Below, piece after piece: positions 1-64,000 of a stretch of DNA of 64,000 nucleotides. Below the pieces are notes generated by a model that was given only the letters and a program-made list of their open reading frames with translations, made no database searches and had not been told where the DNA came from. Position 1 is the first letter of the stretch. The number at the start of each line of letters is the position of its first letter. Location: contig JAYJMM010000019.1 of the NCBI GenBank assembly GCA_037349105.1, positions 434,001-498,000 on the forward strand. The letters are read 5' to 3'. The stretch comes from Limnomonas spitsbergensis. Lineage: Eukaryota; Chlorophyta; Chlorophyceae; Chlamydomonadales. Made by a program: the position numbers and the translations under genes.

Positions 1-486
1 GGAGGACCTGCGAGAGTCTACTGGCTTATACGTTTAAGAAAATGCATAACCCCTGCCTGGGCCCTGCTAATCAAGCGCTCGGCCGCGTGGCACATAGTCA
101 GCAGCCAATTACTCTCAGCCGCACACAGGTGTGCGAAACTCCACTAGCAACCCAGGGAGGCACGAAGGCAGCAACCACCCTCCGTTTCATCGGCAGGCGG
201 ACTTGCCAGAGTCCGCCCTAACACTCTCACAGCAGCTGGAATTGACACAGTTCACGTATCCACCTCAGCAGCAGCCGAACTTGACAGCTTCCACTGGCTT
301 CCCTGCTCCAGGCTATACCAATCGGCCGCCACTCAGCTGCAGCGTGATTGCCGGACTCTACGTCTCATGATTAGCCGCAGCTTGGCTTGCCAGTGACCAC
401 CGGCTCCCCTGCTCCAGGGCGTACCAGGCCGTCACCATTGAGCAGCATGAGGCCGTCACCACACAGCAGCATGAGGCTGCCACCCC
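1..486 (-). repeat. Degenerate copies of the RAB1 terminal exon beyond the stop codon
   Basis: Read on the minus strand, this stretch repeats pieces of RAB1 exon 9, namely the [17 protein letters not shown] part and the Cys-Cys-stop end. Copies are visible around 387-480 and 190-335: the plus-strand strings gcttccctgctccagg and acttgccagagtcc recur. They lie downstream of the genuine stop (489-487), so they are 3' flanking or UTR copies. No separate gene is supported here. Confidence 0.7.
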
Positions 487-3400
487 TCAGCAGCATCCAG
501 ATTTGCCAGAGTCCACCGGCTTCCCTGCCCCAGGCTGCACGACGCCGCCGCCACCAGCGGGACGAGCGATGGGCTGGTTTGCCATCCTGCAACAAATGTT
601 GTTTTCAAACGAAATAAGAATGCAAGCATTTCGATCGAACATTGCACGTGCGCAGGTTTCAGAGAAAACAGAAGGTGCTCATTAGACAGCACTAGATACG
701 ACTAGTTCGATCATCTGCACCTTCTCGTTTTCAAATCAGGCAGAGCGGCCTAGTTCTCTTGCGTCTGCCAAACAAGTCTCCATAGCCTTGGCTTCATTGC
801 CTCCCTTCTGCGTCTCTTCAAGAGGCTCCCTGACCTGTACGCATGTGTTCCTCCACAGTATAAGAGAATCCCTCCATCCCTCCAACTCCTACTTACCAGT
901 GCTGTGCAATTGCGCCGTAATTCAGAAATTGTGATGGTAATTACGGTCCTTTTCTGTTAAAGGAGCTGAACCTGCCTTGAAATTACGGTGACTGAAACTC
1001 AGCTACGCAATTCAGCCACCGTAAGCCCGTAATTGGCCCAGCACTGGTACTTACACAGCCGTAGCTAAACATACAAGACGCTACAAGATGAGAACGTCTC
1101 TCCTCCTTTCATGTCTGTCTTAACAAAATAGGACGTGGTGATGGTGTGCTGGCTGTTAAAAGTTGCCTGCTGTGACTTAGAGCAAACTGCACACCATCAC
1201 ATGGGATCGCCTTAGAAAGGGCAGAGCCCTAAGGACGTTGGCCCCTCCTGCCCCTCACTTGATACCCTACATATCCAGATCTATAGATCCACGCTCCTCT
1301 GGTGCTTTCCCATACAAACCCTGAACCCATGATGCTGTCCCCTTGCACCTTTTGTTTATGTCAGCAGCCATGATCATGAGAGCTAGCTCAATGACAGTCT
1401 CATTCACCCACCCTGCTGGTGTTTCTGAATTCAAAATTCCCAGTTTCTTTTCTAGGAGCCAACGGTGTGAAAAAGTGTGAACATGGGGGGCACTTGCCTT
1501 TCGCGAGCCAAGTCCCATTGACGAGTGGCTTGGCTGAAATCAACAATCGCTAATCCATTGCCTAAACCCAGATCTCATTCACCCCCCCCCCTTGCATCCA
1601 TGATTGATCTCAGCGGCCATTGTCATGAGAGCTCACTCATCGTTGGTCACATCATCCTTCTGCTCCCGCTCAACTCCCCCTTACACATGATCTCCATCTC
1701 AGCAGTCATGGTCGTAAAAGCTTGCCCAACACCTCCCCCTTGAATCCATGATTGATCTCAGGGCAATTGTCACTCATCGTTGGTCCCCTCATCCCTCTGC
1801 TCCCCCCTCACACCTGTTCTTAATCTCAGCAGCCATGGTCATGAAAGCTTGTTCAACATTGGTCGCGTTCTTGGCCGAGGTCTCCAAGAAGGGAATGCCA
1901 ATCTCGTCGGCGAAAGCCTGCGGGCAAAAGTGCGCATGGGAGGAAATCACGCAGTGTGCGTCAATAAGTTGGTCAGCTTCAGAGTAGAGGCAAAGATGAC
2001 CATGCATCCCAGATTACACTGCTAAGTCCATGTCTAGACGATCATGCAGGCAGAAGGAAACCCACAATGAGAGGTGATGGTGGTGATGCTCACTAGAAGG
2101 AACCGATTGTCAGCAGAGGTGATCATGCACGTAGAGGCCAACGATCCAAAGGTCAAAGAGTCTATGCACACAAAAAGGCACAACAAAAGTCATGATTATC
2201 ATGCAACCGAGAAGTAATTACTGCGTCCGTCATAATATCATTATGCAGGCAGCAGAAAACCCTTAACTCTAAACCAACGAGGCAAGGTCAAGGTGGCGAT
2301 GCATAGATGCACACTGAAAAGCACCGGATGGAAGCAAAGACATTTATGTACCCAGGTACACCTCCTGCGTCCGGACTGATACAATCATGCAGGAGGCAGG
2401 AAAGGAAGGAGCCAAGGTGCAGGTGGAGATGCACAGTTAAGACACCGAAAGGAAGATAGTCATGCACTCGGGATGCAACTACTGCATCCGTCTTCTTGCA
2501 AAAATCACAGAGGCAGCAGAGATCCAGAGAGTCAGAAGTGAGGATGATAATACTCGCTACGCACCACTTGGTGGTAGATTTTGCTTCAAACTAGCAACTT
2601 AATCCAGGGGATGCTACAAACTAGTCGCCAGGCCACCCAAGTAGAGGTGAAGACAGTCATGCTCCGTACAGGCCAACAAGATCAGGTCAGGATGATCAAG
2701 CATATCTCTCTCATACATACAAACAGTAACAAAGGACACCACCCAGAAGGCTCATTGTATCCATGCAAAACGTGACAGTTGAGTAGAAATAGAGGTAAAT
2801 CCATGTAAACAGTTTGCCCCCATTTGAATTGAATGAACTCAACAAGTTTACGCATGACTTTTGTCAGATGTACACAAAGGACATCTGTGGTGCAAGAGAT
2901 CTAGGATGGGATTACAAAAGGAAGAAAGGTGAAATTAAAGGCCTCGCATAACACATCAAAAAATACCACTTCAGCACAAGGAGCATAGCGAGGTTCTTGT
3001 GCTCCACTTGCATGCATGGCATTTTTGAGCTCCAACTGCAGAAAGTCATGGCAGTGTGTGCCTAGCCGGCCACAGGCCATAGGCCTGTCAAGGTCTCCAT
3101 CGTCCAAGAGGTGGCTGCCCAGGGCACCGGTCACAAGCGCGCAATGTAAACACTGACGCATGTCTTGAGAATTTCGTTTAAATGGCAAATAATCATGCAG
3201 CCACTCATGCTCACATGTGGCCACATTCGTGGTCCTGAGAGCCCAGCATGGCTAACCATGCGCCTCTGTCAGGATTGCGAGCTCTTCGTACCTAGCCGAA
3301 GGCCTCCTACTGCACAACCCCGAATTAAAATTAGGAATCGGACGCACCTTGGCAGTTGCGTAGTCCACCACCTTCTTGCTGGTCAGGTCACTCTTGTTTC

Positions 3401-4250
3401 CCACCAGTAGCTTGTTCACATTCTCGCTGGCGTAGCGATCGATCTCGTTCAGCCACTGTTTTACATTGTTGAAGCTTTCTTGATCAGTCACGTCGTAAAC
3501 CACCTGCGAAGAAAGGTTGTTGCTTTGAGACCCCGCGATGCTTCCAAGGACCCTAGTCGAGAGAGACGAAAACTGCAGACTTACGATGATGCCATGGGCA
3601 CCACGGTAGTAGCTGCTGGTGATAGTTCGGAACCGTTCTTGCCCTGCTGTGTCCCACTACGCAAGCCAGGGCCAGGTCGTATGGTGTCAGAAACCTAAAG
3701 CTACACAGCAACAGCAGCAGGGCTGGAAGCAGCAGAGGCGATTAAACCTACAATCTGAAGCTTAATGACCTTTCCGTCGAGCTCCACCGTTCTGATTTTC
3801 TGCATCGAAACGAAGGTAAGGGCTCATGAGCTCGTGCGAGTGTGACATGCAAGGTGAGGACACAAATTGGATACGCACAAAGTCAACCCCGATGGTGCTG
3901 ATGTAGCTCTCTGTGTACGTGTCATCCTACAAGGAGAATTGTTTTAAGATCAAGATGTGAAAATAAGAAGACAACATCAACAGCTGACTCACGGCGAAAC
4001 GAAGCAGCAAACATGACTTTCCAACTCCAGAGTCTCCAATTAGCAGCAGCTGCAGATACAGGTTGCAGATTAGTTCGTTCGGCTCTTCTCCTGCTTCCAA
4101 GCAGCTACATGAGCGTTTGAGAGAGTCTCTACCTTGAACAGGTAGTCACTATATTTAGAATGTGAGGAAGGAGGGAGGTGAAAGAGGTCAGAACGAAATT
4201 TGCAAAAATATTGCGAACCTAGGACACGAGTCTTACTATTCAGGGTTCAT
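487..4250 (-). CDS. RAB1: Rab1/Ypt1-family small GTPase (complete, 9 exons)
   Basis: Exons on the minus strand, 5' to 3': 4250-4237, 4148-4133, 4049-3993, 3926-3879, 3799-3752, 3656-3585, 3503-3348, 1917-1814, 586-487. Spliced length is 615 nt, giving 204 aa. All introns are GT-AG and phase is kept throughout. The protein starts MNPEY and carries the P-loop GDSGVGKS (residues 15-22), switch I TIGVDF, WDTAGQE (from W62), NKSD (121-124, usually NKCD) and ETSAK (149-153). It ends in Cys-Cys, the double geranylgeranylation signal. Rab1/Ypt1 proteins are about 203-205 aa and drive ER-to-Golgi vesicle tethering; the family assignment is secure because identity to Rab1 is high over the whole length. 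Exons 1 and 2 are only 14 and 16 nt. Intron 8 and the DNA beyond the stop contain degenerate copies of exon 8 and exon 9 edges. The gene is transcribed divergently from QTRT1. Confidence 0.95.
888..1058. repeat. Foldback (MITE-like) element in RAB1 intron 8
   Basis: The ends are imperfect inverted repeats: the left arm near 889-925 (containing cttaccagtgctg) matches the reverse complement of the right arm near 1025-1058 (containing cagcactggtac). Internal ttacggt/accgtaa segments also pair. This looks like a short non-autonomous inverted-repeat element. No target duplication was established. Confidence 0.5.
1333..1783 (-). repeat. Four degenerate copies of the RAB1 exon 8 3' end in intron 8
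   Basis: Copies of the exon 8 end (coding [12 protein letters not shown]) plus its donor lie at about 1748-1783, 1680-1733, 1586-1640 and 1333-1420. One copy still reads [12 protein letters not shown] on the minus strand. Copy quality falls unevenly with distance. They follow the genuine donor (1814/1813) in the direction of transcription. Confidence 0.7.
1918..3347. other. RAB1 intron 7 (1.43 kb)
   Basis: This is the non-coding interval between RAB1 exons 7 and 8. It contains loosely repeated segments around the word gatcatgcaggcag (2040-2560) but nothing that reads as a domain or exon. It may be decayed repeat material. I see no gene in it. Confidence 0.5.
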
Positions 4251-4866
4251 TTGGTGAATCTACGCTTCAGTGAAGTTAATACAGCTCTTTCAAGGTTGTT
4301 CTGCCCGAGAACAGAGCACTTATGCATGGCTTTCTTATGTCAACACTTGTCCACACTCAAGGCCGTGTTCACACATACTTAACAGCTTTGTCGTCTTGTC
4401 CTCCCTCAGTCCCTCCTGGTTTTCAAGGGCTGGGCGGCCGGCCTCAAACCTTGAAAGTCAAAGAAAAGAAGTTCCTCCATCTGCCCCTTGCGTACGGCCT
4501 GTCTCACACCTTGAAAAGTCACAGCAAAAGATTATGCTTATCCTACCCGGCCACAGGGATTTGTGTTCAGCACTGAAAATTAATCATCATACGCCCTTGC
4601 TGCCTATCCAGCCCAGAAAACATCATAATTTGACTCGCACTTTCCTCTTTCGGCTGACACACTTGCCAGATGAGAGCAAACCGCAGCGCGCCTACTATCT
4701 TGGAGGCCAGTTAGCTGGGCTTGGCAGCCCAGTTCCTACTAGAAAGAGGCTGATGGTCACCAACATGGTGACCAAGATGAAGTTCAGCATGATCTGCACA
4801 TAGGCACCATATGCTTCCATGCAGCAAGAGGCATACCTGTACTTGGGTAAACACGCAGTCGAGCCC

Positions 4867-4918
4867 AATGACGTTACACCTCTGGGCCCTGAGCATGGCC
4901 TAGAGGTGTAACGTCATT
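4867..4918. repeat. Near-perfect palindrome of a dispersed element terminus
   Basis: Two 22-nt arms (4867-4888 and 4897-4918) are reverse complements with one mismatch, separated by 8 nt. Each arm contains aatgacgttacacctctggg or its complement. The same terminus recurs across the window, so this looks like two element ends joined head to head. Confidence 0.75.
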
Positions 4919-6034
4919 GACCTGTAGTGGAGTACTGGACTACCGGTGTGCTTTGAATATGAACAAGCAATTCTGAATCGCTCTATCCCTTTTTTCGTCC
5001 CCTTCGTGGCATAGTCCCTGGCATCGGTAGTTAGGTTGTACTTGCCGCCCTGTCTGCGGTCTTTCTTCATTTTAAGAGGGCATTGTAAGACTTGGGCTTC
5101 AACTACCCTAAATCCTTACGGCTGTTATGACAGTAAATTAATGTGTGTAACAAGTTTAAATTAGGTCAAAAAGCATACACTCCCCTCGGTACCCCTCTAG
5201 GTTAAGCAATCTGCACAACCCTAAACCTCCCCATCAGCAGCTGCAACCGGGCACCTTGACCGGGCGCCTTGAAGTCGAAGAAAACGGCGTCTCGTCTACA
5301 AAAGGAGACAGAAACCAGACAGGACCCAGACACCAGACAGGTGACAGAAACCAGACAGGAAACAGAAACCAGAAAGGAAACCAGAAACCAGACGGGGCGC
5401 TGGAGAAAGAGAGCTAAACCTTTTAGTTCACCATTAGACGTGACCCACACCACAACACATGCAGCTCGCACACCAGCATTCACAATCCTTTGTTTGAGCA
5501 GGGCCGGGAGGTGTTATGTCATAGACCCATCGGCCCAATGCTGGCTGCCCAGCGGTCGTCAAAAGGTGCTCTGGTGCGCACTTCAACAAACACTGCTACG
5601 CTTGTTAGGAAGTATTGTTGAGGGAGCTTCGGCTACGATTCAGGTACATCATGGCCTTTCCCTGACATGGCCTGATGCAGCAAGCCCTGCTGCTTGGGTC
5701 ACTGACCGCAAGGCGGTAAACGCTTGGTCCTCACCTGTTCAGTGGTGGCTGCTTGGCGGCCCTCAGAAGGTGCTCTGGTGCGCACCTCACCCGAACGATT
5801 CAATACGGTACATAACTGACTCTGGTTTCAGCTCCAATTCTGCCATGCCACGAATGGGAAGGCATGGTGCATTGGTGCGGCCAGTCCTTCCTTTTATTTA
5901 CAACCTTTTTCTATTGTCCCTCTTTTTCTTTCTTGTTTTCCTTTTTTTTCCAACCAAGCAGTTGGACGCCTATGCGCCGTGCGGCTGAGCCTTTTCAGCA
6001 ACGAAGGCCCGCAGGTGTTACATCATTAAGCATG

Positions 6035-6440
6035 CCCTAATAGCTGCCTGTACTATACATTCGAGTAGTCTAGCGTTGTATATAAGCAAGCCCTAATAGC
6101 TGCCTATACTATACATTCGAGTAGTCTAGCGCTGTATATAAGCAAGCCCTAATAGCTGCCTATACTATACATTCGAGTAGTCTAGCGCTGTATATAAGCA
6201 AGCCCTAATAGCTGCATGTACTATACATTCGAGTAGCCTAGCGTTGTATATAAGCAAGCCCTAATAGCTGCCTATACTATACATTCGAGTAGTCTAGCGC
6301 TGTATATAAGCAAGCCCTAATAGCTGCTTGTACTATACATTCGAGTAGTCTAGCGCTGTACATAAGCAAGCCCTAATAGCTGCATGTACTATACATTCGA
6401 GTAGTCTAGCGCTGTATATAAACAAGCCCTAATAGCTGCC
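6035..6440. repeat. 56-bp tandem repeat, about 7 copies
   Basis: The word ccctaatagctgc recurs at 6035, 6091, 6147, 6203, 6259, 6315, 6371 and 6427, exactly 56 bp apart, with tatacattcgagtag in each unit. Copies differ by only a few substitutions. No coding potential is evident. Confidence 0.95.
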
Positions 6441-6677
6441 TGTCTCAGACCTTTAAATAGTCAAGCATCAAATTTTATAATATTATGGTATGACGTTGGT
6501 ATTTCAGCACTGCAGAGACGGATCATGACAAACCGAACTAGCTGCAAAAACTTATCTCAATGAAACTATACATTTTTAAACAGATCATTGCGCCGTTTTC
6601 AGATTCTCAGTTTCATGTTCGGTGTATGCAAGTCTAAAGACAACTAATGCTGTGAAGTTGTATGCAGTGCAGGCGAT

Positions 6678-6860
6678 TTTACCAACAGTGTGACCAGCTG
6701 TTTTGACCAACAGTTTGGCCAATAGTTTCGAGCAAAAGTTATGACCAGCAGTTTACTAGCAGTTCTGACCCACAGTCTTGACCAGCAGTGTTCACAAAAG
6801 GCATTGACCAACAGTTTTGACCAAAGTTTGGGTACAGATTGTTTTGACCCACACGCCGAC
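6678..6860. repeat. Degenerate short repeat (gaccaacagtttt family)
   Basis: Variants of gaccagcagtttt and gaccaacagtttt follow one another with irregular spacing. This is a decayed minisatellite with no recognisable gene. Confidence 0.6.
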
Positions 6861-6878
6861 CAAAAGTGTGTCCTCAGT

Positions 6879-7185
6879 CAATGACGTTTCACCTCTGGGC
6901 CCTGCTCAAAAATGGCTTGGCCGCATGGGCGTCTACCTCTTTGATCGGGAAAACAAATATTGTTGAGGTAAGAGAAAAAAACAGCCCTGAGCAGCTTATC
7001 TTAGGGCTAGGGATTCCCTTGGAGATGGGCTGGAGACGCCCGGCTACTCTCCTAGGGCCAGGCGGTCCGCACCTGCAGTCCTGCAGTCCTGCACAAGCAT
7101 GTTTCCCTTGACTTTCCTAGCTGTCTTTTTGTTTGCCGACGTGGCCGAGCTTCATTTCAGCATGGCCCAAAGGTGTAACGTCATG
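6879..7185. mobile_element. Non-autonomous inverted-repeat element (about 0.3 kb)
   Basis: The left end (6879-6932, starting caatgacgtttcacctctgg) and right end (7138-7185, ending aaggtgtaacgtcat) are inverted copies of each other and match the termini at 4867-4918 and 60004-60063. The interior has no transposase-like frame. It is best read as a MITE-like element of an unrecognised superfamily. Confidence 0.55.
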
Positions 7186-8068
7186 AACATGCATGCCGTC
7201 CAGTCGTCCACCATGTGACAGAACCGCTGAAACTGCACCTTCTGACCACATGCCTGGGCCTCTAGGAATGCGGCGGGAGATTTTTTGTGAATTGTGCTCT
7301 AAACTGAGCGGAATATGCCTGACACGAAAATGCCAGTGCTCCTGATTTTTCTTTCCTTTTCACACGAGCAGGGATGTATCGCTATTTTTGCAGAAACATC
7401 CATCTCAGACCTGGTATAATCCCGCTCTTTTTCAAGGAAATTTGTTTCATTTTTAGGTCGAGATGAGGTAGATTTGAAATGGCATTCCATGTCATGGTTT
7501 TGAGTTATTGATGTTCCCCATAAGGGTCCTGCTCAACAGGCCCGGCTGCGCTGGCGTCCAACTGTCTGCTTGGGAGAAATATGAACTTAATTGAATGGAG
7601 GAAAAAATGTGAATGGTACAAAAGGTGAATGCCGAGAAGAAAAGAAAGAGGTATGAGTTCCAAGTTTTTATCATGCAGAATATGCAGGGGAACATGAACT
7701 GGTGCCGCCGCCCGCCGGTTGCCACTGCTCATTCTACTGCACGCCAGACCACCTTAATTAAGGCTGCTGTGCGGCTGTATCGGGGTAGATTAAGAACGAC
7801 GAAGGCATGGCCGGTAGTTTTCAACAGTTAACAGCATTGTACAAATTGCAACCGACATTTTGGTTGGAAACTGCTCTTGAAGCCCTCACAGTCGCCGCAT
7901 CATTGAACTGCGATCTACCCACATCGCCGCGTCACCTCCCCGCGCGATCGCTTCGCTAGTACATACTGAATCATGCGCTAAATTTCTAAACACATCCTCG
8001 TCTGGTCGAAATCTCCCTTAAGTGGCATCGCCGGCAGCCCTCCTTCGACATCGTGACTGGACAGGCCC

Positions 8069-11000
8069 ATGCTTGGAGCGAGACGGTTGGTAGCAGCAGC
8101 AGCGATGGCCACCTCCGCACCTCTGCCTTCCTCGGCATCGCCTGCTCTCAAGTTCGAGGTGATGATGCAAAGGGGGGGACATGGTACATGGTGTGGGCAT
8201 GGGCATGGAAAGACAAGGGATGATGGATGTCATATGGACATAAGAGGGGTAGATTATGAGCCTGGGGGGACATGGCATGTGGGTACGTGGCGTAGCGGCA
8301 TAGGAATGGGGTACCTGGCATGGGGGAGGCAGCTGCATGGGCAAAGGGTACCTGGTTGTTGGGACGTGGAGTGGGCATGAGGGGAAATGGAGACATGGGC
8401 ATAGAGGTATAAAGCATGGGTATGGGGGGAAGCTGCATGGACATGGGGGGATGCTGCATGGGCATGCAATAAGGTGAAATGGGCATGGGTGTGTGTGTCA
8501 GCCTTGGGGGATGTGGCAGCATGGGGGGTCATGTCAGCATGGGCATGGCGGCACATGGTCGCATAGGCATGGGCAAACTTGGCATGGGCATGAGGGAATG
8601 CGGCTGCATGGGCCAGGAGGCACATGGTGGCATGGGAATGGGCATGGACAGACAAGGTATAGAAGTACCTGTCATGGCCTCATGGGGGCACCTGACGTTG
8701 GGGCACCTGGCCTGGGGGAGGCAGCTGCATGGGCGGACGTGCAGTGTGGGGCGAATTACGGTCGGGACAGTCGGCCTTTTGACAGTTCCACAATTATTTC
8801 ACCGTTCTTCAGTCATCATTGTACTGTTTCCAGGGGACTGTTTCCAGGGGACTGTTTCCAGGGGACTGTTTCCAGGGGACTGTTTCCTGGGGACTGTTTC
8901 CAGGGGACTGTTTCCTGGGGACTGTTTCCAGGGGACTGTTTCCAGGGGACTGTTTCCAGGGGACTGTTTCCAGGGGACTGTTTCCAGGGGACTGTTTCCA
9001 GGGGACTGTTTCCTGGGGACTGTTTCCAGGGGACTGTTTCCAGGGGACTGTTTCCAGGGGACTGTTTCCAGGGGACTGTTTCCAGGGGACTGTTTCCAGG
9101 GGACTGTTTCCAGGGGACTGTTTCCAGGGGACTGTTTCCTGGGGACTGTTTCCAGGGGACTGTTTCCTGGGGACTGTTTCCAGGGGACTGTTTCCTGGGG
9201 ACTGTTTCCAAAGGACTGTTTCCAGGGGACTGTTTCCAGGGGACTGTTTCCAGGGGACTGTTTCCAGGGGACTGTTTCCTGGGGACTGTTTCCAGGGGAC
9301 TGTTTCCTGGGGACTGTTTCCAGGGGACTGTTTCCTGGGGACTGTTTCCAGGGGACTGTTTCCAGGGGACTGTTTCCAGGGGACTGTTTCCAGGGGACTG
9401 TTTCCAGGGGACTGTTTCCAGGGGACTGTTTCCAGGGGACTGTTTCCAGGGGACTGTTTCCAGGGGACTGTTTCCAGGGGACTGTTTCCAGGGGACTGTT
9501 TCCAGGGGACTGTTTCCAGGGGACTGTTTCCAGGGGACTGTTTCCAGGGGACTGTTTCCAGGGGACTGTTTCCAGGGGACTGTTTCCAGGGGACTGTTTC
9601 CAGGGGACTGTTTCCAGGGGACTGTTTCCAGGGGACTGTTTCCAGGGGACTGTTTCCAGGGGACTGTTTCCAGGGGACTGTTTCCAGGGGACTGTTTCCA
9701 GGGGACTGTTTCCAGGGGACTGTTTCCAGGGGACTGTTTCCAGGGGACTGTTTCCAGGGGACTGTTTCCAAAGGACTGTTTCCAGGGGACTGTTTCCAGG
9801 GGACTGTTTCCAGGGGACTGTTTCCAGGGGACTGTTTCCAGGGGACTGTTTCCAGGGGACTGTTTCCAGGGGACTGTTTCCAGGGGACTGTTTCCAGGGG
9901 ACTGTTTCCAGGGGACTGTTTCCAGGGGACTGTTTCCAGGGGACTGTTTCCAGGGGACTGTTTCCAGGGGACTGTTTCCAGGGGACTGTTTCCAGGGGAC
10001 TGTTTCCAGGGGACTGTTTCCAGGGGACTGTTTCCAGGGGACTGTTTCCAGGGGACTGTTTCCAGGGGACTGTTTCCAGGGGACTGTTTCCAGGGGACTG
10101 TTTCCAGGGGACTGTTTCCAGGGGACTGTTTCCAGGGGACTGTTTCCAGGGGACTGTTTCCTGGGGACTGTTTCCAGGGGACTGTTTCCTGGGGACTGTT
10201 TCCAAAGGACTGTTTCCAGGGGACTGTTTCCAGGGGACTGTTTCCAGGGGACTGTTTCCAGGGGACTGTTTCCAGGGGACTGTTTCCAGGGGACTGTTTC
10301 CAAAGGACTGTTTCCAGGGAACACACAATCTTACCTTACCCCTGAGTCCCTTTTATATTGTCAGAGCCCAACACTGCGGACAGGTCATCATAGGAATGGT
10401 GGGAAGCATGGGGCGTCATGGGGTTACATGGTGGCTTAGGCAGGGTGGGAAGCATAGGGTGTCATGGTGGCTTAGGCAGGGTGGGAAGCATAGGGTGTCA
10501 TGGTGGCTTAGGCAGGGTGGGAAGCATAGGGTGTCATGGTGGCTTAGGCAGGGTGGGAAGCAAAGGGTGTCATGGTGGCTTAGGCAGGGTGGGAAGCATA
10601 GGGTGTCATGGTGGCTTAGGCAGGGTGGGAAACATAGGGTGTCATGGTGGCTTAGGCAGGGTGGGAAGCATAGGGTGTCATGGTGGCTTAGGCAGGGTGG
10701 GAAGCATAGGGTGTCATGGTGGCTTAGGCAGGGTGGGAAGCATAGGGTGTCATGGTGGCTTAGGCAGGGTGGGAAACATAGGGTGTCATGGTGGCTTAGG
10801 CAGGGTGGGAAGCAAAGGGTGTCATGGTGGCTTAGGCAGGGTGGGAAGCATAGGGTGTCATGGTGGCTTAGGCAGGGTGGGAAGCATAGGGTGTCATGGT
10901 GGCTTAGGCAGGGTGGGAAACATAGGGTGTCATGGTGGCTTAGGCAGGGTGGGAAGCATAGGGTGTCATGGTGGCTTAGGCAGGGTGGGAAGCATAGGGT

Positions 11001-14000
11001 GTCATGGTGGCTTAGGCAGGGTGGGAAACATAGGGTGTCATGGTGGCTTAGGCAGGGTGGGAAGCATAGGGTGTCATGGTGGCTTAGGCAGGGTGGGAAG
11101 CAAAGGGTGTCATGGTGGCTTAGGCAGGGTGGGAAGCATAGGGTGTCATGGTGGCTTAGGCAGGGTGGGAAGTATAGGGTGTCATGGTGGCTTAGGCAGG
11201 GTGGGAAGCATAGGGTGTCATGGTGGCTTAGGCAGGGTGGGAAACATAGGGTGTCATGGTGGCTTAGGCAGGGTGGGAAACATAGGGTGTCATGGTGGCT
11301 TAGGCAGGGTGGGAAGCAAAGGGTGTCATGGTGGCTTAGGCAGGGTGGGAAGCATAGGGTGTCATGGTGGCTTAGGCAGGGTGGGAAGCATAGGGTGTCA
11401 TGGTGGCTTAGGCAGGGTGGGAAACATAGGGTGTCATGGTGGCTTAGGCAGGGTGGGAAGCATAGGGTGTCATGGTGGCTTAGGCAGGGTGGGAAGCATA
11501 GGGTGTCATGGTGGCTTAGGCAGGGTGGGAAGCATAGGGTGTCATGGTGGCTTAGGCAGGGTGGGAAGCATAGGGTGTCATGGTGGCTTAGGCAGGGTGG
11601 GAAGCATAGGGTGTCATGGTGGCTTAGGCAGGGTGGGAAACATAGGGTGTCATGGTGGCTTAGGCAGGGTGGGAAACATAGGGTGTCATGGTGGCTTAGG
11701 CAGGGTGGGAAACATAGGGTGTCATGGTGGCTTAGGCAGGGTGGGAAACATAGGGTGTCATGGTGGCTTAGGCAGGGTGGGAAGCAAAGGGTGTCATGGT
11801 GGCTTAGGCAGGGTGGGAAGCATAGGGTGTCATGGTGGCTTAGGCAGGGTGGGAAGCATAGGGTGTCATGGTGGCGTAGGCAGGGTGGGAAGCATAGGGT
11901 GTCATGGTGGCTTAGGCAGGGTGGGAAGCAAAGGGTGTCATGTTGGCTTAGGCAGGGTGGGAAGCATAGGGTGTCATGGTGGCTTAGGCAGGGTGGGAAA
12001 CATAGGGTGTCATGGTGGCTTAGGCAGGGTGGGAAGCATAGGGTGTCATGGTGGCTTAGGCAGGGTGGGAAGCATAGGGTGTCATGGTGGCTTAGGCAGG
12101 GTGGGAAACATAGGGTGTCATGGTGGCTTAGGCAGGGTGGGAAACATAGGGTGTCATGGTGGCTTAGGCAGGGTGGGAAACATAGGGTGTCATGGTGGCT
12201 TAGGCAGGGTGGGAAACATAGGGTGTCATGGTGGCTTAGGCAGGGTGGGAAACATTGGGTGTCATGGTGGCTTAGGCAGGGTGGGAAGCATAGGGTGTCA
12301 TGGTGGCTTAGGCAGGGTGGGAAACATAGGGTGTCATGGTGGCTTAGGCAGGGTGGGAAACATAGGGTGTCATGGTGGCTTAGGCAGGGTGGGAAACATA
12401 GGGTGTCATGGTGGCTTAGGCAGGGTGGGAAACATAGGGTGTCATGGTGGCTTAGGCAGGGTGGGAAACATAGGGTGTCATGGTGGCTTAGGCAGGGTGG
12501 GAAACATAGGGTGTCATGGTGGCTTAGGCAGGGTGGGAAGCAAAGGGTGTCATGGTGGCTTAGGCAGGGTGGGAAGCATAGGGTGTCATGGTGGCTTAGG
12601 CAGGGTGGGAAGCATAGGGTGTCATGGTGGCTTAGGTAGGGTGGGAAGCAAAGGGTGTCATGGTGGCTTAGGCAGGGTGGGAAGCAAAGGGTGTCATGGT
12701 GGCTTAGGCAGGGTGGAAGCATAGGGTGTCATGGTGGCTTAGGCAGGGTGGGAAGCATAGGGTGTCATGGTGGCTTAGGCAGGGTGGGAAACATAGGGTG
12801 TCATGGTGGCTTAGGCAGGGTGGGAAGCAAAGGGTGTCATGGTGGCTTAGGCAGGGTGGGAAACATAGGGTGTCATGGTGGCTTAGGCAGGGTGGGAAGC
12901 ATAGGGTGTCATGGTGGCTTAGGCAGGGTGGGAAGCATAGGGTGTCATGGTGGCTTAGGCAGGGTGGGAAGCAAAGGGTGTCATGGTGGCTTAGGCAGGG
13001 TGGGAAGCATAGGGTGTCATGGAAGTATGGGAAGCATGGGGCTAGATGGTCGCTTCATATGGCCATATGGGGTTACATGGTTACCATATGGGGTTACATG
13101 GCAGGGCAGTACAGGCAGCATGGGGTTACATGGTGGCTTAGGCAGCATGGGGTTACATGGTAGTATAGGCAGCATGGGGCATCATGGTCGTATGGGCATG
13201 GGGTTACATGGTGGCTTAGGCATGGGAGCAGCGTATCTTGGCTTGGCTACGATGTAACCTACAGCGGGCTTCCCAACGGCCGAGAAGAGGAAACATGGAC
13301 GAACCTACAGCCGGTGGCCCAAGCAGCAGGGCTGGCCATCGATGAGGCCTCCGGCTGGAGGCTGGCATGTAGCTGGCATGTAGCTGGACTGTAGCTGAAT
13401 TGTAGCTGAACTGTAGCTGAACCGATGATGAGCCACGCAGAAATAAGCAGTGCATGGTAATGCATGGTAGTATATGCTTGGGGGACATGGTTGGACCCTG
13501 AACTACTTATTCATCTCCATGCCGATCTCTCCTGTATTGTTTGTGCGGGTGGTGGCAGCGCAGGTCAGGCCGTATACCGCACTCGCCCCCATATGTTCAT
13601 ATTTAATATGATTATTCCCCCATCTCCCCTCCTCTGTTTATTAAGGCGGCCCAGGCTAGGACACGCAACGTGCTCACTCTCACAAGTGTGGTATTCCATT
13701 AGTGTGAACCCACTCTTATTTTTCCGAGCCTGTTTCGTGCAGGCGCGGTGGCCCAGGAGATGAGTGCGCGCCACTCGCATTCTCAGAAGTGTGACATCAC
13801 ACGTGTCATAATGGAATCACTCATTACTCCCATCCTTGTTCAATGTTCACACAGGTGGTGGCGGTCCAGGGTAGGGCGCGCACTGCAAGGATGACGCTTC
13901 CACACTTTACTGCTGAGACACCCATGTTCATGCCTGTGGGAACACAAGGTGAGAAAAAGAGTGGGGAAAAAGTGGGGAAAAGATGGGGACACAGAGCAGG

Positions 14001-17000
14001 GCACGTACCGCACGGATGCTGCTTCCACACTTTATTGCTGAGACACCCATGTTCATACCCGTGGAAGCACAGGGTGGAAATAAACCGCGCCCGGCTGTCC
14101 TAGGGAGTCCGCCGGGCAGCCACCCCTCCTGGAATGATGGGGACCTTTTTTGTGTTCGCATCTCAGGTTTCCAGGGTTGGGCGGCCGGTCTCACACCTCG
14201 TCAAGTCCCAGCAAAAGAACCTTGAGCGGCCTACTTCCAGAGGCCCAAGCCAGGTATTGCTGAACCAAGCTGTAAAACCTGTTACGGCCAGGTTGTAGCT
14301 GAGGTGTAGCTGAATCACCCTCAAGTGTAGCTGAGACAATTTGTTACAGACAGCGACCAACGCTGACTCCTTCCACAGTTACAAAATTAGCTTGATGTCC
14401 GGCAACGTGACATCTTCAAAATAAGTTTCAAGTGGCCCTTTCAAGTGTCCGTAAACAGCCCTTTCCAAAAAGTTGAGATTTTGAGTCTAAATAAAATCAA
14501 TTGCTGGCCCGTCAATCCATCCTGCTCCCCAAAGAGCTGGAACCTTGCAACTTCTGGATTGCGATGCTTTCATATCTGAGCCTGGATCTGATCCTGGATC
14601 TGAGCTAGATCCAAGCCTGGTACATGAACATGTATCGCTTGATCCTGCCGCACGCAATTCACAAGGTGTGATACACAATATTCACGGGGATCGCTTCCCT
14701 ACCCTACCCTACCCACCCTACCCTGACCTGACCTAAGTACCTGACCTGACCTGACCTAAGTACCTGACCTGACCTGACCTGACCTGACCTGACCTGACCC
14801 CACAGGATCTGTGAAGGGTTTGAAGTAACCAGGTGCTAAGCCTGATATTAAAATGTAACCCTCCTAACGTGCCCTGACCAGCTGCTAAATGTGAATGAAA
14901 ATACAACCCTCCTAACCTGCCCTAAACCCTGACCTGCTACTTAAGGCATATGAAAGTGCGCCCATTCAATCCTGCCCCCCCCCCCCTGCCTGCTCAATCA
15001 GGTTCCGTGAAGGGTATGACCTGCGACCAACTGTTGGATCTGGACTGCCACGTCATCCTTGGCAACACTTACCACCTGGAAAACAGGTGTGAAATAACTA
15101 TGAAGTTACGCATAGCAATGGAGCACATACCTCAGTCAGCAGTTTCAAGGCGACAAGCGCTACCTTTCTGAGCTTTCAAGCCATGTAACCTTCGTTTCTA
15201 ACTTGCGAACGGGTGTGAACCCTGAACTCGGAACCTGAAAAAGTAGTGAGAGCCCTAAACCTGTCCTGAAGAATGATCCATGGATCTTAAGTTTATAAAG
15301 CAGGTGGTGACCTTGCACATGGACATAGCGAAAGAAATAGGGACTAAAAACCTTGAATCTGGAAAAGAGGAGGGGATGCGTAACCCTAACCACATGGAAA
15401 CAGGTGGGAGTGCTCCACCCTTTATATATTAAGTGGGTGGGGCCCCTTAACCCTTAGCCTTTAATATGGAAACATGTTGGAACGCTTGACCCTAAGTATA
15501 TGAAGTAGGTGGGTCCCCTTAACCCTCAGGGCCTGAACTACAAACATGGACACAAATGGGAAACCTGAACGCTAAATATGAAAACATTTAGGGATCTGAA
15601 TCTGGAAAGCATGTCAAAACCCTGAACAGAATAATCGTGATTTCAAAATCAGGCCGGCAGCAGCCTAATATTAGGGTGGCTGAAGAGAAGGTTAAATAGT
15701 AGCTGAAAACAAGGCTGCTTCCTCCTCCTTCTTCCCTCCCTGCACTACACCACCAGGCTCGGTAGCAAATTGGTCGCAGAGTAGCTGAGGAGTAGCTCAG
15801 GAGTAGCTCAGGAGTAGCTGACAACAGGTGGAAACCCTTAATAGTGATGACGTGATCCCCTCCCTCCCTCTGCACCAACAGGCCTGGGAGCAACTTGGTC
15901 GCGGAGATGGGCGGCCTCCATGATTTCATCGGCTGGCCTCGGGGCATGTTGACCGACTCCGGGGGCTTTCAGGTGAGCACCAGTACCCCACGGGTCATTG
16001 CATTAATGACCTGGGGCTCAGGTTTAAGGGTTGAGGGCCAAGGGTTTAAGGAGCGGGCATGCTGACTGACTTCGGGGGCTTTCAGGTGAGCACCACGGGT
16101 CATTGGGTGAAGGACCCTGGGTTAAGGTTAAAGGGGTGAGGGTCTAGAGTTTTGGGTGCGGGCACAGGGAACTGTAATCACTTTTGAGAGAGCAAGCACG
16201 ACCATGGCATTGGTTTGCCTCAGCAGACGTTAATAATTGTTTATTTGATTTGAAGCAGGACTGCGGCACCGCAAAAACCTCAGGCTCTTGACGATGCGAA
16301 GGATGTTTACCTGTACCCTACACCTTACACCCTTGCATCTTAAGTCTAAACCCTTAAGCCTCACCCTAAACCCCAAACCCTTTACCCTCAACCCTGCACC
16401 CTTAATACAACGCCTTGAAACCAAAACCCTGCACCCCATACCCTTCACCCTGTACACTAAGCCTCGACCAACCGAAGTGATATGTGCGCGGCCTTCCTGT
16501 CCCCAAACGTTCTCAACTCCCAACCTCTGAACTGCCCAGCTGCCCTACTGCTCAACCGCAGATGGTGTCCCTGCTGCATCTGGCAGAGATCACGGAAGAG
16601 GGCGTCACCTTCCACCCCCTTCACTGCCAAACCAACAAACTGCCCAACTGCCCAACCGCAGATGGTGTCCCTACTGCATCTGGCAGAGATCACGGAAGAG
16701 GGCGTCACCTTCCACCCCCTTCCTTGCCAAACCAACAAACTGCCCAACTGCCCAACCGCAGATGGTGTCCCTGCTGCATCTGGCAGAGATCACGGAAGAG
16801 GGCGTCACCTTCCACCCCCTTCCTTGCCAAACCAACAAACTGCCCAACTGCCCAACCGCAGATGGTGTCCCTGCTGCATCTGGCAGAGATCACGGAAGAG
16901 GGCGTCACCTTCCACCCCCTTCCTTGCCAAACCAACAAACTGCCCGACTGCCCAACCGCAGATGGTGTCCCTGCTGCATCTGGCAGAGATCACGGAAGAG

Positions 17001-20000
17001 GGCGTCACCTTCCACCCCCTTCACTGCCAAACCAACAAACTGCCCAACTGCCCAACTGCAGATGGTGTCCCTGCTGCATCTGGCAGAGATCACGGGAGAG
17101 GGCGTCACCTTCCACCCCCTTTACTGCCAAACCAACAAACTGTCCAACTGCCCAACCGCAGATGGTGTCCCTGCTGCATCTGGCAGAGATCACGGAAGAG
17201 GGCGTCACCTTCCACCCCCTTCCTTGCCAAACCAACAAACTGCCCGACTGCCCAACCGCAGATGGTGTCCCTGCTGCATCTGGCAGAGATCACGGAAGAG
17301 GGCGTCACCTTCCACCCCCTTCCTTGCCAAACCAACAAACTGCCCAACTGCCCAACCGCAGATGGTGTCCCTGCTGCATCTGGCAGAGATCACGGAAGAG
17401 GGCGTCACCTTCCACCCCCTTCCTTGCCAAACCAACAAACTGCCCAACTGCCCAACCACAGATGGTGTCCCTGCTGCATCTGGCAGAGATCACGGAAGAG
17501 GGCGTCACCTTCCACCCCCTTCCTTGCCAAACCAACAAACTGCCCGACTGCCCAACCGCAGATGGTGTCCCTGCTGCATCTGGCAGAGATCACGGAAGAG
17601 GGCGTCACCTTCCACCCCCTTCCTTGCCAAACCAACAAACTGCCCAACTGCCCAACCGCAGATGGTGTCCCTGCTGCATCTGGCAGAGATCACGGAAGAG
17701 GGCGTCACCTTCCACCCCCTTCCTTGCCAAACCAACAAACTGCCCAACTGCCCAACCGCAGATGGTGTCCCTGCTGCATCTGGCAGAGATCACGGAAGAG
17801 GGCGTCACCTTCCACCCCCTTCCTTGCCAAACCAACAAACTGCCCAACTGCCCAACCACAGATGGTGTCCCTGCTGCATCTGGCAGAGATCACGGAAGAG
17901 GGCGTCACCCTCCACCCCCTTCCTTGCCAAACCAACAAACTGTCCAACTGCCCAACCGCAGATGGTGTCCCTGCTGCATCTGGCAGATATCACGGAAGAG
18001 GGCGTCACCTTCCACCCTCTTCCTTGCCAAACCAACAAACTGCCCAACTGCCCAACTGCAGATGGTGTCCCTGCTGCATCTGGCAGAGATCACGGAAGAG
18101 GGCGTCACCTTCCACCCCCTTCCTTGCCAAACCAACAAACTGCCCAACTGCCCAACCGCAGATGGTGTCCCTGCTGCATCTGGCAGAGATCACGGAAGAG
18201 GGCGTCACCTTCCACCCCCTTCCTTGCCAAACCAACAAACTGCCCAACTGCCCAACCGCAGATGGTGTCCCTGCTGCATCTGGCAGAGATCACGGAAGAG
18301 GGCGTCACCTTCCACCCCCTTCCTTGCCAAACCAACAAACTGCCCAACTGCCCAACCGCAGATGGTGTCCATGCTGCATCAGGCAGAGAACACGGAAGAG
18401 GGCGTCACCTTCCACCCCCTTCCTTGCCAAACCAACAAACTGCCCAACTGCCCAACCGCAGATGGTGTCCCTGCTGCATCTGGCAGAGATCACGGAAGAG
18501 GGCGTCACCTTCCACCCCCTTCACTGCCAAACCAACAAACTGCCCAACTGCCCAACCGCAGATGGTGTCCCTGCTGCATCTGGCAGAGATCACGGAAGAG
18601 GGCGTCACCTTCCACCCCCTTCCTTGCCAAACCAACAAACTGCCCAACTGCCCAACCGCAGATGGTGTCCCTGCTGCATCTGGCAGAGATCACGGAAGAG
18701 GGCGTCACCTTCCACCCCCTTCCTTGCCAAACCAACAAACTGCCCAACTGCCCAACCACAGATGGTGTCCCTGCTGCATCTGGCAGAGATCACGGAAGAG
18801 GGCGTCACCTTCCACCCCCTTCCTTGCCAAACCAACAAACTGCCCAACTGCCCAACCGCAGATGGTGTCCCTGCTGCATCTGGCAGAGATCACGGAAGAG
18901 GGCGTCACCTTCCACCCCCTTCCTTGCCAAACCAACAAACTGCCCGACTGCCCAACCGCAGATGGTGTCCCTGCTGCATCTGGCAGAGATCACGGAAGAG
19001 GGCGTCACCTTCCACCCCCTTCCTTGCCAAACCAACAAACTGCCCAACTGCCCAACTGCAGATGGTGTCCCTGCTGCATCTGGCAGAGATCACGGGAGAG
19101 GGTGTCACCTTCCACCCCCTTTACTGCCAAACCAACAAACTGTCCAACTGCCCAACCGCAGATGGTGTCCCTGCTGCATCTGGCAGAGATCACGGAAGAG
19201 GGCGTCACCTTCCACCCCCTTCCTTGCCAAACCAACAAACTGCCCGACTGCCCAACCGCAGATGGTGTCCCTGCTGCATCTGGCAGAGATCACGGAAGAG
19301 GGCGTCACCTTCCACCCCCTTCCTTGCCAAACCAACAAACTGCCCAACTGCCCAACCGCAGATGGTGTCCCTGCTGCATCTGGCAGAGATCACGGAAGAG
19401 GGCGTCACCTTCCACCCCCTTCCTTGCCAAACCAACAAACTGCCCACCTGCCCAACCACAGATGGTGTCCCTGCTGCATCTGGCAGAGATCACGGAAGAG
19501 GGCGTCACCCTCCACCCCCTTCCTTGCCAAACCAACAAACTGCCCGACTGCCCAACCGCAGATGGTGTCCCTGCTGCATCTGGCAGAGATCACGGAAGAG
19601 GGCGTCACCTTCCACCCCCTTTACTGCCAAACCAACAAACTGTCCAACTGCCCAACCGCAGATGGTGTCCCTGCTGCATCAGGCAGAGATCACGGAAGAG
19701 GGCGTCACCTTCCACCCCCTTCCTTGCCAAACCAACAAACTGTCCAACTGCCCAACCGCAGATGGTGTCCCTGCTGCATCAGGCAGAGATCACGGAAGAG
19801 GGCGTCACCTTCCACCCCCTTTACTGCCAAACCAACAAACTGCCCAACTGCCCAACCGCAGATGGTGTCCCTGCTGCATCTGGCAGAGATCACGGAAGAG
19901 GGCGTCACCTTCCACCCCCTTCCTTGCCAAACCAACAAACTGCCCAACTGCCCAACCGCAGATGGTGTCCCTGCTGCATCTGGCAGAGATCACGGAAGAG

Positions 20001-23000
20001 GGCGTCACCTTCCACCCCCTTCACTGCCAAACCAACAAACTGCCCAACTGCCCAACTGCAGATGGTGTCCCTGCTGCATCTGGCAGAGATCACGGGAGAG
20101 GGCGTCACCTTCCACCCCCTTCCTTGCCAAACCAACAAACTGCCCAACCGCCCAACCGCAGATGGTGTCCCTGCTGCATCTGGCAGAGATCACGGAAGAG
20201 GGCGTCACCTTCCACCCCCTTCCTTGCCAAACCAACAAACTGCCCAACTGCCCAACCGCAGATGGTGTCCCTGCTGCATCTGGCAGAGATCACGGAAGAG
20301 GGCGTCACCTTCCACCCCCTTCACTGCCAAACCAACAAACTGCCCAACTGCCCAACCGCAGATGGTGTCCCTGCTGCATCTGGCAGAGATCACGGAAGAG
20401 GGCGTCACCTTCCACCCCCTTCCTTGCCAAACCAACAAACTGCCCAACTGCCCAACCACAGATGGTGTCCCTGCTGCATCTGGCAGAGATCACGGAAGAG
20501 GGCGTCACCTTCCACCCCCTTCCTTGCCAAACCAACAAACTGCCCAACCGCCCAACCGCAGATGGTGTCCCTGCTGCATCTGGCAGAGATCACGGAAGAG
20601 GGCGTCACCTTCCACCCCCTTCCTTGCCAAACCATTAAACTGTCCAACTGCCCAACCGCAGATGGTGTCCCTGCTGCATCTGGCAGAGATCACGGAAGAG
20701 GGCGTCACCTTCCACCCCCTTCCTTGCCAAACCAACAAACTGCCCAACTGCCCAACCGCAGATGGTGTCCCTGCTGCATCTGGCAGAGATCACGGAAGAG
20801 GGCGTCACCTTCCACCCCCTTCCTTGCCAAACCAACAAACTTCCCAACTGCCCAACCGCAGATGGTGTCCCTGCTGCATCAGGCAGAGATAACGGAAGAG
20901 GGCGTCACCTTCCACCCCCTTTACTGCCAAACCAACAAACTGCCCAACTGCCCAACCGCAGATGGTGTCCCTGCTGCATCTGGCAGAGATCACGGAAGAG
21001 GGCGTCACCTTCCACCGCCTTCCTTGCCAAACCAACAAACTGCCCAACCGCCCAACCGCAGATGGTGTCCCTGCTGCATCTGGCAGAGATCACGGAAGAG
21101 GGCGTCACCTTCCACCCCCTTCCTTGCCAAACCAACAAACTGCCCAACTGCCCAACCGCAGATGGTGTCCCTGCTGCATCAGGCAGAGATCACGGAAGAG
21201 GGCGTCACCTTTCACCCCCTTCCTTGCCAAACCAACAAACTGTCCAACTGCCCAACCGCAGATGGTGTCCCTGCTGCATCTGGCAGAGATCACGGAAGAG
21301 GGCGTCACCTTCCACCCCCTTCCTTGCCAAACCAAAAAACTGCCCAACTGCCCAACCGCAGATGGTGTCCCTGCTGCATCTGGCAGAGATCACGAAAGAG
21401 GGCGTCACCCTCCACCCCCTTCCTTGCCAAACCAACAAACTGCCCGACTGCCCAACCGCAGATGGTGTCCCTGCTGCATCTGGCAGAGATCACGGAAGAG
21501 GGCGTCACCTTCCACCCCCTTCCTTGCCAAACCAACAAACTGCCCAACTGCCCAACCGCAGATGGTGTCCCTGCTGCATCTGGCAGAGATCACGGAAGAG
21601 GGCGTCACCTTCCACCCCCTTCACTGCCAAACCAACAAACTGCCCAACTGCCCAACTGCAGATGGTGTCCCTGCTGCATCTGGCAGAGATCACGGGAGAG
21701 GGCGTCACCTTCCACCCCCTTCCTTGCCAAACCAACAAACTGTCCAACTGCCCAACCGCAGATGGTGTCCCTGCTGCATCTGGCAGAGATCACGGGAGAG
21801 GGTGTCACCTTCCACCCCCTTCCTTGCCAAACCAACAAACTGCCCAACCGCCCAACCGCAGATGGTGTCCCTGCTGCATCTGGCAGAGATCACGGAAGAG
21901 GGCGTCACCTTCCACCCCCTTCCTTGCCAAACCAACAAACTGTCCAACTGCCCAACCGCAGATGGTGTCCCTGCTGCATCTGGCAGAGATCACGGAAGAG
22001 GGCGTCACCTTCCACCCCCTTCCTTGCCAAACCAACAAACTGCCCAACTGCCCAACCGCAGATGGTGTCCCTGCTGCATCTGGCAGAGATCACGGAAGAG
22101 GGCGTCACCTTCCACCCCCTTCCTTGCCAAACCAACAAACTTCCCAACTGCCCAACCGCAGATGGTGTCCCTGCTGCATCTGGCAGAGATCACGGAAGAG
22201 GGCGTCACCTTCCACCCCCTTTACTGCCAAACCAACAAACTGCCCAACTGCCCAACCGCAGATGGTGTCCCTGCTGCATCTGGCAGAGATCACGGAAGAG
22301 GGCGTCACCTTCCACCCCCTTCCTTGCCAAACCAACAAACTGCCCAACCGCCCAACCGCAGATGGTGTCCCTGCTGCATCAGGCAGAGATCACGGAAGAG
22401 GGCGTCACCTTCCACCCCCTTCCTTGCCAAACCAACAAACTGCCCAGCTGCCCAACCGCAGATGGTGTCCCTGCTGCATCTGGCAGAGATCACGGAAGAG
22501 GGCGTCACCTTCCACCCCCTTCACTGCCAAACCAACAAACTGCCCAACCGCCCAACCGCAGATGGTGTCCCTGCTGCATCTGGCAGAGATCACGGAAGAG
22601 GGCGTCACCTTCCACCCCCTTCCTTGCCAAACCAACAAACTGTCCAACTGCCCAACCGCAGATGGTGTCCCTGCTGCATCAGGCAGAGATCACGGAAAAG
22701 GGCGTCACCTTTCACCCCCTTTACTGCCAAACCAACAAACTGCCCAACTGCCCAACCGCAGATGGTGTCCCTGCTGCATCTGGCAGAGATCACGGAAGAA
22801 GGCGTCACCTTCCACCCCCTTCCTTGCCAAACCAACAAACTGCCCAACTGCCCAACCACAGATGGTGTCCCTGCTGCATCTGGCAGAGATCACGGAAGAG
22901 GGCGTCACCTTCCACCCCCTTCCTTGCCAAACCAACAAACTGCCCAACTGCCCAACCGCAGATGGTGTCCCTGCTGCATCAAGCAGAGATAACGGAAGAG

Positions 23001-26000
23001 GGCGTCACCTTCCACCCCCTTTACTGCCAAACCAACAAACTGCCCAACTGCCCAACCGCAGATGGTGTCCCTGCTGCATCTGGCAGAGATCACGGAAGAG
23101 GGCGTCACCTTCCACCGCCTTCCTTGCCAAACCAACAAACTGCCCAACCGCCCAACCGCAGATGGTGTCCCTGCTGCATCTGGCAGAGATCACGGAAGAG
23201 GGCGTCACCTTCCACCCCCTTCCTTGCCAAACCAACAAACTGTCCAACTGCCCAACCGCAGATGGTGTCCCTGCTGCATCAGGCAGAGATCACGGAAGAG
23301 GGCGTCACCTTTCACCCCCTTCCTTTGCCAAACCAACAAACTGTCCAACTGCCCAACCGCAGATGGTGTCCCTGCTGCATCTGGCAGAGATCACGGAAGA
23401 GGGCGTCACCTTTCACCCCCTTCCTTGCCAAACCAACAAACTGTCCAACTGCCCAACCGCAGATGGTGTCCCTGCTGCATCTGGCAGAGATCACGGAAGA
23501 GGGCGTCACCCTCCACCCCCTTCCTTGCCAAACCAACAAACTGCCCGACTGCCCAACCGCAGATGGTGTCCCTGCTGCATCTGGCAGAGATCACGGAAGA
23601 GGGCGTCACCTTCCACCCCCTTCCTTGCCAAACCAACAAACTGCCCAACTGCCCAACCGCAGATGGTGTCCCTGCTGCATCTGGCAGAGATCACGGAAGA
23701 GGGCGTCACCTTCCACCCCCTTCACTGCCAAACTAACAAACTGCCCAACTGCCCAACTGCAGATGGTGTCCCTGCTGCATCTGGCAGAGATCACGGGAGA
23801 GGGCGTCACCTTCCACCCCCTTCCTTGCCAAACCAACAAACTGTCCAACTGCCCAACCGCAGATGGTGTCCCTGCTGCATCTGGCAGAGATCACGGGAGA
23901 GGGCGTCACCTTCCACCCCCTTCCTTGCCAAACCAACAAACTGCCCAACCGCCCAACCGCAGATGGTGTCCCTGCTGCATCTGGCAGAGATCACGGAAGA
24001 GGGCGTCACCTTCCACCCCCTTCCTTGCCAAACCAACAAACTGTCCAACTGCCCAACCGCAGATGGTGTCCCTGCTGCATCTGGCAGAGATCACGGAAGA
24101 GGGCGTCACCTTCCACCCCCTTCCTTGCCAAACCAACAAACTGCCCAACTGCCCAACCGCAGATGGTGTCCCTGCTGCATCTGGCAGAGATCACGGAAGA
24201 GGGCGTCACCCTCCACCCCCTTCCTTGCCAAACCAACAAACTTCCCAACTGCCCAACCGCAGATGGTGTCCCTGCTGCATCAGGCAGAGATCACGGAAGA
24301 GGGCGTCACCTTCCACCCCCTTCCTTGCCAAACCAACAAACTGCCCAACTGCCCAACCGCAGATGGTGTCCCTGCTGCATCTGGCAGAGATCACGGAAGA
24401 GGGCGTCACCTTCCACCCCCTTCCTTGCCAAACCAACAAACTGCCCAACCGCCCAACCGCAGATGGTGTCCCTGCTGCATCTGGCAGAGATCACGGAAGA
24501 GGGCGTCACCTTCCACCCCCTTCCTTGCCAAACCAACAAACTGCCCAACTGCCCAACCGCAGATGGTGTCCCTGCTGCATCTGGCAGAGATCACGGAAGA
24601 GGGCGTCACCTCCCACCCCCTTCCTTGCCAAACCAACAAACTGCCCAACCGCCCAACCGCAGATGGTGTCCCTGCTGCATCTGGCAGAGATCACGGAAGA
24701 GGGCGTCACCTTCCACCCCCTTCCTTGCCAAACCAACAAACTGTCCAGCTGCCCAACCGCAGATGGTGTCCCTGCTGCATCAGGCAGAGATCACGGAAGA
24801 GGGCGTCACCTTCCACCCCCTTTACTGCCAAACCAACAAACTGCCCAACTGCCCAACCGCAGATGGTGTCCCTGCTGCATCTGGCAGAGATCACGGAAGA
24901 GGGCGTCACCTTCCACCCCCTTTACTGCCAAACCAACAAACTGCCCAACTGCCCAACCGCAGATGGTGTCCCTGCTGCATCTGGCAGAGATCACGGAAGA
25001 GGGCGTCACCTTCCACCCCCTTCCTTGCCAAACCAACAAACTTCCCAACTGCCCAACCGCAGATGGTGTCCCTGCTGCATCAGGCAGAGATCACGGAAGA
25101 GGGCGTCACCTTCCACCCCCTTCCTTGCCAAACCAACAAACTGCCCAACTGCCCAACCGCAGATGGTGTCCCTGCTGCATCTGGCAGAGATCACGGAAGA
25201 GGGCGTCACCTTCCACCCCCTTCCTTGCCAAACCAACAAACTGCCCAACCGCCCAACCGCAGATGGTGTCCCTGCTGCATCTGGCAGAGATCACGGAAGA
25301 GGGCGTCACCTTCCACCCCCTTCCTTGCCAAACCAACAAACTGCCCAACTGCCCAACCGCAGATGGTGTCCCTGCTGCATCTGGCAGAGATCACGGAAGA
25401 GGGCGTCACCTCCCACCCCCTTCCTTGCCAAACCAACAAACTGCCCAACCGCCCAACCGCAGATGGTGTCCCTGCTGCATCTGGCAGAGATCACGGAAGA
25501 GGGCGTCACCTTCCACCCCCTTCCTTGCCAAACCAACAAACTGTCCAACTGCCCAACCGCAGATGGTGTCCCTGCTGCATCAGGCAGAGATCACGGAAGA
25601 GGGCGTCACCTTCCACCCCCTTTACTGCCAAACCAACAAACTGCCCAACTGCCCAACCGCAGATGGTGTCCCTGCTGCATCTGGCAGAGATCACGGAAGA
25701 GGGCGTCACCTTCCACCCCCTTTACTGCCAAACCAACAAACTGCCCAACTGCCCAACCGCAGATGGTGTCCCTGCTGCATCTGGCAGAGATCACGGAAGA
25801 GGGCGTCACCTTCCACCCCCTTCCTTGCCAAACCAACAAACTGCCCGACTGCCCAACCGCAGATGGTGTCCCTGCTGCATCTGGCAGAGATCACGGAAGA
25901 GGGCGTCACCTCCCACCCCCTTCACTGCCAAACCAACAAACTGCCCAACCGCCCAACCGCAGATGGTGTCCCTGCTGCATCTGGCAGAGATCACGGAAGA

Positions 26001-29000
26001 GGGCGTCACCTTCCACCCCCTTCCTTGCCAAACCAACAAACTGCCCAACTGCCCAACCGCAGATGGTGTCCCTGCCGCATCTGGCAGAGATCACGGAAGA
26101 GGGCGTCACTTTCCACCCCCTTCCTTGCCAAACCAACAAACTGCCCAACTGCCCAACTGCAGATGGTGTCCCTGCTGCATCTGGCAGAGATCACGGAAGA
26201 GGGCGTCACCTTCCACCCCCTTCCTTGCCAAACCAACAAACTGTCCAACTGCCCAACCGCAGATGGTGTCCCTGCTGCATCAGGCAGAGATCACGGAAGA
26301 GGGCGTCACCTTTCACCCCCTTTACTGCCAAACCAACAAACTGCCCAACTGCCCAACCGCAGATGGTGTCCCTGCTGCATCTGGCAGAGATCACGGAAGA
26401 GGGCGTCACCTTCCACCCCCTTCCTTGCCAAACCAACAAACTGCCCAACTGCCCAACCGCAGATGGTGTCCCTGCTGCATCTGGCAGAGATCACGGAAGA
26501 GGGCGTCACCTTCCACCCCCTTCCTTGCCAAACCAACAAACTGCCCAACTGCCCAACCGCAGATGGTGTCCATGCTGCATCAGGCAGAGATCACGGAAGA
26601 GGGCGTCACCTCCCACCCCCTTCACTGCCAAACCAACAAACTGCCCAACCGCCCAACCGCAGATGGTGTCCCTGCTGCATCTGGCAGAGATCACGGAAGA
26701 GGGCGTCACCTTCCACCCCCTTCCTTGCCAAACCAACAAACTGCCCAACTGCCCAACCGCAGATGGTGTCCCTGCCGCATCTGGCAGAGATCACGGAAGA
26801 GGGCGTCACTTTCCACCCCCTTCCTTGCCAAACCAACAAACTGCCCAACTGCCCAACCGCAGATGGTGTCCCTGCTGCATCTGGCAGAGATCACGGAAGA
26901 GGGCGTCACCTTCCACCCCCTTCCTTGCCAAACCAACAAACTGCCCAACTGCCCAACCACAGATGGTGTCCCTGCTGCATCTGGCAGAGATCACGGAAGA
27001 GGGCGTCACCTTCCACCCCCTTCCTTGCCAAACCAACAAACTGCCCAACCGCCCAACCGCAGATGGTGTCCCTGCTGCATCTGGCAGAGATCACGGAAGA
27101 GGGCGTCACCTTCCACCCCCTTCCTTGCCAAACCAACAAACTGTCCAACTGCCCAACCGCAGATGGTGTCCCTGCTGCATCTGGCAGAGATCACGGAAGA
27201 GGGCGTCACCTTCCACCCCCTTCCTTGCCAAACCAAAAAACTGCCCAACTGCCCAACCGCAGATGGTGTCCATGCTGCATCAGGCAGAGATCACGGAAGA
27301 GGGCGTCACCTTCCACCCCCTTTACTGCCAAACCAACAAACTGTCCAACTGCCCAACCGCAGATGGTGTCCCTGCTGCATCAGGCAGAGATCACGGAAGA
27401 GGGCGTCACCTTCCACCCCCTTCACTGCCAAACCAACAAACTGCCCAACTGCCCAACCGCAGATGGTGTCCCTGCTGCATCTGGCAGAGATCACGGAAGA
27501 GGGCGTCACCCTCCACCCCCTTCCTTGCCAAACCAACAAACTGCCCGACTGCCCAACCGCAGATGGTGTCCCTGCTGCATCTGGCAGAGATCACGGAAGA
27601 GGGCGTCACCTTCCACCCCCTTCCTTGCCAAACCAACAAACTGTCCAACTGCCCAACCGCAGATGGTGTCCCTGCTGCATCAGGCAGAGATCACGGTAGA
27701 GGGCGTCACCTTTCACCCCCTTAACTGCCAAACCAACAAACTGCCCAACTGCCCAACCGCAGATGGTGTCCATGCTGCATCTGGCAGAGATCACGGAAGA
27801 GGGCGTCACCTTCCACCCCCTTTACTGCCAAACCAACAAACTGCCCAACTGCCCAACCGCAGATGGTGTCCCTGCTGCATCTGGCAGAGATCACGGAAGA
27901 GGGCGTCACCTTCCACCCCCTTCCTTGCCAAACCAACAAACTGCCCAACTGCCCAACCGCAGATGGTGTCCCTGCTGCATCTGGCAGAGATCACGGAAGA
28001 GGGCGTCACCTTCCACCCCCTTCACTGCCAAACCAACAAACTGCCCAACTGCCCAACCGCAGATGGTGTCCCTGCTGCATCTGGCAGAGATCACGGAAGA
28101 GGGCGTCACCCTCCACCCCCTTCCTTGCCAAACCAACAAACTGCCCGACTGCCCAACCGCAGATGGTGTCCCTGCTGCATCTGGCAGAGATCACGGAAGA
28201 GGGCGTCACCTTCCACCCCCTTCCTTGCCAAACCAACAAACTGTCCAACTGCCCAACCGCAGATGGTGTCCCTGCTGCATCAGGCAGAGATCACGGTAGA
28301 GGGCGTCACCTTTCACCCCCTTAACTGCCAAACCAACAAACTGCCCAACTGCCCAACCGCAGATGGTGTCCATGCTGCATCTGGCAGAGATCACGGAAGA
28401 GGGCGTCACCTTCCACCCCCTTTACTGCCAAACCAACAAACTGCCCAACTGCCCAACCGCAGATGGTGTCCCTGCTGCATCTGGCAGAGATCACGGAAGA
28501 GGGCGTCACCTTCCACCCCCTTCCTTGCCAAACCAACAAACTGCCCAACTGCCCAACCGCAGATGGTGTCCCTGCTGCATCTGGCAGAGATCACGGAAGA
28601 GGGCGTCACCTTCCACCCCCTTCCTTGCCAAACCAACAAACTGCCCAACTGCCCAACCGCAGATGGTGTCCCTGCTGCATCTGGCAGAGATCACGGAAGA
28701 GGGCGTCACTTTCCACCCCCTTCACTGCCAAACCAACAAACTGCCCAACCGCCCAACCGCAGATGGTGTCCCTGCTGCATCTGGCAGAGATCACGGAAGA
28801 GGGCGTCACCTTCCACCCCCTTCCTTGCCAAACCAACAAACTGTCCAACTGCCCAACCGCAGATGGTGTCCCTGCTGCATCTGGCAGAGATCACGGAAGA
28901 GGGCGTCACCTTCCACCCCCTTCCTTGCCAAACCAACAAACTGCCCAACTGCCCAACCGCAGATGGTGTCCCTGCTGCATCTGGCAGAGATCACGGAAGA

Positions 29001-32000
29001 GGGCGTCACCTTCCACCCCCTTCACTGCCAAACCAACAAACTGCCCAACTGCCCAACCGCAGATGGTGTCCCTGCTGCATCTGGCAGAGATCACGGAAGA
29101 GGGCGTCACCTTCCACCCCCTTCCTTGCCAAACCAACAAACTGCCCAACTGCCCAACCACAGATGGTGTCCCTGCTGCATCTGGCAGAGATCACGGAAGA
29201 GGGCGTCACCTTCCACCCCCTTCCTTGCCAAACCAACAAACTGCCCAACCGCCCAACCGCAGATGGTGTCCCTGCTGCATCTGGCAGAGATCACGGAAGA
29301 GGGCGTCACCTTCCACCCCCTTCCTTGCCAAACCATTAAACTGTCCAACTGCCCAACCGCAGATGGTGTCCCTGCTGCATCTGGCAGAGATCACGGAAGA
29401 GGGCGTCACCTTCCACCCCCTTCCTTGCCAAACCAACAAACTGCCCAACTGCCCAACCGCAGATGGTGTCCCTGCTGCATCTGGCAGAGATCACGGAAGA
29501 GGGCGTCACCTTCCACCCCCTTCCTTGCCAAACCAACAAACTGCCCAACTGCCCAACCGCAGATGGTGTCCCTGCTGCATCTGGCAGAGATCACGGAAGA
29601 GGGCGTCACTTTCCACCCCCTTCACTGCCAAACCAACAAACTGCCCAACCGCCCAACCGCAGATGGTGTCCCTGCTGCATCTGGCAGAGATCACGGAAGA
29701 GGGCGTCACCTTCCACCCCCTTCCTTGCCAAACCAACAAACTGTCCAACTGCCCAACCGCAGATGGTGTCCCTGCTGCATCTGGCAGAGATCACGGAAGA
29801 GGGCGTCACCTTCCACCCCCTTCCTTGCCAAACCAACAAACTGCCCAACTGCCCAACCGCAGATGGTGTCCCTGCTGCATCTGGCAGAGATCACGGAAGA
29901 GGGCGTCACCTTCCACCCCCTTCCTTGCCAAACCAACAAACTTCCCAACTGCCCAACCGCAGATGGTGTCCCTGCTGCATCTGGCAGAGATCACGGAAGA
30001 GGGCGTCACCTTCCACCCCCTTTACTGCCAAACCAACAAACTGCCCAACTGCCCAACCGCAGATGGTGTCCATGCTGCATCTGGCAGAGATCACGGAAGA
30101 GGGCGTCACCTTCCACCCCCTTCCTTGCCAAACCAACAAACTGCCCAACCGCCCAACCGCAGATGGTGTCCCTGCTGCATCTGGCAGAGATCACGGAAGA
30201 GGGCGTCACCTTCCACCCCCTTCCTTGCCAAACCAACAAACTGCCCAACTGCCCAACCGCAGATGGTGTCCCTGCTGCATCTGGCAGAGATCACGGAAGA
30301 GGGCGTCACCTTCCACCCCCTTCCTTGCCAAACCAACAAACTGCCCAACTGCCCAACCGCAGATGGTGTCCCTGCTGCATCTGGCAGAGATCACGGAAGA
30401 GGGCGTCACCTCCCACCCCCTTCACTGCCAAACCAACAAACTGCCCAACCGCCCAACCGCAGATGGTGTCCCTGCTGCATCTGGCAGAGATCACGGAAGA
30501 GGGCGTCACCTTCCACCCCCTTCCTTGCCAAACCAACAAACTGCCCAACTGCCCAACCGCAGATGGTGTCCCTGCTGCATCTGGCAGAGATCACGGAAGA
30601 GGGCGTCACCTTCCACCCCCTTCACTGCCAAACCAACAAACTGCCCATCTGCCCAACTGCAGATGGTGTCCCTGCTGCATCTGGCAGAGATCACGGGAGA
30701 GGGTGTCACCTTCCACCCCCTTCCTTGCCAAACCAACAAACTGTCCAACTGCCCAACCGCAGATGGTGTCCCTGCTGCATCTGCCAGAGATCACGGGAGA
30801 GGGCGTCACCTTCCACCCCCTTCCTTGCCAAACCAACAAACTGCCCAACTGCCCAACCGCAGATGGTGTCCCTGCTGCATCTGGCAGAGATCACGGAAGA
30901 GGGCGTCACCTTCCACCCCCTTCCTTGCCAAACCAACAAACTGCCCAACTGCCCAACCGCAGATGGTGTCCATGCTGCATCAGGCAGAGATCACAGAAGA
31001 GGGCGTCACCTTTCACCCCCTTTACTGCCAAACCAACAAACTGCCCAACTGCCCAACCGCAGATGGTGTCCCTGCTGCATCTGGCAGAGATCACGGAAGA
31101 AGGCGTCACCTTCCACCCCCTTCCTTGCCAAACCAACAAACTGCCCAACTGCCCAACCGCAGATGGTGTCCCTGCTGCATCTGGCAGAGATCACGGAAGA
31201 GGGCGTCACCTTCCACCCCCTTCACTGCCAAACCAACAAACTGCCCAACTGCCCAACTGCAGATGGTGTCCCTGCTGCATCTGGCAGAAAACGCGGGAGA
31301 GGGCGTCACCTTCCACCCCCTTCCTTGCCAAACCAACAAACTGTCCAACTGCCCAACCGCAGATGGTGTCCATGCTGCATCTGCCAGAGATCACGGGAGA
31401 GGGCGTCACCTTCCACCCCCTTCCTTGCCAAACCAACAAACTGCCCAACTGCCCAACCGCAGATGGTGTCCCTGCTGCATCTGGCAGAGATCACGGAAGA
31501 GGGCGTCACCTTCCACCCCCTTCCTTGCCAAACCAACAAACTGCCCAACTGCCCAACCGCAGATGGTGTCCATGCTGCATCTGGCAGAGATCACGGAAGA
31601 GGGCGTCACCTTCCACCCCCTTCACTGCCAAACCAACAAACTGCCCAACTGCCCAACCGCAGATGGTGTCCCTGCTGCATCTGGCAGAGATCACGGAAGA
31701 GGGCGTCACCTTCCACCCCCTTCACTGCCAAACCAACAAACTGCCCAACTGCCCAACTGCAGATGGTGTCCCTGCTGCATCTGGCAGAGATCACGGAAGA
31801 GGGCGTCACCTTCCACCCCCTTCCTTGCCAAACCAACAAACTGCCCAACTGCCCAACCGCAGATGGTGTCCCTGCTGCATCTGGCAGAGATCACGGAAGA
31901 GGGCGTCACCTTCCACCCCCTTCCTTGCCAAACCAACAAACTGCCCAACTGCCCAACCGCAGATGGTGTCCCTGCTGCATCTGGCAGAGATCACGGAAGA

Positions 32001-35000
32001 GGGCGTCACCTTCCACCCCCTTCCTTGCCAAACCAACAAACTATCCAACTGCCCAACCACAGATGGTGTCCCTGCTGCATCTGGCAGAGATCACGGAAGA
32101 GGGCGTCACCTTCCACCCCCTTTACTGCCAAACCAACAAACTGCCCAACCGCCCAACCGCAGATGGTGTCCCTGCTGCATCTGGCAGAGATCACGGAAGA
32201 GGGCGTCACCTTCCACCCCCTTCCTTGCCAAACCAACAAACTGCCCAACTGCCCAACCGCAGATGGTGTCCATGCTGCATCAGGCAGAGATCACGGTAGA
32301 GGGCGTCACCTTCCACCCCCTTTACTGCCAAACCAACAAACTGCCCAACTGCCCAACCGCAGATGGTGTCCCTGCTGCATCTGGCAGAGATCACGGAAGA
32401 GGGCGTCACCTTCCACCCCCTTCCTTGCCAAACCAACAAACTGCCCAACCGCCCAACCGCAGATGGTGTCCCTGCTGCATCTGGCAGAGATCACGGAAGA
32501 GGGCGTCACCTTCCACCCCCTTCCTTGCCAAACCAACAAACTGTCCAACTGCCCAACCGCAGATGGTGTCCCTGCTGCATCTGGCAGAGATCACGGAAGA
32601 GGGCGTCACCTCCCACCCCCTTCACTGCCAAACCAACAAACTGCCCAACCGCCCAACCGCAGATGGTGTCCCTGCTGCATCTGGCAGAGATCACGGAAGA
32701 GGGCGTCACCTTCCACCCCCTTCCTTGCCAAACCAACAAACTGTCCAACTGCCCAACCGCAGATGGTGTCCCTGCTGCATCTGGCAGAGATCACGGAAGA
32801 GGGCGTCACCTTCCACCCCCTTTACTGCCAAACCAACAAACTGCCCAACTGCCCAACCGCAGATGGTGTCCCTGCTGCATCTGGCAGAGATCACGGAAGA
32901 GGGCGTCACCTTCCACCCCCTTCCTTGCCAAACCAACAAACTGCCCAACTGCCCAACCGCAGATGGTGTCCCTGCTGCATCTGGCAGAGATCACGGAAGA
33001 GGGCGTCACCTTCCAGTCGCCGGTGGACGGCAGCAACATGCTGCTGACACCAGAGGAGTCCATCCAGATACAAAACAGGCTGGGTATGTGGTGACGAGTG
33101 AATGGTGGCTTGTTGGAGGCCGGTTGGTTGGTGGTGGGTGAATGGCAACATGGTGGGTGAGTGGTGCGTGATGGGTGAATGGTGGCGTGTTGGATGCCGG
33201 TTGGTTGGTGGTGAGTGAATGGTGGCATGCTGGGTGAGTGGTGAGTGGCGACGTGTGAGTTGTGGCTTGTTGGAGGCTGATTTGTTGGTCGTGGTTGAAT
33301 GGTGACATGCTGGGTGTTGGGTGGGTGGTGACGAGTGAATGGTGGCATGCTGGGTGAGTGGTGAGGGGTGAATGTTAGCAGCATGCTGCTGACTGTCAAC
33401 GACTCCATCCAGGTAAACCACCGGTCAGGTGAGTGGTGGCGGGTGAATGGTGGCGAATTGAGGCCAGGGATGGGCGCTGGGAAGAAGATGGGCAGGGAAG
33501 GAAGGCTGGTGCGAAGATCAACCAACCAACCAACCACCTCCAGGTACTTGCATCATACGCACTCGATTATATGGTCTGACCATTATGCATGATGCTGGAT
33601 CAACCAACTAACCAACCGACACCTGCAGGTGCTGATGTCATCATTGCGCTCGATGAGGTGGTCTCAGCCACCAAGCATGACGCTGGATCAACCAACTAAC
33701 CAACGGACACCTATCATCATGGCACTGGGTGATGCGATTCCCCCCACCATGCAGACTATCAGGTCAACCAACCAACCAACCAACCAACCAATTAAACAAC
33801 CAATTAAACCACCAACTAATCAACCACCCCCCTGCAGGTGCTGACATCATCATGGCACTGGATGACGTAGTGCCGGCCACTATGCAGAATCCGGCCAGAT
33901 TCGAGGAGGCCACGCACCGCACCACGAGGTAGGAGTAACAAAAGCGTGATGTTGCAATGCTGTTGAAGTGATGTCATCATCCAGGTTTCAGGGGGCCACA
34001 CACCGCACTGCCAGGTGGGTCAAAAACCTGACCATTAAGTGTGATCATGACGTGTCATCGTGCATAACGGCGCAGATGTGGCTTCGGCCCAGGCTGTGCT
34101 GTTTCCTGAACTCTCACGCCCCCCACGGGGTGTAACTTTCTTTCTTTCTTACTTTGTCATCGTGCATTGTGATCGTGCACTTTAATCGAGTATCGGCATT
34201 GGCCAGATTTCAGGAGGCCAAACACCACACCTCCAGCTACGAGTAACAAAAGTGTGATCATGGACTGTGATCATGGAGTGTGAGCGCCTTACGGAAATTT
34301 AAATGACAGGTCTTTGCATTCTCAAGCTTCACCTGAAATCTGAAACCAACCGCAGGTGGATCGATCGCTGCATCTCGGCGCACTCGCGTCCCAACGAGCA
34401 AAACCTGTTTGCCATCGTTCAAGGTCCGTATTAGGGGAGGATGCTGCTTGGAAGCTGCATGGCAGCTGTTAGGAATCCACCGGGAAGCTGTTTGGGGAGC
34501 TGATGGGCAGCCGTGAGGAGCTAGTTAATTTCTTTTGGTAGGCGGGAGGCGTGTCGCGTGCCAATCAGGCATAGCAGTCATTGTAAAACGCGTTAAAAAA
34601 AGGCATTCGATCAGAGGCGACCTGCCCATCATTTGCTAGTGTGTGTGTATGGGGGGGGTACGTGGTGGGCTTCCCTGCCACTGCAAAGGGATGGTCAATT
34701 CTATCATGGCAGTATCGTGGAGTAATCCTGGGTTGTACTTCTATGGCTAGCTATAATATCGTGCTACCAGGGCATTACAATCCAGCTTCACCAGTGCCAT
34801 ATCGTGCTACCTTGGTAGTGTGTGTATGGGGGGGGTACGTGGTGGGCTCTTCCTCCACTACAAAGGGATGGTCGATAATATCGTGGTAGTATCGTGGATT
34901 GATTGTTGATGGTACTACCATGGTAGTACAAGCCCGGTACAAGCCCGGTACAAGCCCGGTACAATCCAGCTTCACCAGTGCCATATCGTGCTGCCTTGGT

Positions 35001-38000
35001 AGTGTGATCCAACTTAACCTCTGCCGTATACACTACCTAACTTATGTTTGAGGCCACCTCATTCAAAGCACTTTGTTTGCCTCTTTCGGCGTGTGCATAT
35101 TTTGTCGGTGGCTTGGACCCTGCCCTTCATGCCGTTAGCATTCAGGACCAAGTTCGAAACAACTCGATTTCAAATATTGTAAAAACGCTTCGCCTCTTTC
35201 TTCTGGCGTGTATGTTTTAGGTGGCTTGGACCCAGCCCTTTGTGCTATTAGTATCCGGGACTTAGTTACAGGCAGCCCCATTTAAGGCATGTCTGTTTTT
35301 CTTCTTCTGGCGTGAGTGTGTTAAGGGGTCTTGGACCCTGCCCTTCGTGCCATCAGCATCACAGACCTGGTCCTTGGGTACCCCATGAAAAACACATATA
35401 TTTTGCTTCTTTTGGCGATTGTGTGTTTGTAGGTGGCTTGGACCCTGCCCTTCGTGCCATCAGTATCCGAGACCTGGTTGCACGTGACACGCCGGGATAC
35501 GCGATCGGAGGTCTGGCGGGCGGCGAGTCTAAAGACTCCTTCTGGCGAATGGTGGCCATCAGCGCTGCAGGTGAGGGAAGCTGGGGGGAAGCTGGAGGAA
35601 GCTGGCAGGAATATGGTTTAAACACTCCTTTGTGTAAATGGTGGACATCAGTGCTTCAGCTGAAGATCAGGAGGGAAGATGGGAGGAAGCTGGAGGGAAG
35701 GTGGGGGGGGGACTTGAAGGAGAGCTGCTGGCACCTGGGTTGAAGCTGAGAATAAGTGGGAAGAAGCTGGCAGGAGCAAAAAAATGGCTCCTTCCTGTGA
35801 ATGGTGTACATCCGCAGTGTAGGTGAGGAGCTGCATGGAAGCTGGGTGGAATATGTAGGGACTGGGTGGAATATGTAGGGACTGGGTGGAATATGTAGGG
35901 ACTGGGTGGAATATGTAGGGACTGGGTGGAATATGTAGGGACTGGGTGGAATATGTAGGGACTGGGTGGAATATGTAGGGACTGGGTGGAATATGTAGGG
36001 ACTGGGTGGAATATGTAGGGACTGGGTGGAATATGTAGGGACTGGGTGGAATATGTAGGGACTGGGTGGAATATGTAGGGACTGGGTGGAGCTGGGGGGA
36101 AGCTAGTGTGGAGATTACTTCTGGCCCATCATGTCCATTTTTGCTGCGTGCGAGGAGATATGTGGAAGCTGGGCGGAAGCTGGGGAGGGGGGGGCTGGAG
36201 GGAGGTTGGGAACCTGGGGCATTTGATTGAGCCTCACCTCAATGGACTGATGACAAGTGAAACCAACTTACACGTGAATTTTAAATCTTGCTGCCCCCGC
36301 CCACCTTACTCCTGAGACCTGACGTTGTTTCAACCCTTCCACCCCTCCTTCCCGCCCTACCCGTTCGTAGAAAATTGTCAGTTGATAGTAAAACCTGTAT
36401 TCCCCCCTAAGCTTGACACATGTTTCAACCTGCCCCTTTCCCCCCTCTCCCAGGCTTCACGTATGTTTTCGACCTGCCTCCCATTTCCCCGCCCTCCCTC
36501 CCCCTCACAGGCCTCCCCCCTGGGAAGCCCGCTGTGTGATGGATATCGGCTACCCCTCAGGCTTGACACTTGTTGTCAACCCTTCCCCCTCTCCCCCCCC
36601 CAGGCCTCCCCCCTGGCAAGCCCCGCTATGTGATGGGTATTGGCTACCCCCTGGACCTCGTGGTTTGCAGCGCCCTCGGTGCAGACATGTGAGAAGGGAT
36701 GAAACCAGGGCAATCATGTCGAAGTTCCGAGTCTTTAAAATAATAACCATCGTTAACGGGAGGGAATGCTGGGATTGCAGCGCCCTCGGTGCAGACATGT
36801 GAGAAGGGATGAAACCAGGGCAATCATGCCGAAGTTCCGAGTCTTTAAAATAATAACCATCGTTAACGGGAGGGAATGCTGGGATTGCAGCGCCCTCGGT
36901 GCAGACATGTGAGAAGGGATGAAACCAGGGCAATCATGCCGAAGTTCCGAGTCTTTAAGATAATAACCATCTTTAACGGGAGGGAATGCTGGGATTGCAG
37001 CGTCCTCGGTGCAGACATGTGAGATGGGTTGACCGGAAGTAGACGTGCTACATCTTGTTCATGATGGGCGAGATTGAGACGCTCCAGGTGATCAATCCTG
37101 TGGGTGGGATCCTGTGGGTGCTTGATGGCGCGCGCCTGCGCTCGATCTCTGGACTGCGAATCCCGACACTTTCGAACCCTCAACCATGATGTCGGACATG
37201 AAGCACCCCTCCTCTTGTTGTTCCACCCTAAACAGCCTCAACACCTCCTTACCCTGAACCCTAAACCCAAAGTATATTTTCGAGTCCCTGAGCCCCTAAA
37301 CCTCACACGTTTTCAAAACCTCAACCGTTATGCCAGGTATGACTCGGTGTACCCCACCCGTACCGCGCGCTTTGGAGTGGCTCTGGTGCCCGAGGGTGTC
37401 CTCAAGCTCAAGAACGCCGAGCATGCCAACGATTTCAGGTGGGAGAGGAGAGGGAGTAACCTGGTGGGAGGGAGGAGAGGGAGTAACCTGGTGGGAGGGA
37501 GGAGAGGGAGTAACCTGGTGGGAGGGAGGAGAGGGAGTAACCTGGTGGGAGGGAGGAGAGGGAGTAACCTGGTGGGAGGGAGGAGAGGGAGTAACCTGGT
37601 GGGAGGGAGGAGAGGGAGTACCCTGGTGGGAGGGAGGAGAGGGAGTAACCTGGTGGGAGGGAGGAGAGGGAGTACCCTGGTGGGAGGGAGGAGAGGGAGT
37701 ACCCTGGTGGGAGGGAGGAGAGGGAGTACCCTGGTGGGAGGGAGGAGAGGGAGTAACCTGGTGGTAGGGAGGAGAGGGAGTACCCTGGTGGGAGGGAGGA
37801 GAGGGAGTAACCTGGTGGTAGGGAGGAGAGGGAGTACCCTGGTGGGAGGGAGGAGAGGGAGTAACCTGGTGGGAGGGAGGAGAGGGAGTAACCTGGTGGG
37901 AGGGAGGAGAGGGAGTAACCTGGTGGGCGGGAGGAGAGGGAGTAACCTGGTGGGAGGGAGGAGAGGGAGTAACCTGGTGGGAGGGAGGAGAGGGAGTAAC

Positions 38001-40754
38001 CTGGTGGGAGGGAGGAGAGGGATGAACCTGGTGGGAGGGAGGAGAGGGAGTAACCTGGTGGGAGGGAGGAGAGGGAGTACCCTGGTGGGAGGGAGGAGAG
38101 GGAGTACCCTGGTGGGAGGGAGGAGAGGGAGTAACCTGGTGGGAGAGGAGAGGGAGTAACCTGGTGGGAGGGAGGAGAGGGAGTAACCTGGTGGTAGGGA
38201 GGAGAGGGAGTACCCTGGTGGGAGGGAGGAGAGGGAGTAACCTGGTGGGAGGGAGGAGAGGGAGTAACCTGGTGGGAGGGAGGAGAGGGAGTAACCTGGT
38301 GGGCGGGAGGAGAGGGAGTAACCTGGTGGGAGGGAGGAGAGGGAGTAACCTGGTGGGAGGGAGGAGAGGGAGTAACCTGGTGGGAGGGAGGAGAGGGATG
38401 AACCTGGTGGGAGGGAGGAGAGGAATGAACCTGGTGGGACAGGGGGGAGAGGAATGAACCTGGTGGGACAGGGGGGAGAGGAATGAACCTGGTGGGACAG
38501 GGGGGAGAGGAATGAACCTGTTGGGACAAGGAAGTAGGGGGGCTAACCTGGAGGCACAGCGGGGCGCAGGGAGGGAGGAGGAGGAACGGGGCTAATCTGG
38601 CGGCACAAGGGGGGGGGGGGGGGGGGGTAGGGGGGTATTGACGCAGTCTGGCCATGGAGCAGAGCATGCCATGCAGTGGAGCATGCCATTTGCCACAATT
38701 AAAAGACAAACACAGATTCAGCATATTTTATTTGAAACAGAAGAAGGTGCCTTTCAGTTTGCTTGAAACAGTGACTCGGTCACACAAACATTCCCAGCGC
38801 TGCTTTGCAGAGCTGTCCCTCCCTCCCATTACCACATATGTATGTATGCCTCCCTCTCTTCCCTACAAAAACTGTCAGCTCCCCCCCCACACACACAACC
38901 ACATCCACATTTTTCCTGACGCTGCTGGCCCTCCCATTGCACCACTGCCCTCCTCTGATGTTTCCCCCCAATTGGGGCAAGCCCATCCACCCTTATAACG
39001 TAGCCACTGACAACAACAGGTGAAAACATCACACCGGTTATGTATTTTTTTATGGTCAAGTACCAGTCTTTTAAATTTCCCCCAATTGGGGCTCACACCG
39101 GTTATGTATGTTTTTAGCTCAAGGTCAAGTAGCAGTCTTTTAAATTTTGTAAACAAGACAGCAAGCGCTGCAGACCCTGGCTCCCCTTCCCTAACCCCGG
39201 ACTGTAAACCCTTTATAGCTGAACCCTTAAGCCTACGTCAGGCTATCCGGATGCAGGAGCATACCCGTTGGTACCGTCAAGTTGGTTCACAATGCCGGCT
39301 TGACTGCCATACCCTTGAGCCCAAACCTTTAGCCTAAACCCTCCCGGTATTTTTACGACGTAACTGAATGCTAGTCTGCCAGGGTCAATAAACAAGACTG
39401 CCAGCGCTGCAGGCCCTATTTCTCATTCAACCTAAACCCTAAACCCTAAACCCTCCCATTCGTCCGCAAGGTTTCCGGGCTTGAGAGTCTCTATTCCCCC
39501 AATATTTGCCAACCACCTTTCAATAGGCGCAGTACAGTAGACATCAGCCCGCACATGCTGCTCCATTTGTGAGCAGTTCATGCGGTCCTACCTCCACAAC
39601 GTAGCCATGCGCAGCATCACATCTTTGTGTGCCTCCTTTCCCTTAATCGCATCAGGCCCATCGACACCACGTGCAGCTGCTCCACATGCAAGCAGTACAC
39701 GCGGTCCTACCTCCACAACGTGGCGACGCGCAACATCACGTCAGTGGCTGTCCTAGTGTCGCACCACAACATAGCCTACACACAAGCGCTGACTAGGCGC
39801 ATGCGGCAGGCTATAAAGGTGGGCGGCGGTTATTTGTGGCAGGCCATCAAGTTGAGTGGCAGTTACTTCAATCGTTTCAGGAAGACGCGGTTGGAGGTCA
39901 ATCTGAACGTTGATGATATGTGGCAGGCCATCAAGGTGAACGGCGTAGAAACCATTCAGTTGAACGGTGTTGAAATGGGGCAGGCCATTCAGATGAACGG
40001 TGTCGAAATGGGGCAGGCCATTAAGGTGAACGGTGGTGAAATGGGGCAGGCCAAGAAGGCGTTTTTATCCATGAGGAGAGACCACCGTATTAATGTGAAG
40101 GGTGAAGGGTTTTGGGGTCAATGCGTAGCTGATTTCAGCATTCATCACCCTGTTTTCAGCCTTAATCTTCCTGTTTTCAGCATTGTCAACCCTGTTTTCA
40201 GCATTTAGAAGCAGACAGTTTAAGACTGCAACTTCTGCCGTTACTTATGAAGCCATATGTCATATCTGATTCTGCAAAGCTGCTTTGCAGGACCTGCAAT
40301 GTAACCTGAATATGTACGGGAGATCGCCTCGGGATTGCCTTCGCGTTACGTTCCTGAGTTTAACCAGCGGCAGTTCCTGATGGATTCAACTGCTGCTTGA
40401 CATCTTTTCTTCTTGATCTGTTGTAACTGCCTCGCAGGATCAAGTGTTCACCGAGTGGGTGCAGAACTACCTAACCGTCAGGTCCTTGATTTCAACCAGG
40501 CAGTTCCCGATTGCCTCAACTTCTGTTTTGAATGTTGATAAGTAGTCACCAACTAACTGCCCTCTTCCCCCTGGCAGGATCAAGTGTTCCCCGAGTGGGT
40601 GCAGGACTACCTGCGCATCATGTTCCCGAGAGGAGATGTACCGCTGTGGGTGCGGGAGGCGATGGCGGAGGCAGGGATTGATCTCCAGGGTGTTGCCACG
40701 GCAGATGTGACGGAGGAGGAGAGGGTGCTGGCAGCAGCTGCAGCGGCCATTTAG
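8069..40754 (+). CDS. QTRT1: Queuine tRNA-ribosyltransferase catalytic subunit (complete, 12 exons)
   Basis: Exons: 8069-8158, 13855-13948, 15002-15086, 15882-15972, 32963-33083, 33838-33928, 34356-34423, 35433-35570, 36604-36688, 37337-37438, 39656-39818, 40578-40754. They total 1305 nt (434 aa), with GT-AG introns and consistent phase. The enzyme exchanges G34 of GUN-anticodon tRNAs for queuine; the eukaryotic enzyme works with QTRT2. Visible signatures are [22 protein letters not shown] (D115), MVSLL followed by [18 protein letters not shown] (D170), GGLAGGESK, and [13 protein letters not shown] with the expected nucleophile D290. The zinc site CxCx2Cx25H is C328, C330, C333, H359. The start at 8069 gives a 30-aa Ala/Arg-rich leader, perhaps organelle targeting; M13 in the same exon is an alternative start. 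The C-terminus has a roughly 22-aa Ala-rich extension compared with human QTRT1. Intron 4 (15973-32962) is 17.0 kb because of a 100-bp array. Confidence 0.95.
8160..8740 (+). repeat. Degenerate GGGCATGG-rich repeat in QTRT1 intron 1
   Basis: Immediately after the exon 1 donor, the sequence is a diffuse repeat of atgggcatgg, gggggatg and cacatgg words. His/Met-rich frames on both strands come from this composition and are not credible proteins. Confidence 0.6.
8818..10320 (+). repeat. 14-bp minisatellite, about 107 copies (QTRT1 intron 1)
   Basis: The unit gactgtttccaggg repeats head to tail for 1.5 kb. Variants are limited to tttcctgggg and tttccaaagg. Because 14 is not a multiple of three and the unit has no stop codon in several frames, long 14-residue-periodic open frames exist on both strands. 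These are artefacts of the repeat. Confidence 0.98.
10399..13022 (+). repeat. 36-bp minisatellite, about 72 copies (QTRT1 intron 1)
   Basis: The unit contains gtcatggtggcttaggcagg followed by gtgggaagcata and repeats every 36 bp. Common variants are aagcata/aaacata/aagcaaa. One g is lost near 12714, which shifts the phase. A diverged tail of the same family, with ggttacatgg words, continues to about 13230. Twelve-residue periodic open frames in all phases follow from the unit length and are not genes. Confidence 0.97.
13260..13440. mobile_element. Dispersed repeat fragment with tgtagctga tail
   Basis: This segment (cagcgggcttcccaacggccga ... ggtggcccaagcagcagggctggcc, shown in parts) recurs as related sequence, partly inverted, near 46040-46190 and 58025-58075. 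It ends in a short tgtagctga repeat (13370-13425); the same word recurs near 14295, 15780, 59620 and 62230-62790. It is probably a short interspersed element fragment, class unknown. Confidence 0.45.
13549..13790 (+). repeat. Three degenerate copies of QTRT1 exon 2 upstream of the genuine exon
   Basis: Copies of the exon 2 start begin near 13549 (gtggtggcagcgcagg, the best), 13645 (ggcggcccaggctagg) and 13742 (ggcgcggtggcccagg), about 100 bp apart. The genuine exon follows at 13855. Substitutions and lost frame make them non-coding. Confidence 0.7.
13995..14073 (+). other. Intact duplicated QTRT1 exon 2 (possible alternative exon)
   Basis: This copy of exon 2 lies 46 bp downstream of it. With the acceptor acacag (to 13994) and donor GT at 14074, it is 79 nt with entry phase 0 and exit phase 1, the same as exon 2. 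It is open and codes [13 protein letters not shown] followed by [13 protein letters not shown], against [12 protein letters not shown] and [13 protein letters not shown] in exon 2. The conserved GT of VGTQG is EA here. It could be a mutually exclusive exon, a poison/cryptic exon when spliced after exon 2, or simply a recent duplicate. Confidence 0.6.
14697..14800 (+). repeat. ACCTG-type short tandem repeat
   Basis: A run of ctaccc words passes into repeated acctg pentamers interrupted by acctaagt. It lies in QTRT1 intron 2. Confidence 0.85.
15738..15785 (+). repeat. Degenerate copy of the QTRT1 exon 4 5' edge
   Basis: The string ctgcactacaccaccagg followed by a version of GSNLVAE-coding sequence parallels the genuine acceptor and exon 4 start at 15873-15905, about 145 bp upstream of it. 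Confidence 0.65.
16055..16110 (+). repeat. Copy of the QTRT1 exon 4 3' edge and donor
   Basis: The last 30 nt of exon 4 ([10 protein letters not shown], here [10 protein letters not shown]) with an intact donor caggtgagc and the following intron words recur 113 bp downstream; the genuine donor is at 15973 and the copied donor at 16086. The copy could act as an alternative 5' splice site. Confidence 0.8.
16531..32962 (+). repeat. 100-bp exon-edge satellite, 164 units (QTRT1 intron 4)
   Basis: Each unit is 47 nt of intron end (polypyrimidine-rich, ending caaccgcag) plus the first 53 nt of exon 5, from atggtgtccctgctgcat to acgtcaccttcca-type sequence. Exon-like starts fall at 16562, 16662 and so on every 100 bp. 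A single inserted t near 23324 shifts later starts to 23363 through 32863; the genuine exon 5 starts at 32963. So 164 decoy acceptors precede the real one. The unit boundary is exact: copies diverge from the real exon after ttcca, where the exon continues into SPVDGSN. Sequence between units is highly homogenised. Open frames of up to 4285 codons arise because the unit lacks stops in all three forward frames. Confidence 0.97.
33371..33412 (+). repeat. Degenerate copy of the QTRT1 exon 5 3' portion
   Basis: The string agcagcatgctgctgact followed by gactccatccaggtaaacc copies the exon 5 part coding SNMLLT...SIQ, about 280 bp downstream of the genuine copy. Confidence 0.65.
33430..33837 (+). repeat. 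Copies of the QTRT1 exon 6 5' edge within AACC-rich intron sequence
   Basis: Copies of acceptor plus exon 6 start occur at about 33622-33680 (tgcaggtgctgatgtcatca, reading [15 protein letters not shown]) and 33714-33760 (reading [12 protein letters not shown]), ahead of the genuine exon at 33838. Between them are ccaaccaaccaac tracts. Confidence 0.8.
33980..34245 (+). repeat. Copies of the QTRT1 exon 6 3' edge
   Basis: The exon 6 end (ccagattcgaggaggccacg) is copied near 33983-34017 (ccaggtttcagggggccaca) and 34202-34240 (gccagatttcaggaggccaa). A dispersed element (34057-34155) sits between the two copies. Confidence 0.7.
34057..34155 (+). mobile_element. Dispersed repeat ending in a TTTC tract
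   Basis: The segment with gcgcagatgtggcttcggcc and cacggggtgtaactttcttt is shared with 52953-53040 in the CCA gene. The cttt-rich 3' end resembles the tail of a short retroelement, but no family was identified. Confidence 0.5.
34641..35010 (+). repeat. Duplicated segment and short repeats in QTRT1 intron 7
   Basis: A segment starting tgtgtgtatggggggggtac occurs at 34645 and again, slightly changed, near 34818. It is followed by tandem acaagcccggt units (34926-34965) and a repeat of ccagcttcaccagtgccata (34781 and 34966). No coding sequence is evident. Confidence 0.7.
35104..35432 (+). repeat. Three copies of the QTRT1 exon 8 5' edge
   Basis: Versions of ggtggcttggaccctgccct followed by ISI/SIR-coding sequence begin near 35107, 35219 and 35327; the genuine exon starts at 35433. 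Spacing is about 105-112 bp. Copies become more similar to the exon towards it, and each includes the intron words tttcttctggcg ahead of the acceptor. Confidence 0.85.
35571..35830 (+). repeat. Copies of the QTRT1 exon 8 3' edge
   Basis: The exon end (gactccttctggcgaatggt ... gctgcag) is copied around 35618-35662 and 35786-35822, the latter with an intact gtaggtgagg donor. They alternate with gaagctgg words of the intron start. Confidence 0.7.
35845..36092 (+). repeat. 20-bp tandem repeat, about 12-13 identical copies
   Basis: The unit ggaatatgtagggactgggt repeats without visible change. It lies in QTRT1 intron 8. Confidence 0.97.
36508..36580 (+). repeat. Copy of the QTRT1 exon 9 5' edge
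   Basis: The string caggcctcccccctgggaag followed by a [20 protein letters not shown] version repeats the genuine exon 9 start (36601 onwards, [12 protein letters not shown]), about 95 bp upstream. Confidence 0.8.
36661..37032 (+). repeat. 110-bp array carrying the QTRT1 exon 9 end and donor
   Basis: The exon end gcagcgccctcggtgcagac with donor atgtgagaaggg is at 36667 (genuine). It is repeated at 36777, 36887 and 36997, exactly 110 bp apart. Three extra intact GT donors therefore follow the real one (36689). Each copy is preceded by gggattgcag, so each could also be seen as a 20-nt pseudo-exon. Confidence 0.93.
37439..38540 (+). repeat. 27-bp minisatellite starting exactly at the intron 10 donor
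   Basis: The unit begins gtgggagggaggagaggg and ends agtaacctg (27 bp) for about 37 copies, then changes to related gtgggacagggggg units. The first unit starts at the donor of exon 10 (37439), so every unit presents a gtggga donor-like start. Confidence 0.95.
39425..39455 (+). repeat. Short interstitial CCCTAAA telomere-like run
   Basis: Three consecutive ccctaaa heptamers, the Arabidopsis-type telomere motif, lie in QTRT1 intron 10. Looser related words are common in other introns (16320-16450, 46790-46920). Confidence 0.7.
39541..39640 (+). repeat. Decayed copy of the QTRT1 exon 11 5' part
   Basis: It parallels the exon 11 start ([13 protein letters not shown]), with retained gcggtcctacctccacaacg, about 115 bp upstream of the genuine exon. 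An internal tga makes it non-coding. Confidence 0.8.
39835..40065 (+). repeat. Copies of the QTRT1 exon 11 3' end and donor
   Basis: The exon end cggcaggctataaaggtggg (39803-39822) is followed by copies built on ggcaggccatcaaggtgaac near 39838, 39924, 39975, 40011 and 40041. Several retain a GT at the donor position (aaggtgaac). Confidence 0.75.
40431..40495 (+). repeat. Copy of the QTRT1 exon 12 5' edge with acceptor
   Basis: ctcgcaggatcaagtgttca with [10 protein letters not shown] coding copies the genuine acceptor and exon start at 40571-40620 ([10 protein letters not shown]), 141 bp upstream. The acceptor is intact. Confidence 0.85.
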
Positions 40755-42014
40755 TCGTGCGGGGTGTGGTCTCTGCAGAATGGTATACATGATGGCGGAA
40801 AAGTAGGTGCTGCCAGCAGCCGCAGCCGCAGCTGCTGCGGGCATTTACACAAATAGGGTGTCGCCACCGCGGTTGTGATCGAGGAGGAGAGGGTGCTGGC
40901 AGCTGCAGCAGCGGGCATTTAGATGTGCAGGGTGTTGCTATGACGGAGAAGGACAAGATGCTGGCAGCAGCAGCATGGGCGAGGTGTGTAGATGCAGAGG
41001 GTAGGTTCATGGCGGACATGATGGCAGCCCTGTGTTCCCCCAACTATTGACACTTCCGCCAAGTTATTGAATCTGCTTGAAATGGTATGCTGAGTGTTGG
41101 GGCATTTATGACAAGCCAGAGTGACAGGGGGAGGAGACAGAATACGCTTTAGTGTAACCCTGATTGGAAATGGAGAGAGTAAAGTATGATGCTAAGAAAA
41201 CGAATGGCTGATTTGCCCCCCCTGAAAATGCCTAGTGCCTCAAATCCTACGAACCCTAATTCATTAACCCTACTGTAATAATGAGGAGTATATACTGTAG
41301 CCAGTTGTATCATGCTGCTGAAAATGGGTCACACCGATACTTGGTATGCTGTTGTTACGAAGTTTCCATGTCCGTGGAGAGGCCCTTTTGTTGCGGTGAA
41401 TAACTGCACCCTGAGGAACGGGTGACCAACGCAAAAAATAACATAGGGCGGACCATCCAACCGAAAAACGGTTGGTGTGGTCAAACGCATGGCGCGGTCA
41501 TAGGTCGTGACACTTTGCCCAAGGTTTCCTCCCAACCAGACAGTTGGGCGTCCATGTGGCCGGGCCTTTTTGAGCTGGGCCCAAGGGTATGCTGTCAATA
41601 TGTTATTGACCTTGGCCATTATTTTGCTTGGACTTGGCTGTGGGCACCCCAGAAAACAAACGGGAGGGGACCTTTTCGCTACGTCCAAAGCCAGAGGAGG
41701 TGGGCACCTTGTAATCCTTGTATAAATTGAGAGATGTGAACAACGGTACATTATTGTGGGTGACTTCAACTAACCCACCCTCTTTTGAGCTGAGCCTTTC
41801 AGCCAATCGACAGCAAGCAGGTGACTTGAGCCATCTGCCCCATCCGGTCTGCCCTTTACCGGTAGAGTGGATAACCCGTGGTTCAGCAAAACCTGACTGG
41901 CCAACACACTGAACCCAGCTCGCCCCCACCGGCTACTTACCGGCCCCGCCTTAACAACACTTCAAAAGCCCGACCAGTCCAGCGTGCTGCACCCTCAATA
42001 TCGTCGAACGATAC
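40755..42014. other. QTRT1-CCA intergenic region with copies of the QTRT1 stop-codon end
   Basis: Three degenerate copies of the end of QTRT1 exon 12 ([18 protein letters not shown] region) lie at about 40808-40850, 40857-40922 (ending gggcatttag) and 40929-40990. A dispersed element terminus is at 41539-41590. The 1.26 kb contains no recognisable gene and should carry the promoter of the CCA gene. Confidence 0.65.
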
Positions 42015-45000
42015 ATGCAGCTTCTGAAGCCTTCGATCGTTTTTCGAGCCATCACGATTCGCGCTGCGCAGCGCCACCCGGCAGCAGCGGCTACTCGGGA
42101 TACTGCCCGCGGATCAGCCGCGCTGCTGCTCAGCACCCCCCACGCGCTCCTTCCCGCTCGACAGACCAGGATCCTAACAACAACATCCAACATCCACACT
42201 TCAACGCCAATCAGGAACAGCAGCAGCGGAATCAGCGGCAGCAGAGTCTCCCCAGACCCCAAATCTTCATTGGCTGCAGCATCTTGCCTTCCCACGACAA
42301 GGGCCATGCAGCCCATGCAGCAGCACCCTGGACGGGCCATAGCTGACACCATTGACCTCAACGAGGCCGAGAGGGAGCTACTGGGGACCTTGCTGGATGC
42401 AGCCCAAGCCTCAGGGAGCGGTACGGTACTTCGATGTGCTGGAGGCTGGGTGCGTATTACCCCAGGGTCAGGAAGGCGGTACTGTACTGCGACGTAACGG
42501 TGGCTGGGAGCGTGGCACTATTCGTCTCATCCCATGCCCTTGTCCCATGCGACATACGTCCTGCGTTCTGCACTATGTGGCCAGCGCCATGCGACAACAC
42601 ACATGCGCCTGGACACATGCGACCCCTCCTTCCTCCGGGCCATATGCTTCACCTTTTTCCGTCTGGCCCCTTGGGCCTGGTCCCATGTGCCTAGCCCCGT
42701 GTGCCTAGCCCCTTGCGCCTAGTCCCATGTGCCTGGTCCTATGCAGTTTTACCCATGCGCCTGGTCCCATGCGCCTGAACCCATGCTTCTGGTCCCATGC
42801 GCCTGACCCCATACTTCCGGTCCCATGCGCCTGACCCCATGCTTCTGGTCCCATGCGCCTGACCCCATGTCTCTGGTCCCATGCGCCTTACCCCATGCTT
42901 CTGGTCCCAAGCGCCCGATCCCATGCTTCTGGTCCCATGCGCCTGACCCCATGCTTCTGATTTCATGCTCCTGACCCCATGCTTCTGGTCCCATGCGCCT
43001 GACCCCATGCTGCTGGCCCCATGCGCCTGATTCCACGCTTCTGGTCCCATGCTCCTGGCTCCATGCTTGATATAGGCTATAGGGCCTTTGTATAGGCTAT
43101 ACCTGTAACCAAACCACCAACCACCACTCCACAGGTGCGCGACAAGCTCCTTGGATTGGAGTCCTCGGATATCGATGTCGCGCTGGACAACATGAAGGGG
43201 GCGGAGTTTGCGGAGCTCGTCAACACGCATCTGAAGGCTGAGGTGAGTGGAGCGATGGGAAGAGTGGGCTAGCGGTTGGAGCAGTTGGGAGGGGCAAGGT
43301 GTTGGCAGATCTCGTCTACACTCCTCTGAAAGCCGAGGTGGATGAGTGATGTGGCGATTTGTTGAAAGAGTGATAGTGTGAGTGGGCAGGCTGTTGGGTG
43401 GAAGACAAATTTGCGGAGCCTGTGCATGCCCACTAGACAGCTGTGGTGACGACAGTGATGGGAAGAGTGTTGGGAAGAGTGATGGTACGAGGGGGATGGG
43501 GGGCCACGGAGGGTGGGACGAGGAATATGCACCAAGGGGCACTTCAATGCTCACTGGACAAATGAGGTGATTGACTCGGTTGATAGGAAGTTTCTACATA
43601 GCACATACTACATAGTGCATACTACATAGTGCATACTACATAGTGCATACTACATAGTGCATACTACATAGTGCATACTACATAGTGCATACTACATAGT
43701 GCATACTACATAGTGCATACTACATAGTGCATACTACATAGTGCATACTACATAGTGCATACTACATAGTGTATACTTCCATAGTAGAGGGTTGAAAGAG
43801 GAACCTGCCGCCATGAATAAACCTATGGGAATCGCCTTCGTCATGACGTATGCGAAAAATTCGAGTCCGGGTGTTCAAGGTGATTGGCAGAGGACTGGGA
43901 GGAATCAGGTTGCCAGGTGGGTGGGCACGGAGCTTGCGGGGCTCGTTTGAGGCTTGAGTGATGGGGAGAGTGGTGAGTTCGTTTGTTTTGTTATCCCCCC
44001 CCCACCCTCCCCCCCGTTTCATTTGGGAGTGGGGAATGAGGCTGCAGTGCAGCTGTCATACAGGCCACCCCCAACCAGTGCAGCTGTCATACAGGCCACC
44101 CCCAACCAGTGCAGCTGTTATACAGGCCACCCCCAACCAGTGCAGCTGTCATACAGGCCACCCCCAACCAGTGCAGCTGTCATACAGGCCACCCCCAACC
44201 AGTGCAGCTGTCATACAGGCCACCCCCAACCAGTCATAGCGCCTGGGCACCATATATATGTGAATGACTGGCATCTGGAGGTGCCCGTCAACCCTCCTTT
44301 AGGGCCAGCAGAGCCGCGTTGTTCCTGTCCTGCAGGCCCATCCAATCACTCACGGACCTCGCGCATGCAAAGTGACTGGCATCTGGAGATGCCTGTTGCC
44401 CCTCCCTCCACTCCACAGGGCAAGGAGAACCTCAGTACGGCTGTCACACAGGCCACCCCCAATTATTTGAAGCAACAAGGAACGCACGCATGTGAAATTG
44501 TGAACGACTGGCATCTGGAGGTGCCCGCTGCCCCTCTGTCCACTCCACAGGTCAAGGAGAGAATTCCAGGGCCGCTGTCGTGAAGGCCCCCCCAGCTAGC
44601 CTAGTCACCTGAAGACCACACGCATGCGCATGAACGGCATTTTTGATGGTTCCCAGTGTCACCTGCCGCCGCCCTCTCATTCTACAGGGCGAGGAGAACC
44701 ACGGTGCGGTTGTTATACCGGCCACCTCCAACCACCCCCAACCACCCCCAACCATGGTGCTCCTGTTACACAGGCCACCTCCAACCACCTCCAACCACCC
44801 CCAACCACCCCGAACCATGGTGCCGCTGTTACACAGGCCACCTCCAACCACCTCCAACCACCCCCAACCAACCCAAGCACCTGAAGACGGCACGCATGCG
44901 CGTAAATTGCACTTCGGTATTTTGACTGGTGCCTGCTGCTGTCCTTTCTTATATATAGGGCAAAGATAGCCGCGGGCCATAGCGCGGCTGTTTTACAGGG

Positions 45001-48000
45001 CTGCCTTGACCAGCCCAAGCACCTGGAGACAGCATGCAGACACATATACCGCACTTTGATGTTTAAGTGTTGACTGCTTCCGCCCTCTCTCTCCACAGGG
45101 CAAGGAGAGCCGCGGCGCAGCTGTTATACAGGCCAACCCCGACCAATCCAAGCACCTGGAGACCGCACGCATGAAAGTGAATGGCATTTGGATTGACCTC
45201 GTCAACCTCCGCTCCGAAACCTACGCGCAAGACAGCCGCATCCCCACCATGGAGTGAGAGATCGGCGGAGGTGGTCTCAGAGGTTTCAGAGTGCAGGGTT
45301 TGGTAGCTGTGGAGATGTACATTTCGAATTTGAGGCATGCACGCAAGACAGCCGTATCCCCATCATGCAGCGCGAGCAGCTGAGGGGCTGCAGGGGTTGG
45401 TTGGCCATTACGGTCTAGGGTCTAGGGTTCAGGGTCTAGGGTCCTGCAGCTATCAGCGGGGCACCCTGAACCCTCATTACATGCCCTGTGACAGCCACAC
45501 ATTGGGAGGGATCACTCATTACTCTGCACGTGTCACTCATCACACGTCACACCGTACTGCTGTCTGCCAGCTCTGTTGCCGCACTCCAGGACTCCCTCCG
45601 GTCAGACATCACTCATGAAAAGATCACTCATCACCCTGTACTGATGCGTGCCAGGCTTGGTACAATTGTATCGTACTCCATGCCTTCTCCGAACCTGCAT
45701 GCAATAAGAGTGGCCACTCACCACCCTTCACACATCACTCATCAACCTTCACACATCAATCATCACCCTGCATACATCACACATCACTCATCACCATGTA
45801 CTGCCGCGTGTCCGGCTTTGTACTGCGCTCCATGTCTTCCTCCGACCCTCCACGCAACAAAAGTGGACCCTCATCACTCATCACACATCACTCTGCGCTT
45901 ATCACTCATCACACATCACCCGCATGGCTGCATGGAAGGTCGGGTTCAGAGCTCCAGGATTCCCTTTACCCTCCATGCATGCAAAGAGACAGGTCATTGG
46001 TCACTCATTACCTCACTCATAACTGACCGTATTTGTTTTGTATGATTCAGCTACCTATCAGCTGCATTCCGGCCTTTGGCCGAAGACCCCGTTTGTGGCC
46101 AGCCATGCTGCCTGGGCTACCAGTCATAGGTCGGTCCAGGTTTTGTCCCGATTGGGCCTTTGGCGACCACGGGGCGGCCTGCCCAAGGTGGCCTTGTTAC
46201 TGATGACAGAAACAGGGATCACGCCCCCGCTCTATTCCTGCCTGTCAGGTTGGGTGCTGCGCTCCAGGACTCCCTCAGGCCCTACATACAATGACAGTGG
46301 TTACTCATCACACATCACTCATCACTGATGCATGCATCACTCATCACACATCGCTCATCACCCCTGCACACATCACTCGTCACACATCACTCATCACCCC
46401 TGCATGCATCACTCGTCACACATCACTCATCACCCCTGCATGGGTCACACATCACACATCACTCCCCACCCTTGCATGCATCACACATCACTCCTCACAC
46501 ATCACTCCTCACACATCAATCATAAGGCATCACTCGCCACCCCTGCATGCATCACTCCTCACTTACCACACACCACTTATCACCTCTGCATGCATCACTC
46601 CTCACACATCACTCCTCAGACATCACTCATCACCTCTGAATGCATCACTCCTCACACATCACTCTGTATTTCTGCCTTTCAGGTTTGGGACGGCGCTCCA
46701 GGACTCCCTGCGGCGTGACTTCACCATCAACTCCATGTTCTATAACATCAACACCGGGGAGGTTGAGGTGGGTGACCTGTTCAGGGTGTAGGATTGAGGG
46801 TCAGGATTTAGGGGTAAGGATTAGAAACCTAGTCGCCACAATGTCATCAGGGGAGGTGGGTGACGGATGCAGGGGTTGGGGTTTAGGGTCAGGGTCAGGG
46901 TTTGGGATATAAACCCTAAACGCGAGAATGTTAGCATGGTAGGTGTTGATTTCGGTTTAGGGTATAAGGTACAATGTATAGGGCTCAGGGTGAACCGATG
47001 AATCATTCAGCAACAGCCCCATGTTCTTTGACATGAATGCAGGCGAGCTTGAGGTGGGCTCATAGGTCAGGGGTCAGGGTATACAACGTGTCCACTACAG
47101 CATCAACCACAGGGTAGGGAGTCTGATGGCGCAAAATACGTGGGCGCGCATAAAGAAAGAAAGAAATATACACACTCTGGGGGTGGATTAAGGGAGGCAC
47201 CCATTCGGCCGTAGCACTGAGTAACCTACCATCTAACAACGTGTGCGGCTAACCGGCACCCGGGAATACCAGAGGTTTGCCATCCCCCCATCCATTATTT
47301 CCAGAGACGGATACACATCACGTGGGGCCAGAGCAACCCTTTGCACCCTTTGCACCCTTTGCACCCTTTGCACCCTTTGCACCCTTTGCACCCTTTGCAC
47401 CCTTTACAACCTTTGCAACCTTTGCAACCTTTGCACCCTTTGCACCCTTTGCACCCTTTGCACCCTTTGCAACCTTTGCAACCTTTGCAACCTTTGCAAC
47501 CTTTGCAACCTTTACAACCTTTGCACCCTTTGCAACCTTTGCACCCTTTGCACCCTTTGCAACCTTTGCAACCTTTGCAACCTTTGCAACCTTTTGCAAC
47601 CTTTGCAACCTTTGCACCCTTTGCACCCCTTGCACCCTTTGCACCCTTTGCACCCTTTGCACCCCCAACCATTATTAGGGTCTAGGGGTAAGGGTCATAT
47701 GTTGAAGGGTGAAGGTTATATTTTAAATGTTACATTTTGAAGGATACATATTGAATGTTACATTTTGAGGGATACATTTTGAAGGAGACACTTTGAAGCA
47801 TATTTTGTTTTGAAGGGTACAGGTTTTTATGGTCGGAGGTTGAGAGTTAAGGGGTTAGGAAACCTGTGTGTGAATAACTTGAGAGAGGTGTGTCAAGCCA
47901 TCAGACAACGCTTTTGACTGCAGTTACACGTGCACGTGTATGTCTGTTTGAATACCTTGACTCTGATCTGGGTCTAATAATACAACTGTTGTGCGAAGCT

Positions 48001-51000
48001 ATCAGCAACATGCGCTGACCTGCGCTGTTCATGTGGGCGCCGTTCAGCTACAATTCAGCTACAATTCAGCCAAATTCAGCTACATCACGGTGCGAGGGTG
48101 GGTGATCAGGTACGGCCAGATCTGTTGTTTAGGCCACTAGCCGTTGGCCTCTCCAGGTTTGGCCTCCTTCGGCATGGTGGCGGCCGCCCGGCGATCGCCA
48201 CTAATAGGGCGGTGTCCTGCCACGGACACCGCCCTATTAGTATGTTTGCAAGCGGAGCGAGCCCTCTGCAACAAAACACCGCGACCTGTTGTACCTGTTC
48301 TTGGTTGGTGCGGAGGCTGTGACACGCCTCCGAGACCTGTTGTACCTGTTCTTGGTTGGTGCGGAGGCTGTGACGCGCCTCCGAGACCTGTTGTACCTGT
48401 TCTTGGTTGGTGCGGAGGCTGTGACACGCCTCCGAGACCTGTTGTACCTGTTCTTGGTTGGTGCGGAGGCTGTGACACGCCTCCGAGACCTGTTGTACCT
48501 GTTCTTGGTTGGTGCGGAGGCTGTGACACGCCTCCGAGACCTGTTGTACCTGTTCTTGGTTGGTGCGGAGGCTGTGACGCGCCTCCGAGACCTGTTGTAC
48601 CTGTTCTTGGTTGGTGCGGAGGCTGTGACACGCCTCCGAGACCTGTTGTACCTGTTCTTGGTTGGTGCGGAGGCTGTGACACGCCTCCGAGACCTGTTGT
48701 ACCTGTTCTTGGTTGGTGCGGAGGCTGTGACACGCCTCCGAGACCTGTTGTACCTGTTCTTGGTTGGTGCGGAGGCTGTGACACGCCTCCGAGACCTGCA
48801 GTACCTGTTCTTGGGTGGTGCAGCGGGAGTGTCGTGTACACCAAAATATGACAGCACATGGGCAACTTGAATCCCCGCCTGGTGTGTTGGAATTAAGATG
48901 CCAGGCTAGGATGCCAGGCCTTCTACTTGAATCCCGCCTTGTAAATGAATAGTCTTATGGTCGGTGGGCAGCGCAGCAGGGCTGCACCAGGCACTCTCGA
49001 CAACTAGATCTAGATCCTGGTGTCCTTTAGATCTACATCTTTGCTACGGGGGCCTACCTACAGGACCTCCAGAGCAGACATCGTGCGCACGGATGATAAT
49101 ATCTAGATCTGCCGTATATCTAGATCCTGGTGGTGTCTCGATCCCATGTTTTGCTGCACGTGGCCCGTCTGCAGGATCTCACAGAAAAAGGCCGCTCTGA
49201 CCTCAGAGCAGGCATCCTGCGCACGCCGCTAGCACCAATGGAAACCTTTTTGGATGGTGAGGCGCGGGTTTCGGGTTTAGGGGTTGCTGTTGCCAGCCTG
49301 CCTGAGGGGGGCATCCTGCGCATGCCGTTAGCACCAATCGAATTTATCTTGGATGATGAGGGGCAGGGTTAGGGGCTAGAGGTTGCTGTTGTCAGGCTGC
49401 CTAGGTCGGACATCCTGCGCACGCCTTGAGCGTCAGTAGAGATTATCTTGGATGGCAAGGTGTGGGTTTAGGGTTTAGGAGTTTGTGTTTACAGCCTGCC
49501 TTAGGGGGGCATCCCGCGCACGCCTTGAGCGCCAGTAGAGATTATCTTGGATGGCAAGGTGTGGGTTAAGAGTTTAGGAGTTTGTGTTTACAGCCTGCCT
49601 TAGGGGGGCATCCCGCGCACGCCTTGAGCGTCAGTACAGATTATCTTGGATGGCAAGGTGTGGGTTTATGGTTTAGGAGTTTGTGTTTACAGCCTGCCTT
49701 AGGGGGGCATCCCGCGCACGCCTTGAGCGTCAGTAGAGATTATCTTGGATGGCAAGGAGTGGGTCAAGGGTTTAGGAGTTTGTGTTTACAGCCTGCCTTA
49801 GGGGGGCATCCCGCGCACGCCTTGAGCGTCAGTACAGATTATCTTGGATGGCAAGGTGTGGGTCAAGGGTTTAGGAGTTTGTGTTTACAGCCTGCCTTAG
49901 GGGGGGATCCCGCGCACGCCTTGAGCGTCAGTACAGATTATCTTGGATGGCAAGGAGTGGGTCAAAGGTTTAGGAGTTTGTGTTTACAGCCTGCCTTAGG
50001 GGGGCATCCCGCGCACGCCTTGAGCGTCAGTACAGATTATCTTGGATGGCAAGGAGTGGGTCAAGGGTTTAGGAGTTTGTGTTTACAGCCTGCCTTAGGG
50101 GGGCATCCCGCGCACGCCTTGAGCGTCAGTACAGATTATCTTGGATGGCAAGGAGTGGGTCAAGGGTTTAGGAGTTTGTGTTTACAGCCTGCCTTAGGGG
50201 GGCATCCCGCGCACGCCTTGAGCGTCAGTACAGATTATCTTGGATGGCAAGGAGTGGGTCAAGGGTTTAGGAGTTTGTGTTTACAGCCTGCCTTAGGGGG
50301 GCATCCCGCGCACGCCTTGAGCGTCAGTACAGATTGTCTTGGATGGCAAGGTGTGGGTTTAGGGTTTAGGAGTTTGTGTTTACAGCCTGCCTTAGGGGGG
50401 CATCCCGCGCACGCCTTGAGCGTCAGTACAGATTATCTTGGATGGCAAGGAGTGGGTCAAGGGTTTAGGAGTTTGTGTTTACAGCCTGCCTAAGGGGGGC
50501 ATCCCGCGCACGCCTTGAGCGTCAGTACAGATTATCTTGGATGGCAAGGAGTGGGTCAAGGGTTTAGGAGTTTGTGATTACAGCCTGCCTAAGGGGGGCA
50601 TCCCGCGCACGCCTTGAGCGTCAGTACAGATTATCTTGGATGGCAAGGAGTGGGTCAAGGGTTTAGGAGTTTGTGTTTACAGCCTGCCTTAGGGGGGCAT
50701 CCCGCGCACGCCTTAAGCGTCAGTACAGATTATCTTGGATGGCAAGGAGTGGGTCAAGGGTTTAGGAGTTTGTGTTTACAGCCTGCCTAAGGGGGGCATC
50801 CCGCGCACGCCTTGAGCGTCAGTACAGATTATCTTGGATGGCAAGGAGTGGGTCAAGGGTTTAGGAGTTTGTGTTTACAGCCTGCCTAAGGGGGGCATCC
50901 CGCGCACGCCTTGAGCGTCAGTACAGATTATCTTGGATGGCAAGGTGTGGGTCAAGGGTTTAGGAGTTTGTGTTTACAGCCTGCCTTAGGGGGGCATCCC

Positions 51001-54000
51001 GCGCACGCCTTAAGCGTCAGTACAGATTATCTTGGATGGCAAGGAGTGGGTCAAGGGTTTAGGAGTTTGTGTTTACAGCCTGCCTTAGGGGGGCATCCCG
51101 TGCACGCCTTGAGCGCCAGTAGAGATTATCTTGGATGGCAAGGAGTGGGTCAAGGATTTAGGAGTTTGTGTTTACAGCCTGCCTTAGGGGGGCATCCCGC
51201 GCACGCCTTGAGCGTCAGTACAGATTATCTTGGATGGCAAGGAGAGGGTCAAGGGGTTTAGGAGTTTGTGTTTACAGCCTGCCTAAGGGGGGCATCCCGC
51301 GCACGCCTTGAGCGTCAGTACAGATTATCTTGGATGGCAAGGAGTGGGTCAAGGGTTTAGGAGTTTGTGTTTACAGCCTGCCTAAGGGGGGCATCCCGCG
51401 CACGCCTTGAGCGTCAGTACAGATTATCTTGGATGGCAAGGTGTGGGTTTAGGGTTTAGGAGTTTGTGTTTACAGCCTGCCTTAGGGGGGCATCCCGCGC
51501 ACGCCTTGAGCGTCAGTACAGATTATCTTGGATGGCAAGGTGTGGGTTTAGGGTTTAGGAGTTTGTGTTTACAATCTGCCTAAGGGGGGCATCCCGCGCA
51601 CGCCTTGAGCGTCAGTACAGATTATCTTGGATGGCAAGGTGTGGGTTTAGGGTTTAGGAGTTTGTGTTTACAGCCTGTCTAAGGGGGCCATCCTGCGCAC
51701 GCCTTGAGCGCCAGTAGATATTATCTTGGATGGCAAGGTGTGGGTTAAGGGTTTAGGAGTTTGTGTTTACAGCCTGCCTTAGGGGGGCATCCCGCGCACG
51801 CCTTGAGCGTCAGTACAGATTATCTTGGATGGCAAGGTGTGGGTCAAGGGTTAAGGAGTTTGTGTTTACAGCCTGCCTAAGGGGGGCATCCCGCGCACGC
51901 CTTGAGCGTCAGTACAGATTATCTTGGATGGCAAGGTGTGGGTTTAGGGTTTAGGAGTTTGTGTTAACAGCCTGTCTAAGGGGGGCATCCTGCGCACGCC
52001 TTGAGCGCCAGTAGATATTATCTTGGATGGCAAGGTGTGGGTTAAGGTTTCAGGAGTTTGTGTTTACAGCCTGCCTAAGGGGGGCATCCTGCGCATGCCA
52101 TTACCCGGGTGGAGGGTGTGGGCTCCAGGGATTCAGGGTTTGGGGATCCGGGGTGAGTGGGTTTGGATCCCAACATGATATGTGTGTGACTACTGCATAT
52201 CATACTTAATCATACTTAATCAAATTTAATCATACTTAATCATTATTGATCCCTGTACCGCCCTTCACGCCTCATCGCAGATCCTCTGCGTGTGCTGAGG
52301 GCGGTACGCTTCGGCACCCGATTCAGCTTTGAGCTGGAAACGACGCTCGTGGAGGCAGCCTCCAGCAAAGATGTGGGTTTATATTTATGTTCAATTCCAT
52401 TATTTTTAGTTCCTAGCGGCAAATCGTAGATGCTGGAACTGGAGAGCTGTCGTTTAATTAATCAATTCACACTAGCAAACACAAGCATACATCTCTCAGT
52501 CCCTATAGAAGCCAAAGTGCCGCCAAGGAAAACATGTCGTTGCCAGTGGAGGCAGCCTCCAGCAAATGCGTGGATATTTAACCTTAACCACCCAAACCCT
52601 AACCATGCAAACCACTGAAAACCTAACTTCTCAAATCCTAAACACTCAAACCATTGAAACCCTAGCCACTCAAATCCCAGCAAGAGAAGACGCCAGTATC
52701 ACTGAAACTGTGACCACTCAAACCCCAACCACTGAAATCCTGAGCAAATTTCTGCATAACGTAAACTATATACTTCCATAGTGAAGGGTTCACGGAGGAA
52801 GCTGCCCCCCCCCCCCCCTATGGAAATTGCCTTCCTCATTTCACATGTGAGAAACTCGGGTCTATCACGCAGAGTGCTGGAAACAGAAGCACGCAGTTAA
52901 TTTCTAAATGGAGTGGATGGGATGGGTCCTACTGGAGGTGTACTGTATGGAGGTGTCATACAGTAATGGCGCGGATGTGGCTTTGGCCCAGGCTGCGCTG
53001 TTTTTTAACCCACGGGGCGTAGCTTTTTTCTTTTATAAGAGGTGCAACAGAGCACCGAAACACGCACAAAAACTCACGATTAGAAGCGCTAAAGGAAGCT
53101 TCTTATCTCTGTACCTGACAGGTAAACAAACAACGAGTTGCACGCCCATGAAATCAGTATGGGCTTGCTACGGCTCAAACGAAGGTCGTGGATTATGTAA
53201 AATCTGCCACAAATCAAAGCTGCTAATAAAAGGAATGGAACTGTCCCAGATCCCGTACATACAGAAGCTAGATTTTCTGCATTGCATGAAGAAAATCTGG
53301 CACCGCAAGCCCTGCAACCCCGGCCACTGCCCCCCCCCCCCACACACACACACATCATGTGTTGATCCTCAGGTGCGTGTCGCGTTGGCCCAGAAGGTCA
53401 GCAAGGAGCGTATCGGGTCAGAGCTGGAGGGCATGTTCAATGGTACGAGTCCATAGGGGGCTGCCTTCATCGACACATTAGTTTGCTTCCTATTTTCTAT
53501 TTTTGGGGGGGAGTCACGACTGGGGGCCTGAGATACCTCTATGGTATCAGGTCAGAGCTGGAGGGTATGTTCAATGGTACAAATCTCATGACTGGGTGGC
53601 GTGAGATACTTTAAGGGCGTGTTTTACGAAAGGCATCGCCCCTCTGGACGACCTGGGAGACAAAAAGAGTCTTGTTCAACAATACCGTCGCTTATGAGCG
53701 CCTTACCCAGCACCTTGGATTCGACCTTTTATCGTAAGTTAACTTTATCCTAAGTTTATCTTACGTGAGTCAATCTTATATTATCTTACTTTACCGTAGA
53801 ACCGGAAAGGGTTCGCGCACCCTGGATTTGAGTATTTATGCAAATCGTCCGTGCAGGCAAATAAGCCAGGTGTCCGCGCAGCGCATATAGTGCGCAGCAG
53901 CCAATTTGAGCAACTTATTGTATTTTCTGTGTGCGCAGCCGATACGATCTTATAAATACAGGTCCGCGCAGCTACCAAAACAACAACTTTGCGCAAGGCA

Positions 54001-57000
54001 TATATACGGTAGTCGGAAGAAGAAGAGACCGACTGCCCTGAACTAAACAGCCCTCCTTGAAGGTGCTGCTAGATAGGCGACAGTACCGTTATGCCGACTA
54101 TTGAACAGAATCTTGCTTATTTGGTACCAGTAATTAGTCCGCGCACCCGCCCACATATTGTGTGGGGTCTTTGACTGCCAAGTTTGCGCAGCAGGACTTT
54201 TTGAATTATTTTCACCGCGCATGCTGTTCGCGCAGCCCCCCAAAATAATTAATTGAACGCGTAGTGAAACCGGCTCTGCGGTATCTTAAGTTTATCTGAA
54301 GTTCACTTAATCAGGTTCCGCGGCTATTTTCAAAAGGCGTCGCCCCTGAAATACCCGGAAGACTGCTAAAGCATGGTTCAGGATACCGCATATACAGAGT
54401 GCCGTCCCGTACACCTAGGATTGTCAATGTTGATCAGCCCTCCGGGTATTTTCATTGTTTGATGATATTTGCAGGTGGGGGGGGGATTTCATTGTTTGTC
54501 AACATTCGGAGGGGGGGGGTGATCTTCCACCCAACGCCCAACTCCAAATTGAGTCTGAGCAATTCCAACCAGCCTCCATTTCCGAGAAGCTTGCGAACAG
54601 CCTCCATTTCCGAGTAGCTTACAAACAGCCTATATTTCTGAAGCCACTTGGTGCTGCCCCGAACAAGCCATGGTCCTGTAACTTCCATTTAGCTACAGTT
54701 ATAATCCCAGCTGGCACTATCTCGCGTGTGCAGGCTCTGACCTTGTAGCTTCCGTGCAGCTTCTCTCATTATGCCCAGCAGAAACTGCCCCATACAGGCC
54801 TTGGCCCTGCAGCTACCGTGTAGCTACCGTGCAGCTTTATTCCCAGCTTGCACTCTCCCGCGCAGGCCCTGACCCTGTAGCTTCCGTGCGGCTTCTGGAC
54901 CGCCTCAACCTCTTCTCGACGGTGTTCGCGCTGCCCAAGGAGCAGATCCAGCAGCTTCCAAGCAGCTCCATGTATGCCAGCGCATGCGGAAGCTGCATGG
55001 AAGCTGCCGCCAGCCTGGCATCGTCGCTGGGCCTGCAGCTGAATGCGGAGGAACGCCGTTTTTTGCTCATGGCGGCATTGCTGCTGCCTCTAAGGCGGAT
55101 GCAGGTGACACAAACAACCTAAAACATAATACATCCATAGCTGTTTATAAACAAAAAAACGCATTTGAAATGAAAATTAAAAACAGTGTTGCTGATAGGG
55201 TTTGGGGTCGAAAGATGGTGGTTCATGGATTAGAGTATGTTGGGTGGTTGAGGAGGAGCGCCGCTTCTTTCTCGTGGTGGCGCTACTGCTTCCACTTCGG
55301 CGGATGCAGGTGACGCGAAAAATCGTTGTTGCTTGAGTTTGGGGGTCAAGATCGTGTTTCATGGATTGAAGTAATGGGGTGCATGAGGAGGAGGTGCACT
55401 TTTTGCTGTTGGCAGCGCTGCTTCTGCCTCTAAGGTGAATGCAGCTGACACAAATATTGTTGCTGCTTGGGTTGGAGGTTTAAGGATCGTGTTTCATGGA
55501 TTGAAGCATTTTTGGTGGATGAGGAAGAGCTGTGCTTCTTTCTCGTGGCCGTCATCGGAGAGAGCATTGGCTAAACTAAGCCCGCTGGCTATGGCATTTT
55601 GTGTCACTCATTGTTGACCAGCATTGACCAATAAGGCAAGCCCACTCCTGCGCTCCTCTTGCCTCCTAAACAGAAGAGCCCATGCCAGCCCATGCCAGCC
55701 CATGCCAGCCCATGCCAGCCACGATATTCATCGTCCGAGAGAGCTTCAACAGTTGTCACACGTTGTCAGCCACCAATGACCGTCAAGGCCACCCTATCCT
55801 ATGTTTTGCGCAGGTGCCCGGAGCCAAAGGCAGGCCCGCCCCCCCGCCATGACCTGCATTGTATGAGAGAGCATGGACTTGCGTATCCCGCGGTCAACCC
55901 CTACTGACCAATTAGGATCCCTTATCTGACCTCATCTCTCTCCTTTTGTGCAGGTGCCCGGAGCCAAAGGCAAGCCCACCCCTGCCACGACCTTCATCAT
56001 CCGAGAGAGCATCAAGTGGCGGGCAAAGGACGCAGAGATGACCATTGCATTGCACGAAGCGGTAAGGATGCAAGGTGATACCTTTCATGCTGCACAAAGC
56101 TTCTGTTGCTTTCTATTACCGGTGTGCATTGATTTAAACGAATAATCTATTTTATTCGCATGAAGTGGCGTAATTAGGACTTGGCGATAACAACCGCGTT
56201 GCTCAAGGTGGTGAGGACATGCAGTACATTCAATATTTGAATTGCCTTTTGGGCTGCTTGTCAGCGATAGAAAAACAGCACATTTGATGCGATAGAAAAG
56301 CGGCACATTATGTGTTGCTTATATATCGCATCAAATGTCGTGGTAAGGACGCGGAGACGGCGATCGTGTCAAATTGTGGCTGGCTGTTTTGGGGGGGGGC
56401 GCGTGGGGGAGGGGGGCGTAATGTACTGCACCAAGTTGGGAGGGGAGAGTAGTATTGTATCACCTCGGACAGATCCTAGGACAGGTGGCGCGCGCAGTAC
56501 ATTTGAAGGGGGGCAGCTGTCCTCGCTGGTGAGTGCATTTGCCTGGTTGCCTGTTGGGAGCACTGTTGATTTGGGAGGCCTGCGTGTCACCCTTGAGGCT
56601 TGCGCTGCTTGACTCGACGGAATCATATACAAGATGCAAAATGACGTCTGTTTTGCTTATTTTCGCCATTTGTATTGCAGACTTGCATGTACCGGCAGGG
56701 GGACCGGTATGCATGTGACGAAAATGCATGTTTTTTTTCTAAAGCGGCGGCTTTTGTTAGTATGGCAGTGTGTCACTTTGCAACCCGATACATCCCTCCT
56801 GAACCTGAAACTTGAAACCTTGAGCCATTCACCCTCTTGTGCCTTGGCTTTTTCAGAATTGTCGTGAATAGCAACTTACTGCTTCCCCAGCTTGTAGATT
56901 TGCGGTAATTCCTTAGCTTGTGGATTATTGTCGCCCCATAGTATTCCAGCTTGCATTTATTCTTTAAACTTGTAAGCTTGCAGTTGCTTATACCTCTCTG

Positions 57001-60000
57001 CTTCTCCAGCCTGCGGTTATTTTGTACTAATTGCCCCCTCTGATTTGCAATGACTAGCGCCTCTCCATGCTCAGGCCGAGGAGCTTCTTGGAGTTACGAG
57101 TGTGACTCTCCATATCACAAACTTGCAGTTGATTCAGTTATTTCAGTTCCTGGTGCCTCTCCTTGCTCAGGCTGAGGAGCTCCTTGCAATTATGTCTTTA
57201 TCTTTCATTCCCTCCCCTTCTGATCCTGCAGTTTTTGCAGTTACATGTGCCTCTTCTCAGTCATGCAGAGGATCTCCCAGTGATGTCCCTAGGTGTGACG
57301 CTCCATCTTCCCAGCTTGCAGTTACTGCAGTTACTTGCGCCTCTCCGTGTGCGAGCTGAGGAGAATATATATCAGTCGTGTTTGACTGTCCATCTTCCCA
57401 GCTTGGACTTCACTTACCGACCTTGCTTGTGCTGCTCCCTGCGTAGGCTGAGGAGCTCCTATCTGTTAACGATCTGCTGACTTCTGACGGTGCATCGTCA
57501 GGAGAGAAAGTCAAGGTGGTCCTGGGACTGACCATTAGGAAACTGAAGCAACATTGGAGGCTGGGTGAGTGAAGTGGAGGGGGAGGGGAGAGAGGCAGTG
57601 GTAAGGATGGGAGGAGGGAGAGAGGAGGGATGGGGGGGGGGGGGGGGAATGGTTTGGGGGGGAGGGGGGCAGGGGGAGACAAGGGGAGGGGAAGGTTGGA
57701 TGGGAGAGGAGGAGGAGGCAGTGGTTGGAGCGGGAGGGTGGGGGAGGAGTCGAGGGAGAGAAGGGTGGGGGGGGAGGGGAGATAAGAGGGGAGGGGAGAG
57801 GACGGAATGGGAGATAGGAGGGGAGGATAGGAGGAAGGACGGTGGGGAGGAAGGGAGGGGGGGAAGGACGGTGGGGAGGAAGGGAGGGGAGGAAGGGAGG
57901 GGGGGAAGGGGTGGGGAGGAAGGGAGGGGGGGAAGGGGTGGGGAGGGAAGAAATGTGAGTGGGTGAGTGTTTTACTCTAATAGGAGAGATGGATGTCGAG
58001 GGGTCAAATCTAGAAAAGAAATCTAGGAGGGCCTACAGCTGGTGGCCTGAGCAGCGGGCTTGCTGAAAAACTAAGTCAAGCCGTGTGTTGGTCGTGAAGT
58101 GGCTGAATGGTAGCTTGAGCCAGTAGGCAAATTTGTGCCCCGATCCCTCGCTTTCCCTACCCTGATTTGATCTGCCTACAGCGCAGCAGTCAATTTTCCA
58201 AGGAAAGAATTCGAATTTAAAAAACAGCTAGCGCTTTAAGAGCATGAGCTCGCATGCAGAAAGAAGTAAACGGCTCGAGAAAACGAGAGGGACTGCAAAA
58301 TCGAAACACCGTTCCCTCCTGCGCTGCTACTCTTTCCTACCCTACCCTGCCCGCCCCACACCTGACTGCCTTGTCCTGATGTCAGTGCTTAATGCACAAC
58401 AGACTTCAATCCCTGGAAGACACCACCGGTGACCAGGATTCAAAAACTGGGTTTACCTCTAGCCCAAGGCAGGCTTTATCCTGATGCAGCTGCTTCGAAT
58501 GCAGCTGCTGTAGATTCGAAACACACACCAAAAACTGCATTCAGAGAACGCCTTTCTCTACCCTTGTCAGGCGCTGTCCTGACAATGCTGGCAGCGCTGA
58601 TCATGATAGTGATCATAACGCTGCTGATGGTGATACGTAGTTACGCGAAAAATAAGTAAATAAGACTTCACCCAACCGTAGCTGTTAATCCAAAAACTAT
58701 TTGAAATTCACACAATTCAAATTTCCCCCCTCCCCTGTTTGTCAGGCGTCATCCTGATGCCGCTGCTGACCATGCCGTGCGCCGCACCCCTCGGCGGCGA
58801 GCAGACAACGTCCACCTCCTCCCCTGCCTCCGCCGCCCGCGGGACCGCGAGGGGCGAGCTGCCCTCAGGGGGACTGGAGGCGGTGCAGCTGGTGCTGACC
58901 TCTGCCGCTGCGTTCGGGCTGGAGGACTGCTGGCAATGGAAGTCACTACTGGATGGGAAGCAGGTGGGAGGTAGCGTAGGTTTGATATGCCTTCCCTCAG
59001 GGAGTGAAATAACGATCTCTGTGTATGCTGCCCTCGGGGCAAGTTATTGACCAAAACTGTTGATTTCTGACTGAAAACTGGCGTCGGCAATCGATAATTA
59101 GCATATTCATGGATCCCTCAAACCCCAAACAACGTTAAGTACGAGGAAAGGCCAAGGAAAGCTACAGTAGTCGTTAATTTAGTTATTTAGTAACCGGTAT
59201 AGGTGTAGGGCTGCTGGCGGCCTCTTTAAAGACTTAGTTATGCTTCAGCATTTATTATGTAGTTTGTTGACACACTAGCCATCTAGCTTAAGGGTTTTAA
59301 CTATTAAAATGGTTAAGGTTCCAATTGAAATGGTTTAGAGGTAAGAGTTCACTTATCACTGTTCCGAGATTTCAGCAGCTATGACAAGACGCAGGTGGGC
59401 AACTGTGCTTATTTGACTGTGCACCACGCATCTTCAGGCTCATGGGTTTTAGTGTTAGGGTTTTTAGGGTGCATGTGAGAGTGTGGATGGGTAATAAGCG
59501 CCAACCACTCAACAGCTGAGGTCACCGTATGTTTGTGTGGAGGGGAGAAGAAGGAAAGGAGGAAACAGGGGAGAGGCTGGCTTTCTGGGGACGACGCTCT
59601 TACAGGAACAAGGCTGAATGGTAGCTGAATGGTAACTGAACCGTAGCTTCCAGTTGTTATCAGGAGACACTGGGTGGCCAGGCTAATTTATGTGTGTGAC
59701 TCAGGCACTGTTCAGCTCCTCCCTGGGTCGGCGGCCATGCTCCCTGATAGCCAGATGAGGATATGGCTGATGTCCCTCACTGTTCTCGTAAGCTTGATTC
59801 AACCACGATTCAGCCTAGCCAAGATCCACTGCTGTGGGGGACTGGCACACGACACTAGTTGGCATCAGCTGACCTGGACCCTAAACCTTCAACCCACCCT
59901 TCACCCTGAATATCTCAGCTGAAACCCTTAACCTTCACCCAAAACCCTTAAGTCTTAATCCTGAGCCATTGAACCTAAGCCTTCAAATTTGCGCAGCCCT

Positions 60001-60341
60001 TAAGTTAGGCGCCCACGTGGCCGAGCCTGTTTGAGCAGGGCCCAGAGGCGTAACGTCATTGACATGCGCAGGTGATGATGCTTCTAGGCATCAGTTGACC
60101 TGAACCTCGAACATTGCTCCGTTGAAATTTCCCAGTTCAATGACCTTACACCCTTTTGGGCCCTGCTCACACTTCTGAAATCTCGCAGGTGATGGCGCTC
60201 CTGGGCATCAGCCGACCTGGACCCGAGCTGGGCACGGCGGTGGCGGCGGTGGTGGAGTGGCAGCTGTCACATCCACAGGGCTCAGCAGAGGATTGCTGCA
60301 CTCACATCGCAGCAAAGTGGGGGGCACAAGGCGCTAAATAA
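42015..60341 (+). CDS. CCA: CCA tRNA nucleotidyltransferase (complete, 12 exons)
   Basis: Exons: 42015-42449, 43135-43242, 45099-45253, 46683-46767, 49175-49256, 52281-52372, 53373-53442, 54866-55104, 55954-56061, 57447-57564, 58746-58963, 60189-60341. They total 1863 nt (620 aa), with GT-AG introns and unbroken phase. The class II CCA-adding enzyme adds CCA to tRNA 3' ends without a template. Visible motifs: GGWVRD with the metal site DID (D157, D159), DNM, NPDQSKHLETAR, RRDFTINSMFYN (RRD at 243-245), DLTEKG (from 262), DDPLRVLR (288-294) and ERIG (331-334). The C-terminal half, with FIIRES, VVLGLTIRKLKQHW and HPQGSAEDC, matches the long plant-type enzymes. The first ~100 residues are Arg/Ala/Ser/Thr-rich and nearly free of acids at the start, like an organelle transit peptide; internal in-frame ATGs (for example MQPMQQ at 42306) could give a cytosolic form. 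Confidence 0.95.
42475..42512 (+). repeat. Copy of the CCA exon 1 3' edge
   Basis: gcggtactgtactgcgacgt ... ggtggctgg repeats the exon 1 end (gcggtacggtacttcgatgt ... ggaggctgg) about 58 bp downstream; the donor position reads gagcg here. Confidence 0.7.
42740..43060 (+). repeat. 28-bp tandem repeat in CCA intron 1
   Basis: Units built on catgcgcctgaccccatgct plus tctggtcc run for about 320 bp, moderately degenerate. Periodic open frames on the minus strand are artefacts. Confidence 0.85.
43297..43960 (+). repeat. Copies of the CCA exon 2 3' edge, with a 14-bp array between them
   Basis: Degenerate copies of the exon 2 end (TTTGCGGAGCTCGTCAACAC to AAGGCTGAG) lie near 43297-43342, 43408-43450 and 43925-43962. 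Between them, catactacatagtg repeats about 12 times (43600-43770). A dispersed repeat follows at 43771-43875. Confidence 0.75.
43771..43875 (+). mobile_element. Dispersed ~100-bp repeat, copy 1
   Basis: The segment from tatacttccatagt to gagtccgggtg is shared with 52768-52866 in intron 6 of the same gene, at a level obvious by eye (tatacttccatagt, gaagctgcc/gaacctgcc, tatggaaattgccttc/tatgggaatcgccttc). Class unknown. Confidence 0.55.
44047..45060 (+). repeat. Many copies of the CCA exon 3 5' edge
   Basis: First, six tandem 31-bp units (44047-44233) repeat the AAVIQANPDQ-coding part as AAVIQATPNQ. Then longer copies carrying the acceptor and exon start (ccacagggcaaggagaacc type) occur near 44301, 44419, 44552, 44689 and 44960, before the genuine exon at 45099. 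Several also copy the later exon piece coding HLETARMKVNG (for example 44610-44640 and 44878-44905). Confidence 0.88.
45334..45380 (+). repeat. Copy of the CCA exon 3 3' edge
   Basis: cacgcaagacagccgtatcc followed by ccatcatgca copies the exon end coding AQDSRIPTM, about 110 bp downstream of it. Confidence 0.8.
45486..46680 (+). repeat. CATCACTCATCACA-rich repeats with copies of the CCA exon 4 5' edge
   Basis: Degenerate tandem words (catcactcatcacccctgca and relatives) fill 45520-46020 and 46300-46670. Copies of the exon 4 start (gcgctccaggactccct) occur near 45586, 45940 and 46254, ahead of the genuine exon at 46683. A dispersed element (46040-46190) interrupts them. Confidence 0.8.
46790..47070 (+). 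repeat. TTTAGGG-like words and copies of the CCA exon 4 3' edge
   Basis: Degenerate gggtttagggtcagg words are mixed with two copies of the exon 4 end: a poor one near 46838-46862 and a better one near 47010-47060 (NSPMFFDMNAGELE against NSMFYNINTGEVE, followed by a gtggg donor). Confidence 0.65.
47335..47668 (+). repeat. 9-bp repeat (accctttgc / aacctttgc), about 36 copies
   Basis: The nonamer repeats with c/a and g/a variants and a single inserted t near 47594. It lies in CCA intron 4. Confidence 0.97.
48201..48240. repeat. Perfect 17-bp hairpin
   Basis: Arms ctaatagggcggtgtcc (48201-48217) and its exact complement (48224-48240) flank a 6-nt loop. It directly precedes the 51-bp array and sits inside CCA intron 4. 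Confidence 0.9.
48285..48825 (+). repeat. 51-bp tandem repeat, about 10 copies
   Basis: Each unit contains cgagacctgttgtacctgtt, cttggttggtgcggaggctg and tgacacgcctc. Copies are almost identical (a/g at one site). Open 17-residue-periodic frames exist on both strands and are not credible proteins. Confidence 0.97.
49010..49100 (+). repeat. Copy of the CCA exon 5 5' edge
   Basis: The sequence tacaggacctccagagcaga followed by catcgtgcgcac is a deleted copy of acceptor and exon 5 (gcaggatctcac ... agagcaggcatcctgcgcac). It is preceded by tagatcctggtgtc words that recur before the genuine exon (49122). Confidence 0.7.
49301..52110 (+). repeat. 99-bp exon-edge satellite, about 29 units (CCA intron 5)
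   Basis: Each unit repeats the last ~46 nt of exon 5 (ggcatcctgcgcacgcc ... ttggatg), the donor region and ~53 nt of intron (gggtttaggagtttgtgttt). Starts include 49308, 49508, 49607 and 49706; spacing is 99 bp. The first copy has the donor mutated to ATGAGG. Nearly all later copies read ttggatg|gcaagg, so the copied donor is GC instead of GT. The 33-residue periodic frames reflect 99 = 3 x 33 and are not a gene. Confidence 0.93.
52548..52585 (+). repeat. Copy of the CCA exon 6 3' edge
   Basis: ggaggcagcctccagcaaat repeats the exon 6 end (EAASSKD) about 200 bp downstream. It is followed by tgcgtgga in place of gtgggt. Confidence 0.7.
52768..52866 (+). mobile_element. Dispersed ~100-bp repeat, copy 2
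   Basis: Second copy of the segment seen at 43771-43875, here with an internal poly-C run (52806-52820). Confidence 0.55.
52953..53040 (+). mobile_element. Dispersed repeat ending in a TTTC-like tract, copy 2
   Basis: Shares gcgcggatgtggctttggcc and cacggggcgtagcttttttc with 34057-34155. It lies in CCA intron 6. Confidence 0.5.
53540..54430 (+). repeat. Copy of the CCA exon 7 3' edge and a directly repeated flank around an AT-rich insert
   Basis: tcaggtcagagctggagggt ... tgttcaatggtac at 53547-53582 copies the exon 7 end with its donor. Further on, a segment near 53628-53740 (aaaggcatcgcccct ... caccttggattcgac) has a weaker direct copy near 54330-54425, flanking about 0.6 kb rich in gtccgcgcag words. 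The latter may be an insertion or another local duplication. Confidence 0.5.
54660..54860 (+). repeat. Copies of the CCA exon 8 5' edge
   Basis: tgcaggctctgaccttgtag (54729) and acaggccttggccctgcagc (54794) copy the acceptor and start of exon 8 (cgcaggccctgaccctgtag, 54861). Spacing is about 66 bp. Confidence 0.8.
55245..55560 (+). repeat. Three copies of the CCA exon 8 3' edge
   Basis: Copies of the exon end coding EERRFLLMAALLLPLRRMQ occur at about 55249-55311 (EERRFFLVVALLLPLRRMQ with an intact gtgacg donor), 55384-55447 and 55517-55550. Spacing is about 135 bp. Confidence 0.88.
55625..55905 (+). repeat. Copies of the CCA exon 9 5' part
   Basis: gcaggtgcccggagccaaag at 55810 exactly repeats the genuine acceptor region at 55950. 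A piece reading cacgatattcatcgtccgag at 55718 copies the TFIIRES-coding part. Short catgccagcc repeats lie between. Confidence 0.8.
56150..56375 (+). repeat. Degenerate copies of the CCA exon 9 3' edge
   Basis: Copies of the exon end (tggcgggcaaaggacgcaga ... gaagcggtaagg) lie at about 56164-56218 and 56333-56372 (tcgtggtaaggacgcggaga). A gatagaaaagcggcacat duplication lies between them. Confidence 0.65.
57068..57365 (+). repeat. Four copies of the CCA exon 10 5' edge
   Basis: ctcaggccgaggagcttctt (57072), ctcaggctgaggagctcctt (57166), catgcagaggatctcccagt (57262) and gagctgaggagaatatatat (57350) parallel the genuine gtaggctgaggagctcctat at 57444. Spacing is about 94 bp. Confidence 0.85.
57565..57960 (+). 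repeat. G/A-rich low-complexity tract from the intron 10 donor
   Basis: From the donor gtgagt the intron is a purine-rich run of gggaggggag, gggggg and gaaggacggtggggagg units. It has no coding value. Confidence 0.9.
58455..58620 (+). repeat. Copies of the CCA exon 11 5' edge
   Basis: caggctttatcctgatgcag (58471) and tgtcaggcgctgtcctgaca (58567) copy the genuine acceptor and start tgtcaggcgtcatcctgatg (58740). Spacing is about 95-175 bp. Confidence 0.75.
59855..60120 (+). repeat. Copies of the CCA exon 12 5' edge
   Basis: ggcatcagctgacctggacc (59862) and caggtgatgatgcttctagg (60070) with catcagttgacctgaacc copy the genuine caggtgatggcgctcctggg start (60186). A dispersed terminus at 60004-60063 interrupts the series. 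Confidence 0.8.
60004..60171. mobile_element. Inverted pair of dispersed element termini
   Basis: 60004-60063 (ggcgcccacgtggccgagcc ... taacgtcattga) and the inverted end at 60137-60171 (caatgaccttacaccctttt ... ccctgctcac) belong to the family seen at 4867-4918 and 6879-7185. Another inverted copy is at 60951-61010. Confidence 0.55.
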
Positions 60342-61581
60342 ACACGCCATACGGGCAGCTAATAGGCAGCTACTGTGCAGCTACTGGAGGTTCAGGTTGC
60401 AACAATGTTGTGGACGCATGGGCGGGTGAAATGCGACTTCTGGGTGGCTACTGGGCTATTTCATGCTTGTATCGCAACAAAGTGGGTGCTGTGGGTCCGG
60501 CAGGGGTAGGGAGATTGCTGCTTGGCGGATTTGCTTAGTTCAATTTGAAATGCATTCATGACAGAAGCTTGTTCCCGCGGGCTTGACCTGTTTAACCCAT
60601 CTCATGCCCGCTACGGAACCACAAAGAGGCTTGAACAGAGAGGGCGTGAGACTCCAACAATCCATATCTGTGAACCGGTATTAGTGAATCGTGTCGACTT
60701 CTAGTGAGTACCAAGGCCCTACCGGTTGAAGACTGTAGGCCGTTTGAGCATTGGGCCCCCATCAGCCACATAATTTCTGTTGGCAGCCACTCAAGGTGTG
60801 TAAGTGCACATTTAAATGAACATGATAACCTGAACACATGATACAAGGAGCTTTCAAGATAAAAAATTGTTCACACAATTTTCACAGGATTTTCAGAGGA
60901 CATACGCTAGTTTGACCATCAGCTTTGAAAAGGAAATGTAGATGATGTGTCAATAACATAACACCTCTAGGCTCTGCTCAAAAAAGCTCAGCCGAATAGG
61001 CGCCCAACTGACCCGTTGGAAGAAAATAACCTAGTTAAGAGGGAAAGAAGGAGAAGAAAACAAGGGAAGGAACTACCCCCCCAAAAGGAAAAGGCAGCCC
61101 GAAGTAAACCTTGCCCTTCTCAAGCCTATTCCCCAAGAAGGCAAAGAAAAAAAACAAAAGTAAGCCTCAACAAAGCGAACGACGTCCTCAACAAAAGTCA
61201 GAGCCTCCCATTCAAGCCTGCCCCGGTACAAATGTTGAAAGTCTGTTGCACCTTCCGGGGGGCCTGCCCAACCTCCCCTTCACGCTAGGGCACTGAAAGC
61301 AGACATGCAGCGCATCTTCCACATGCTCACAGCTTCCACTGTTCGACATCTACAACCATCTAAAGAAAAGTGGCCATTTCCGAAAAACATTTCCAGAAAA
61401 GTGTTACTTTCCGAAAAAGCAGCCACGAAGTGCGAAGACGATCATAAATACAAACGTTTATGTTTGATACCATGGGATTTTTATCCTGCCGGATATTTTA
61501 TATACAGAAACAGAAGAACAAATTCGATCGTTTCTTACCAAAAACGATCGAGTGGCTGATGAATCACCCCTTGATCCCCGC
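60342..61581. other. Intergenic region between convergent genes
   Basis: This 1.24 kb separates the CCA stop codon from the stop codon of the minus-strand transporter. It holds an element terminus at 60951-61010. Short open frames (for example Lys-rich ones near 61016-61300) have no recognisable homology. I see no gene here. Confidence 0.6.
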
Positions 61582-63619
61582 TCAGCCGGACCTAACCAAG
61601 CCATCCTCGCTGGGGTTGGGCTGCGGAACCTGCCTGGGGTTTAGCTGAAGCGGCCTGAGCTGAGCTGAATCTTGGACGCCTTTTCCCATCTCCATCTCCT
61701 GCGTGGCCTTGGACAGATCCCTCTCAGCCTTGACATCCGCCAACAACTTGCCCCAGATCCAGTGCGAAAAGAAGAGCTGCTCCACCTCCTCCAATGGTAC
61801 GTTCTTGGTCTCAGGGACGAAGAAGATGACGAACACAGTGAAGAATAAGATCCATGCAGCAAAGTACTGCAGCAAGTGGAGCAGGTAGGTGTAGATGGAA
61901 AGGTCAGGATCGGTGTTAAGGGTCTCGGCGTTTAGGGTTGGGTGTGCAGGGTTCAGGGGTCTGTTCGCGAAGTGCAGTCATAGGCCAAACTTGCCCAGAC
62001 GATTGACGTAAACAATTCCTTATTCATCTTGTTTAGACAGCAATGTTAAAGAGAAGGAAAGCAAATCAGCTCCCTTCAGGGCGAACCAGATCACAGAATA
62101 GTACACCTCGCTCTTGAAGCCACATCCACGCCATTGCTATCAACAAAAACAGCGACCAATTTGGCAGGCCGTTGCGGGTCACAGGAAAACAACATACCAC
62201 ACTATGCATAATACATGCAGGTGTCCTGTAGCTACAGCGCGTGAAGGAAGTACTGGGGCAGTATGTAGCTGAGCTGCAGCTGAACTGTACCAAGGAAGCA
62301 CTGGGGCTGTAGCTGAACTGCAGCTTAAGCGCTCCAAGGATGCACTGAGACAGTAACTCAGTAGCTTAACTGCAGCTGAAGCGCACCAAGGAGACACTGA
62401 GGCACACACCAGGAAAAGTCCAAAATCCATGACACACAGCAAGGCAGGGATGTAGCTGAGATGCATGACTCAGGAAACACCAAGACACACACCAGGAGGA
62501 CTGCACACTCCATGCTACACAACATAATTCATGTAGCTGACATGTAGCTGAGGCACAAAACTTGGGATACACCGAGACACTCACCAGGATAACTCCATGC
62601 CACACAACAGAATTTGTGCAGCTGACATGTAGCTGAGGCACATCACAACCGAGACACTCACCAGGAAAACTCTATACTCCATGCTACACAACATAATTCA
62701 TGTAGCTGACATGTAGCTCAGGCACGTAACAAATGACACTCACCAGGAAGACTCCATACTCCATGCCACACAACATCATTCATGGAGCTGACATGTAGCT
62801 GAGGCACATAACAACCGGGACACTCACCAGGAAGACTCCATACTCCATGCCACACAGCATGGCCGGGAATGCCTGGCCGTTGAGGAAGGTGATGAGTAGG
62901 CTGATGGAGGTGGTGATGGCCATGCCCGCAGAGCGAGTCTCCAGAGGCTGAACCTCTACGAACACGAAATAAAGAGGTGGAAGTATGATCGTCAAGTCCG
63001 CAGCGTCATTCGATTAGTTTGAGATGGGGAAGTTACAGCCATGCTAGTGGACGAATTTCCGAACGAGTTTTCAGAGGGGCTGAACCTCTGCAAGATCAGA
63101 AGTGGGCTGGGGTAGTAAAGCAACAGCGTCCACCTCCCAATGATATGAGTAATTGTCCTGCTGATGTATGGTACAACTGCTGATGTCAGGGTGCTTCAGC
63201 TACACGTGTGCTACACTTCAGCTACAATTCAAATCCTAGAACCATAGGCCTTTGAAAGTCTGAATGCTCTGACGCCTAGCCCTGATGCTTGCACAACTGC
63301 TGGCACGACCGGCCGGACAAATTTAGCCACCGATATTCGAACAAATCGGCTGGCAGCTGCAAACGGGTTTTAAGTTGTCTCAAAGCTCACCAGTTGGAAC
63401 CAGCCATCCAAGGGGTCCCCATGACCACGCAAATCCAGACACCATCAGACAGAGCAGGAACAGCACTGCGTCTGTGACTGATTTCTCTGTGCTCCCTGCA
63501 ACGCTTGCCAGGACGGCTCCAATCGCGATCAGTGCGACCGCCATTTGACTGCCGCCTTCAATGAGAAGCGGCCTGCGCCCAAAGTAATCCACCGTAGCCA
63601 CAGCAACGAGCGTACAAAC
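61582..63619 (-). CDS. Plant-type sugar:H+ symporter (MFS, STP/HUP-like), last three exons; 5' part outside window
   Basis: Minus-strand exons, 5' to 3': 63619-63391, 62955-62828, 61866-61582 (stop TGA 61584-61582), joined by GT-AG introns with matching phase. They code 213 C-terminal residues. Visible family marks are the loop motif DYFGRRPL followed by EGG, the segment [14 protein letters not shown] + [10 protein letters not shown] (family [21 protein letters not shown], shown in parts), GQAFPAMLCGMEYGVFL, the last membrane helix YFAAWILFFTVFVIFFVPET and the PETK motif followed by VPLEEVE. These correspond to helices ~7-12 of a 12-helix hexose transporter at the plasma membrane; the substrate cannot be assigned. 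No upstream exon was recognised between 63620 and 64000, so the gene should continue beyond the window. Confidence 0.9.
62402..62780 (-). repeat. Five copies of the transporter penultimate exon 3' edge and donor
   Basis: On the minus strand, the genuine exon end (ATGGAGTATGGAGTCTTCCT followed by G|GTGAGTGTC, boundary 62828/62827) is repeated at about 62735-62780, 62653-62690, 62577-62612, 62484-62525 and 62402-62440, roughly 84 bp apart. The first three copies keep the GTGAGTGTC donor. Between copies are tgtagctgaca words. Confidence 0.88.
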
Positions 63620-64000
63620 CTGCAACACTCGCGAGTCCAAAGGGGAAACTGTTAGCGACTTGTCGGCTCAAGCGCAAGTCATGTGCAACTATTTTGTCAG
63701 AGCTGAGCAGTGCCTGCAAATGTGAATCAGAAGCGTTCCATGGTGCATGGTAATTAGTAAAATGAGATGGTTTGGAGGGCCAAAAAGTACACTGTCCAAT
63801 GCGGTTGTGTGCAAGCAAGCTTAACTCTGCTGAGCAGAAGTTGTGAGCCTGCAGTCTTTACCGAGCGTAAGGCACCTCAGGGCATTCTCAGGGCCCCAGG
63901 ACAACATTTTTTTCCAGTCGCGACAATAGCAGCCCAAGCAGCCTGCCTGGCAGGATATATGGGGAGCCGGGAAGCGACTGGATGGCTGCAGTCCTAGTTA
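63620..64000. other. Window end, presumed transporter intron
   Basis: It follows upstream of the acceptor of the first visible transporter exon. No exon-like or repeat structure was recognised. Confidence 0.4.

Follow-up and report, generated by a model that had tools for sequence, protein, structure and literature searches.

Copies of exon edges in the long introns of a snow alga suggest intron growth by untargeted local tandem duplication

The long introns of the snow alga Limnomonas spitsbergensis most probably grow by untargeted local tandem duplication (we put the probability at about 0.8). The copies of splice junctions that they contain would then be a by-product, with the spare sites disregarded by splicing.

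Results

We analysed a window of 64,000 nucleotides from contig JAYJMM010000019.1 and fixed 35 exons of four genes; all positions given are those of the window. The queuine tRNA-ribosyltransferase gene QTRT1 (8069..40754, + strand) has 12 exons (8069-8158, 13855-13948, 15002-15086, 15882-15972, 32963-33083, 33838-33928, 34356-34423, 35433-35570, 36604-36688, 37337-37438, 39656-39818, 40578-40754), all with GT-AG borders, and an open frame of 434 aa that matches the Pfam TGT family PF01702 at 1.3e-145. The CCA-adding enzyme gene (42015..60341, + strand) also has 12 exons (42015-42449, 43135-43242, 45099-45253, 46683-46767, 49175-49256, 52281-52372, 53373-53442, 54866-55104, 55954-56061, 57447-57564, 58746-58963, 60189-60341), again all GT-AG, with an open frame of 620 aa containing PF01743 (PolyA_pol) and PF12627. 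On the - strand lie a RAB1-like GTPase gene (1814..4250; PF00071, 4e-69), of which eight exons were identified (4237-4250, 4133-4148, 3993-4049, 3879-3926, 3752-3799, 3585-3656, 3348-3503, 1814-1917) and the final exon was not located, and the last three exons of a sugar transporter gene (63391-63619, 62828-62955, 61590-61866, the locus spanning 61590..63619 with an approximate end of the last exon; PF00083, 1.1e-35). The frames of these two genes are open as well, and their GT-AG dinucleotides were taken by direct reading of the sequence.

A junction copy was defined as an exon edge together with its splice site, found by gapped local alignment against dinucleotide-shuffled flanks in the 3 kb around each junction. 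Such same-strand copies occur at 32 of the 64 splice junctions of the window (17/32 donors, 15/32 acceptors), confirming that all four genes carry them beside genuine exons. They number at least 79, at most eight being counted on each side, so that totals are minimum figures, and every counted copy lies wholly within the intron adjoining its source exon, at 66-100% identity to the source. Within the same 3 kb, the gapped alignment of the 64 junctions returned no copy on the far side of the exon and no inverted one.

In QTRT1 (all copies on the + strand), each of the exons named in the original prediction (2, 4, 5, 6, 8, 9, 11 and 12) has copies, and the acceptor of exon 3 can be added. Single copies represent the donor edges of exon 2 (14024..14084, 87%, with a longer extension spanning most of the exon) and exon 4 (16055..16127, 85%) and the acceptor edges of exons 4 (15732..15781, 80%), 11 (39502..39586, 70%) and 12 (40430..40485, 84%). 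Two copies each belong to the donor edges of exons 5 (33147..33479, 73-87%), 6 (33981..34285, 72-74%) and 11 (39879..40058, 67-76%) and to the acceptor edge of exon 9 (36311..36553, 81-86%), while the acceptor edges of exons 6 (33517..33754, 68-77%) and 8 (35060..35371, 77-81%) have three degenerate copies each. The copies of the exon 8 donor edge have a 20-bp array in between (35621..36183).

For the CCA gene (+ strand), copies had been claimed for almost every exon (1-12); they are present for exons 2-10 and 12 and absent for exon 11, and exon 1 has a match in the ungapped scan alone (donor, shift of 58 bp). The donor edges of exons 3 (45332..45398, 76%), 4 (47006..47080, 69%), 6 (52538..52580, 84%) and 7 (53544..53613, 80%) and the acceptor edge of exon 12 (60038..60112, 80%) have one copy each, and two were found for the exon 8 donor (55260..55456, 75-82%) and the exon 10 acceptor (57133..57394, 70-72%). 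Three copies derive from the exon 2 donor (43298..43981, 66-71%), four from the exon 3 acceptor (44386..45012, 75-78% for three of them) and six from the exon 4 acceptor (45522..46294); further copies match the acceptors of exons 8 (54685..54814, 71-86%) and 9 (55625..55859, 74-85%). On the - strand, the penultimate exon of the transporter, which had also been named, has copies of both edges, with a single one for the acceptor (63059..63117, 76%) and an array for the donor. For RAB1 the claim concerned exons 8-9 and stands for the donor of exon 8 (three copies, 1319..1731, - strand, 75-85%), the sole junction of this gene with copies; six RAB1 introns of 66-95 bp are bare of them.

Copy numbers range from 1 to 164, as had been stated. 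A 100-bp satellite of about 164 copies (164.8; 96% matches; 16540..33015, + strand) repeats the acceptor and the first 53 nt of QTRT1 exon 5, and its functional copy is the last one, with the acceptor before 32963. The sequence from -46 to +53 occurs 34 times and that from -22 to +53 occurs 51 times, the true site included, which leaves 33 spare acceptors that differ from the true site at none of 99 nt. The donor edge of CCA exon 5 is repeated in a 99-bp satellite of 28.5 copies (49273..52099, + strand), in which GT is replaced by GC in 26/27 scored copies and by AT in 1/27. Shorter arrays contain the donor edges of the transporter penultimate exon (84 bp, 4.6 copies, 62479..62860, - strand), where the first copy equals the true donor over 29 exon and 9 intron nt (38 nt), and of QTRT1 exon 9 (110 bp, 3.3 copies, 36665..37032, + strand).

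Elsewhere in the genome, 18/66 junctions of CCT/Cpn60 genes have copies, strictly within the adjoining intron for 15 and as a sole copy beyond it for 3/18, and so do 3/28 junctions of further paralogous introns. Pooled over all sets, 53/158 junctions are copy-bearing, 50/53 with a copy wholly within the adjoining intron; junctions of long introns account for all of them (53/116), and none was found at the 42 junctions of introns shorter than 260 bp. The predicted one-sidedness, with 5'-edge copies upstream and 3'-edge copies downstream, holds at 53/53 copy-bearing junctions, the gapped scan finding wrong-side copies at 0/158. All 53 have same-strand copies, and an inverted match occurs at 1/158. 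The ungapped scan gave one wrong-direction match (QTRT1 exon 2 acceptor, +125 bp, 66%), which we take to be that exon's donor copy, carrying nearly the whole exon.

The nearest copy lies at 77-142 bp in 37/50 cases, where 60-150 bp had been proposed; the QTRT1 exon 5 satellite enters this list at 1000 bp solely because no more than eight copies were counted per side. The gapped scan under-detects copies closer than about 70 bp, and an ungapped scan without that floor placed the best shift below 77 bp at 2/49 junctions, or any shift with a score of at least 90 at 10/49. Under strict extension, 13/50 nearest copies can be aligned over at least 0.8 of the spacing and 20/50 over less than 0.4, so that head-to-tail adjacency is directly visible in the younger arrays only. 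The copies are local, are tandem in these younger arrays and occupy much of the intron length, as proposed, and they are present at the CCT/Cpn60 loci too.

Among 42 copies, identity is 0.78 over the first 30 bp of the exon side, and 0.67 and then 0.61 on the intron side, against a null of 0.47-0.52. Exon parts remain recognisable for longer because the exon is conserved, one copy being frozen by selection. In 17 single copies a weak similarity runs on into the intron part (combined p 6.6e-8 at 35-75 bp), so that the duplicated unit extends beyond the exon edge. More than 60 exon bp are present in 6/42 copies, compared with 56/167 expected if duplication were unbiased (p 0.014); random duplication thus predicts more copies with most of an exon than there are, and survival is not fully neutral. 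Seven of 12 paralogous CCT intron pairs have copies, with no junction bearing them in both introns of a pair; in one example, an intron of 240 bp has no copies and its counterpart of 622 bp has two inside. Together with the identities in the window, this supports a recent or continuing process.

The claim that the process is aimed at coding/non-coding boundaries is not supported by comparison with intron interiors. Random intron points are duplicated at 178/319 when either side is considered (122/186, 52/103 and 4/30 by sample set) and at 272/638 per side, so that the 53/116 at junctions of long introns represents no excess and is in fact lower (Fisher p 0.066). In 60-bp sliding windows, the duplicated fraction is 0.49 at junctions, 0.46-0.57 in introns and 0.22 in intergenic DNA. 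Inverted matches at 22/289 interior points indicate that interior duplicates, too, are mostly same-strand. As had been anticipated, density is not equal in intergenic DNA: duplicates are found at 174/289 intron points compared with 19/80 intergenic points, a small and non-independent sample, and 83/282 random windows.

We modelled uniform duplication with hand-tuned simulations, in which tandem duplications of about 110 bp were placed at random, introns grew from 120-200 bp and exons were frozen. These gave junction rates of 0.52-0.58 and ratios to the one-sided interior rate of 1.09-1.19, compared with the observed 0.50 and 1.08, and the observed junction rate therefore appears reproducible without targeting. 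Longer starting introns yielded fewer junction matches (0.35-0.44), and strong rate differences among introns a junction/interior ratio of only 0.36-0.40.

That frozen exons suffice to reproduce the junction rate, and that identity is higher on the exon side than on the intron side, makes it fairly probable that near-exon duplications are no commoner than others and that exon edges simply preserve the record, one copy being under selection. This reading forms part of the best explanation; alone, however, it leaves unexplained the density of duplicates in introns relative to the small intergenic sample and to random windows.

An unlikely alternative is a mechanism that duplicates junction segments more often than others, for instance through R-loops, nucleosome edges or breakage at exon borders. 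In its favour, 99/174 (57%) of duplicated interior points fall in exon-edge-derived areas, a share above all uniform simulations (0.20-0.39; best runs 0.31-0.39) and far from the 0.07-0.09 obtained when intron rates differ strongly, against which runs the observed junction rate would itself be an excess; two- to threefold targeting lifts the simulated share to 0.31-0.47. Interior points outside these areas have matches at 75/174 (0.43), compared with 0.61-0.70 in the best uniform simulations, and both figures leave room for some exon-edge preference. However, junctions do not exceed the interior, the observed ratio of 1.07-1.08 lies in the range for uniform duplication (0.94-1.19) and below that for twofold targeting (1.30-1.37), and the large 14-bp and 36-bp arrays of QTRT1 intron 1 have no recognisable exon part. 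We also doubt the stronger version, by which junctions are true hot spots where duplications with an 80-140 bp unit form, or survive, at two to three times the interior rate, long introns are largely decayed exon-edge copies, and the process is tolerated through whole-exon recognition.

Intron birth as in the Rogers model, in which AGGT segments would be duplicated at junctions already present and the stretch between copies spliced out as a separate intron, could account for spacings of mostly 77-142 bp, close to a minimal intron (66-95 bp in RAB1). It is very unlikely, since exonic AG at donors (16/25 with copies, 15/25 without) and exonic GT at acceptors (10/25 and 11/25) are not enriched and no extra intron is needed for the gene models. 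Still less credit is due to the idea that copies are retained as decoys for splicing regulation. Up to 164 copies occur, dozens with intact acceptor context, and when each junction is represented by a single copy, AG persists in 0.84 of 25 (0.64 expected) and GT in 0.65 of 23, so that acceptor cores may be lost more slowly than expected. Across all copies, however, AG is kept in 44/59 and GT in 41/60 (expected 0.64 each), a loss at about the neutral rate; none of the 27 scored copies of the CCA exon 5 array has GT, and arrays differ between paralogs. An artefact of long-read consensus can practically be dismissed: big satellites are difficult to assemble, but outside them the listed copies mostly show 66-90% identity to the source, a divergence that errors of assembly do not produce, and the published assembly is built from PacBio reads with an L50 of 32.9 kb (PMC11228838).

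Discussion

Under untargeted duplication, long introns would lengthen as short segments, mostly of about 80-140 bp, are often duplicated locally and head to tail, at any position. Wholly intronic events would be neutral, and junction-crossing ones would be tolerated, one copy staying attached to the exon body and working while the other turns intronic. Arrays are one-sided because a copy can function only if it is attached to the remainder of the exon; as the anatomy shows, the spare copy of an acceptor would have to sit upstream and that of a donor downstream. It was thus mistaken to hold that one-sided arrays fall outside the predictions of tandem-duplication models, for the geometry of duplication forces them. 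Spare copies would drift roughly neutrally, some arrays probably expanding to satellites through further duplication or unequal exchange, and intact reading frames suggest that splicing disregards the spare sites. The process looked exon-specific because copies of exon edges can be recognised for longer than purely intronic ones.

Introner elements are related sequences, dispersed among genes, through which new introns are inserted, and they carry splice sites. Both they and the arrays described here add intron DNA with splice sites, but an array here is made of copies of the junction next to it (in the 3 kb searched around junctions). Introner-type insertion making new introns is not what the window shows: all of the at least 79 copies lie inside the intron adjoining their source exon.

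A closer parallel is the potato RdRp gene, in which a tandem duplication across an acceptor junction, inheriting its splice signals, is described as having created a new intron, and which also holds an 83-bp intronic tandem duplication (PMC4974935). The junction-spanning duplication is shared; the potato case is one event giving a new intron, whereas events in the alga are frequent, multi-copy and affect donors too, and a new intron position was not observed in the gene models. Intron gain by AGGT tandem duplication, with related Drosophila cases described in PMC2891723, likewise involves short local tandem duplication with splice-like sequence. In that model exonic AGGT segments become introns, while in the alga existing junctions are copied, AGGT is unenriched and introns lengthen. 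In the related green algae Chlamydomonas reinhardtii and Volvox carteri, introns are similarly repeat-dense, being richest in tandem repeats, with more near intron-exon junctions (PMC3887541). That scan is described for units of 1-50 bp, copies including exon sequence lying outside its described coverage; the main class in L. spitsbergensis is 77-142 bp and spans the junction. The duplications may, tentatively, arise by fill-in and end-joining at staggered breaks, which is described as producing small tandem duplications at induced breaks in mouse and human cells (PMC8355091); these are short and head-to-tail like those of the alga, with sizes (<100 bp) only roughly alike.

The arrays constitute a natural experiment on splice-site choice, with dozens of spare acceptors that match the true one at all of 99 nt and a spare donor that does so at 38 nt, a situation in which local sequence cannot decide. 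As some spare sites equal the true one for about 100 nt, the choice must depend on sequence beyond; the simplest reading is exon definition, in which an exon is recognised as a unit through both of its splice sites. In Volvox and Chlamydomonas, whose introns are short, intron definition is the proposed mode (PMC4378016). The mean intron measures 788 bp in L. spitsbergensis and 229 bp in C. reinhardtii (PMC11247165), and the genes studied here speak for cross-exon recognition in the presence of long introns. Intron growth by tandem duplications of about 100 bp is visible here almost event by event, since the conserved exon gives each event its orientation and helps in dating it. The resulting 'half-exon' arrays are a trap for gene prediction, and may be raw material for new exons or introns.

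Copies of exon edges in the window

Limnomonas spitsbergensis is an Arctic snow alga with a mean intron length of 788 bp (PMC11228838), and the available part of its genome description makes no mention of exon-edge copies. Exons of the window genes were built by hand from conserved protein motifs, with frame and splice sites checked. This yielded QTRT1 (12 exons, 434 aa) and the CCA-adding enzyme (12 exons, 620 aa) on the forward strand, and a RAB1-like GTPase (8 exons in the model, which lacks the last one) and the three final exons of a sugar transporter on the reverse strand. Pfam agrees with these models, which are predicted from sequence; at each junction, the copy in use was assumed to be the one that runs directly into the conserved exon.

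Up to 50 exon and up to 50 intron bases of each junction were aligned to 3 kb on each side, on both strands, with thresholds derived from dinucleotide-shuffled flanks. Hits were kept only if at least 8 bases were spanned on each side of the junction, and up to 8 were counted per side. Copies were found at 32 of the 64 window junctions (donors 17/32, acceptors 15/32; QTRT1 15, CCA 14, transporter 2, RAB1 1), which confirms the exon-edge copies of the original prediction and reproduces its list of QTRT1 exons. With this limit of 8 per side, all 79 copies lie within the adjoining intron, and over the 64 junctions, 3 kb and both strands none was found beyond the far side of the exon and none was inverted. 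A second scan, in which whole exons with 60-bp flanks were aligned, returned 33 acceptor-type upstream and 36 donor-type downstream matches, one of the opposite kind in each case, 5 weak matches spanning both exon edges and 5 exon-only matches.

A 27-bp × 40 array at 37438-38526 starts at the QTRT1 exon 10 donor; its repeats contain a GGTGGGAGG donor-like core and hardly any exon sequence. QTRT1 intron 1 contains two large arrays, at 8823-10319 (14 bp × 107) and 10427-13022 (36 bp × 72). Neither was scored as an exon-edge copy in the junction scan, so satellites arise away from junctions too.

Replication in other genes

Cpn60_TCP1 (Pfam) was located in the same genome with 72 exon matches, 70 of which were used, two single-exon matches on contigs C82 and C97 being left out. 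Fourteen of these chaperonin (CCT) loci were examined, and splice-site scoring of 37 pairs of consecutive HMM matches gave 33 introns in 12 loci, four pairs yielding none. Copies were present at 18 of the 66 junctions, always in the intron direction, and no inverted copy was found at any of the 66. A copy lay wholly within the adjoining intron at 15 of the 18, and at the other three the sole copy (64-85%) falls past it. A further 14 introns were delimited by comparing conserved exons within three pairs of paralogous genes; copies occur at 3/28 of their junctions, all intronic, and another junction has an inverted match. With all sets pooled, copies occur at 53/158 junctions: 53/116 in introns of 260 bp or longer and 0/42 in shorter ones, the RAB1 exon 8 donor and the first transporter acceptor being counted as long despite unknown intron length.

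Junctions compared with intron interiors

Control points were placed at random inside introns no shorter than 260 bp, with a distance of 80 bp or more to any junction and, in the window, no more than 12 points per intron. Scored as junctions were, 122/186 were duplicated in the window, 52/103 in the CCT loci and 4/30 in the paralog-derived introns (178/319 in sum). Because a junction can be copied in only one direction, the fair comparator is the one-sided interior rate, which is 272/638 (0.43) against 53/116 (0.46) for junctions; the proposed aiming of duplication at exon edges is thus not borne out. For the window and CCT sets together, duplicates were found at 50/100 junctions and 174/289 interior points. 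Interior points outside known exon-edge-copy areas were duplicated in 75/174 cases (Fisher p 0.31 versus junctions), and 99 of the 174 duplicated interior points fall within areas derived from exon edges.

In 60-bp sliding windows the duplicated fraction was 0.49 at junctions, 0.46-0.57 in introns, 0.29 in exons, 0.22 in intergenic DNA and 0.01-0.06 for inverted matches. Intergenic density was also lower by points, as predicted (19/80 against 174/289, the intergenic sample being three gaps of one window); exon middles in the window gave 5/18, and six unannotated 10-kb windows gave 83/282. Local duplicates are therefore denser in introns than in the rest of the sampled DNA, but junctions show no excess over introns.

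The one-sided pattern follows from tandem duplication, contrary to the claim that such models fail to predict it. A head-to-tail duplication over an intron end and exon start would leave the second copy joined to the exon and the first in the intron; over a donor the order would be reversed, with the second copy becoming intronic. Only one of the two copies would stay attached to the remainder of the exon, and the pattern needs no special mechanism. Among the 42 nearest copies at 60-210 bp, identity was 0.78 over the first 30 exon bases, 0.67 over the first 30 intron bases and 0.61 over the second 30 (null 0.47-0.52). The exon part is more alike because selection freezes one exon copy while both intron copies drift, and the process consequently looks exon-specific. 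In single copies, the intron part at 35-75 bp still showed above-chance similarity (8/17 with p<0.05; combined p 6.6e-8), so the duplicated unit reaches well into the intron, as expected for a tandem unit of 80-140 bp.

Simulations and alternative explanations

Random tandem duplications of ~110 bp were simulated in sequence whose introns drifted while its exons stayed frozen; small indels, deletions and insertions of unique DNA were also allowed. Under uniform duplication, the fairest version, with tuned settings and starting introns of 120-200 bp, yielded rates of 0.52-0.58 for junctions and 0.45-0.52 for the one-sided interior, and a ratio of 1.09-1.19; the observed values (window plus CCT) are 0.50, 0.46 and 1.08. 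Twofold targeting gave a ratio of 1.30 in this version and 1.37 in an earlier one. Earlier simulations had longer starting introns, and some lacked indels or had saturated interiors; with longer starting introns the junction rate was 0.35-0.44 and the ratio 0.94-1.01. Where duplication rates differed strongly between introns, the ratio fell to 0.36-0.40, and under that model the observed data would represent a junction excess.

Three features fit poorly. The exon-edge-derived share (99/174) exceeds that of every uniform run (at most 0.39), and interior outside exon-edge areas is less duplicated (0.43) than in the fairest simulation (0.61-0.70). Targeting, the growth of arrays or the presence of older unique DNA in introns could account for both. 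Copies that include over 60 exon bases are also scarce (6/42 versus 56/167, 61/148 and 50/115 in uniform runs). Such copies caused wrong-side hits in the simulations (e.g. 15/212, counts that contain some chance hits, with 7/232 inverted in one run), and the gapped scan of the real sequence had none. From this small sample, we read the scarcity and the missing wrong-side hits as selection against whole-exon-like copies. An exon-edge-targeted mechanism is kept as a rival, towards which the exon-edge-derived share leans; the similar junction and interior rates speak against it and make it unnecessary beside random local duplication in long introns.

One idea, that spacing has a sharp lower limit of ~80 bp linked to the size of a minimal intron, seemed strong when the best-scoring shift was used, and nearest shifts below 77 bp were indeed rarer at junctions (10/47) than in interiors (85/152; p 2.7e-5). 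This difference resided in many-copy short-period arrays, two-copy duplications showing none (7/36 versus 14/47, p 0.32), and the idea was dropped. A conveyor model, in which the nearest copy is the youngest, is weak, as the nearest copy was most similar at only 15/28 junctions (mean rank correlation -0.34; calculated without the exon-5 acceptor). Copies were extended by a strict version of the procedure, a lax one having strayed into unrelated sequence. AGGT was not enriched, so a nested-intron origin was set aside, and functional decoys were rejected.

Decay and turnover

Taken over all copies, splice cores are retained about as overall identity predicts (AG 44/59, GT 41/60, 0.64 expected for each; 119 of 122 copies had an aligned core). 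With one copy per junction, AG was kept in 0.84 (n=25, expected 0.64) and GT in 0.65 (n=23, expected 0.65), and loss may be slower at acceptors.

Paralogous CCT genes provided twelve intron pairs for comparison, of which seven have copies inside the intron: five in C39/C99 (641/255, 588/778, 227/329, 756/445 and 479/687 bp) and two in C36/C119 (240/622 and 858/875 bp). In none of the seven did both members carry copies at the same junction, so the visible arrays arose or were replaced after those gene duplications. CCT paralog exon blocks are mostly 78-92% identical. Three CCT-like pairs lie on separate contigs (loci L036/L037 on C39/C99, L040/L041 on C36/C119, L042/L043 on C84/C114), with collinear exon blocks, most intron sequence unmatched and, in most blocks, mismatches mainly at one codon position. 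They appear to be old duplicates that have been retained, and large segments or the whole genome may have been duplicated.

Spare splice sites and satellites

QTRT1 intron 4 holds ~164 repeats of the exon 5 acceptor together with the first 53 nt of that exon. The true site not counted, 33 copies match it perfectly between -46 and +53, and 50 do so between -22 and +53. The transporter's first spare donor equals the true one across 29 exon and 9 intron nt. No sequence within these identical stretches can therefore mark the right site, and the differences left are the rest of the exon with its other splice site, or position. Exon-wide recognition would be the simplest reading; intron definition has been proposed for the short introns of Volvox and Chlamydomonas (PMC4378016). 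In the CCA exon-5 array the donor position is GC in 26 of 27 scored copies and AT in one, so that the array probably spread after donor loss. The exon-5 satellite (16561-32962, 16.4 kb) has 7 TAA, 3 TAG and no TGA over all forward frames together. Its 100-bp consensus is free of stop triplets in all forward frames, and mis-splicing into it would be translated over long stretches.

A perfect 17-bp inverted repeat with a 6-nt loop, seen by eye at 48201-48240 in CCA intron 4, directly precedes a 51-bp × 10.6 satellite (48279-48821). A GTAGCTGA-type 11-bp motif occurs in tandem pairs, on both strands and in several genes (13380-13420, 14295-14313, 48044-48073, 59621-59639, 60366-60384, 62265-62802, 63207-63225). 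Its 16 matches (up to 3 mismatches; shuffles expect none), some within the transporter array, look like a dispersed short repeat. TAACGTCATTGAC has 3 matches with at most one mismatch (4909-4921, 6877-6889, 60051-60063; 0.05 expected), one of them within the copy that precedes CCA exon 12, and may be the terminus of a dispersed element.

Relation to known duplications

Earlier reports describe one tandem duplication across an intron-exon boundary in potato (PMC4974935), a high density of short tandem repeats in the introns of algae, with units of 1-50 bp and commoner near intron ends (PMC3887541), and small tandem duplications at staggered breaks in mammalian cells (PMC8355091). The copies here span junctions and lie mostly at 77-142 bp. 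What is new is the scale, with copies at 53/116 sampled long-intron junctions and arrays of up to 164 copies; no report of frequent junction-spanning tandem arrays was found in the literature searched. Of the original interpretation, the tandem, recent and, in the sampled loci, widespread nature of the duplications stands, while their aiming at exon edges is not supported. The main interest of these copies lies in the record that they provide of intron growth and in the natural test that they offer of splice-site choice.
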